A stretch of DNA of 64,000 nt from Siderastrea siderea (taxonomy: Eukaryota > Cnidaria > Anthozoa > Scleractinia > Rhizangiidae): positions 69,061,662 to 69,125,661 of the forward strand of contig OZ034969.1 in NCBI GenBank assembly GCA_964030785.1. Reading direction: 5' to 3'. Below, in pieces: positions 1 through 64,000 of this stretch. Under the pieces are notes generated by a model that was given only the letters and a program-made list of their open reading frames with translations, was not told the origin of the DNA and did no database searches. Position numbers and translations under genes: made by a program. Positions within the stretch are counted from its first letter, which is position 1, and each line of letters begins with the position of its first letter.

Positions 1-2102
1 AAGAATTTAAAGGATCTAAAAATAATGTAAGTAGCCATAGGTAACTATGGCTATCAACAGAGTGATTTAAAGCAAAATAACTAAGCGTTCGTGAGAAACA
101 AACTTCCTTAAAAAAAGCTGTGTCACTAACATGTAATAGCCCTTTTCGCTGTTAACTTTTCTCATTTGCAGTGCAAAGTATTTGAACGTGGATGTCAGAC
201 AATTTCGGGTAGGGTGAGGTGAGATCGTTTGTATACATGCTGGATTTTATCATACTTAAAAATGAGGGAAAACAAATCGGTAGTTTTTTCACAACTCGAA
301 TAAACTCGAATATCTTCAGATTCACAAGTTACGCACTATAAACATGCTCTTCTTCCTATGCTCGTAGATTTTACTGGGAGTTTTCGACCTTTCCGATTTT
401 TGAGCATAGGTTTAGGTGGTATCAAGCTGTCAAAAAATATTTGCTATCCCAGCATTACGTTAGTGTTCTTACAACAGCTAAGGCAATTACACAAACATAA
501 TGCTTTGAGGCCAAAATTTAATAATCGACTGTGCGGAAATTTCTACCCATCCGATTTCGTAGAAACTTGCTCACAGTAAACCTTGATGTCTTAGAACTTA
601 TTGAGCTTAATTAGAAAAAATTCTATCGTTGTTTAATGTAAATATTCGTGTTTCCCTGAAAAGGCTAGTCTTCGAATAGCGCTTGTACCTCTTAATCGTT
701 GAACCTATTTGCCCTGAAACTAAACGTTTTTGTAAAATTCGAACATTCTTTGTTTGGAATACCAAAAATCACTGAAATCGGTTAACGCTTTCTTGCCGAA
801 ATTTCGATTTATAAAATGGAGCCTCCGCGCTTATTAATAGCCGCGAGCCACCTTAAGGCGAATGAGAAAAATTAACTGTGAAAAAGGCTATTAACCGTTA
901 GTTGAGTTAAGAAGACAACAAGGGTACTTGCTGGGATCACGGTGGGAAAGGGACTGAGAAGGCTTTTGAGGACCAGCTGTGCGCCAACCCATTTTTGCAG
1001 AACTTAGATTAAGACTGAAATCGATGAGTTTCATGCTTGGCTAGTGAACTGTTTTCTTCTACGTTTTTTTTTCATTTCATATCTTCTTAGGTTGACTTTA
1101 GTCTTATCAGTGATCCATGATGAATGTAGAGCTACTCTGTAGAAAAGTCATCAATAAACCGTTATTATTATTATTATTATTATTTTATTATTACTAACTT
1201 ACCTCCCCAACTATCTCAAATGCATGATCCGCTGTGTATCGTCAGGCTTTCAGTATCTTAATTTAATGGTTTACATGTGTATTTTGCTAAAGAATGGTTT
1301 CAGATAACTATATTAAGAATATCGGAGCTCATGCCTTCACTGTCTCGGATGGAAACCTGCTAATGTAAGATTTGTTATGATGATAAAAGGGAATTTAAGC
1401 AAGCACGACGGCAGCATCGAAAATGTCGCTAAACGACTCGCACGTGATATAGTTTGGTACATTTCTTTGACGTAACCTGCAAAACAACAGCAGGAAATAA
1501 TCCAATTCTGGGTTTTATTAAGACTGTGACCAAAGATAGTGATATGTATTATTCCTTTCTTAACTTTATCACCGTAGCTCATGTAACGGAAATAAGCTTC
1601 ATGTGACTTTGACGTTGCCGTTGTGGCTGTTTAGAGTTAGGATAGGGGGTAGGGGTATGCAAAAGGTGGACGAACTTGAAGTAGTTTTGGTACAGAATCT
1701 GCTTTAATTTTAATTTTTGAAATTCTCTTTCTCTTCGAGGGCATTTCTAGTTCTTTCTAAGAAATATAAATTTTTGCTACAACCTACCCATTCATAACAT
1801 GAGGAAAAGAATGCGATTTCAAGAAAAAAATCGATAACACGAACTGTTGAGAATAAAAAAATTTACGATTTATCCGGATTAAAATTATGTAAAGTAAAGT
1901 AGAAGAAACTTTCATCACTTCGTGAGAACTTCAAGTTGTCGACCGGGGTTGGAGTAATCGAAATTCTACTACATATTAACCTTGCAGGAACATTTTTCTT
2001 AATCACTCCAAACATTTTGTTGACTTTTGTATTTGCATTTGTTTGTTTTTTTTTTTTACAATTTGAAACCCAAAATAGTTGCGGGAGCTCCCTCCAAAAT
2101 TG
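1..2102. other. Non-coding stretch with a short (TTA)n microsatellite
   Basis: I see no exon with convincing splice sites or a recognisable protein here. A (TTA)n run lies at about 1161-1190. Upstream exons of the gene that begins in view at about 4323 could be hidden here, but I could not identify any. Confidence 0.6.
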
Positions 2103-2137
2103 TTAAAGAGCCAGTGTCACCCAAAGTGCTTTGCGTG
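2103..2137 (+). repeat. Left terminal inverted repeat, 35 bp
   Basis: Exact inverse of 3131-3165; identity stops abruptly after GCGTG at 2137, which defines the TIR length. Confidence 0.9.
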
Positions 2138-3130
2138 ACGAGGTACATTTTTCATATATGAAAAATCCGCCATTTTCTTGATTGTTGTGAAGTCTGATTT
2201 GTATCTTCTTCCATCGCTACCGTTAGCGATCTGAAAGCACTAGCGTGAGTTTTAACTTGACATTTAAGTGTCGTCGTATCGATTTAGTCGTATATTTTCG
2301 AATTCTGAAGTGTTTTCGCTGTGGAGAAGGAGATCTTTAAATTCAATGCTTCGTAGATTTCAGGAAAGCTGAGGCGAAGGCTGAGTCTTCCGAGTTCTAC
2401 CAAAGTTGTACGGCTGAAGGAGCCCGTGTGTCAGGAGCGGAGAGAAAGAAAATCATCTACGGGTTTCAGCAACAGTACTGACACTGCGTTTGCCGAAATA
2501 GTGCAACATTCACGTTGCCGGATGAAAACAGAAGAAACGTTAATTTACCACAAAATAACAGAAGCTATGGGACTGCTCCAAGATAATACTTATGGTCATG
2601 AGCTTGTGCTGTTGTGCTTAATTATTCCTTGTGTTCACTGTCTGCTCATGTTTTATTTTTACAAAAAGTGTAAGTGGCTATTCTGGTTTTGCGTCCATCG
2701 ACATCGGCTGATGCGATCGATCGTGCGATCAACCGATCGGACTGTAATAGATCCATACGGATTGAATGCGAAGTCAGCTCTTAGAGTAGTTTGCTCCAGT
2801 GACATCTAGCGATGAAGACGTCAATATTCTTACTACTTGTTTTTGTCTTGTTTTGATATCGAGTAGAAGTGGCTGCTCTGGTCTTACGTCCATCGAGATC
2901 GATCATCGATCGATCGATCAATCGATCAGTAGCTATAATAGCTCAATACGCGTTGACTACAAAGTCAGATCTAGAGTTGTTTCTCCGGTAACATCTAGCG
3001 ATGAAGGTATTTTCATTTTCAGAGGCTACTATTTCTCGCTGAAAGGGCAGTGCGGCACGGTATAATTCGCGAAAAGTCCGGCAAACGCGCCAGCCAAACG
3101 CTAAAAGCTGTTTCAAAACAAAAACATAAG

Positions 3131-3165
3131 CACGCAAAGCACTTTGGGTGACACTGGCTCTTTAA
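3131..3165 (-). repeat. Right terminal inverted repeat, 35 bp
   Basis: Exact inverse of 2103-2137; it ends in GGCTCTTTAA. Confidence 0.9.
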
Positions 3166-4322
3166 ATCAACTTGCCAGAGTGTTGAGGGCAAATTCCAAT
3201 GAAGAAAATGCGACCGTTTCACAATTATTATGTAGGCCATGCTACTCTGGGCCATTTTTTTTTATCGATAGCGCAGTATTGTTCTTAATATGAGTGAAAA
3301 AATATGACAACACAACGTTTTGATATTTGTCTTGATACAGTCATAAAAAAATTATTTGTTTAACATGAGCAGTCCTAAAGGCATCCTTGGGAAATGCGGA
3401 AGAAACGTTGCAGTTAATTTTATCTTTGTTTTATTTGTAAGATATATGATACGGACGGAGTTAAAAACTGTGAGCCTTGAATCTTTCAACGGAATTTCTA
3501 AATTAACAATTAACATGTAAGTATGACGTGAGCGGTTGCTTACCTAAAAATTGGGTCATTGTTTTAGGCCCCACTTACATGGTCTCGGGTACCCGAGATA
3601 ACCCTCCCCCCCTTCCCGCCCCCGAGTTCCACTGGGCGAGCTAGCTTCTCACCTGTTTCTTTGACGTTCAACGAACCGTTTACATGAGCATCATCAACTC
3701 GTCTCGGCGAGGCGAGGCAACTCGAGGGGCGAGTTCTCTCACCTAACATATAACATAACATAAGACCTTATTTTACCACGGCATCCAAGCATGATTAAAC
3801 CAACCTAAATATTAAGAAAATGACGATAAACGGCATTTAATTACAGAACCATTTGGTTCAGTAAAAATTAAAAAATAGTTCGCTACAGTCTACGTACCAA
3901 CAACAAAGGCAGCTAGGAGTGTCGGAATTCACTGCAAAATAATAAAATTTGAAGCTATTCGAAATAAAAAAACAATTACAGTGACGCTCATTTAAACTAT
4001 ATAATCAAAACCTGCTCTCTTGTCAAAACTCGCGTTTGTTTAATATCGTTTAAACGTTAAACCACAAAAAACCCTCGTTGAAAAGGAAACAAACTTTGAT
4101 TATGCATTCAAAACATGTTACCGTGAAAACACAAACGCGATTGAAAAAAAAATTGACACTTACTACATTTGGACCTTACTGACAGTATACTTTGATCGTA
4201 TAGTTCGTGTTCTTCTTGCACTTGTAACAAGCCTTACTGATAGTCAGCGTGTTCCATTCAGTGTACTCTTGTAGACAAGTGGCGAGATCTGAAACCAATA
4301 TAAAAATATGTAATTTCTACAG
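3166..4322. other. Non-coding stretch upstream of the membrane-protein gene
   Basis: No supported exon. A GC-rich patch at about 3567-3745 (CTCGGGTACCCGAG and later CTCG/CGAG-rich sequence with 'TTTACATG' phrases) looks like a degraded dispersed repeat. The rest is AT-rich. Confidence 0.5.
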
Positions 4323-4397
4323 CTCCTTGCAAGAAGGAAAAATTGGTACCATGAAGTTTACGGATGCAGATAACGAAGAACGGGCCAGAATTCATCT
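4323..4397 (+). CDS. Candidate upstream exon of the membrane-protein gene
   Basis: Preceded by a pyrimidine-containing acceptor (TTTCTACAG) and followed by GTGTGT. It is 75 nt long, phase 2 at both ends, and encodes a charged stretch (QEGKIGTMKF..DADNEERARIH). It joins in frame to the exon at 4509. It is the least certain exon because the donor is weak and no domain is recognisable. Confidence 0.5.
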
Positions 4398-7300
4398 GTG
4401 TGTAGTCTACTGTTATTACGTTGCAGAGTACTACTTTTGAAAACTGTACTTAAACAGACTGTTTCGTTTTCTTACTGTACTAATTAAACTAACCATGCTT
4501 CACTTTAGCGGCTTAGGGCAAAATGATCTGGAATACATCGACATTTCAATGGAAACTGAACCTAGAAAGTCCAGTTTGCTCGAGGCTTTGAGTAGAGCTG
4601 GTTTTGGTTGGAAAGTAAGCGGTACATATAGGCTGCTTCCATGTCCTTTGGGTACGTATCTGAATCCTTCCGCCAGTCACCGTTCCGACCTTAAGTGCGT
4701 GGAATGCCCTGCAGGTTAGTTTGCTCATTGAGTATCACGATATTCCAAGTAGAAAAAACTGATAGCAGCTGCAGAGGCAAAGGCATATCAGTCTTGTTTG
4801 CGTCGTTATCATTCGTCAAAACTTGAGTTATGGAGTGCAGATTTGCAATGAAATGATGTTTTGACTAACAATGAAACAAAATGATTCTTACAGGTGGTTT
4901 CTACTCAGACACTAAAGCTTTTGTTAGCGACAGCTGCCTGAAGTGTCCCAATGGCACTTTCGTTCACTACAAAAGAGCACCTGGAGTAAGCCCTCTCGAT
5001 TGCACTGCTTGCCCACAAGGTAGAAAAAAATACATAAAATAATTACTCGTAGATTTGAGATTTCCTATGGGAAGATGTCCAATAATTTCTCCCCTACCTT
5101 GGTGAAGAAACAATAACAAAACAAATGATTGTAAATTGCCCCCCAAAAAGTTGACTTCACAGAGTCTGAAGTTTTCAGGGAACTGGGTCTCTAAACCTGG
5201 TTGCTCAAATCAGGATAAAGTTAATCCAGCATTAGCATCAACTTTGAATCTCTTTCAACAACTTATAATCGCAGATTTATCAAGACTATATTGCTCTTTA
5301 GTTTGGACTGACTTATTTACCAATTTTATCCAAAAATAACATTTTCGCGACATTCTTAACGAACGAAATGAAATGCTCGGATCGACTTTCGAACGAAAGG
5401 ACCCTGGAATAAACTCACCAATCGAGATCTTTTAAAGTCCTCATGGAGAAGTCTTCTTACGATTTTGGCCCTTTGCGGTTGATCCTACAAATGTCCGCTC
5501 TGTTCTTGACCTTCTAAAAAACCGTATTTATTTCACTAGGCAGCCTCAGCTCCTCTGATCTTATTGATGATGAGTTGTTTGCAATTGTTATGCGAAGACT
5601 AAACCTTAGATAAGAAATTCACTTTCCTAACTTATTTTTCCTTTCTGAGTATTTCCATAGAGAAGAAGAATTGACAATGACATTTCTTTTCCTACTATAA
5701 ACGACTGTTGAATTCAATGATTTTAGTGGCTGTGCTGGCTGAAAGGCAACCAAATAATAACGTTCACACTTTCTGTTGTATCCTAAATAGGGACAGATAC
5801 CAACGCATTTGCAGGATTTCGTGCCTGCAAATGTTTAAATGGATTCTACCGTAATCACCTGTTTAAGGGCTGCAGACCATGTGACCACGATGGACTGAAA
5901 TGCGTGAATGACTATGTCACTCTTAAGAGTGGTTATTGGTGGAAGTGGCACAATGAAACAAACAGAGTGCTTTATAAGAATTTTATTTCCACCCTTATTA
6001 ATGCCACGTTTCGCCCAGTTGTACGTACTAACGCCTCCGGTGGTAATGATTCTGTCATAGAATACCATTACACTCTTCCTCGGCCACATAAATGCCCCAG
6101 AGAAAAATCTTGCTTGGGAGGTTTAGAATCTTCGTGCGCCGTTGGCTATGAAGGTCCACTGTGTGAAGTGTGCAGTGCTCGATACTATAAACAACTTAAA
6201 CTCTGCAAGGAGTGTCCAACGAAGAAATGGATGGCAGGACAGCTTTCAATCTTGGTGACAGTGGTTGTCATAGTTATTGTTGTTGTAGTTTGGACAAGGA
6301 AAAGGAAGAGTAAAAAGAGTGAAGAACGTTCTTTAGTGGATATTATTCTTGGAAGGCTAAAAATAGTCATTGGTTTTTATCAGGTTACGTCTGGGATTCT
6401 AGAGGCATTTTCATACATTAAATGGCCAGACTCTCTCGCGCTAATTGGAAAATACTCCGAGATTTTGCAGCTGAACTTTCTTCAGATAGCGCCTGTCCAT
6501 TGCCTTTTTCCAACTCTGGAGGTAAATGCATTTGGTGCTTTGTTTGCAATGCTTTCTTTAAATGCTGCTGCCATTATTGTGGCGATGGTTGCTTACCAAC
6601 TTAGAAAATTCCTCTTAATGGGGAACACTTCACCCAAAGAACAGAAATTGAAGAAACTTTCGCAAACGAAAGCGTTGATCTACAGGAACTTGTTTTTCTT
6701 CCTTTACATAACGTACCTGAGCACCTGCTTGAAGACAGCAAACGTTCTTCCCCTCGCTTGTCGCACACTTTGCATCGATGAAAACGAAGAAAATTGTGGC
6801 GAGTTTCTTAGGGCCGACTACAATGTTCAGTGTACAAGTCCAGAGTTCAACCGTTCCGTGATCGTTGCTTTCTTTGCTGTTGCGTACATACTACTTTTGC
6901 CAACTGCAACTTTGATAACTCTTTGGAAGCAACGCAACACCATAAGAAATTCTGGTGAAGCAGACGAGAATGAAACGCCCAGGCCTCAGGAGCAAAGTAA
7001 GGAAGTTTTCTCAGGATTACGATTTCTCTTTGAGAATTATAACGCTCACTCGTGGTATTGGGAACTTGTTGAAACGCTTCGAAAAGTTGTTTTAACATCC
7101 TGCTTGATCCTTGTGGGAGGTGAAAGCAGGGCTTATGTTGGTTTTGCTTGCGTCATATCAAGTCTTTATGCAGTGGTATTCGCTTATAAGAAGCCTATAG
7201 TGGATCCGTTCGAGAACAAGTTGATGCTGTCATCTCTCATCGTCACGTTCATTAACTTGGGGATCGGAGTAGTCAGCAGAATTCCCAAAGAAGGTATACC

Positions 7301-7892
7301 TTCTTCAATCGACCCATACTTGGACAACGTCTTGTTCAAAGCGCTGGTGTTTGGAGCTAATTCTTTAGTGATTGGGGTTTTTATGGGTGAGCATTAAACC
7401 GATTTATTTCTCTTAAAATCTTAGATAAAATAAGGTTGGTAGTTTATTATCAGTCCGCCGTCACAGTCGTGGGAGTAACGAATCCAAAAATGTATTAGCC
7501 ATGAAAACTGTTAACTTTTCTTCATTATAATATGTCTTAAAGTTATTACTAAGTCCTGTAATTAACTTAAACCTGTCATGGGCTAATTCTGCTTTTTTCG
7601 CCAAAGAGAACCTTCGCCTTTGTGTGCTCATAGCCCGCTGTGCCACATTTGTTTTTTTCGACCTTGGGTTGATATTGTCGAGTGGTATGGTCCAAGGGCT
7701 TGTTTAAGTAAGATCTTTGCAAAACTTTGTTGTCTTCTTATTTGTTCAGCTATTGGATGTTAAGCCGCTGGCGTGCAAGATCCCTTGAATATCAGATTTC
7801 AATTAGGGGCAGATTGTCCTTACCGCCTGGTTTAGGTGTTTGAAAGCATCGCTTTGTGAAAAATAAAACATAAATAAATAAATAGCTAAATA

Positions 7893-7939
<47 letters not shown>

Positions 7940-8451
7940 GGGGAAAACATGCAGTTTACACAGGTTTTCAACAATTTGACGGGTTCAAAAGACTACTTCG
8001 TATACAGTTTTTCATGAGCGATATGCAGAACATTAGCCGTGTAGAAATAAATCACGCACATTTTCTCTTTGCAGTTCGATACGCTGTTCATATATACCGT
8101 TACATAAAGGAGTGGAGAAAAAATCCGCAATTGTCCTTTGGTTGTTGTCTGGCCCTGCTTCTTCCTCTTAATGACATGCAGAGCGAAATACTCGGATCGG
8201 CTGGACGGAATGTTGTAAAGCAACAACTGGCAACTGGTGCAATTGACATACCGTCCATGTCAAGTGCATTGAAAGACAGCGGAGCGATTGACTTTGAGCT
8301 TAAAGAAGACGAAATCAACCAAACAGAGGAAACGAATGATGGCAAAGCGACTACAACGGACGAGAGAAAGGGAATTGAGCAAGGTGTCCTGACTCTAGCC
8401 ATGGTCAGCATTCATGATCTACCAAAGAAGAGAAACCAAAAGGCGCTGTAA
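4323..8451 (+). CDS. Multi-exon gene: GCC2/GCC3-like cysteine-rich, multi-pass membrane protein (5' end not found)
   Basis: Five exons join in one frame: 4323-4397, 4509-4714, 4894-5019, 5791-7386 and 8075-8451, about 792 codons in view. All introns are GT-AG, with phases 2,1,1,1. The extracellular part has repeated C-P-x-G-T/F-Y modules (PCPLGTY, CVECPAGGFY, CLKCPNGTF, CTACPQG, CKCLNGFY) typical of GCC2/GCC3 (ephrin-receptor-like) repeats, then a CxxG-rich EGF-like stretch ending CEVCSARYY. After that come about eight hydrophobic segments, beginning with a run of V/I near codon 240, and a hydrophilic acidic tail after the last segment. Large invertebrate families with this layout exist and their function is unknown; a receptor or channel role would be a guess. 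No signal peptide is seen because the first exon or exons are missing. I see no disruption, so it is likely a live gene. Confidence 0.85.
4509..4714 (+). CDS. Exon encoding the first C-P-x-G-T-Y module
   Basis: Acceptor CTTCACTTTAG and donor GCAG|GTTAGT. It is 206 nt, entering in phase 2 and leaving in phase 1. It ends with a module containing PCPLGTYL and CVECPAG, and joins cleanly to the next exon's GFYSDTKAF. Confidence 0.8.
4894..5019 (+). CDS. Exon encoding the second cysteine module
   Basis: 126 nt, phase 1 at both ends, acceptor TTCTTACAG, donor CAAG|GTAGAA. It encodes GFYSD...CLKCPNGTF...CTACPQ, a complete GCC2/GCC3-type unit. A symmetric one-exon module fits exon shuffling in this family. 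Confidence 0.85.
5791..7386 (+). CDS. Large exon: EGF-like region and most membrane segments
   Basis: Acceptor CCTAAATAG, donor ATGG|GTGAGC, 1596 nt. It starts with a cysteine module (ACKCLNGFYRN..GCRPCDHDG..C), then a tryptophan-rich GYWWKWH stretch, an EGF-like CxxG/CEVC block, a first hydrophobic helix (ILVTVVVIVIVVVVW), a basic RKRKSKK loop and further hydrophobic helices up to the donor. A second cysteine cluster (CRTLCIDENEENC) sits in a loop between membrane segments. Confidence 0.92.
7387..8074 (+). other. Last intron with an (AAT)n microsatellite
   Basis: Intron between the large exon and the terminal exon. It contains an AAT tract at about 7894-7939, preceded by AAAT repeats. Confidence 0.75.
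8075..8451 (+). CDS. Terminal exon: cytoplasmic tail and stop codon
   Basis: Acceptor TTTCTCTTTGCAG. It continues the frame with VRYAVHIYRYIKEW and ends at TAA 8449-8451. The tail is acidic and serine/threonine-containing (KEDEINQTEETNDG..), consistent with a cytoplasmic C-terminus. Confidence 0.85.
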
Positions 8452-10071
8452 AATATGTTTTGCATGCATGGTTTAACTAAATAAGGGATGGCTTAAAAAA
8501 AAAAAGAAGTCAAAAATGGAGGACCTCGGTTATAACTGACACTGACACATTTGGAATTATTTGAAATTAAGAAACCATGCCAAACTATACATGTATATCA
8601 ATGGAAAGCTTAATAACTGTAGTATTCGGTAAAATCATTTTGGATATTTTCTTCTTGAGGGCAGGAGCCAGTAAACGTCAAAACTACCGCGGGTCATGTG
8701 AGTAAATTTAGTGGGCATCGAACGTAGGCGCTGAAGCCAAACAACTGCGCCCACAGTGTTAATCCTAAAAGATCACTCAACGAAATGGTGTGAGGCTTTC
8801 TCGACATTCAGATTGATCGTTGAGATATCCAGGTGTTAAGTTTAAGTAGCGAAAAAGTTGCGAGGTGCGTTACGATAGAGCTTGCCAGATGAAAAATATT
8901 TTAAATATTAAAATTCTCCGGCACCGTTTTGTTCGTAATTATTGTCGGGGTGTTCAGCGGCCAAATTTCATCAAAATCCGTCAAATCTGCGTACCCTATA
9001 AATTCGCTCAAAGTCGACGTAATCTCTCGAAAACCAAATGCGAGTTTTTAGCTTCTATATTTTTGCAAACACCTCGAGCCTCCGCAGGACATTATGTCAC
9101 CTCAAAAAACTGCGAGCCAATGAAACACCAAGATCCCTGGCGACAACTACAATAGGAAAGCACCTCGTAGAAAACCTAACAATATTTCGTTCACGTTCTG
9201 TATTTGGCTTTACTAGTTGCGTCGTGCAATCATTCGATAAACAATGAGAGGAAGGTTTCAAACATTAAGCGAAAAAGAAAACCAAGAGAATTAACCACCG
9301 ATGAAACCAACCTACGGGAAGCGTACAGTAGACGCTATACTTTCCGAAATGGGCCTGAGCTCTCGGGTATATTTTGTTTAAGTGTTGGAGTGAGCTGGGG
9401 ATTACAAATTTATTTCCTTGATCGATTTTATATTTTCCTGGTCTGACCTCTTTCCAAGATGATAGTCGCTCTTGCTCCTAATTCCAATATCTTGAGAAGT
9501 CGTCGGGCTAATCAACCCAAGAGCCTCTAAATAGCTTTCCATGCTTTCCATTCCATTTCGTTTCCTGCCCGAAGGAAAAGTTTTCTTCGCTTTCTTTCTA
9601 GGGCCAGTTTTCTGTTTGGCTAAAGGCCAAGGACTTTTCCCCCTTTTTTGAATTTTCCATAGGGCACGAGAAGATTTCTAGGTACGTGTGATTTGCCGAA
9701 ATAGGTCAAACTAAACGAAAGTAGGAGCCTGAAATTCTCAGCTCTGTCTTTATAGCTTCAAGATTATTATTGGCTTTCATTTTAGGTTTTTAAACTGAAA
9801 AGTAACGTTCAAAAGTAATTGTAAAGCAAGCTGTTTCTGCTGTGCTTAGAAAACTTTGATTAAAGCCTGGTTTTTGACCTGAGTGAAAGCTCTATGTTGC
9901 CTTCATTTCTTGCTGAATGTATAGGCTGTATTAGCTGTAAAAATGCTTGAGGTTATTGATGAAAATGCAATTGTGTGAGATCTTTCGAATTTACTTTTGT
10001 TTGCGTTAGATGTCACTTCAGCAAATGGGACCAAATACAGTCGAACCTCTACTAAAGGCCACCTCTCTACG

Positions 10072-10144
10072 TAATATAATATAATATAATATAATATAAT
10101 ATAATATAATATAATATAATATAATATAACATAAAATAAAATAA
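10072..10144. repeat. (TATAA)n microsatellite, first tract
   Basis: About 70 bp of ATAAT repeats. It directly follows a phrase (CAGTCGAACCTCTACTAAAGGCCACC) that looks like the end of a dispersed repeat. Confidence 0.9.
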
Positions 10145-10386
10145 TATTTAACAATTAGATTATGAGCTCGAGATTTCTATCGCGTGATAGTTTTTAGTTT
10201 GTTTTAGTATAAATCTCGATTAATATTCCACTAAAATGAAAAGTTCGACATCATTGCACTGTTATTTTGAAGTATAAGACTGTGCCTGCCACTCACCTTT
10301 TCGCTGCTCACTATCTATCACGGAATAGATAGCGAGTAGGGTAGCCAATCAGATTGCAGCATTTATGATAGAACGCTAGCAGATTT

Positions 10387-10491
10387 ATACTATACTATAA
10401 TATAATATAATATAATATAATATAATATAATATAATATAATATAATATAATATAATATAATATAACATAATATAATATAATATAATATAAT
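10387..10491. repeat. (TATAA)n microsatellite, second tract
   Basis: About 105 bp of the same five-base repeat, 240 bp after the first tract and followed by ATGGCCAGAATC. Confidence 0.9.
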
Positions 10492-11762
10492 GGCCAGAAT
10501 CATTCATCCAAACCGAGGTACCAAATCTTACTGCTTATTGAACCCCTGTCACTGCAAAGGCCACAGGGAGCACTCACATGAAATCACAATCGCTTTGCGA
10601 GGCGGTCATATTAATAATTAGTACTGCGGGGCCAGTCTCAAGTGCGGTCTGGAACCGAAGCTGCCATTTTGAATGGGAGGTTTGAATCCGAGAAGCCTTC
10701 GGAAACCGTTCTTAACTCTAGTCAAACGACAAGAGATGAAACTAGAAGGGAACCCTTCGAAAATTACGGAATATCATAGCTAAATCTCCTTGAGTTTGTA
10801 ATTTTACGAAAACGGATTGGTGGCAAGGTAAGGTATCTGCGGGCTTCACAGCAGTCAAACGCACAACGCGCGTGCGCAGTTCCCGCCAAATTTTACAAAG
10901 GAAAATGACAAATATCGAAAGTTCACTTTGACCACAAAACTTAACGCCGTAGCTGAAAACTGACATCCACAAATTTTGTCGACCAGAAATTCGGTTTGTC
11001 AGGACATTTTCTGCATCGTTTTCATACGAACTTCACGCTCGTAACTGTTTGTCCTGATTTAAACTTCAAAGCTCTGAAAGACCGGAAGTGACGTAACTTT
11101 TTGCGTTTGACCGCTGTGAATATACGGGCAAACTTTGTTTAGAATATTCACAACTGTAGAATGTTTTTATCTCGTTTTCCAAAAGCTTGATTTCTTAGAA
11201 GTCTGCCTCCACCAGGGGGTCAGGAAGTGAGAACTGCGAATACTTGGATTGGCAGACCTAAGCAAGAGCCATAATCGGGGACGGAGACCGAAAGCGACAC
11301 AAAGTATAACACCTTGGCTCCTGACTTAACGCAGAAGTGGCGAACTTAATTTCGTTGGATCTGATTGGTTTATTTCAAATCTGCATCGTTTTTTGTCGGT
11401 TTTTATTTGTCCAAAGTTCGCTTCTCGCTTTTTCATTCCAGTTGAGCCGAGACCGTTGTAAGCTCTTTGGATATTGATGAAATCTTTCAGTTTTTGAAAC
11501 GATGATATCTTGTTCCACTAGTTCGATGACAAATTGACCGGAGCAATTAGTTTCGAAGTTACAATTTTTGCATTCTCTCCCGAAGAAGGGGTTTTTGAAG
11601 CTGTCTTCTTGGTTTATTTTCATTTCGCTTTATAGAACATTTCTTGTTTATACGTTTCATCAAGAGTGCTAATAAGTAACCACGAGCTTAAACAGGGCTG
11701 TCAAATGTTAGTTTTGTTCCTTTTCCCTCCTAATGAGGTCAGGCGACGTGAGCTTCCTGGAT

Positions 11763-11787
11763 AAATAATAATTATGATAATAATAAC

Positions 11788-11822
<35 letters not shown>

Positions 11823-11851
11823 GAGTCATCATCATCATCATCATCATCATC
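11763..11851. repeat. (AAT)n and (ATC)n microsatellites
   Basis: An AAT tract of about 60 bp is followed by an ATC tract at about 11825-11851. Confidence 0.9.
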
Positions 11852-12567
11852 GACGTTTCGGCTAGTTTAACTGGCCTTCTTCTCATGGTGGACTGATGTT
11901 CTTGCTTCGTAACCGGACTTGGAGACACTGTGACAAGCTTAAAAGCTTGTTCTTGTTTATGTTATAATTAATGAAAATGTAATTTAAGGATACTGCAGTC
12001 CTTGTTACACAATCTTGTCATTAGCAATAAACTATTGAAAGTTACTTCATTGTTGCGAGTTTAGGTGAAGGTTTCTATATACGTACTCCTTGAACTCCGT
12101 CCCAATTTTTTAATGCAGTAACTGCACCTACTTTAGTATAGTTACTGTTGTAAGAGTACCTTTGGTGTCATTGAATACAGCGAGAAAGTGTACTGAAATG
12201 TTAAGGATGGAAGATATGAAAGGTATGGAGAATCTGTTGTTGGAGGGACAGGCCTCGGTTTGCATGAGTTGGGGCAATGGTGTCTTGGTAGTATTAACAG
12301 GGTTCCACCGTATATTATTTGTCAGTTTTGTTCAAGGCCACAAAAAGATGTTTGTATGTTCAGGACATACAATGTGGTTGTGCACATTAGTACAGGTGAT
12401 ATTGTTCATTTGAATTACTTACATCATAAAACTCATTTGTTCCTTTTCTGTTGAAAATCCCCTAGTCACTCAAAATAGTATGTGCGCAATTTCTATGTAC
12501 AGTGTCAGAACCCTGTTAACATGTCCACCAAAGGGTCATACAAATGCAGCCCCATAACTAAAGCATG

Positions 12568-24289: not shown

Positions 24290-26481
24290 CAAACTTGGCA
24301 ACTTTACTGATTGTAAGGCGTTCTTTCCAGCGATGCCCATGGATTTTCGCTAACTGGTCCATGTGAAAGGTTGAAAAATTCCGTAGAAGGGTCTATTTCG
24401 CTGTTGTAACTGATCGTCCTAGTTTAACTCTGCTGTCATTTACTTGCTGAGGTTCTCGCGAAGAGTACTTTTGGCCGCTACAGACAGAAAAAAACAGGGT
24501 TTGCTGGCTCATCAGATATTTGCAAACTTTTTAAAAAACTTTACTAGTACAAGTAAATAAATTTTTAGTGAAAACTTTACCAGTGAAAATTAAAATTACA
24601 TAAAATGTGTAATCTTTGCAAGACATTCCATTTATTAGTATTTATTTCACTATAAATACTAGTAGATGCGCTTTGCTGCAAGATATTCCATATTCCATAC
24701 TTCAGTACAGTGTTTCTTACTGGGATTAAACGGAGATCGAGACGATAAGGGTGCTGGTTTGGAAATATAGCGCTATAAGGGGGTCATCCGTACACGAACA
24801 ACATCAGAACAGGCTTTATTCTGTTTATTGTTACGACATATTCATATCAGGACTTGAGTACAACCTGTTCTAATGAAATGTCACATTACGACCTCTCCAT
24901 GCACTCACCATGTGCTGAATCGCAGGATAGTCAGTTTCGATCGCCATCAATCAATTTATAGCGCAGAGTACGTTTCATATGACTTGTCAACGAAAAACAA
25001 ACAAACAAACAAAATGAATAATCTCAGTCAAACACAACATTGCAAGACTCTTAAGATGGCTCAACTCCCGAATTCTAATGGCTAATACTTCACGGGCAAA
25101 GCTGGGACGACCTAACCACGTCATCCGTTTACTAGGCATTTGTGAAACTTTATAAAACAGGGTCAGGGTATGCTATATACTAGTAAATGATCAACTGGGA
25201 AAAAGCAAACCAAAGAGAGTAACTCAATAATGGAAAACAGGTACAAAAGGGAAGAGACTAGCTAAAATGGATATGCCGGAGGTTTAATTGAGTTAGAGGG
25301 ATATATGTAGTCCTTCAGTACCTTAGGGCCTGTTTACAGTGAGGTAGCGTAACCCTTCTGCTCAGCCGAGACAAAGTTGTCCCGGGTTTACAAGCGAGCA
25401 ATTATCCTACCAGCCGGGACAACACGCTTCAGTTCACTCGATAGTGATTTTGTTGTTGACGTCATTTCACACAGCAGTTTAGTTTTTAAATTGCACTCGC
25501 TGCAATGCCGTTTGACTTCGATATGATAAATGACTTTATTTTTCAGTTTTTTTGCTTCGTTTATCGAGATTCCGCATGCTTTTATTGATTAATGTGTATT
25601 TAACTGGAATTTGCTTTTTCATCTACCATGAAAGAAGACAAAAGCTCGGCGCACTGTTAAATTTACGGCTACGACCTTTTCCGAGATGATAGGGTAGTTT
25701 TTCTTCGGAAAATCATGCTTAAACTTAAAAGATTGTAGAGTGCGTTTATGATTACATTCGGTCTCCGAAAACTTACGCACTTACCTACAGCCTTCCAAGA
25801 TTGCCCCTCCTTTTTTTGTATTTTGGCGGTGAGTAGGCGCAGTGCAATGCCCACAGACCCTAAACACTACAAACAGATGATAAAAACTAAAATAACTCCG
25901 AAGAGAGGGGGCACCCTCATACGAGGCCGGCCCGCCAACTCCGCCTTGGAGTCGAATCCCGCCTCCCAAACTAAAAGACAAAGGATTCGATATACAAACT
26001 ATTATAAAAGAAAATGACGGGATAATAGTAAAGAAAAGGAGAGGACATAAAAGGAATAATAAATAATAAATAAAGCACTAAAAGGCAAGACGAAAAGAGT
26101 CACCAGACAAGGTATAGTCGAGGGAAACGAACAAGCCAGTGAGCGAGAAAATTGAAAATTAACATAGCGCCTAGCTAGAAAATTCGCACAATCAAGCACA
26201 ATCAAATTCAACGGCTTACGTAAGCGTGCTCCATAATCCTGTTGTCACTGTACGCTGATGGCGTGAGCAAACTTGGGAATTCAGATATTTACAAAGTTTG
26301 TAAAAAAAATTTACTAGTACTGATAAACGAATTTTTTTTTTGCAAAAAACTACACCAGTGAAAATCAAATGAAGCTATATATTTTTTTAAAAAGGCGTTT
26401 ACTAATAAATGGGTTTTGTTGCCAAAAAAAAATCGGGCTTTTTGCAAGAACCAAATACGATAAAAAGCAATGCTGATTCAA
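24290..26481. other. Gene-free stretch with diffuse repeats
   Basis: No supported coding sequence. Related blocks occur at about 24500-24700 and 26265-26400 (CAGATATTT.CAAA..TTTACTAGTAC and GCAAGATATTCCA motifs), belonging to the family that becomes dense at 26630-26890. Confidence 0.45.
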
Positions 26482-26616
26482 CGGTAGGGAAACTCTATTT
26501 TACCAATATTTCAAAAGGCACAGCCTTTCTTCTTCAGGGTCTCTCAGGGTCTGTAAGACCCTGAAGAAGAAAGGCTGTGCCTTTTGAAATATTGGTAAAA
26601 TAGAGATTCCCTACCG
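26482..26616. repeat. Near-perfect 135-bp hairpin
   Basis: An arm of about 61 bp (from CGGTAGGGAAACTCTATTTT to CTTCAGGGTCT) pairs with 26556-26616 with essentially one mismatch around a ~13-base loop (CTCAGGGTCTGTA). The precision suggests a young hairpin element or gene-conversion-maintained palindrome. Confidence 0.9.
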
Positions 26617-26619
26617 GTG

Positions 26620-26895
26620 GTCCATGCAAAGTTTATTGTTTCTTTTTTGCAAGATAATTTATCAGTATATACTTCACTATTAATACTAATAAATGTGAAA
26701 TCTTGCAGAAAGGAAAGAATTTTTTTTGCAAGATACTACATTTACTCTAATAAATGTGTAATCTTGCAAAAAAAAGAAATCGACTTTTTTGCAAGATATT
26801 CCATTTATTAGTATATCGTTCATCTTACTAATAAATCCGCAATCTTGATATACTTCATCATTAATACTAGTACATGCGCTATCTTGCAAAAAGGA
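26620..26895. repeat. Tandem palindromic ~60-bp units
   Basis: At least four units of the form TTTGCAAGATA-TTCCATTTATTAGTA ... TACTAATAAATG-AATCTTGCAAA follow each other. Each is itself an inverted repeat. Divergence is substantial and unit edges are approximate. Confidence 0.7.
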
Positions 26896-28083
26896 AAAGG
26901 AGAAAGACCAGCAAGGGGGAGAAGGAAACTAAAAGCCAGGCCTTGCCCCGCTCGCTCCGCTCGTCGCATTTTATCGTGCCCTATTTCCCATGGACGCCAC
27001 GTTTTCTTCGTTTGTCACAATCTGAGCGTGCCTGAAGTAATCTAATATATAGATTTAGCCAAGCGTAAAAGCGGAGCTCCGCATCTCTCTTTCATGCTCA
27101 TTGGCCTGTAAAATACAATAAATTTTAGTTGTGTTGTTATTCCCCAAAAGGTGAAAAACAGCAAGGGAAAATATGCGGACCGCTGAGGAAACTGTGAGTT
27201 GGCTTATTTTTCTTCAAAGAGAAGACTTCAGCACGTCTTTCACCGACAACCCCTTCTTGTAGCATTCTTTCGAAAGCTAGCTTATTAAGTTCAAGAAGAG
27301 TACTTGTAAAACTACAATTGCTAAAAAAATCCACTTAAGTTGCTCCCGGTAGCGACTCGACAGACTTTTCCATACAAATACACATTTCTCACTGATTCCA
27401 ATGCATCCCTCTGGCTGTTTAGTTCTGTTAACCATGAAACATTTCTCGAAATCTATTTTGCTAAAATAAATAATATTTTCCCGGCATCAAACCGTTTACT
27501 GACAAACCCAAACAATTACCCAAAAAATGTTTTCGGAAATTTTCAAGCACACGTATAATTTTCAAGAGAAAATGGCACAAGTTTTTCAACCGCGAAGTAT
27601 TACGGGTGCTTTCAAGAGCACACCCTGAACTAATTTTAGGAAGCTTTTAGAGTCTCATTTTTGACAAAATAGACTTAAACCGAGAAATGCTTTGATTATA
27701 GTTACTTAAATAAAGATTTCATTTCGATCTGTAACTAAAGACACACTGAAATGGCTTAGTGGTTAAAAACAAAACGAACGCGAAACATGCCACACTGAAC
27801 TTACTCACTGATTCTAAGTTTAGTCGCTAAATTGGGACAGAAATGTCATTCACTTCAAATGAAGAAACCAAAAAATATAACAATATAAGATAAAATATTC
27901 CACAACTGAACAAAAAAACATAAGGAACTTACACTAAGACTATAAACTGAAAAATGACGACAGAGCGACTCTTCAGGTGTTGAATACTAAATTACGAATT
28001 AGTTAAAACAACCCAATCCATATGCGTTGCCGAAGAAAAACAACCTACATTGAAAAAGCAACACAGACTCAGTCTAGAATAGA
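26896..28083. other. Gene-free stretch
   Basis: No supported coding sequence; AT-rich with a short GC patch at about 26935-26980. No recognisable element ends. Confidence 0.45.
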
Positions 28084-28194
28084 ACATTCTGCACTTTCAT
28101 TGCTCAATTCAAACCACCAGTCTGTTGTGGCATGTCATGTTGGCACGCGCGTGCGTGGTGGTTGGGTGAATTGACCAATGAAAGTGCAGAATGT
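28084..28194. repeat. 111-bp hairpin
   Basis: ACATTCTGCACTTTCATTG at 28084 is mirrored by CAATGAAAGTGCAGAATGT ending at 28194. Pairing continues inward through CAATTCA..CCACC for an arm of about 35 bp. Confidence 0.8.
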
Positions 28195-28247
28195 AATCTG
28201 AACTCGTGCAGCTTGTAACGAATGCATCCCGGCCGTGTCCACGCCAA

Positions 28248-29047
28248 GGGTGGATTCATTTGCAGCATACGCGTATACTTGTCGCATTCTTAACGCGTGC
28301 CCTGTTGTAAATAAACGTGTCGATAACCCCCAGAAAACTACCCGTGGGAAACGCCTATTGTTTTCAGCTTGAAAACAATTACGTTCAACGTCAGGGTCAA
28401 AACTAAGGAAAGCGACAAAAATTCTATTTCTTGGGTGGTTTACTTGGCTTTCTATGCTGTGGAGCGTGATATCCTATTATAATTTAGTTAGTTGTGGTGG
28501 AAGTAACAATAAGAATGTGGCAGGCACAGGTAGAGGGGAAGATGGAATAATGGTACAAAGTGAAGATGACGATGTACTTTTTTGCTATTTTGCCAAGGGG
28601 AAATATTCCACTCATAGGTTCAATTGATACTTCTGATAAACCTATGGTGCCAGCAAACGTATCAAGGTTATCTGCAACACCGTGATAATTAAAATGCTGG
28701 AAGGGTGCGAAATTCGGCAGACTGTTTATTTGCATCGCATTCGGGATACGCGTATCGGGTATGCGATTACTCAATGGCGTATCGATTTATCGCATTCAAT
28801 GAAGATATATTTGGCGTTTAGCCGCACAGGAAAATGCAATCCTTTCGCAAGTATTTGAACAGGCATTTTCCTCCTTTGGGAAAAGTAATCAGATTTGTCA
28901 GCGCCTTTTTAGCCAATGAGGTACGAAGCGCACGCTGGAACGTGCCATTGATTTATCGCCTACCCCATACGCGTAACCTAAACGTGATGCAAACAAACAG
29001 GTTGTCACATTTTTTGCTATACGCGTATGCTGCTAATGAATCCACCC
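28248..29047. mobile_element. 800-bp element with inverted terminal repeats
   Basis: GGGTGGATTCATTTGCAGCA at 28248 is matched inverted at about 29018-29047 with one mismatch over ~30 bp, including TACGCGTATA. Weaker pairing continues inward for several tens of bases. The interior repeats ATACGCGTAT and TATCGCATTC motifs and encodes nothing recognisable. It is a MITE-like element of undetermined superfamily. Confidence 0.75.
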
Positions 29048-30328
29048 CAAAAGTCTAGCGCAGGGGAAGATCAACGATAGCAGGATGGTTTTCGAATTTT
29101 ATCCAATCAGAAATACCGTGCGATCACCGTAAAGGCTGAATAGGATGTGGAAATTCAGGAAATTATGGGGCTTTATGAATATAGTGTTTTTATGGCGTTT
29201 CTCTGCATTGCTTTGTGATACGAGAGCGATTTGTGGGACTCGCTTGTCTCGAAGTCACCCGCCTTCCTTCGTTTTAAGTGGATAAACAACACCGCGAACA
29301 ACACCGAACCAAAAACTCGCCTAAACCGGCCACGAATTACGCCCAAATTACGCACAAGACACAAAAAGACTACAAAAACAACCCCATGTCGAGTTAAGGT
29401 GATTCCCTTCAAGTGCATTGCGCATCCTTTCTGCGCATCATTTGTTTGCGTGATTAGCGCGCGCACCTTCGAAACTTGATATTAGGTTTTTTATGAGCTG
29501 CTGAGCAGTTCAGAGAAATAACAGGTCGTTTTCTCCTAAACGAACTCTGTGACCCCCATTTTTTGATACATAAATTCAAATGGCACACGGTCGAGTACAA
29601 CATATCGCGATTTCAAGAAAAGTTAAAAATACTGCTTTGAGCTATTTTTATTTAAATGCCGAAAAGAACACGTCAGCAGGGTACAGCAGGGTATGGACGC
29701 ACGCGGCAAATTCTTTAATTTTTTTCATATCCTTAATTTTTGTTCAACTAAAATAGTATTCAATGCAAGATAAATGTCTATTATGTTGAACTGCTCTAAT
29801 ATTTCAATACAAGCAATGACTTTTTAAGGCAATTATAGTTCTCATTTCTGATTATCAGGGTTTCTCAGGAAAACCTTACGGGTCGTATAATTGCTGTCAA
29901 TGACTATCCATGTTGTGCCAAAACAAGCGCGGTGACCCCTATTTTTTATTGCATTTATGAACTGTTCTAAACGTAATTACCAGTTGGACCAAGTCTTAGA
30001 AATTTTTAAATATTCCTTCTATTTCGATGGAATCACCTTAAGTGAAGTATAAGTGAAAACCTGTGCAAAAAAAATTTTCCCGCCCTTAAAACACCCTTTG
30101 CCAATTTTTTCCCGCCATTCTGAAAATATGGGCAATGCCTGAAATTGCTACATTCACCTAAAACTCGAGAACAAGTGATCGAGCAAAGAAAACTAAAAAT
30201 CAATCAAATCATCCCTTCGGCCGCCATCTTTGTTTATCTTTCTCTGTGGCGCGCGCGTTTCAGGAACGTGGGTACTAAGAAAATGATTAACCAATCAGAC
30301 AAAAGTCTTTTATTTGGTTTTCAAAATT
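29048..30328. other. Gene-free stretch
   Basis: No supported coding sequence or RNA gene. Short open frames lack domains. Confidence 0.45.
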
Positions 30329-30452
30329 GAAAACCAGATTGTCGGAGTCGGAGCAGAAGCAGAAGGATAAACCAATCACAGTGCTCGTTCCCACGCTTTG
30401 TGATTGGTTTAGTTCTTCCGCTTCTCCTTACGACTCCGACAATTTGGTTTTC
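30329..30452. repeat. 124-bp hairpin element with related half-units downstream
   Basis: GAAAACCAGATTGTCGGAGT pairs with the inverse ending TTTGGTTTTC, and ATAAACCAATCACAG pairs with CTGTGATTGGTTTAG around a short loop. Further copies of ACGACTCCG..TGGTTTTCACTA follow to about 30560, just outside the large palindrome. Confidence 0.75.
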
Positions 30453-30661
30453 ACTAGATCGTATTAAGTAGTGTAAGCGCAATAGGAAACTCTGCTTACG
30501 ACTCCGTTGTTTGGTTTTCACTAAATCGTAATGCTCTACGCTTCTGATTACGACTCCGACTGCTGTTGCAGCAATCTCGTCCCCAGAGCCCACGATCCTT
30601 TTGGTCTGCGCCAAGGATCGAGAGCCTGGTAGGTACTTCATATATGATACATTATAGTGTA

Positions 30662-30717
30662 CGGGGCATTATACTGTACTCTACCAAATTACTTACTTTA
30701 ATTACTTTACTTGCTCG
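30662..30717 (+). repeat. Left outer inverted flank of the palindrome
   Basis: Matches 60339-60394 in inverse orientation (CGGGGCATTATACTG...TTACTTGCTCGG), with about two mismatches by eye. Homology stops abruptly outside it. Confidence 0.85.
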
Positions 30718-33700
30718 GTTTACTTGAGTTCCTTGGCCTGCTTGAGTTGCTTGGCCTCCTTCAGTTGCTTGGCCTGCTTGAGTTGCGTGGCTTACTTGAG
30801 TTGCTTGTCCTGCTTGAGTTGCTTGGCCTGCTTGAGTTGCTTGGCTTACTTGAGTTGCTTGGCCTGCTTGAGTTGCTTAGCTTACTTGAGTTGCTTGGCC
30901 TGCTTGAGTTGCTTGCCTTACTTGAGTTGTTTGCCTTACTTGAGTTGCTCGGCATACTTGAGCTGCTTGGCGTACTTGAGTTGCTTGGCCTGCTTGAGTT
31001 GCTTGGCTTACTTGAGTTGCTTGCCCTACTTGAGTTGCCTGCCTTACTTGAGTTCCTTGCCCTACTTGAGTTGCTTGGCCTGCTTGAGTTGCTTGGCTTA
31101 CTTGCGTTCCTTGCCCTACTTGAGTTGTTTGGCTTACTTAAGTTGCTTGGCCTTCTTGCGTTGCTTGGCGTAATTGAGCTGCTTGGCCTACTTGAGTTGC
31201 TTGGCGTGCTTGAGGTGCTTGGCTTACTTGAGTTACTTGCCTTACTTGAGTTGCTTGCCCTACTTGAGTTGCTTGGCCTGCTTGAGTTGCTTGGTCTACT
31301 TAATTTGCTTGGCTTACTTGAGTTGCTTGCCCTACTTGAGTTGCTTCGCCTGCTTAAGTTGCTTGGCTTAATTGAGTTGCTTGGCTTACTTGAGTTGCTT
31401 TTCCTGCTTGAGTTGCTTGGCCTGCTTGAGCTGCTTGGCCTGCTTGAGTTGTTTGGCTTACTTGAGTTGCTTGCCTTACTTGAGTTGCTTTTCCTATTTG
31501 AGTTGCTTGGCCTGCTTGAGCTGCTTGGCCTGCTTGAGTTGCTTGGCCTCCTTGAGTTGCTTGGCGTGCTTGAGTTGCTTGGCTTACTTGAGTTGCTTTT
31601 CCTACTTGAGTTGCTTCACCTGCTTGAGTTGCTTGGCTTACTTGAGTTGCTTGGCTTACTTGAGTTGCTTTTCCTACTTGAGTTGCTTGGCCTGCTTGAG
31701 TTGCTTGGCCTGCTTGAGTTGCTTGGCTTACTTGCGTTCCTTGCCCTACTTGAGTTGTTTGGCTTACTTAAGTTCCTTGGCCTTCTTGAGTTGCTTGGCT
31801 TAAATGAGCTGCTTGGCTTACTTGAGTTGCTTGGCGTGCTTGAATTGCTTGGCTTACTTGAGTTGCTTTTCCTACTTGAGTTGCTTCACCTGCTTGAGTT
31901 GCTTGGCTTACTTGAGTTGCTTTTCCTACTTGAGTTGCTTGGCCTGCTTGAGTTGCTTGGCCTGCTTGAGTTGCTTGGCCTACTTGCGTTCCTTGCCCTA
32001 CTTGAGTTGTTTGGCTTACTTAAGTTCCTTGGCCTTCTTGAGTTGCTTGGCTTAAATGAGCTGCTTGGCTTACTTGAGTTGCTTGGCGTGCTTGAGGTGC
32101 TTGGCTTACTAGAGTTACTTGCCTTACTTGAGTTGCTTGCCCTACTTGAGTTGCTTGGCCTGCTTGAGTTGCTTGGTCTGCTTAATTTGCTTGGCTTACT
32201 TGAGTTGCTTGGCTTACTTGAGTTGCTTGCCCTACTTGAGTTGCTTCGCCTGCTTAAGTTGCTTGGCTTAATTGAGTTGCTTGGCTTACTTGAGTTGCTT
32301 TTCCTGCTTGAGTTGCTTGGCCTGCTTGAGCTGCTTGGCCTGCTTGAGGTGCTTGGCTTACTTGAGTGTCTTGCCTTACTTGAGTTGCTTTTCCTATTTG
32401 AGTTGCTTGGCCTGCTTGAGCTGCTTGGCCTGCTTGAGTTGTTTGGCTTACTTGAGTGTCTTGCCTTACTTGAGTTGCTTTTCCTATTTGAGTTGCTTGG
32501 CCTGCTTGAGTTGCTTGGCCTGCTTGAGTTGCTTGGCTTACTTGAGTTGCTTGGCGTGCTTGAGTTGCTTGGCTTACTTGAGTTGCTTTTCCTACTTGAG
32601 TTGCTTCACCTGCTTGAGTTGCTTGGCTTACTTGAGTTGCTTGGCTTACTTGAGTTGCTTTTCCTACTTGAGTTGCTTGGCGTGCTTGAGTTGCTTGGCT
32701 TACTTGAGTTGCTTGGCTTAATTGAGCTGCTTGGCTTACTTGAGTTGCTTGGCGTGCTTGAGTTGCTTGGCTTCCTTGAGTTGTTTGCCTTACTTGAGTT
32801 GCTTGGCCTGCTTGAGTTGCTTGGCCTCCTTGAGTTGCTCGGCTTACTTGAGTTGCTTTTCCTACTTGAGTTGCTTGGCCTGCTTGAGTTGCTTGGCTTA
32901 CTTGAGCTGCTTGGCTTACTTGAGTTGCTTGACGTGTTTGAGTTGCTTGGCTTACTTGAGTTGCTTGACTTAATTTAGTTGCTTGCCCTACTTGAGTTGC
33001 TTGGTTTACTTGAGCTGCTTGCCTTACTTGAGTTGCTTGGCGTGCTTGAGTTGCTTGGCTTACTTGAGTTGCTTGCCTTACTTGAGTTGCTACCACTAAT
33101 TGAGTTGCTTGGTCTGCTTGAGTTGCTTGGCTTACTTGAGTTGCTTGGCTTACCTGTGTTGCTTGGCTTACTTGAGTTGCTTGGCTTACCTGAGTTCCTT
33201 GGCTTACTTGAATTGCTTGGCTTACTTGAGTTGCTTGCCCTACTTGAGATTGCTTGGCCTGATTGAGTTGGTTGGCTTACTTGAGCTGCTTGGCTTACTT
33301 GAGTTGCTTGGCCTGCTTGAGTTGCTTGGCTTACTTGAGTTGCTTGGCCTGCTTGAGTTGCTTGGCTTACTTAAGCTGCTTGCCTTACTTGAGTTTCATG
33401 GCTTACTTGAGTTGCTTGCCCTACTTGAGTTGCTTGGCTTACTTGAGATTGCTTGGTTTGCTTGAGTTGGTTGGCTTACTTGAGCTGCTTGGCTTAGTTG
33501 AGTTGCTTGGCCTGCTTGAGTTGCTTGGCTTACTTGAGTTGCTTGGCCTGCTTGAGTTGCTTGGCTTACTTAAGCTGCTTGCCTTACTTGAGTTTCATGG
33601 CTTACTTGAGTTGCTTGCCCTACTTGAGTTGCTTGGCTTACTTGAGCTGCTTGGCTTACTTGAATTGCTTGGCTTACTTGAGTTGCTTACCCTACTTGAG

Positions 33701-34303
33701 ATTGCTTGGCCTGCTTGAGTTGCTTGGCTTACTTGAGCTGCTTGGCTTACTTGAGTTGCTTGGCCTGCTTGAGTTGCTTGGCTTACTTGAGTTGCTTGGC
33801 CTGCTTGAGTTGCTTGGCTTACTTAAGCTGCTTGCCTTACTTGAGTTTCACGGCTTACTTGAGTTGCTTGCCCTACTTGAGTTGCTTGGCTTACTTGAGC
33901 TGCTTGGCTTACTTGAGTTGCTTGCCCTACTTGAGTTGCTTGGCTTACTTGAGCTGCTTGGCTTACTTGAGTTGCTTGGCTTACTTGAATTGCTTGCCCT
34001 ACTTGAGTTGCTTGGCTTACTTGAGTTGCTTGGCTTACTTGAGTTGCTTGCCCTACTTGAAGTTGCTTGCCTTACTTAAGTTGCTTGCCTTACTTGAGTT
34101 GCTTGCCTCACTTGAATTGCTTGGCGTACTTGAGTTGCTTGGCGTACTTGAAGTTGCTTGGCTTACTTGAGTTGCTTGCCCTACTTGAAGTTGCTTGCCT
34201 TACTTAAGTTGCTTGCCTTACTTGAGTTGCTTGCCTCACTTGAATTGCTTGGCGTACTTGAGTTGCTTGGCGTACTTGAAGTTGCTTGGCTTACTTGAGT
34301 TGA
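30718..34303 (+). repeat. 18-bp minisatellite array, left arm (~200 units)
   Basis: Unit consensus CTTGAGTTGCTTGGCYTR, with common variants at the last four to six positions. Higher-order patterns are visible: the TTGCCCTACTTGAGTTGTTTG motif recurs, and blocks of about 200-230 bp near 33,240-34,300 contain CTTGAGATTGCTTGG. Because 18 is a multiple of three and the unit has few stops, several frames stay open for hundreds of codons. This is not evidence of coding. Confidence 0.97.
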
Positions 34304-34818
34304 CTTTAATGTCTTGACTGTTCTGGCAGTAAACATTTTAAATAGGCTCTGACACACATATACAAGATTTATGCCTGGATTTTGATTTAGTGGATATTTG
34401 GCGAATATGTTATTCGGAATCTAGACGTTTTACGTGAAGACAAAGAGTCCTTTTATTCAGAGAAGACTTGACTATTGGCTTATTAGCGACGTTTGCCAGG
34501 ATGAAATTGAAAGACCTGATATTATTTCTTCCATCAACTCCGACCATTTGGCAATTTTTCTTCATTTCAATAGTATAGACAAACCGGAGCATGATCACTG
34601 TTTTTGGAAGTTTAATGCCGGTGTCGTGGATGACGACGATTTTGCAACCGATTGATAAATGAAAGTGTGCCTATGTGGTTAAGCGAATTCAATGAAGTTA
34701 CGCATAAAAGACTGTTGTGGGGTTTAGTTAAGTACAGGATTAGACAATTTGCAATTAAATACAGCAAAGAAAAAGCGCACGAAAAAAGAAAAAAGATTTC
34801 TGTTATCGAGACTTCTCT
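34304..34818 (+). pseudogene. LINE-C 5' part: endonuclease C-terminus and linker fragment (left arm)
   Basis: Encodes the end of an AP-type endonuclease (RRLDYWLISD...SINSDHLAIF) and the start of the endonuclease-RT linker (SVPMWLSEFNEVTHKRLLW..KYRIRQFAIKYSKEKAHEKRKK), with frame breaks. It stops at GAGACTTCTCT (34808-34818) and resumes after LINE-A at 37938, where the linker continues. The mirror copy is at about 44208-44700. Confidence 0.82.
34808..34818 (+). repeat. Target-site duplication of LINE-A, left copy
   Basis: GAGACTTCTCT, repeated at 37938-37948 immediately after the A-rich 3' end of LINE-A. Confidence 0.85.
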
Positions 34819-37750
34819 TCTCACATGGGACTTCTAATGCGAGGGGTGTCGCTGTGTTAATCAAGAATAATTGGATATTGTTATTCAGCAAGAATTATCA
34901 GATTCCAAAGGCAGGTTGTTATCCCTAAACGTCAAAATCAAGGACAAAAATTACCGTCTTATAAACGTTTATGGTCCAAATAAGGGCGCAGAGGCAATTT
35001 GTTTTTATCAAAATTTGTCGTCAACTTTACGACTGATGGAGCTAGACGGGGACGATAATGTTATTATAGGTGGAGATTTCAATTGTCCCTTAGACCCTAC
35101 CATGGACAAAAAGGGCGGGATTTTAATCCCACGACAGCATGTGATTAATTCAATTGAAAATATTCAAAATGAGTTTAGTCTCCACGACATTTGGCGCATT
35201 AAGAACCCCAATACTCGTAGCTTTACGTGGAGCAAAATGTCTCCATTTATTTTTTGCAGACTCGATTACTGGCTGATCTCAGATAATTTGCATGATTTAG
35301 TTTCAATAGTTGACATTCTAGCTTCAATTAAAACTGATCACTCTTCGATAGTATTAGAGCTCGAGGATATTCAAGAGGGCTACAGAGGACCAGGATTTTG
35401 GAAGTTAAATACTTCTCTGCTGACCAGACTAGACTATGTGGACATGATAACAAGGAATTGCAATTTGGTTAGAGGAAGCGAACGACTTGTCAAGGCCTTT
35501 AATAGGTAAATTGATGACTGACTCGTTTAATGAAGCCTTTGATAAAAAAGAAATTAAATGTCTTCTTCACAAAAGCAAGCTATCATCACACTCATTGAAA
35601 AGAAAGGAAAGGACAGAAACTATTTAGAAAATTGGAGACCTAAATCGTTAATAAGTGTGGATGCCAAGATTGCTTCCAGGGTAATTGCGGCGAGAATTAT
35701 TAAGGTCCTTCCTGAAATTATTCACGCCAATCAGTCGGAATATGTGAAAGGAAGATTCATAGGTGAAGCTGCGAGATCAATTTTAGATGTTATGGATTTC
35801 AAAAAAAAAGAAAACATAGCTGGTATATAACTCTTTATTGATTTTGAAAAGGCCTTCGACAGTGTTGACTGGAATTTATGTTAAAAGGACTAGATGTGTT
35901 CGGCTTCGAACCAAATCTTATCGGATGGGTAGAGACATTCTATAGAAACATATCCAGTTGTGTGTTGAACAACGGGACCTGTACACTGTATTTTGAATTA
36001 CAAAGAGGAGTTAGACAAGGGATCCGTTGTCGCCGTATTTATTTATTATCGCAGCTGAGATTCTATCAATTGCCATTCAGAGCAAACCTAATATTCAAGG
36101 CCTCAAAATAGGACAGGATGAATTTAAGTTAGTGCAGTATGCCGATGACCTCACTATGTTTGTGCCCGATCTTGAGTGTGCCCAACAGGTTTTTTGTTTA
36201 CTTGATCAATTTGAATCCTGCTCTGGCTTGAAGGTCAACTATTCCAAAACTGAAACCATGTGGATTGGTTCGTCTAGACAAAACACAGAGAACACATCTC
36301 TTGGCTTAAGATGGTGCAACAGCGTTAAGGCCCTCGGGATTGTCTTTACGTATAATGAGGTGGATTTGCTGCAGAAAACGTTTTATGATAAATTGAAAGA
36401 TATCCGAATGCAGACAAGGTTATGGAGTTGCCGGGGCCTCTCACTGTATGGCAAAGTCACGATTATCAAATCACTTCTGATTCCAAAAATGTTGTATGTG
36501 TTTTCAATTCTGCCAACCCCTGAGGATTTCATCAAACAACTCAATTCCATCATTTATAATTTTCTATGGAAAGGGCCAGATAAAATAGCTCGACTAGCTA
36601 CAATAAACGATTTGAAACACGGTGGTCTTGATTTAATAGATATCGTAACCTCAATTAAAGCATCAAAACTGGCCTGGATTGGCAGACTTTTCTCGGAAGG
36701 CTTATCTTAAGCACTTACTTGAAGATTTTGGGGGTAAATTTTTATTCAGATGCAATTATGACGTCAAAGATGACAAAACCTATTCTAAATTTTACAATGA
36801 GCTTCTTCAGTGGTGGGCTGATTTTAGGGCCTCTTTTTCAACAAAGCCTCCCCAGTCCGAAAGTATAATCTGGAATAATAAAAACATTAAAATAGATGGT
36901 AAACCATTATATTATCCGAACTATGTAAAAGCTGGAATTTTATTTTGCCATCATTTACAATTCGATAAAGGTAATCTACAATCTTATAACAATGCAATAG
37001 GTGTTGGTCTGAGAAAGACGATTTTTTTAGTCTGGACAGGGGTACGAAGTGCGATTCCTGCCCACCTAAAGGCTTTGTATTCGATAGAAAAAGAATCAGG
37101 ATTGTTAGAATTTTTCTGCGGAGAAAAATCTTTAACCCATTAACAAGTAAAAGTAAGCAGTTTTATCACTTGCTAGTGTCCGAAAAAGCAAAACCTTCGA
37201 GGGGCTTCAAAAAACTGAAAGGGGACTTTGACCTTGATGATTCAAGTGTTGCAAGTGCCTTTCTTAATACAAAGTCGCTTTCATCTGAAACTTTTATTAG
37301 AAGTTTTCAATTTAAAATTTTAGGCGACATTACCTTTACAAACTATCGTTTAGCTAAGATATGTTATGTTCCGAATGATCTTTGTACTTTTTGTGAGGCT
37401 GGTTCAGAAACGGTCCATCACCTATTTTATGAATGTTCTTTTTCAAACCTCAACATTTTGAAAATTTCTGGTATACACTCTCTGGTCAACGTGAGGATTT
37501 CACTTTAAAAGATGTTTTGGTAGGCATATTAGACGAGGAGTGTGATTTACTAAATTATCTTTTTATTGTTGAAAAACTTCATATTTGGACATGCCGTAAA
37601 CGTAGTGTGACCCCAAATTTCAGAATCTTTATAGGAATGGTTGATGTGAAATACAAAACAGACATGTACATAGCTGCAAAGAACAATAGGAGAGGAAAAT
37701 TTCAGGCTAAATGGCAACTGTATATTAATGCTAGAGAGCTTGTTGGGTAA
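34819..37750 (+). pseudogene. LINE-A ORF2 remnant: endonuclease, RT and zinc-finger C-terminus
   Basis: The endonuclease runs to 35509 with NVYGPN, IIGGDFNCPLD, RLDYWLISD and a KTDHSSI motif. RT begins near 35558 (ITLIEKKGKDRNYLENWRPKSLIS). It is interrupted by a TAA at 35828 just before FIDFEKAFDSVDW, frameshifts near 35877 and 36025, then shows YADDLTMF at about 36138. The C-terminal CTFCEAGSETVHHLFYEC is at about 37384-37437. Several breaks make it non-coding today. A one-base loss near 34870 is private to this arm. Confidence 0.87.
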
Positions 37751-37809
37751 ATGCACCTATCACAAATAATATAAGTTGCATATGAAGGTGTTATTGGAAA
37801 CGAATCAGA

Positions 37810-37812
<3 letters not shown>

Positions 37813-37846
<34 letters not shown>

Positions 37847-37852
37847 TATTAC

Positions 37853-37881
<29 letters not shown>
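37813..37881 (+). repeat. (TTA)n microsatellite in the LINE-A 3' tail
   Basis: About 70 bp of TTA repeats with ACTATT interruptions, upstream of the LINE-A 3' end. Confidence 0.9.
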
Positions 37882-37883
<2 letters not shown>

Positions 37884-37937
37884 ATCATTGATTGTACTAT
37901 ACTGTAAATAGATCTGGAAATAAAATGTGGAAAAAAA

Positions 37938-39412
37938 GAGACTTCTCTAAGGACCTGTGAGGACAAATGCAATAGATCACCAGATCTTGAAAATCAGGAG
38001 GAGCTTGAAATGTTGAATATGGAATATGATTCTATTTACTAACAGTTAGCAAAAGGTTCATTAATCCGATCAAAAGCCGCTTGGTATGAGAAGGGAGAAA
38101 AAAATCAATCAGTACTTTTTAAATCTTGAGGCGCATAAGAAGGCTAAAAGCTCTGTTCGAAAAGTTTTTAACAATGAAGGATCACAAATGTAAGAAAATC
38201 CTGCAGGAGAATCAAAACTTTTATTCTATTCTCTGTAAACGCGATCCTCTCAGTCCATCCGAGGATATGTTAAAACTCGTTTTTAAATACTTCTGAAATA
38301 CCGAAACTCTGGTATGATGACGCTCGAATTTGTGATGGAAAATTAACGGTTGACGAGTGTTACAAGAATCTTCAGTTATTTGAAAGTAATAAGTCACCAG
38401 GTAACGAAGGATTAACGGTAGAATTTTACAGCGGAGCTTTTTGGCACATTTTAGGAAATCTAACGGTAGACAGGTTAAACTTATCTCATGACTATGGTGA
38501 GTTATCAACCTCTCAGAAGGAAGCCATCATTACCTTAATTGATTTCGCTTATCAATGTTGACGTAAAAATAATTAAGCTCGAAAGCTATTGCTAAGAGAT
38601 TAGAAAAAGACTTACTAAATATTATACATTACAATCAATGTGCATATGTCAAGGGTAGAACCATTTTTGACGCAGTTAGAACGATCGAGGATGTCATGGA
38701 ATTTTCAGAAAGGTACAATATTGAAAGAAGAATGATTTGTATTGATTTCAAAAAAGCCTTCGACACTGTAAGTAGGGATATTTTATTTCGTACTTTATCT
38801 GCTTTTGGTTTTGGACCTTCTACTTCGACCTTTGTAGATAATGAAGAGACCAAATTAAGTCTTTACGCAGATGATCTGACTGGTTTTTTGAAAAACGACC
38901 TCTCTCTAGCAAACTTTCTCAGGCTTATAGAAGATTATGGAACTTGTTCTGGCCTTAAGATTAATCACGAAAAAGCAGAAATAATGCTGTTAGGTAATCG
39001 CGCCTATATTTTACAAGAAGACAATGCCGCTTTAGACAACATGAAAATTAAAAAAATCCGTAAAAATCTTGAGAGTACACTTTGCCTATGACTTTCGCGC
39101 GAAACAAAAGCTGAACGTTGATGAGTTCAATTAGTTCTATTAAACTAAAACTACGAATCTGGAGATGGAGGGATCTAACTATTATAGGGAGAATCCAAAT
39201 TGTCAAAACCTTTATCGTCCCAATTTTCTTTTATCGAGTGAGCTTGATATCATTAGATAAGGAATTTGTGAAAGAGTTGAACGGAATTGTCTTTGACTTT
39301 ATCTGGAAGGGGAAGGATAAAGTTAAACGATTTGCTCTTGTTAGTGATATTGAAGATGGAGGACTTAAAGCCCCACACTTAGATTCTATAATTGAAACAA
39401 AGAGGCTGTACA
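37938..39412 (+). pseudogene. LINE-C 3' part: linker and RT fragment
   Basis: Continues the linker broken at 34818 (ETSLRTCEDKCNRSP..), then a region reading RSKAAWYEKGEKN. RT follows with CIDFKKAFDTVSRDI (about 38738), an internal deletion, LYADDLTGF (about 38868) and the thumb-like IVPIFFYRVS..IWKGKDKVKR. Frames shift repeatedly. It ends abruptly at about 39412, where the axis filler starts, so it is not mirrored in the right arm. Confidence 0.82.
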
Positions 39413-39513
39413 GGGTGTAAAGGGTATACAGGGTGTCAGTAGTATGCGAGGTTTACATAACCGCATACAGAGTGTACAAAGGTACTAAGGGTGAAGGAGA
39501 GTATACAGGGTGT
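39413..39513 (+). repeat. Filler DNA at the palindrome axis
   Basis: About 100 bp of degenerate repeated pieces (TACAGGGTGTA, AAGGGTATACAGGGTGTCAG, ATACAGAGTGTACAAAGG, AGTATACAGGGTGTACTCC) with an embedded short inverted repeat (ATGCGAGGTTTAC / ATAACCGCAT). It lies between the end of LINE-C and the start of the inverted LINE-A copy, as expected for a templated end-joining or fork-switch junction. Confidence 0.7.
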
Positions 39514-39667
39514 ACTCCTGATTCTTTTTCTATTGAATACAAAGCCTTTAGGTGGGCAGGAATCGCACTTCGTACCCCTGTCCAGACTAAAAAATTCGTC
39601 TTTCTCAGACCAACACCTATTGCATTGTTATAAGATTGTAGATTACCTTTATCGAATTGTAAATGAT
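39514..39667 (-). pseudogene. LINE-A' (right arm), 3'-most part beyond the LINE-B insertion
   Basis: Reverse complement of 36960-37117 in the left arm, including the RT-C-terminal region ARWSGRNRTSYPCPD in inverse reading. It is separated from the rest of LINE-A' by LINE-B and ends at the axis, so the 3' part of LINE-A' is missing. Confidence 0.85.
39652..39667. repeat. Target-site duplication of LINE-B, left copy (16 bp)
   Basis: TCGAATTGTAAATGAT, repeated at 42051-42066. The undisturbed site exists once in the left arm, in inverse, at about 36957-36975. Confidence 0.9.
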
Positions 39668-39814
39668 TTTTTTAAATTATTTTTCTTCATTATATTTTGT
39701 CCAGGAAATTTTACACTGAGTATTTTACAGTATTTACAATATATTCTTACTTAAAGCTAAATAAGAAACCAAAAGGAGGCCTAGGATGCATGGTAGTTCC
39801 CATTTTGCCAATGT

Positions 39815-41428
39815 TCAGCAGTTATTCTCAATACGGCATTTATTTTTGAGTTGAGTAGTAAACTCTTGGAGGGAGGTGACTTTGTTGTTTAACTTACTTG
39901 AATATAGATAGTGGCGCATAAAGAGGGTGGTATAGTTAAATTTCTTCGTTATTTTTCTATCGTATGAATCAGAAATTACACCAAATAACATTTCTTCTGT
40001 TGTTGGGGTGATCTGACACGCGTTTGTTGCGTTAAACCATTGCAAAACGTCTTTTGCAAATGCCTTCGTAAAAGAGCATTCAATAAATGTGCAGTCAATG
40101 GAGTCGTTCTGTCCGCAGTATGTGCATTCATCATCCTCCCTGATACCAAATTTGAATAATTCTCTCTTCGTTACTATAATTCTATGTATGAACTTGAAGT
40201 GAAACTCTTTGAGTTTATTTTCCTTACAAACGTTTCTCAGCGACTTAAAGATCCTACACCAGGAATCTTCGTTTAGAGAGAGACTTTTACTCCACCGTTT
40301 GGCACCAGTTTGATTGTCTGTATGGGTTTTGTCATTAAGTAATTTGTAAAAATCTTTTGATTTAGCTTTTCCCAGATTAATTTGTCCAGTGTCATTCAAG
40401 TTGAAGATTTTATTATCGCTTGTGAAATATAGCTTGTTAAAGGTGGCAGTATCGTTTGCCTTTGTCAATAAACGGTTCGGTATTGCGCTAATTATTTAAT
40501 AATACTGAAGAAAGTTAGTTTGGCATCCGTATTTATCAGAGAACTCCTTGAAAGTTAAGAAGTTTCCATCATTTTTAAGAAGATCTTTAATAGAGACAAC
40601 TCCTTTCTTGAACCATTCATTAATATAGACTGGCTTCCCGTCAACTAGTATGTCTTTGTTGTTGAATAGAACTATATCTTGTGATTGGTCATAGCCATTG
40701 AGAGTCTTCAATTCATTGAAAGAGTCGAGTATATTTTTATAAAAAACGGGTAGTTGGTTGAAATACTTCGCACTATAGTTGCACCTCAGTATAAAATCTA
40801 GACCTCCCATTTTTCTGAAGAAATGGTTTGGAACTGTGCACCAACTCCTCTTGCCTGTGGCCAGTAATCGAGCGATCCAAACAAGATTGAGCGATTTGAA
40901 CATTAGTCCTATATCAGTCATGCGTAATCCACCTTTACTGGTATCTTGATAGAGTCCTGATCTTTTTATTTTGTCTTTCTTGTTTTTCCAAAGAAATTTA
41001 AAACATTTTGTTTTAACAGTGTCTTTGATTCCTGCAGGAACGACAAGATTTGATGCTGAATAAATAAGCTGAGATAAGCCCAGGGTTTTGATTATCATTA
41101 CTTTTCCAAACAGAGTCAGATCCCGTGTACTCCACATATCGAGTTTTGTTTGTAATACTTTTAGTTTTTGATAAAAATTAAGCTCGTTGTTTCTTTTCTC
41201 GTCATACGAGAAGTGAACTCCAAGTATCTTAACGGGACTGCGCATCCACTTCATTCCAAGTGGGTTGCTCGTATTATTTGCCCATTTCCCTAACCAAATC
41301 GCCTTCGTTTTCTTCACATTTAAACACAGACCGGCTATCTTGCCAAACTCTTCTACCAATTTCAAGGCCCTTTCCACAGGAGCTAAGTCAGCACAAAAAA
41401 TGTTGGTGTCGTCCGCAAACAGAGTCAA
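39815..41428 (-). pseudogene. LINE-B ORF2 C-terminal part (RT fingers/palm end to zinc finger)
   Basis: Two minus-strand frames: 41428-40496, beginning TLFADDTNIF (the FADD motif) and continuing through the thumb (SRSWCTVPNHFF), and 40468-39815, ending in a C-terminal region with CTYCGQNDSIDCTFIEC. A short gap with a stop at about 40497-40470 and a frame change at about 41430 break the reading. Homologous in order to the LINE-A C-terminus but clearly a different subfamily. Confidence 0.85.
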
Positions 41429-41435
41429 TTTGACT

Positions 41436-41957
41436 TCATTTCCGAATATCTAGAATTTCAGCTGAAAGAATAAACAGGTAGGGAGACAGGGGGCAACCCT
41501 GTCTCACACCTTTTGACGGTTTAAACCAGTTGGTTGCAAAGCCGTTATTAAGCACTGTACTCTCTATGTTCGTATAGAAAGTGCTAACCCATCTTTTCAT
41601 GTCCGAACCAAAGTTGAAGTAATCTAGCGTCTTCATTATAAAGGGCCAATAATTTGCTCCTTTTATCAAGCTCCTGAGCTCTGCCAGCTCTTTGGTAAGC
41701 TTGGCGTTTTCTCGAAGGATATTGGACACGTCAATCTTTATATCGACAAGTATTTCTTTGAGCTCCAGGCGGCTGGGTTCCTCGGTTTCTTCCTCCACGG
41801 GGTCGTTCTCTTTTGACGCCTTATTTGCACGTTTGGAAGAGGACTGATCTTCTTCGATGGAGCCACGTTCTCCTCGCTTATGTTTTCGTCTGGTTATAAG
41901 TAACCGCACTAAAGCAGCATAGCTCTGAGGTTCAATTTCAAAGCTAAAGGCCGACAA
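41436..41957 (-). pseudogene. LINE-B ORF1-RT fusion created by internal deletion
   Basis: One open frame. It begins with ORF1-type sequence (SFEIEPQSYAALVRLLI, a KR/E-rich stretch, then a coiled-coil-like VSNILRENAKLTKELAELRS) and switches after about residue 95 into RT (YWPFIMKTLDYFNFGSDMKRW...GVRQGCPLSPYLF). The join is in frame. The RT GCPLSPYLF motif confirms the second half. Confidence 0.82.
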
Positions 41958-42050
41958 AAAGTACTAAAACTGAAAATTTGGGAAGGGATCGGCTTCTCCT
42001 TCAAAAATCGTGCCACCGCACGTCGCGTCCGCGCATGCTCCTCTCCATGC

Positions 42051-44207
42051 TCGAATTGTAAATGATGGCAAAATAAAATTCCAGCCTTTACATAGTTCGG
42101 ATAATATAATGGTTTACCATCTATTTTAATGTTTTTATTATTCCGGATTATACTTTCGGACTCGGGAGGCTTTCTTGAAAAAGAGGCTCAAAAATCAGCC
42201 CACCACTGAAGAAGCTCATTGTAAAATTTAGAATAGGTTTTGTCATCTTTAACGTCATAATTGCATCTGAATAAAAATTTACCCCCAAAATCTTCAAGTA
42301 AGTGCTTAAGATAAGCCTTCCAAGGCAACGAGCCTTCCGAGAAAAGTCTGCCAATCCAGGCCAGTCTATCTTGATGCTTTAATTGAGGTTTCGATATCTA
42401 TTAAATCAAGACCACCGTGTTTCAAATCGTTTATTGTAGCTAGTCGAGCTATTTTATCTGGCCCTTTCCATAGAAAATTATAAATGATGGAATTGAGTTG
42501 TTTGATGAAATCCTCAGAGGTTGACAGAATTGAAAACACATACAACATTTTCGGAATCAGAAGTGATTTGATAATCGTGACTTTGTCATACAGTGAAAGG
42601 CCCCGGCAACTCCATAACCTTGTCTGCATTCGGATATCTTTCAATTTATCATAAAACGTTTTCTGCAGCAAATCCACCTCATTATACGTAAAGACAATCC
42701 CGAGGGCCTTAATGCTGTTGTACCATCTTAAACCAAGAGATGTGTTCTCTGTGTTTTGTCTAGACGAACCAATCCACGTGCTTCAGTTTTGGAATTGTTG
42801 ACCTTCAAGCCAGAGCAGGATTCAAATTGATCAAGTAAACAAAAATCCCGTTGGGCACACTCAAGATCGGGCACAAACATAGTGAGGTCATCGGCATACT
42901 GCACTAACTTAAATTCATCTTGTCCTATTTTAAGGCCTTGAATATTAGGTCTGCTCCGGATGGCAATTGCTAGAATCTCAGCTTCGATAATAAATAAATA
43001 CGGCAACAACGGATCCCCTTGTCTAACTCCTCTTTGTAATTCAAAATACGGTGTACAGGTCCCGTTGTTCAACACACAACTGGATATGTTTCTATAGAAT
43101 GTCTCTACCCATCCGATAAGATTTGGTCCGAAACCGAACACATCTAGACATTTTAACATAAAATTCCAGTCAACACTGTCGAAGGCCTTTTCAGAATCAA
43201 TAAAGAGTAATATACCAGGTATGTTTTCTTTTTTTGTGAAATCCATAACATCTAAAATTGATCTCGCAGCTTCACCTATGAATCGTCCTTTCACATATCC
43301 CGACAGATTGGCGTGAATAATTTCAGGAAGGACCTTAATAGTTCTCGCCAAAATTACCCTGGAAGCAATCTTGGCATCCACACTTATTAACGATTTAGGT
43401 CTCCAATTTTCTAAATAGTTTCTGTCCTTTCCTTTCTTTTCAATAAGTGTGATGATAGCTTGCTTTTGTGAAGAAGACATTTAATTTCTTTTTTATCAAA
43501 GGCTTCATTAAACGAGTCAGTCATCAATTTACCTATTAAAGGCCTTGACAAGTCGTTCGCTTCCTCTAACCAAATTGCAATTCCTTGTTATCATGTCCAC
43601 ATAGTCTAGTCTGGTCAGCAGAGAAGTATTTAACTTCCAAAATCCTGGTCCTCTGTAGCCCTCTTGAATATCCTCGAGCTCTAATACTATCGAAGAGTGA
43701 TCAGTTTTAATTGAAGCTAGAATGTCAACTATTGAAACTAAATCATGCAAATTATCTGAGATCAGCCAGTAATCGAGTCTGCAAAAAATAAATGGAGACA
43801 TTTTGCTCCACGTAAAGCTACGAGTATTGGGGTTCTCAATGCGCCAAATGTCGTGGAGACTAAACTCATTTTGAATATTTTCAATTGAATTCGTGGGATT
43901 AAAATCCCGCCCTTTTTGTCCATGGTAGGATCTAAGGGACAATTGAAATTTCCACCTATAATAACATTATCGTCCCCGTCTAGCTCCATCAGTCGTAAAG
44001 TTGACGACAAATTTTGATAAAAACAAATTGCCTCTGCGTCTTTATTTGGACCATAAACGTTTATAAGACGGTAATTTTTGTCCTTGATTTTGACGTTTAG
44101 GGATAACAACCTGCCTTTGGAATCTGATAATTCTTGCTGAATAACAATCTCCAATTTATTCTTGATTAACACAGCGACACCCCTCGCATTAGAAGTCCCA
44201 TGTGAGA
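42051..44207 (-). pseudogene. LINE-A' in the right arm: endonuclease and RT (inverted copy)
   Basis: Inverse copy of 34819-36980. The endonuclease lies at 44172-43529 in two overlapping frames. RT at 43480-42728 is less damaged than in the left arm: it reads through FIDSEKAFDSVDWNF and GVRQGDPLLPYLF to YADD at about 42898-42887, before a frame break near 42730. The remainder reads 42677-42148. The 5' truncation point, internal deletion and upstream GAGACTTCTCT (44208-44218, inverse) match the left arm exactly. Confidence 0.87.
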
Positions 44208-44703
44208 AGAGAAGTCTCGATATCAGAAATCTTTTTTCTTCTTTTCGTGCGCTTTTTCTTTGCTGTATTTAATTGCAATTTGTCTTATCCTGTACTTAAC
44301 TAAATCCCACAACAGTCTTTTATGCGTAACTTCATTGAATTCGTTTAACCACATAGGCACACTTTCATTTATCAATCGGTAACAAAATCGTCGTCATCCA
44401 CGACACCGGCATTAAACTTCCAAAAAGAGCGATCACGCTCCGGTTTGTCTATACTACTAAAATGAAGAAAACTTGCAAAATGGTCGGAGTTGATCGAAGA
44501 AATAATATCAGGCAAACGTCGCTAATAAGCCAATAGTCAAGTCTTCTCTGAATAAAAGGATTGTTTGTCTCCAAGTAAAACGTCCAGATTCCGAATAACA
44601 TATTCGCCAAATATCCACTAAATCGGAATCCAGGCCTATATCTTGTATATGTGTGTCAGAGTCTATTTAAACAGTCTACCGCCAGAACAGTCAAGACATT
44701 AAA
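44208..44703 (-). pseudogene. LINE-C' 5' fragment in the right arm (inverted copy)
   Basis: Inverse copy of 34304-34818, including the endonuclease C-terminal fragment, the linker and the non-LINE edge sequence AGTCAAGACATTAAAGTC next to the satellite. Substitutions are scattered through it. Confidence 0.82.
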
Positions 44704-45292
44704 GTCAACTCAAGTAACCCAAGCAACTCAAGTACGCCAAGCAACTCAAGTGAGGCAAGCAGCTCAAGTAAGCTAAGCAACTCAAGCAGGCCAAGCAACT
44801 CAAGTAAGCCAAGCAGCTCAAGTATGCCGAGCAACTCAAGCAGGCCAAGCAACTCAAGTAGGAAAAGCAATTCAAGTAAGCCAAGCAACTCAAGTAAGCC
44901 AAGCAATTCAAGTATGCAAGCAACTCAGGTAAGCCAAGCAACTCAAGTAAGCCAAGCAACACAAGTAAGCCAAGCAACTCAAGTAAGCCAAACAACTCAA
45001 GCAGGCCAAGCAACTCAAGTAGTGCAAGCAACTCAAGTAAGGCAAGCAACTCAAGCAAGGCAAGCAACTCAAGTAAGCCAGGCAACTCAAGGACGCCAAA
45101 CAACTCAAGTAAGCCAAGCAGCTTAAGTAAGCCAAGCAACTCAAGCAGGCCAAGCAACTCAAGTAAGCCAAGCATAACTCAAGCAGGCCAGGCAACTCAA
45201 GTAAGCCAAGCAGCTCAAGTAAGCCAAGCAACTCAAGCAGGCCAAGCAACTCAAGTAAGCCAAGCAACTCAAGTAGGCCAAGCAACTCAAGG
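44704..45292 (-). repeat. 18-bp minisatellite, right arm, inner block
   Basis: The same unit as the left arm on the opposite strand (AACTCAAGYARGCCAAGC on +), about 33 units. It is cut by the Ngaro-like insertion and resumes at 49758. Confidence 0.95.
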
Positions 45293-45410
45293 TGTTGTTT
45301 TGATTCGAATCAAAATGGTTAATTATTATCTTGATCAATCGCGTCATAGCTGTAGGTTTCTGGTTACATTCCCTCGTGGTCCAGTTTTAGTCCGCTGTGT
45401 AATTTCGAAA
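45293..45410 (+). repeat. Split direct repeat A1
   Basis: 118 bp, TGTTGTTTTGATTCG to AATTTCGAAA. Near-identical to A2 at 49542-49659. Confidence 0.92.
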
Positions 45411-45440
45411 TCTCACGTTTATTCGTTTTTCTCGATCGTC

Positions 45441-46472
45441 ATGTCATCTTCTAAGCCAACTCGCCAAAGGAGGAACAGCCGAAAACATCTCTCCACTGAC
45501 TACGAGTGGGATGGAATCGACGGTTTGCTGCCCGCGAGCTTTGATCGTGGCGACGATTTAGCGACCTCCGGCTCTCATGCCCTCACAACATCAGCTAATA
45601 CAGACAAAGTATTGCCGTTCGTCGGTACTAGTCCAGCCACCGGACTTCTGGATACGGCTCCACGCGTCCTATTTCCATCACCAGGAGCTATTCCGAAACT
45701 TGTCAAGTCCAAATCTTCGAAGATATCGAAAACACCGGAGACCGCAAAACTCGACACAGTTGCACCCCAAAATCAACCTCTGGAACTTGAGATCCGGAAA
45801 CTCGAGCTTCAACTCGAGCTGGCGAAACTTGCACAAGCTTCGCCGCTTTCCGTTCCAACTGCTGCAAGCGACGATTCATCAAAATCGCTGGGTGACGTGA
45901 AAGCCCTGCAAAAGACGCGCTTCCCTCAACCGTGGCCTCATATTTGCGCACCAGGTGAGCCAAAGCTCTATTCAGACTTATCTCTTGCTGAGGTTTGCGC
46001 GGGTTACATTGCCATCCTCCAGCAGTACCCTGATGGCTCTAATCGTTTTCCCCCTGGCGCCCTTCTTAGCCATTTTCATGAACTGATGGTTTTATCATGC
46101 AGCTATCAATGGTCAGCGGTTCGCGCCTACCATTATAAGGTGCTACGATCAATAGAGATGGGTCTCGTGAAATGGGGTGACTCGTTTGAACCTTTCAAAC
46201 AACCGTTGTTCATCCCTACTGCCTTGCTGCCTCCACCAGACACCAATTCCAAAACCAAGAAACCGCAACCCAAGTTAACCTCCCCTTCGCCCTCTATTCT
46301 CCGCCACGACATATGTGACGCTTGGTCATGGCACGGTGACTGTACCAACTCTGCTTGCCCCAAACAACACGTTTGTGTCGTGTGTAAACGCTCAGACCAT
46401 CAAGCTTTCTGCTTCCCCAAGCGCAGGTACTCCATCCCTACAAGGCGTCCAGATCCTTCTTCACGCGACTGA
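45441..46472 (+). CDS. Ngaro-like element ORF1 (gag-like)
   Basis: The ATG at 45441 (MSSSKPTRQRRNSRK) is the first good start after repeat A1; the frame is also open upstream into A1. The product is ~343 aa, with a basic N-terminus, a proline/serine-rich middle, a leucine-rich helix (LELEIRKLELQLELAKL) suited to multimerisation and a C-terminal cluster HDICDAWSWHGDC..SACPKQHVC..C resembling a CCCH-type zinc-binding site. The position before RT supports a gag-like role; this is inference. Confidence 0.75.
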   Translation: MSSSKPTRQRRNSRKHLSTDYEWDGIDGLLPASFDRGDDLATSGSHALTTSANTDKVLPFVGTSPATGLLDTAPRVLFPSPGAIPKLVKSKSSKISKTPETAKLDTVAPQNQPLELEIRKLELQLELAKLAQASPLSVPTAASDDSSKSLGDVKALQKTRFPQPWPHICAPGEPKLYSDLSLAEVCAGYIAILQQYPDGSNRFPPGALLSHFHELMVLSCSYQWSAVRAYHYKVLRSIEMGLVKWGDSFEPFKQPLFIPTALLPPPDTNSKTKKPQPKLTSPSPSILRHDICDAWSWHGDCTNSACPKQHVCVVCKRSDHQAFCFPKRRYSIPTRRPDPSSRD

Positions 46473-46556
46473 CTACACGATCCTTCACCTCCTTCTCAAT
46501 CTCTTCCCTTTCTCGACCGGTCCTCCACCCAGCCACGTTCTCCACAATCATTGTCC

Positions 46557-48230
46557 ATGGCACGCTCGTTTCCAATCAAGTCCCAACTCACCTCCATGCT
46601 TGTTCCCATGCATTCCAAACTACAGTCTGCGTCCGGTCCCAATACTTTCACCTTGCGTCTTCCAGTTCCTTCGTCGCTAAACATTCCCGAGTGGCGCACG
46701 CAACTACGCAAATACCACGATCAGGACCTCTGCGATTTTCTTGAGTTTGGCTGGCCAGTTGGCTACTCCGCTCCCGTTTCTACGCAGCAAATCCATAGCT
46801 CTGCTACTTCCAATCCACAAGTAATTGACGTTTTTCTAGCTACGGAGTGTCTTCTTGGCGCCACTTGCGGTCCTTTTACTGTAAATCCTCTGGCCGTTGA
46901 CTTAGTTACTTCACCTCTTCAGATCGCGTATAGCCGCTCAGGAAAACCACGTGTTGTTGTCGACCTTAGTTTTCCTCACGGCACTTCCGTGAACAGTGGG
47001 ATCCCAAATGATACTTACCTCGGCAAGCCTTTCACTTTACGTTTACCCGGAGTGGACGCCCTCATCAATATAATCTCTCAGAAGGGTGCTGGTTGCCATC
47101 TCTTCAAGAAGGACTTGAGCCGCGCTTATCGTCAACTGTGGATCGATCCCCGCGATTTTCACCTTCTTGGCTACCGCCATAACAGCTCTTTATATTTTGA
47201 CGTCGCCCCACCGTTCGGCCTTCGCTCCTCGGCCATGATGTGCCAACGAACTACCTCCGCTGTCACTTACATGTTTCAAAAGATGGGTCTTCAGTGCACA
47301 AACTATATCGATGACTTCGGCGGCGCAGAACTCCCTGCACACTCATGCGCTGCTTTCAACGCCTTAAACGACCTCCTCTCCTCCTTGGGTCTTTAGTCAT
47401 CCCCCGACAAAGACTGTCCTCCCTCCACCAGTATGGTCTTCCTCGGTATTCAACTTGACACCCTCGACATGACCATGTCCGTCACTCCTGATCGCCTTCA
47501 AGAGCTCCTTCACCGTTGCTCTGCTGTACTCCTCCTCACACATATCCCTCGCCGCGACTTACAGTCCCTTCTTGGTGTCATGTCCTTCGTTACCGCCTGT
47601 GTTCGCGCCGCCCGCATTTTCATGTCAACCCTCCTTAACACGCTTCGCGTACATCGGGAATCTCCCTCCTGTCTCTTATCTGACGACAACAAATCCGATC
47701 TACGCCGGTGGTGTCATTTCCTTCCCCACTTCAACGGCATCTCTCTTATCAAGACTTCCCCCTGGATCAGCGATCCCCTCCTCCTCTCCACCGACGCTTG
47801 CAACACTGGCGCTGGCGGTTATTTTAATGGTCAGTTTTTCCATTCCCCTTTTCCGGCGCCAATCTTCCACCGTTTTGGTGATGATATCAACACCTTGGAG
47901 CTCCTCTCCATCATGGTGGCTCTCAAGCTCTGGGGCACCGCTTTGCGTGGACTACGGTTTATTCTTCACTCCGACAATAGCAACAGCGTTCAGGCCTTGA
48001 ATTCGGGCCGTTCCAGAACCCTCGGCATGCAACTGTGTCTACGTGAAATTTGGTTCCTCTCCTCCCTTTACGATTTTGAGATGTCTGCCGTTCACATTCC
48101 CGGTCGTCAAAACTCTCTCGCTGATCACCTTAGCCGTTGGCATCTATCTCCTGATCACGAGGCCCAATTTGACGCGCTGACCAGTCATATTTCAACCACC
48201 CATGTGGCTTGTCCAATGCGATTTTTTTGA
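46557..48230 (+). pseudogene. Ngaro-like element ORF2: reverse transcriptase and RNase H with one in-frame TAG
   Basis: ATG at 46557. RT motifs in order: SGKPRVVVDLSFPHG, FKKDLSRAYRQLWIDP, PPFGLRSSAMMC and NYIDDFGG (about 47303-47320). TAG at 47394-47396 interrupts the frame, but the same frame resumes at once (SSPDKDC..MVFLGIQL). RNase H follows with LLSTDACNTGAGG, NTLELLSIMVAL, LHSDNSNSVQAL and PGRQNSLADHLSR. The motif set is that of DIRS/Ngaro elements. Confidence 0.88.
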
Positions 48231-48249
48231 CTTCGAGATCGCGTTTTAA

Positions 48250-49293
48250 TGCTTTCTGTCTTACTTCGCAGATGTCGTCCCGCCTCCTGTACCAAAGTTA
48301 ACCCCGCCACTGTCCGCTTCTACACTGCAACAACTTGTCCCACAGATACAAGCCCACGCCTATGCCCCCGGCACTTTTCGCAACTTGCATTCGCAGTGGA
48401 AATCGTTTTTACACTTTTGCTGTACTTATCGCCTGGTTCCTCTCCCAACCTCACCGCACACCGTCGCGTCCTACACGTCCTACTTAGCTTGCAAAACATC
48501 TTCATTCCAGTATATTTTGAAACACCTTAATGCTGTTCGTCTCCCACATCTTTACAATGGTTTCTCGGCTGACGCCTTGGATAGCTTCGCGGTCTCTTTA
48601 ACCAAGCGTGGTTTGAAACGCCTATTAGGAACTGCTACACGTCAGAAACACCCGATCACTCCCGCTATACTGCACCATTTTCGCCAACATTTGTCCTTGG
48701 AACTTCCTTCTCACGCTACGGTTTGGGCTTTATTCTGTACCGCTTTCTTCCCCTTTCTCCGTAAGTCCAACCTCACCGTCTCCTCTTTTGGTTCCTTCAA
48801 GCCTAGCCGCCATCTTGCTCGCCGCGATATCAAGTTTACAGAGTCTGGAGCCCTCCTTCGTATTCGTTGGACCAAGACCCTGCAACATAATGAAGGCATC
48901 CGCCTAATTCCGCTCCCCAGCATTCCGGGCTCCGCCTTGTGCCCCGTATCGGCCCTGCTCCATTTCTTCTCCTTAGTTCCAGCCTCCTTGACAGCGCCAC
49001 TTTTCTGCCTGCCTACCGCATCTGGTCTTCGACCCCTCACCTTCTCCATCTTCAGCACCTCCCTCAAGCGTCTCATCTCTGCCATCGGCCTCGATCCCCA
49101 GCATTTTTCCCTGCACAGCTTCCGTCGCGGTGGCGCCACTTTCGCCTACCAAACTGGTGTACCAGAACACTTGATAAAACTCCACGGGGACTGGCGCTCG
49201 GACGCCTTTCGGGCCTATTTGACTTTGCCTCTTGCCACGCGCTCACGAGTCGCCGACATAATGGCCGCAGGCCTATATTCAAACAGTAACTGA
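48250..49293 (+). CDS. Ngaro-like element tyrosine recombinase
   Basis: The frame is open from 48250 (just after a TAA at 48247) to TGA at 49291. The N-terminal SAM-like DNA-binding part contains QAHAYAPGTFRNLHSQWKSF. The catalytic part has the first Arg in FFPFLRKSNL, then LHSFRRGGATF (H-x-x-R), HGDWRSDAF and the nucleophile Tyr in RAYLTL. All expected catalytic residues are present. The frame differs from ORF2, so translation would need a frameshift, reinitiation or splicing, or one indel has separated them. Confidence 0.88.
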   Translation, partial: CFLSYFADVVPPPVPKLTPPLSASTLQQLVPQIQAHAYAPGTFRNLHSQWKSFLHFCCTYRLVPLPTSPHTVASYTSYLACKTSSFQYILKHLNAVRLPHLYNGFSADALDSFAVSLTKRGLKRLLGTATRQKHPITPAILHHFRQHLSLELPSHATVWALFCTAFFPFLRKSNLTVSSFGSFKPSRHLARRDIKFTESGALLRIRWTKTLQHNEGIRLIPLPSIPGSALCPVSALLHFFSLVPASLTAPLFCLPTASGLRPLTFSIFSTSLKRLISAIGLDPQHFSLHSFRRGGATFAYQTGVPEHLIKLHGDWRSDAFRAYLTLPLATRSRVADIMAAGLYSNSN

Positions 49294-49459
49294 GCTCTAC
49301 CTCGGCTCTCCTTTCCTGATAGCGTAGTGTTAACACTTTTGACAGATCCCTTTTATTATTATCATTATTATTATTTTTTTTCAATCTATACTTTTTCCCT
49401 TTACTTTTACTATTATTTTACACTTTCACTTTTCCCTAATCACACGTTTGGGCATTTTT

Positions 49460-49541
49460 GGGGACTCAATTTATTAATCTGTAATTAAAAGAATATTCTA
49501 GCCCAAACGTGTCTTTCATTGATTGATGTGGTTAATAATTT
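49460..49541 (+). repeat. Split direct repeat B1
   Basis: 82 bp, GGGGACTCAATTT to GGTTAATAATTT. Matches B2 at 49676-49757. Confidence 0.9.
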
Positions 49542-49659
49542 TGTTGTTTTGATTCGAATCAAAATGTTTAATTATAATCTTGATCGATCGCGTCATAGCA
49601 GTAGGTTTCTGGTTACATTCCCTCGTGGTCCAGTTTTAGTTCGCTGTGTAATTTCGAAA
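49542..49659 (+). repeat. Split direct repeat A2
   Basis: 118 bp, matching A1 with about six differences. Abuts B1. Confidence 0.9.
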
Positions 49660-49675
49660 CCCTCCCCCCCTCCCA

Positions 49676-49757
49676 GGGGACTCAATTTCTTAATCTGTAC
49701 TTAAACGAATATTTTAGCCCAAACGTGTCTTTCATTGCTTGATGTGGTTAATAATTT
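49676..49757 (+). repeat. Split direct repeat B2 (element 3' end)
   Basis: 82 bp, matching B1. The satellite resumes at 49758 with AGGAAAAGCAATTC. Confidence 0.9.
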
Positions 49758-52700
49758 AGGAAAAGCAATTCAAGTAAGCCAGGCAACTCAGGTAAGCGAA
49801 GCAACTCAGGAAAGCCAAGCAACACAAGTAAGCCAAGCAACTCAAGTAAGCCAAGCAACTCAAGTAAGCGAAGCAACTCAAGCAGACCAAGCAACTCAAG
49901 TAGGGCAAGCAACTCATGTGAGGCAAGCACCTCAAGTAACCCAAGCAACTTAAGTAAGCCAAGCAACTCAAGTAGTCCAAGCAACTCAAGTAAGCCAAGC
50001 AGCTCAAGTAAGCCAAGCAACTCAAGTAACCTAAGCAGCTCAAGTAAGCCAAGCAGCTCAAGTAAGCCAAGCAACTCAAGTAAGGCAAGCAACTCAAGTA
50101 AGCCAAGCAACTCAATTAAGCCAAGCAACTCAAGCAGCTCAAGTAAGCCAACCAACTAGAGCAGGCCAAGCAGCTCAAGCAGGAAAAGCAATTCAAGTAA
50201 GCCAAGCAACTCAAGTAAGCCAAGCAATTCAAGTATGCCAAGCAACTCAGGTAAGCCAAGCAACTCAAGTAAGCCAAGCAACACAAGTAAGCCAAGCAAC
50301 TCAGGTAAGCCAAGGAACTCAAGTAAGCCAAACAACACAAGTGAGGCAAGCACCTCAAGTGAGGCAAGCATCTCAAGTAGGAAAAGCAGCTCAAGTAGGA
50401 AAAGCAACTCAAGTAAGCCAAGCAACTCAAGGAGGCCAAGCAACTATAGCAGGCCAAGCAACTCAAGTAGGGCAAGCACTCAAGTAAGGCAAGCAACTCA
50501 AGTACGCCTAGCAACTCAAGCACCCCAAGCAACTCAAGTAAGCCAAACAGCTCAATTAAGCCAAGCAACTCAAGTAAGCCAAGCAACTCAAGCAGGCTAA
50601 GCAACTCCAGTAGGAAAAGCAACTCATGCAAGCAACGCAACTCAAGTAAGCCAAGCAACTCAAGCAGGCCAAGCCACTCAAGTAGGGCAAGCAACACAAG
50701 TAAGGCAAGCAACTCAAGCACGCCAAGCAACTCAAGTAAGCCAAGCAGCTCAATTAAGCCAAGAAACTCAAGTAAGCCAAGCAACTTAAGTAAGCCAAGC
50801 AACTCAAGCAGGGCAAGCAACTCAAGTTAGGCAAGCAACTCAAGTACGCCAAGCGACTCAAGCACGCCAAGCAACTCAAGCTGGCCAAGCAACTCAAGTA
50901 AGTCAAGCAGCTCAAGTAGGCCAAGCAACTCAAGTAAGCCAAGCAGCTCAAGTAAGCCAAGCAACTCAAGTAAGCTAAGCAGCTCTAGTAAGCCAAGCAA
51001 CTCAAGTATGCCAAGCAACTCAGGTAAGCCAAGCAACTCAAGTAAGCCAAGCAACACAAGTAAGCCAAGCAACTCAGGTAAGCCAAGGAACTCAAGTAAG
51101 CCAAACAACTCAAGTGCGGCAAGCACCTCAAGTGAGGCAAGCATCTCAAGTAGGAAAAGCAGCTCAAGTAGGAAAAGCAACTCAAGTAAGCCAAGCAACT
51201 CAAGGAGGCCAAGCAACTATAGCAGGCCAAGCAACTCAAGCAGGCCAAGCCACTCAAGTAGGGCAAGCAACACAAGTAAGCCAAGCAACTCAAGCACGCC
51301 AACCAACTCAAGTAAGCCAAGCAGCTCAATTAAGCCAAGCAACTCAATTAAGCCAAGCAACTTAAGTAAGCCAAGCAACTCAAGCAGGGCAAGCAACTCA
51401 AGTTAGGCAGGCAACTCAAGTAAGCCAAGCGACTCAAACACGCCAAGCAACTCAAGCCGGCCAAGCAACTCAAGTAAGCCAAGCAACTCAAGTAGGCCAA
51501 GCAACTCAAGTAAGCCAAGCAGCTCAAGTAAGCCAAGCAACTCAAGTAAGCTAAGCAGCTCAAGTAAGCAAAGCAACTAAAGCAGGCCATGAAATTCAAG
51601 TAGGAAAAGCAACTCAAGTAAGCCAAGCAACTCAAGGAAGCCAAGCAACTCCAGCAGGCCAAGCAACTGAAGCAGGCCAAGCAACTCAAGTAGGGTAAGC
51701 AACTCAAGTAAGGCAAGCAACTCAAGTACGCCTAGCAACTCAAGCACGCCAAGCAACTCAAGTAAGCCAAGCAGCTCCATTAAGCCAAGCAACTCAAGTA
51801 AGCCAAGCAACTCAAGCACGCCAAGAAACTCAAGTAAGCCAAGCAGCTCAATTAAGCCAGGCAACTCAAGGAGGCCAAGCAACTTAAGGAAGCCAAGAAA
51901 CTCAAGCGGGCCAAGCAACTCAAGTAGGGCAAGCAACTCAATAAGGCAAGCAACTCAAGTAAGGCAGGGAAGCAAGTAAGCCCAGCAACTCAAGTAAGCC
52001 AGGAAACTCAAGGAGGCCAAGCAACTCAAGTAAGGGAACCAACTCAAGGAGGCCAAGCAACTGAAGTAGGGCAAGCAAACTCAAGTAAGGCAAACAACTC
52101 AAGGACGCCTAGCAACTCAAGTAAGCCAAGCAACTCAAGTAAGCCAAGCAACTCAAGCAGGATAAGCAACCCCAGTAGGAAAAGCAACTCAAGTAATCCA
52201 AGCAACTCAAGCATGCCAAGCAACTCTAGTAGGGCAAGCAACTCAAGTAAGGCAAGCAACTTAATTAAGCCAAGTAACTCAAGGAGGCGAAGCATCTTAA
52301 GTAAGCTAAGCAACTCAAGCAGGCCAAGCAACTCTAGTAGGGCAAGCAACTCAAGTAAGGCAAGCAACTCAATTAAGCCAAGCAACACAAGGAGGACAAG
52401 CATCTTAAGTAAGCCAAGCAACTCAAGCAGGCCAAGCAACTCAAGTAGGGCAAGCAACTCAAGTAAGGGAAGCAACTCAAGTAAGCCAAGCAACTCAACC
52501 AGGCCAAGCAACTCAAGCAGGCCAAGCAACTCAAGTACGTCAAGCAGCTCAAGTAAGCAAAGCAACTCAAGGAGGCCGAGCAACTAAAGTAGGGCAAGCA
52601 ACTCAAGTAAGACAAGGAACTCTAGTAAGCGAAGAAGGTCAATTAAGCCAAGCAATTCAAGGAGGCCAAGGAACTCAAATAAGCCAAGCAACTCAAGCAG

Positions 52701-53313
52701 GCCAAGCAACTCAAGTAGGGCAAACAACTCAAGTAAGGCAAACAACTCAAGTAAGGGAAGCAACTCAAGGACACCAAGCAACTCAAGCAGGCTAAGCAAC
52801 TCAAGTATGCTAAGCAAATCAAGTAGGGCAAGCAACTCAAGTGAGGCAAGCACCTCAAGTAAGCCAAGCAACTCAAGTAAGCCAAGCAGCTCAAGCGGCC
52901 AAGCAACTCAAGCATGCAAAGGAACTCAAGTAGGAAAAGCAACTCAAGTAAGCCAAGGAACTCAAGTAAGCCAAGCAACTCAAGCAGGCCAAGCAACTCA
53001 AGTAGGAAAAGCAACTCAAGTAAGCCAAGCAATTGAAGGATTCCAAGCAACTCAAGTAAGCCTAGCAACTCAAGCACGCCAAGCAACTCAAGTAAGCCAA
53101 GCAGCTCCATTAAGCCAAGCAACTCAAGTAAGCCAAGCAACTCAAGCACGCCAAGCAACTCAAGTAAGCCAAGCAGCTCAATTAAGCCAGGCAACTCAAG
53201 GAGGCCAAGCAACTTAAGGAAGCCAAGCAACTCAAGCGGGCCAAGCAACTCAAGTAGGGCAAGCAACTCAAGTAAGGCAGGTAAGCAAGTAAGCCCAGCA
53301 ACTCAAGTAAGCC
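49758..53313 (-). repeat. 18-bp minisatellite, right arm, main block
   Basis: About 197 units in opposite orientation to the left arm. Higher-order repetition is visible: blocks at about 50,160-50,800 and 50,930-51,570 match with a ~774-bp period, marked by AAGTATGCCAAGCAACTCAG and AACTATAGCAGGCC. Confidence 0.95.
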
Positions 53314-53323
53314 AAGAAACTCA
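53314..53323. repeat. Flanking duplication of helicase TIR element 1, left
   Basis: AAGAAACTCA, repeated at 54655-54664. It is a variant of the satellite's AAGCAACTCA, so coincidence with the host repeat must be considered. Confidence 0.6.
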
Positions 53324-54654
53324 TAGTCTCCTTCGCAGCTGCTCGGGTCGGAGTCACGCAACGCTCCCTGTTCCACGCGGCTGCTTCAAACCGACATACA
53401 TTCCTTTCTCGGAATAAACCAATCACAGTGCGGCTTTCATTTTCTTGCGGAGGTTCGCGCCAGAAATGTCAACCAATCACCTGGCTCCTTTTATTCGCTA
53501 AGCGACCGAGTTCTTTAAGTAGCAAATGGCGAATCGTGAAGACTGGCGTTCAATCTTGTAGCAAAAAAAATTCAGTACACCGGCTTTAAATTCGCATCAG
53601 AAGTTAGCGATCTCGAAGTTAATTGAAGGGAGAAAGGTATTTTCATTACACCGTGCTCCGTCACGCGTGAACAGTAATCCACAAGACTGGAGTGAACATT
53701 TGAATATTTCTTTGAATGAAATGTTGAAGATCCCTCTGGAAAACACTTTAAAACTCACGAGTTAACGGGAAAATAACTTCGCTACACGCATACTAGTAAG
53801 AAACCTAATATTGTTCGGATATGTAACATTTCAAATGAAATGATATTTTGTAGCTCGTTGTTTCCGTAAATGTGGTAAAATTATCACGGGAATTCGGAAT
53901 GTCGGGAAGAATTACAAAACCGACGCGTTAACTTGAAAACTCCGTTCAAATTTTCAAAAATCCTGTCCACGCGTGACAGAGCATGGCTGTAATTTGCCGA
54001 CTGGCCTAGGAAAATCTCTGGTATTTCAAGCTTTGCCTTTAGTCATCCACCATATAGAAAAACAACAAAACCACATCTGTGTTGTTGTGTCTCCATTGCA
54101 ATTGCTTAGTCTAGTGGACGATCAAGTGGCGTATTTGAGAAGAAAAGAAGTAACGGCGGCGAGCATTAGCTCTTGTACTGAAAAGAAGGCGACATTGATT
54201 GAAAAGGGAAAGGTTTCTGTGGTCTTTGACTCCCCAGAAGTATGGATCAAAATCGAACGTCAGAGAGCGATGCTTGGAAATTCTGTTTATTCAAATAAAT
54301 TGTATGCTTTGGCCATCGACGAAGCCCACGTAACAAGATAATAATTAGACTAGCACACAAGTCGACCTGAAAGGTTTTTCTCGGAAGCACAAGGAACTTT
54401 GGAGAAAGTCTAGATAACAATAAGAAATACAATCGGCAAGATCGAAACTAACATGTGAAGGGTTTTTTCCGCGAAAGAAAACATCAAGACGCCAAGCTAT
54501 GCTGTGATCGGTGCAGCGTATACAATAGCAAGATGCTGATTGGTCCAAGTAAAAATATCGCAGACAATGGGAAAGGAATGTATGTCGGTTTGAAGCAGCC
54601 GCGTGGAACGGGGAGCGTTGCGTGACTCCGGCCCGAGCGGCTGCGAAGAAGACT
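53324..54654. mobile_element. 1.33-kb TIR element with RecQ-like helicase fragment, copy 1
   Basis: Terminal inverted repeats of ~83-85 bp: AGTCTCCTTCGCAGC... at 53325 matches the inverse of ...GCTGCGAAGAAGACT ending at 54654, extending to ACCGACATACATTCC. The interior is unique sequence with a helicase fragment and no transposase. It is probably an internally deleted derivative of a larger helicase-bearing transposon. Academ-type elements are known to carry SF2 helicases, but that assignment is only a guess. Confidence 0.85.
53973..54341 (+). pseudogene. RecQ-like SF2 helicase N-domain fragment, copy 1
   Basis: The frame gives Walker A NLPTGLGKSLVFQ (motif I), a motif Ia-like VVVSPLQLLSLV, SPEVWIK and the motif II box AIDEAHV, then stops. 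The order and spacing fit the first RecA-like domain of a RecQ-type helicase. No start codon in good context, no motifs III-VI and no RQC/HRDC region are present, so it cannot act as a helicase. Confidence 0.8.
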
Positions 54655-54664
54655 AAGAAACTCA

Positions 54665-56217
54665 AGGAGGCCAAGCAACTCAAGTAAGGGAAGCAACTCA
54701 AGGAGGCCAAGCAACTGAAGTAGGGCAAGAAACTCAAGTAAGGAAAACAAGTCAAGGACGCCTAGCAACTCAAGTAAGCCAAGCAACTCAAGCAGGATAA
54801 GCAACCCCAGTAGGAAAAGCAACTCATGTAATCCAAGCAACTCAAGCAGGCCAAGCAACTCTAGTAGGGCAAGCAACTCAAGTAAGGCAAGCAACTCAAT
54901 TAAGCCAAGCAACTCAAGGAGGCCAAGCATCTTAAGTAAGCCAAGCAACTCAAGCAGGCCAAGAAACTGTAGTAGGGCAAGCAACTCAAGTAAGGCAAGC
55001 AACTCAATTAAGCCAAGCAACTCAAGGAGGCCAAGCATCTTAAGTAAGCCAAGCAACTCAAGCAGGCCAAGCAACTCAAGTAGGGCAAGCAACTCAAGTA
55101 AGGGAAGCAACTCAAGTAAGCCAAGCAACTCAACCAGGCCAAGCAACTCAAGCAGGCCAAGCAACTCAAGTACGTCAAGCAGCTCAAGTAAGCCAAGCAA
55201 CTCAAGGAGGCCGAGCAACTCAAGTAGGCCAAGCAACTCAAGTAAGCCAAGCAGCTCAAGTAAGCCAAGCAACTCAAGTAAGCTAAGCAGCTCAAGTAAG
55301 CCAAGCAACTCAAGTATGCCAAGCAACTCAGGTAAGCCAAGCAACTCAAGTAAGCCAAGCAACACAAGTAAGCCAAGCAACTCAAGTAAGCCAAGCAACT
55401 CAACCAGGCCAAGCAACTCAAGCAGGCCAAGCAACTCAAGTACGTCAAGCAGCTCAAGTAAGCCAAGCAACTCATGGAGGCCGAGCAACTAAAGTAGGGC
55501 AAGCAACTCAAGTAAGACAAGGAACTCTAGTAAGCGAAGAAGGTCAATTAAGGCAGGGAATTCAAGGAGGCCAAGGAACTCAAATAAGCCAAGCAACTCC
55601 AGCAGGCCAAGCAACTCAAGTAGGGCAAACAACTCAAGTAAGGCAAACAACTCAAGTAAGGGAAGCAACTCAAGGACACCAAGCAACTCAAGGAGGCTAA
55701 GCAACTCAAGTATGCTAAGCAAATCAAGTAGGGCAAGCAACTCAAGTGAGGCAAGCACCTCAAGTAAGCCAAGCAACTCAAGTAAGCCAAGCAGCTCAAG
55801 CGGCCAAGCAACTCAAGCATGCAAAGGAACTCAAGTAGGAAAAGCAACTCAAGTAAGCCAAGGAACTCAAGTAAGCCAAGCAACTCAAGCAGGCCAAGCA
55901 ACTCAAGTAGGAAAAGCAACTCAAGTAAGCCAAGCAATTGAAGGATTCCAAGCAACTCAAGTAAGCCTAGCAACTCAAGCACGCCAAGCAACTCAAGTAA
56001 GCCAAGCAGCTCCATTAAGCCAAGCAACTCAAGTAAGCCAAGCAACTCAAGCACGCCAAGCAACTCAAGTAAGCCAAGCAGCTCAATTAAGCCAGGCAAC
56101 TCAAGGAGGCCAAGCAACTTAAGGAAGCCAAGCAACTCAAGCGGGCCAAGCAACTCAAGTAGGGCAAGCAACTCAATAAGGCAGGTAAGCAAGTAAGCCC
56201 AGCAACTCAAGTAAGCC
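54665..56217 (-). repeat. 18-bp minisatellite between the helicase elements
   Basis: About 86 units. Its variant order repeats that found upstream of the first helicase element (52,000-53,313), showing that satellite plus insertion were duplicated together. Confidence 0.95.
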
Positions 56218-56227
56218 AAGAAACTCA

Positions 56228-57542
56228 TAGTCTCCTTCGCAGCTGCTCGGGCCGGAGTCACGCAACGCTCCCCGTTCCACGCGGCTGCTTCAAACCGACA
56301 TACATTCCTTTCTCGGAATAAACCAATCACAGTGCGGCTTTCATTTTCTTGCGGAGGTTCGCGCCAGAAATGTCAACCAATCACCTGGCTCCTTTTATTC
56401 GCTAAGCGACCGAGTTCTTTAAGTAGCAAATGGCGAATCGTGAAGACTGGCGTTCAATCTTGTAGCAAAAAAAATTCAGTACACCGGCTTTAAATTCGCA
56501 TCAGAAGTTAGCGATCTCGAAGTTAATTGAAGGGAGAAAGGTATTTTCATTACACCGTGCTCCGTCACGCGTGAACAGTAATCCACAAGACTGGAGTGAA
56601 CATTTGAATATTTCTTTGAATGAAACATTGAAGATCTCTCTGGAAAACACTTTAAAACTCACGAGTTAACGGGAAAATAACTTCGCTACACGCATACTAG
56701 TAAGAAACCTAATATTGTTCGGATATGTAACCTTTCAAATGAAATGATATTTTGTAGCTCGTTGTTTCCGTAAATGTGGTAAAATTATGTCGGGAAGAAT
56801 TACAAAACCGACGCGTTAACTTGAAAACTCCGTTCAAATTTTCAAAAATCCTGTCCACGCGTGACAGAGCATGGCTGTAATTTGCCGACTGGCCTAGGAA
56901 AATCTCTGGTATTTCAAGCTTTGCCTTTAGTCATCCACCATATAGAAAAACAACAAAACCACATCTGTGTTGTTGTGTCTCCATTGCAATTGCTTAGTCT
57001 AGTGGACGATCAAGTGGCGTATTTGAGAAGAAAAGAAGTAACGGCGGCGAGCATTAGCTCTTGTACTGAAAAGAAGGCGACATTGATTGAAAAGGGAAAG
57101 GTTTCTGTGGTCTTTGACTCCCCAGAAGTATGGATCAAAATCGAACGTCAGAGAGCGATGCTTGGAAATTCTGTTTATTCAAATAAATTGTATGCTTTGG
57201 CCGTCGACGAAGCCCACGTAACAAGATAATAATTAGACTAGCACACAAGTCGACCTGAAAGGTTTTTCTCGGAAGCACAAAGAACTTTGGAGAAAGTCTA
57301 GATAACAATAAGAAATACAATCGGCAAGATCGAAACTAACATGTGAAGGGTTTTTTCCGCGAAAGAAAACATCAAGACGCCAAGCTATGCTGTGATCGGT
57401 GCAGCGTATACAATAGCAAGATGCTGATTGGTCCAAGTAAAAATATCGCAGACAATGGGAAAGGAATGTATGTCGGTTTGAAGCAGCCTCGTGGGACGGG
57501 GAGCGTTGCGTGACTCCGGCCCGAGCGGCTGCGAAGGAGACT
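56228..57542. mobile_element. TIR element with RecQ-like helicase fragment, copy 2
   Basis: Near-identical to 53324-54654 apart from a ~17-base deletion at about 56,786 and scattered substitutions. Both TIRs read AGTCTCCTTCGCAGC. It is flanked by the same AAGAAACTCA (56218-56227 and 57543-57552), as expected if the segment was tandemly duplicated and not inserted independently. Confidence 0.87.
56861..57229 (+). pseudogene. RecQ-like SF2 helicase N-domain fragment, copy 2
   Basis: The same 122-codon frame as copy 1, differing at one visible residue in the DEAH box context (AVDEAHV). The open frame is kept in both copies, but the duplication is young, so this does not prove selection. Confidence 0.78.
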
Positions 57543-57552
57543 AAGAAACTCA

Positions 57553-60338
57553 AGGAGGCCAAGCAACTCAAGTAAGGGAAGCAACTCAAGGAGGCCAAGC
57601 AACTGAAGTAGGGCAAGCAACTCAAGTAAGGCAAACAAGTCAAGGACGCCTAGCAGCTCAAGTAAGCCAAGCAACTCAAGTAAGCCAAGCAACTCAAGCA
57701 GGATAAGCAACCCCAGTAGGAAAAGCAACTCAAGTAATCCAAGCAACTCTAGCAGGCCAAGCAACTCTAGTAGGGCAAGCAACTCAAGTAAGGCAAGCAA
57801 CCCCAATTAGCCAAGCAACTCAAGGAGGCGAAGCATCTTAAGTAAGCCAAGCAACTCAAGCAGGCCAAGCAACTCTAGTAGGGCAAGTAACTCAAGTAAG
57901 GCAAGCAACTCAATTAAGCCAAGCAACTCAAGGAGGCCAAGCATCTTAAGTAAGCCAAGCAACTCAAGCAGGCCAAGCAACTCAAGTAGGGCAAGCAACT
58001 CAAGTAAGGGAAGCAACTCAAGTAAGCCAAGCAACTCAAGTAAGCCAAGCAACTCAACCAGGCCAAGCAACTCAAGGAGGCCGAGCAACTCAAGTAGGGC
58101 AAGCAACTCAAGTAAGGCAAGGAACTCAAGTAAGCGAAGAAGGTCAATTAAGCCAAGCAATTCAAGGAGGCCAAGGAACTCAAATAAGCCAAGCAACTCA
58201 AGTAGGGCAAACAACTCAAGTAAGGTAAACAACTCAAGTAAGGGAAGCAACTCAAGGACACCAAGCAACTCAAGCAGGCTAAGCAACTCAAGTATGCTAA
58301 GCAAATCAAGTAGGGCAAGCAACTCAAGTGAGGCAAGCACCTCAAGTAAGCCAAGCAACTCAAGTAAGCCAAGCAACTCAAGCGGCCAAGCAACTCAAGC
58401 ATGCAAAGGAACTCAAGTAGGAAAAGCTACTCAAGTAAGCCAAGGAACTCAAGTAAGCCAAGCAACTCAAGCAGGCCAAGCAACTCAAGTAGGAAAAGCA
58501 ACTCAAGTAAGCCAAGCAATTGAAGGATTCCAAGCAACTCCAGCAGGCTAAGCAACTCAAGCAGGCGAAGCAACTCAAGCATGTAAAGCAACTCAAGTAG
58601 GAAAAGGAACTCAAGTGAGCGAAGCAACTCAAGCAGGCCAAGCAACTAAAGTAGGGCAAGCAACTCAAGTAAGGCAAGCAACTCGAGTACGCCTAGCAAC
58701 TCAAGTACGCCAAGCAACTCAAGCAGGCCAAGCACCTCAAGTAGGGCAAGTAACTCAAGTAAGGCAACCAACTCAAGTAAGCCAAGTAACTCAAGCACGC
58801 CAAGCAACTGAAGTAAGCCAAGCAGCTTAATTAAGCCAAGCAACTCAAGGAGGCCAAGCAACTTAAGTAAGCCAAGCAACTCAAGCAGGCCAAGCAACTC
58901 AAGTAGGGCAAACAACTCAAGTAAGGCAAGGAACTCAAGTAAGCCAAGCAACTCAAGCACGCCAAGCAACTCAAGCAGGCCAAGCAACTCACGTAAGCCA
59001 AGTAAGCAAGTAAGCCAAGCAACTCAAGTAAGCCAAGCAACTCAAGGAGGCCAAGCAACTCAAGTAAGGGAAGCAACTCAAGCAGGCCAAGCAACTCAAG
59101 TAGGGCAAGCAACTCAAGTAAGGCAAACAACTCAAGTACGCCTAGCAACTCGAGCACGCCAAGCAACTCAAGTAAGCCAAGCAGCTCAATTAAGCCAAGC
59201 AACTCAAGTAAGCCAAGCAACTCAAGCAGGCTAAGCAACTCTAGTAGGAAAAGCAACTCAAGTAAGCCAAGTAAGCAAGTAAGCCAAGCGGCTCAATTAA
59301 GCCAAGCAACTCAAGGAGGCCAAGCAACTTAAGTAGGCGAAGCAACTCAAGAAGGCCAAGCAAGTCAAGTAGGGCAAGCAACTCAAGTAAGGGAAGCAAG
59401 TCAAGTAAGCCAAGCAACTCAAGCACGCCAAGCAACTCAAGGAAGCCAAACAGCTCAAGTAAGCCAAGCAACTCAAGCAGGCCAAGCAACTCAAGTAGGG
59501 CAAGCAACTCAAGGAAGGCAAGCAACTCAAGTAGGGCAAGCAACTCAAGCAACTCAAGCAGGTCAAGGAACTCAAGTTAGCCAAGCAACTCAAGTAAGCG
59601 AGGCAGCTCAATTAAGCCAAGCAATTCAAAGAGGCCAAGCACCTCAAGTAAGCCAAGCAACTCAAGCAGGCCAAGCAACTCGAGTAAGCCAAGCACCTCA
59701 AGCAGGCCAAGCATTTCAAGTAAGCGAAGCAACTCACGCAGGGGAAGCAACTCAAGTAGGGCAAGCAACTCAAGTTAGCCAAGCAACTGAAGCACGCCAA
59801 GCAACTCAAGTAAGCCAAGCAGCTCAAGTGAGCGAAGCACCTCAAGCAGGCCAAGCAACTCAAGTAGGGCAAGCAGCTCAAGTAAGGCAAGCAACTCAAG
59901 TAAGCCAAGCAACTGAAGCACGCCAATCAAATCAAGTTAAGCCAAGCAGCTCAAGTAAGCCAAGCAACTCAAGGAGGCCAAGCAACTCAAGTGAGCTAAG
60001 CAACTCAAGGAGGCCAAGCAAGTCAAGTAGGGCAAGCAACTCAAGTAAGGCAAGCGACTCGAGTAAGCCAAGCAGCTCAAGCAGGCCAAGCAACTTAAGT
60101 AAGCTAAGCAGCTCAAGTAAGCCAAGCAACTCAAGCAGGCCAAGCAACTCAAGTAAGCCAAGCAACTCAAGTAGGGCAAGCAACTCAAGTAAGGCAAGCA
60201 ACTCAAGTAAGCCAAGCAACGCAAGCACGCCAAGGAACTCAAGTAAGCCAAGCAACTCAAGTAAGCCAAGCAACTCAAGTAAGGCAAGCAACTCAAGTAA
60301 GCCAAGCAATTCAAGTAAGCCAAGCACCTCAAGTAAGC
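57553..60338 (-). repeat. 18-bp minisatellite, right arm, outer block
   Basis: About 155 units. The first part (about 57,553-58,550) repeats the variant order of the two preceding blocks but lacks a helicase insertion. The outer part is more diverse. It ends at AGCAAGTAAAG, where the inverted outer flank begins. Confidence 0.95.
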
Positions 60339-60394
60339 CAAGCAAGTAAAGTAATTAAAGTAAGTAATTTGGCAGAGTACAGTATAATGCCCCG
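60339..60394 (-). repeat. Right outer inverted flank of the palindrome
   Basis: Inverse of 30662-30717. Homology ends at CCCCG (60394), beyond which the sequence is unrelated to the left flank. Confidence 0.85.
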
Positions 60395-60612
60395 GTCAAG
60401 AGAGGATAAAGGGGTAAGAGAGTTAATCCCTCATATAGGCCCTGTCCCCATCCTAATGCCTCTCAAGTTATTTTTAGATCTCCTCCGAGATCCGGTATCC
60501 CTATGAGGGTTACCGAAGAGCCAATCATATGTCATGAATTTTGGCTGCGTTGACAGCTGAGCCCATTCCCACGCAATGCTTCGCGTCCGTCGCGAATTGA
60601 CCTGGAAACAAA

Positions 60613-60987
60613 ATGGCGGAACGTGCGGGAAGCGGCACTTGTATACGTTTTGTAGACGAACGTGAGTTTAAGGAAGTATCGGTAGTAGGAAAATGCAGAT
60701 TGCGAAAGAATCGTCCGTCAGGATTTGTATTAGAGACCGACTGTGCGGAAAGTTCAAGCGAAAGTTCAAGCGAGGACGACGAAGTTGACTGCAGCAGTGA
60801 GCTCGAGATCGAGAACGATGAGGCCGAAACCGAAACTCAAGGGAGCTGCAGCTCTGGAGAAATCTCAGAAGACGAAGGAAGCAATATTAAAAGGCCAAGT
60901 AAAGTAACAACAACGAATCGAAAGTCAAGGGTTTCGACTTCAAAACCAACAATCCGGGCGCGAAAAGAAAAAAAATTAACAACCTAA
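60613..60987 (+). CDS. Hypothetical acidic, serine-rich protein
   Basis: ATG in good context (ACAAAATGG) and 124 codons to TAA. The N-terminal ~45 residues are mixed (CIRFVDEREFKEVSVVGKCR). The middle is strongly acidic and Ser/Glu-rich (ESSSESSSEDDEVD) and the C-terminus basic (TIRARKEKK). I do not recognise a family. It could be a short nuclear protein, the first exon of a longer gene (possible donor GTAAAG at about 60,899) or the N-terminus of a transposase, some of which start with acidic regions. It lies 219 bp outside the palindrome. Confidence 0.45.
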   Translation: MAERAGSGTCIRFVDEREFKEVSVVGKCRLRKNRPSGFVLETDCAESSSESSSEDDEVDCSSELEIENDEAETETQGSCSSGEISEDEGSNIKRPSKVTTTNRKSRVSTSKPTIRARKEKKLTT

Positions 60988-61682
60988 CTGAAGACGAAGT
61001 TGATAGTATGTAAAATGACAGGCCAAACACGACTCCCGCTAGTCCCTTCAATTACTCTAGCCTTCAAAATAGAGCTTTCTTGAGTACATTCGTAACACCT
61101 TTGTCCCTTTGATCAAGATGATCTAAATGCGACACAATTCCGGTGCCGGTAATTTGTGGTTGACCTTGGGCACACTCAAGTTGTGATATATACTGTTTGG
61201 GGGGTTTTATGTTACGTTCTTAGAGCCATTTTAAATCTTTGTGCCGTTGTGTGTGCTAGCTCTTTGGCAATTAGTTAGGTTTTTGGGCTCACATAAATTG
61301 CAAGAGTCCTTAAAACTCGGGGGTTGAAGCGGAATAATGAATATTGAATACTGGCTTAAAATTGTAAAGGAATATTGAATATTGGCTCAAAATTGTAAGG
61401 AATATTGAATATTCAGTTTTTTAATCAAGAATATTGAATACTTGCAAAGAGAAAATAAGTTCTCCTCACCCTCTCTGTCTCCAAATGAGAATCGCAGGTG
61501 TTCTATATTTTCGATATTTGGCAGGCGCTCTGCCTCATGTTAAGCTTACAAAATTTGCAACGCGGACTACTCCCCAAGGGAGATATTTTCTTGTGACGTC
61601 ACTTTCAAAGCACATGCTTCAGTTGACCGCTTTAAATTTCGACGCTTTGGTTACGGTCTAAGAACTGTTCGGACTTGTAAAG
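60988..61682. other. Intergenic stretch with ~30-bp tandem repeat and CRE-like site
   Basis: About 61331-61440 holds ~3 degenerate tandem units of GGAATATTGAATATTGGCTC plus AAAATTGTAA. The rest is the putative promoter region of the downstream gene. Confidence 0.55.
61594..61601. promoter_or_regulatory. CRE/ATF-type palindrome TGACGTCA
   Basis: Full consensus octamer 82 bases upstream of the ATG at 61683, a typical distance for a CREB/ATF-responsive proximal promoter. Function is inferred from the match only. Confidence 0.5.
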
Positions 61683-61705
61683 ATGGGAAAGCACAGGAAA
61701 GACAG
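61683..61705 (+). CDS. First coding exon, MGKHRKD
   Basis: Donor GACAG|GTAAGT is a strong consensus. Short basic start peptide, phase 2. Confidence 0.75.
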
Positions 61706-64000
61706 GTAAGTAAAGCTTTTAAACTATTTTTAACTTGAACAGATTTCCAAACCATAAGCTTACAACAACGACGACAACAACAATAAAAATCGAGAGTTCT
61801 TTTCTAATCGATTTCTAAGTGTAGTGTTTGAAATCTAAGTAGATCCATGCATCTTCGCCATTTGACCGCTAATAAACTCATCCGAAACTCATGTTGACTT
61901 CAGTCTGCCAGCGAAACCAAATAACGCTACAGACAAGAAGTCACAGTGAAAGGTGAAAAGGATAACATACTATTTTTCTGCAATTGAATGAACAATGATA
62001 GTTCACAAGCCTCAAAGTCGATCTCAAAGTAGACTTGAATCGAACTTGAAAACTTTTGGCCCTTCAACTCTGCCAACTAACGAATCTAAACATTTTTATC
62101 CGTTTGTTAGCTCACATTGAAGCTCACAGATTCCACGTTGGAAAACAGAACACCACGAAAAAAATGTTTTAATTGGCCTTATCACGGTTTTCTACGCCAT
62201 CTTGACAGGTAGGCAACGCAGTTAGAAATTATAGTGTGTGTATGGAAATCCGACGGCAATATTTTTTTCAAAAATTGAATTCTGGACAACTTATGAATTG
62301 TAAAGTTAAAATGCTAGGCAAAAGTTTTTATTCACCAAGTTTGAAAGATGTAGCTTGGCTAGAAAGCGTTTAGTTACGTTTTTAATTTTCCATCCAGTTG
62401 TCTATATTTTCCCGTAAATTGACGCGGTTCGCGGGAAAAAAATTATAGGCAAATGTATGGAAAATTAAAAACGTAACTGAACGCTTTCTAGACCAGCTAC
62501 ATCTTCCAAACTTGGTCAATAAAAACTTTTGCCTAGTATGTTTACTTTACGATTCATAAGTTGTCCAGAATTCAATTTTTGAGAAAAATATTTGCCATCG
62601 GATTCCCATACAAACACTATAATTTCTAACTGCGTTGCCTACCCGTCAAGATGGGGTCGGAAAAAAATTAGCCTTTTTTGAGCAATGAGTCACGTGAAGG
62701 AACTCGAGGAATGTATCATTGTAGATACTCTTCTTGTAATGAGATAAAAATTTGCGGCGCATTAGAACCTTGGCTGCTTGGGCATGCAATGTTAATCTGT
62801 GTATCGTTCTCCAGAGATGCCAGGAAAAAGGGAAAAAGTCATAAAAAGCAAAAAACCAAAGATCGCGAACATCATCGTCGTCATAGTCAACACGTTAAAA
62901 GGTATGCCTTTATAATACTTACAAAGTATGTGTTCTAGCAGAACGTTCACCTATTGAATTGTGACATTGTGCACTTGAAAATTTTATTTTTTTAAAAACT
63001 ATTACAGGACCCAACGTCTTACGCGTTTTTACTGTTATGAGACTGGTAGATCTTAAGAAGTCGTGAATGAATATAGTATCGATTGAGCAGTACTAAATAC
63101 TTCATATACTTTTAAGGGATGGGAATGAAGAACGACGAAAGCGATCATTGGCTAGCTCATCAAGCGAAGATGAATTGAAATATGAACCAATGAGGAAAAA
63201 GAACAAAAGAGCGGAACACTCATCAAGTGAAGTGGGAAAGAAAAGGTACTTATGGATGTTTTACAAATAGTTTCGAAAGACCTATGTTATAAAAACGTGG
63301 TTAATGAGAGATTTCAAGTCTTATTGGTGTGTTTAACTAAGGGTTTAGGCATACTTGCAGTAAAAATGATCAATTTTCACTAAAAATTGTATGCCTTTAT
63401 GATACTTATAAGTATGTGCGTTTCTGCATAATATTTGCTCTATTGACTTATGACACTGTCCACTTGAAAATTTTATTTTTAAAAAAATTACAGTACCCAA
63501 CCTCTTGCCCGTTTTTACTGTTATGTAGATCTTAAGAAGTCGTGAGTGGATATAGTATCGATAGAGCAGTACTAAACACTTCATATACTTTTAAGGGATG
63601 GGAATGAAGAACGACGAAAGCGATCATTGGCTAGCTCATCAAGCGAAGATGAATCAAAAGATGAACCAATGTGGAAAAGGAGCAAAAGAGCGGAACACTC
63701 ATCAAGTGAAGTGGGAAAGAAAAGGTACTTATGGATGTTTTACAAATAGTTTCGAAAGACCTATGTTATAAAAACGTGGTTAATGAGAGATTTCAAGTCT
63801 TATTGGTGTGTTTAACTAAGGGTTTAGGCATACTTGCAGTAAAAATGATCAATTTTCACTAAAAATTGTATGCCTTTATGATACTTATAAGTATGTGCGT
63901 TTCTGCATAATATTTGCTCTATTGACTTATGACACTGTCCACTTGAAAATTTTATTTTTAAAAAAATTACAGTACCCAACCTCTTGCCCGTTTTTACTGT
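61683..64000 (+). CDS. Lys/Arg/Ser-rich protein gene, 5' part, with tandemly duplicated exons (runs off the window)
   Basis: Four exons join in one frame: 61683-61705 (MGKHRKD), 62815-62901, 63117-63245 and 63596-63724, all introns GT-AG and phase 2. The protein starts highly basic (ARKKGKSHKKQKTKDREHHRRHSQH) and continues with two near-identical 43-residue units rich in K, R, S and E (RRKRSLASSSSEDE..AEHSSSEVGKK). Composition suggests a nuclear, RNA-processing or chromatin-associated protein, but no named domain is visible. CK2-type acidic serine sites (SSSSEDE) recur. The gene continues beyond 64000, and the next intron already repeats the previous one, so at least a third exon copy is expected outside. 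Confidence 0.75.
62197..62654. mobile_element. 458-bp foldback element inside the first intron
   Basis: CCATCTTGACAGGTAGGCAACG at the left is mirrored at the right, and pairing continues with few mismatches for ~190 bp per arm to a centre near 62,425 (TTGACGCGGTTCGCGGG). Because it is intronic, the transcript would form a long stem. Confidence 0.88.
62815..62901 (+). CDS. Second coding exon, basic region
   Basis: Acceptor GTTCTCCAG, donor AAAAG|GTATGC, 87 nt. Encodes KKGKSHKKQKTKDREHHRRH. Confidence 0.75.
63117..63245 (+). CDS. Duplicated exon, copy 1 (129 nt)
   Basis: Acceptor ATACTTTTAAG, donor AAAAG|GTACTT. Symmetric phase-2 exon of 43 codons, so copies can be added or skipped without breaking the frame. 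Confidence 0.8.
63596..63724 (+). CDS. Duplicated exon, copy 2 (129 nt)
   Basis: Same length, phase and splice sites as copy 1, offset 479 bp. Changes concentrate in the middle (ELKYEPMRKKN versus ESKDEPMWKRS), and no change breaks the frame. Confidence 0.8.

What the first reader, a model, noticed from the sequence alone, without database searches (positions are those of the whole stretch)
30662..60394. A ~29.7-kb interrupted palindrome built from satellite, nested LINEs and later insertions
The sequence shows matching inverted outer flanks, the same 18-bp satellite in opposite orientation in the two arms, and inverted copies of a compound LINE insertion sharing the same nested junction and internal deletion. 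Private insertions and substitutions in each arm indicate a real, older inverted duplication. Such structures are rarely resolved and may be a source of instability or small RNAs.
Basis: seen in the sequence. Interest (0 to 1): 0.9.

Follow-up and report, generated by a model that had tools for sequence, protein, structure and literature searches.

The report
Foldback transposon with satellite-filled inverted ends
The giant palindrome is one copy of a jumping-DNA family whose two mirror-image ends are long arrays of an 18-base repeat carrying nested retrotransposons, and its two arms appear to have been copying each other since it landed.

Summary
The interrupted palindrome is real (LINE arms 96.9% identical by substitution over 2,625 aligned bases), but it was probably not made here by a local inverted duplication. 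The window's own genome (831 Mb) holds the same palindrome at C14 (16.4 kb), down to its odd inner junction. At C1 (18.7 kb) is a relative with inverted satellites and LINE D in one arm only, still with the empty site of LINE A. All three begin with GGTAGRTACTTCATATATGATACATTATAGTGTAC. In the window this end lies at 30628; its partner lies outside the window at 71490, because another element was inserted at 60395. With both ends in hand there is a perfect 8-bp target duplication, GAGAGCCT. So this is a foldback-type DNA transposon copy, 40.9 kb long with its later passengers. C4 and C14 inherited two LINE-bearing arms, yet 19 of 20 two-against-two sites group the arms by locus and 1 by inherited arm position: the arms homogenise each other. 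The satellite arrays show no in-register identity. Superfamily and transposase are unresolved; the only candidate is a relict OTU-transposase-like ORF inside C1. The host taxon was not identified.

The parts
30620..30627 (+). Target-site duplication GAGAGCCT, left copy (right copy just outside the window, after window position 71490)
   Evidence: Sequence: 8/8 identical
30628..30662 (+). Left terminus of the element, GGTAGGTACTTCATATATGATACATTATAGTGTAC
   Evidence: Pattern in 21 places of own genome with up to 3 mismatches, reversed control 0; its partner is C4:69133117-69133151 (-)
30663..30701 (+). Leader between terminus and satellite, left arm
   Evidence: Inverse match at 60394-60357; also at both ends of C14 and at C8
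30701..34307 (+). 18-bp satellite array (TTACTTGAGTTGCTTGGC), left terminal repeat
   Evidence: TRF
34308..34818 (+). LINE D 5' piece (endonuclease C-terminal part), left arm
   Evidence: same satellite/LINE D joint in C1 with 26 extra bp
34819..37938 (+). LINE A, 5'-truncated, inserted in LINE D with target duplication GAGACTTCTCT; internal deletion near 35494
   Evidence: intact empty site at C1
37939..39405 (+). LINE D 3' piece (reverse transcriptase), single-copy centre
   Evidence: Pfam RVT_1 in 38573-39088; continuity over LINE A by blastx
39405..39515 (+). Piece of a second minisatellite (TACAGGGTGTA type) at the inner joint
   Evidence: 126 matches in own genome; joint to LINE A shared with C14
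39516..39667 (-). LINE A, right arm, inner bit (= 37101-36950)
   Evidence: 98.7%
39668..42050 (-). LINE B, later insertion in right-arm LINE A, target duplication ATCATTTACAATTCGA
   Evidence: a close relative P0001, 99% over 90% of the query ORF
42051..44700 (-). LINE A + LINE D 5' piece, right arm
44702..45295 (-). 18-bp satellite, right arm, inner part
45296..49756 (+). Ngaro/DIRS-like element inserted in the satellite (split direct repeats 45296-45410/49545-49659 and 49460-49540/49676-49756); family name recalled
   Evidence: Repeats; RVT_1, RNase H and integrase matches all below Pfam cut-offs, PHROG integrase E=1e-4
49757..53326 (-). 18-bp satellite, right arm
53327..54652 (+). DNA element with 82-bp inverted ends and a DEAD-helicase-like ORF, inserted in satellite
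54653..56230 (-). 18-bp satellite, right arm (within 2.9-kb tandem duplication)
56231..57540 (+). Second copy of the helicase-like element made by the tandem duplication
   Evidence: 98.0%
57541..60356 (-). 18-bp satellite, right arm, outer part
60357..60394 (-). Leader, right arm
60395..64000 (.). Left part of a further insertion (E2) inside the right terminal repeat; its inverted other end lies next to the true right terminus at C4:69133117-69133151
   Evidence: Near-identical inverted ends of about 80 bp; window 64001 to about 71240 was not read

Best explanation
The palindrome is a copy of a foldback-type (long, internally repetitive inverted ends) cut-and-paste DNA transposon. Shown: shared termini, an 8-bp target duplication at this locus, a second copy of the palindrome at C14, and at C1 a relative with inverted satellites in the state before LINE A arrived. 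Inferred: a transposase supplied in trans recognises the termini and perhaps the repeats in the ends; LINE D and then LINE A inserted in one end; the loaded end was copied onto the other end, giving two LINE-bearing arms; the whole palindrome then jumped, giving C4 and C14; since then the LINE parts of the two arms have been homogenised by arm-to-arm gene conversion (or re-synthesis of one arm from the other), while the satellites turned over and new elements piled into the right arm.
For: Terminus pattern: 21 places, control 0; both ends of C4 (30628; 71490), C1 and C14 carry it, C14's right end with one extra base and one substitution. Target duplication GAGAGCCT 8/8 at C4 (chance 1.5e-5); with one copy of it the C4 flanks read GCGCCAAGG-ATCGAGAG-CCTTGGCGC, a perfect inverted repeat, as expected of an undamaged target (flanks printed). 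C14 holds sat - LINE D - LINE A - filler - LINE D(inverted) - LINE A(inverted) - sat(inverted), with the LINE A/filler inner joint of the window's right arm. C1 has LINE D in its left arm, none found in the part of its right arm that was read, and one intact copy of the LINE A target. Concerted evolution: 19 sites (C4L,C4R)|(C14L,C14R), 1 site by inherited arm position, 0 the third way; within-locus LINE A distance 2.44% (52/2133) and 1.88% (24/1278) against 3.60-3.96% between loci. One 391-bp identical run inside the C4 arms, P=0.0002 by permutation.
Against: One of three target duplications is clean: C14's is not (GCTCTGGG / CTCTCGGG) and C1's is 6 of 8 (chance 0.004). The right terminus of C4 has 4 mismatches to the reference string and was reached by inferring that 60395 to about 71430 is one insertion; only 500 bp at its far end were read. 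The C4 flanks share an inverted TCTGCGCCAAGG just outside both termini, and about 50 bp outside the left terminus are alike in C4 and C14; I read both as a common palindromic target repeat, since the other ends read (C14 right, both of C1, C2 two, C8, C10) lack it, but longer inverted ends or duplicated flank are not excluded. C4-C14 LINE A distances (3.6-4.0%) are close to distances to six other genomic LINE A copies (3.4-5.4%). C1's pairing of ends leaves 3.1 kb (40981801-40984900) unread. No transposase is tied to the termini. The satellite arms show no in-register identity (in-register 0.874 against 0.869 +/- 0.016).
Confidence: 0.82

Rival explanations
1. Local inverted segmental duplication: a broken end folded back, copied 30662-37101 in reverse and left a single-copy spacer of 2.4 kb, as in human fold-back inverted duplications.
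For: Single-copy spacer of 2,414 bp between the arms, in the published range 766-70,466 bp, with 5 of 21 published joints holding inserted sequence (PMC3907307 passages). It may still be how one end of an ancestral element came to carry the other end's LINEs.
Against: The same palindrome and the same inner joint exist at C14, inverted satellites at C1, and the copy here is bounded by termini and an 8-bp duplication.
Confidence: 0.07
2. C4 and C14 are copies of a palindrome spread by segmental duplication rather than by transposition; the termini are just where homology happens to end.
For: About 50 bp of outer left flank alike in C4 and C14; C14 target duplication imperfect.
Against: Termini recur at 21 places; three of the four extra ends read (C2 two, C10) show no satellite in the 200-odd bp read inside them, so the termini are not tied to this palindrome; C4 has an 8/8 target duplication.
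Confidence: 0.06
3. The locus is a hairpin-RNA source: transcription through it gives long double-stranded RNA that is cut to siRNAs against its LINEs; this would be a use of the palindrome, not a rival origin.
For: 31 of 87 perfectly complementary stretches are 21 nt or longer, 2,036 bases in all, longest 391. Inverted-repeat loci give esiRNAs in Drosophila (PMC5392987, abstract).
Against: No transcription or small-RNA data; no Rfam match in the window.
Confidence: 0.1
4. Assembly artefact (inverse join of haplotypes or a fold-back read).
Against: Private insertions with target duplications, 3% divergence, a second copy on another contig.
Confidence: 0.02

Closest known systems
Tetris of Drosophila virilis (foldback transposon that seeded a satellite; PMC4079207, passages seen)
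   Same: Long terminal inverted repeats with internal tandem repeats, 8-10 bp target duplications, non-autonomous copies, repeats also found as longer satellite-like arrays
   Different: Tetris repeats are about 220 bp; here 18 bp in arrays of about 1.0-8.6 kb per arm, with nested LINEs inside both arms
Galileo (P superfamily; PMC3573991 and PMC3688188, passages seen)
   Same: Long internally repetitive inverted ends resembling Foldback; tandem repeats hold secondary transposase binding sites
   Different: Galileo TIRs are about 0.3-1.26 kb, target duplication 7 bp; no P-type transposase was looked for here
Tm1 Mutator/Foldback family of root-knot nematodes (PMC3169594, passages seen)
   Same: Composite inverted ends with a short (about 14 bp) repeated motif; 8-10 bp target duplications; structural variety
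   Different: The element sizes in the passages seen are about 1 kb; ends of one element average 93.15% identity, and the paper's main text does not use the term gene conversion (0 occurrences)
Palindromes kept alike by gene conversion on mammalian sex chromosomes (PMC8981503, PMC3723533, abstracts in listing) and in Caenorhabditis (PMC1803023, passages seen)
   Same: Arms within a locus more alike than the related arms elsewhere
   Different: On the sex chromosomes arm identity exceeds 99%; here 96.9%, and the palindrome is mobile

Membership tests
Foldback-type DNA transposon | Long terminal inverted repeats made largely of short tandem repeats | tested here: met
Foldback-type DNA transposon | Defined termini shared by copies at different places | tested here: met
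   21 places, control 0; paired ends at C1, C4, C14
Foldback-type DNA transposon | Target-site duplication around complete copies | tested here: met
   1 of 3 clean: C4 8/8; C1 6/8; C14 not clean
Foldback-type DNA transposon | Single-copy middle between the inverted ends | tested here: met
   37102-39515 at C4; longer middles at C14 and C1
Mutator superfamily | Mutator-type DDE transposase linked to these ends | tested here: inconclusive
   C1 interior ORF (271 aa) has 51 matches in the genome; a 573-aa relative has OTU (25.2 bits, cut-off 23.3) and sub-threshold ISL3/IS256 transposase matches; no link to the termini shown
P superfamily (Galileo) | THAP/P-type transposase | not tested
   No search was made for one
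Conversion-maintained palindrome | Arms of one locus more alike than inherited counterparts in other loci | tested here: met
   19:1:0 site patterns
Conversion-maintained palindrome | Arm identity above 99% | tested here: not met
   96.9%
Fold-back inverted duplication (repair product) | Structure unique to its locus | tested here: not met
   C14 shares structure and inner joint
Hairpin-RNA locus | Small RNAs from the arms | not testable with these tools
   No RNA data

The most novel reading that the evidence does not exclude
A family of large foldback transposons whose inverted ends grow as satellites and act as duplicators of cargo: whatever inserts in one end (here two nested LINEs) is copied onto the other end, moves with the element, and is afterwards kept alike by arm-to-arm conversion at each landing site; the same ends seed the 18-bp and TACAGGGTGTA minisatellite arrays at other loci, and an OTU-bearing DDE transposase family is the driver.
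Probability: 0.3. Interest if true: 0.75.

Novelty: new variant of a known kind. Interest (0 to 1): 0.58.

Why it matters
It ties three things usually seen apart: a transposon with measurable ends, satellite arrays, and a palindrome whose arms coevolve. Because C1 shows the state before the LINE A insertion and C14 and C4 the state after it, the order of events can be read, and arm-to-arm conversion can be measured against satellite turnover in one molecule. Paper searches combining foldback with cnidarian terms gave no cnidarian case: 10 of 4,974 listed, none of the 10 with the foldback term; 1 paper, on a midge; 0. The library lacks most subscription papers and the host taxon is unproven.

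Tried and rejected
Satellite as a coding repeat: the 758-aa open frame is expected for an 18-bp unit (300 column shuffles, P=0.24); rejected. Satellite ORF protein search: the 7,985 candidates sharing most words were scored, none E<=0.001. Satellite and leader in viral contigs: 0. Rfam 0 at gathering score, ARAGORN 0. In-register comparison of the satellite arms: no signal (that script stopped with an error after printing these results, before its insertion-joint prints, which one search repeated). In one search the R3 satellite block fell half a unit out of phase, so its row was not used. Independent insertion of two LINE A copies: codon positions of arm differences 14/23/15 show no third-position excess, but since the LINE is a deletion form this is weak; the shared nested joints decide. 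I first read the structure as a local fold-back inverted duplication and dropped that reading when the own-genome search answered.

Not resolved: superfamily; whether the OTU-type ORF in C1 belongs to the element or to another insert; the interior of E2 (60395 to about 71430), of which only the part up to 64000 and, at the far side, a 500-bp stretch holding the right end were read; number of complete copies (the leader-pattern search did not complete). Genome counts are lower bounds by the tool's own note.

Full report
WHAT IS THERE. Self-comparison of the window shows one strong inverted pair of arms outside the satellites: 34308-36965 against 44700-42051 (94.8%, 2,683 columns, E=0), with 81 substitutions in 2,625 aligned bases and 9 indels. 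A second piece, 36950-37101 against 39667-39516 (98.7%), shows that the right arm runs on inwards; the gap between the pieces is LINE B (39668-42050) with the 16-bp target duplication ATCATTTACAATTCGA. The single-copy centre is therefore 37102-39515. Both arms continue outwards into the same 18-bp satellite in opposite orientation, then a leader matching over about 40 bp.

NESTING. LINE A sits in LINE D with the target duplication GAGACTTCTCT. Protein comparison of the rejoined LINE D flanks gave 268 HSPs, of which 13 cross the joint, 3 of them by one or two bases only; the clearest is P0125. In the right arm a Ngaro/DIRS-like element (45296-49756) and a helicase-bearing inverted-repeat element (53327-54652) interrupt the satellite, and a 2.9-kb tandem duplication doubled the latter (51973-55474 / 54879-58380, 94%). 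Taking these away, and the excess of right-arm satellite over left-arm satellite, leaves about 6.45 kb, the size of the left arm (6.44 kb; arithmetic).

THE TURN. LINE A has at least 43 matches (40 of 104 candidates scored). The LINE D/LINE A stretch matched best, after the two arms, at C1:40968781 and C14:3182981. The leader-plus-satellite query had 568 matches, part of them listed: leader with satellite at both ends of C14:3181841-3198220 in opposite orientation and at C8; terminus and satellite at C1 and, diverged, at C9; satellite alone at C2, C5, C6 and C11; satellite on both strands at C1. Fetched stretches show the following.

C14: terminus, satellite (+), LINE D remnant, LINE A up to the equivalent of 37101, filler (-), LINE D 3' part (-) split by gag-pol ORFs of an LTR-type retrotransposon, LINE A (-) with its 3' end, a different LINE, LINE A (-), satellite (-), leader, terminus. 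The joint LINE A-37101/filler is letter-for-letter that of the window's right arm at GAATCAGG|AGTACACCCTGTATACTC. Read backwards, C14 is the window's palindrome.

C1: terminus (no full leader), satellite (+), LINE D without LINE A (one intact copy of GAGACTTCTCT), a middle with an ORF of the OTU-transposase-like family, filler (+), satellite (-), and a terminus 4.2 kb further on, of which 3.1 kb were not read. No LINE D was found in the part of its right arm that was read.

ENDS. The 35-base end pattern has 21 places with up to 3 mismatches; the reversed control has none. One is C4:69133117-69133151 on the minus strand, window position 71456-71490. Just inside it the sequence is the inverted near-copy of the sequence that follows 60394 in the window, so a further element (E2) sits between. 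The element at C4 thus spans 69092289-69133151 (40,863 bp), and its flanks are ...GATC GAGAGCCT | element | GAGAGCCT TGGC...: an 8-bp duplication. With one copy of it the flanks read GCGCCAAGG-ATCGAGAG-CCTTGGCGC, so the target was a short palindrome; this also explains why the two flanks share an inverted TCTGCGCCAAGG, which must otherwise be counted against the placing of the ends. At C1 the flanks agree in 6 of 8 bases; at C14 they are GCTCTGGG and CTCTCGGG, which fit only with a one-base shift.

CONCERTED EVOLUTION. Since C4 and C14 both have two LINE-bearing arms and share the inner joint, their ancestor had both arms. Inherited counterparts are C4 right with C14 left and C4 left with C14 right. 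Of the columns of LINE A present in all four arms, 1,199 are invariant; among two-against-two sites 19 group arms by locus, 1 by inherited position and 0 the third way. Within-locus distances are 2.44% and 1.88%; between loci 3.60-3.96%. Inside C4 the divergence is patchy: 29 of 481 in the LINE D part against 52 of 2,144 in LINE A (Fisher P=0.0002), with one 391-bp identical run (P=0.0002). I infer arm-to-arm gene conversion or re-synthesis of one arm from the other. The satellites do not take part visibly: in-register identity over the 594 bp next to the LINE is no better than out of register (45 of 167 shifted registers are as good).

WHAT IT WORKS LIKE. Foldback-type elements are marked by long inverted ends with internal repeats; Tetris (8-10 bp target duplications, repeats that seeded a satellite; PMC4079207, passages), Galileo (PMC3573991, PMC3688188, passages) and Tm1 (PMC3169594, passages) are the nearest. 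In Galileo the tandem repeats contain further transposase binding sites; the same use of the 18-bp units here is a guess. Superfamily is open: from recall, 8 bp suits several. A 573-aa relative of the C1 interior ORF has an OTU domain and sub-threshold transposase matches, but nothing ties it to these ends.

LIMITS. C14 was read across, C1 all but 3.1 kb, C4 all but E2's middle; other satellite loci were seen as 3-kb pieces. No reads, RNA or population data were available.

Noticed in passing
42050/39668 in the window; C14:3192588-3194536 (L063/L060): Two different LINEs sit at the same nucleotide of LINE A with the same target duplication (A)TCATTTACAATTCGA, one in the window's right arm, one at C14: an insertion hot spot or independent hits.
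   Followed up: partly
35494 (LINE A) and 41436-41963 (LINE B): Both LINEs are internally deleted forms with close relatives elsewhere: P0132 shares the LINE A joint at protein level, P0001 is 99% to the LINE B fusion ORF. Two of six other genomic LINE A copies read (L004, L007) have about 600 bp at the LINE A joint.
   Followed up: partly
17903-24119: BEL/Pao-type LTR element with 300-bp LTRs (96.7%), Peptidase_A17 and DUF5641.
   Followed up: no
45296-49756: Ngaro/DIRS-like element with A1-B1-A2-B2 split direct repeats and long ORFs; family name recalled, tyrosine-recombinase match below cut-off.
   Followed up: partly
53325-54654 and 56229-57542: Element with 82-bp inverted ends carrying a DEAD/RecQ-like helicase fragment, flanked by AGAAACTCA repeats.
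   Followed up: no
39405-39515; C8:48397689-48401397: A second minisatellite (TACAGGGTGTA type) adjoins the 18-bp satellite at C1, C2 (50.54 Mb), C5 and C9 in fetched DNA, lies within about 1.5 kb of it at C2 (50.46 Mb) and C11, and forms a free array of about 3.7 kb at C8.
   Followed up: partly
62188-62663 and 62902-64000: A 476-bp self-palindrome (87%) and a 479-bp tandem repeat, both inside the inferred later insertion E2.
   Followed up: no
C10:45240153-45240187 (L074): Two termini of the element almost back to back (about 70 bp), like a minimal foldback copy.
   Followed up: no
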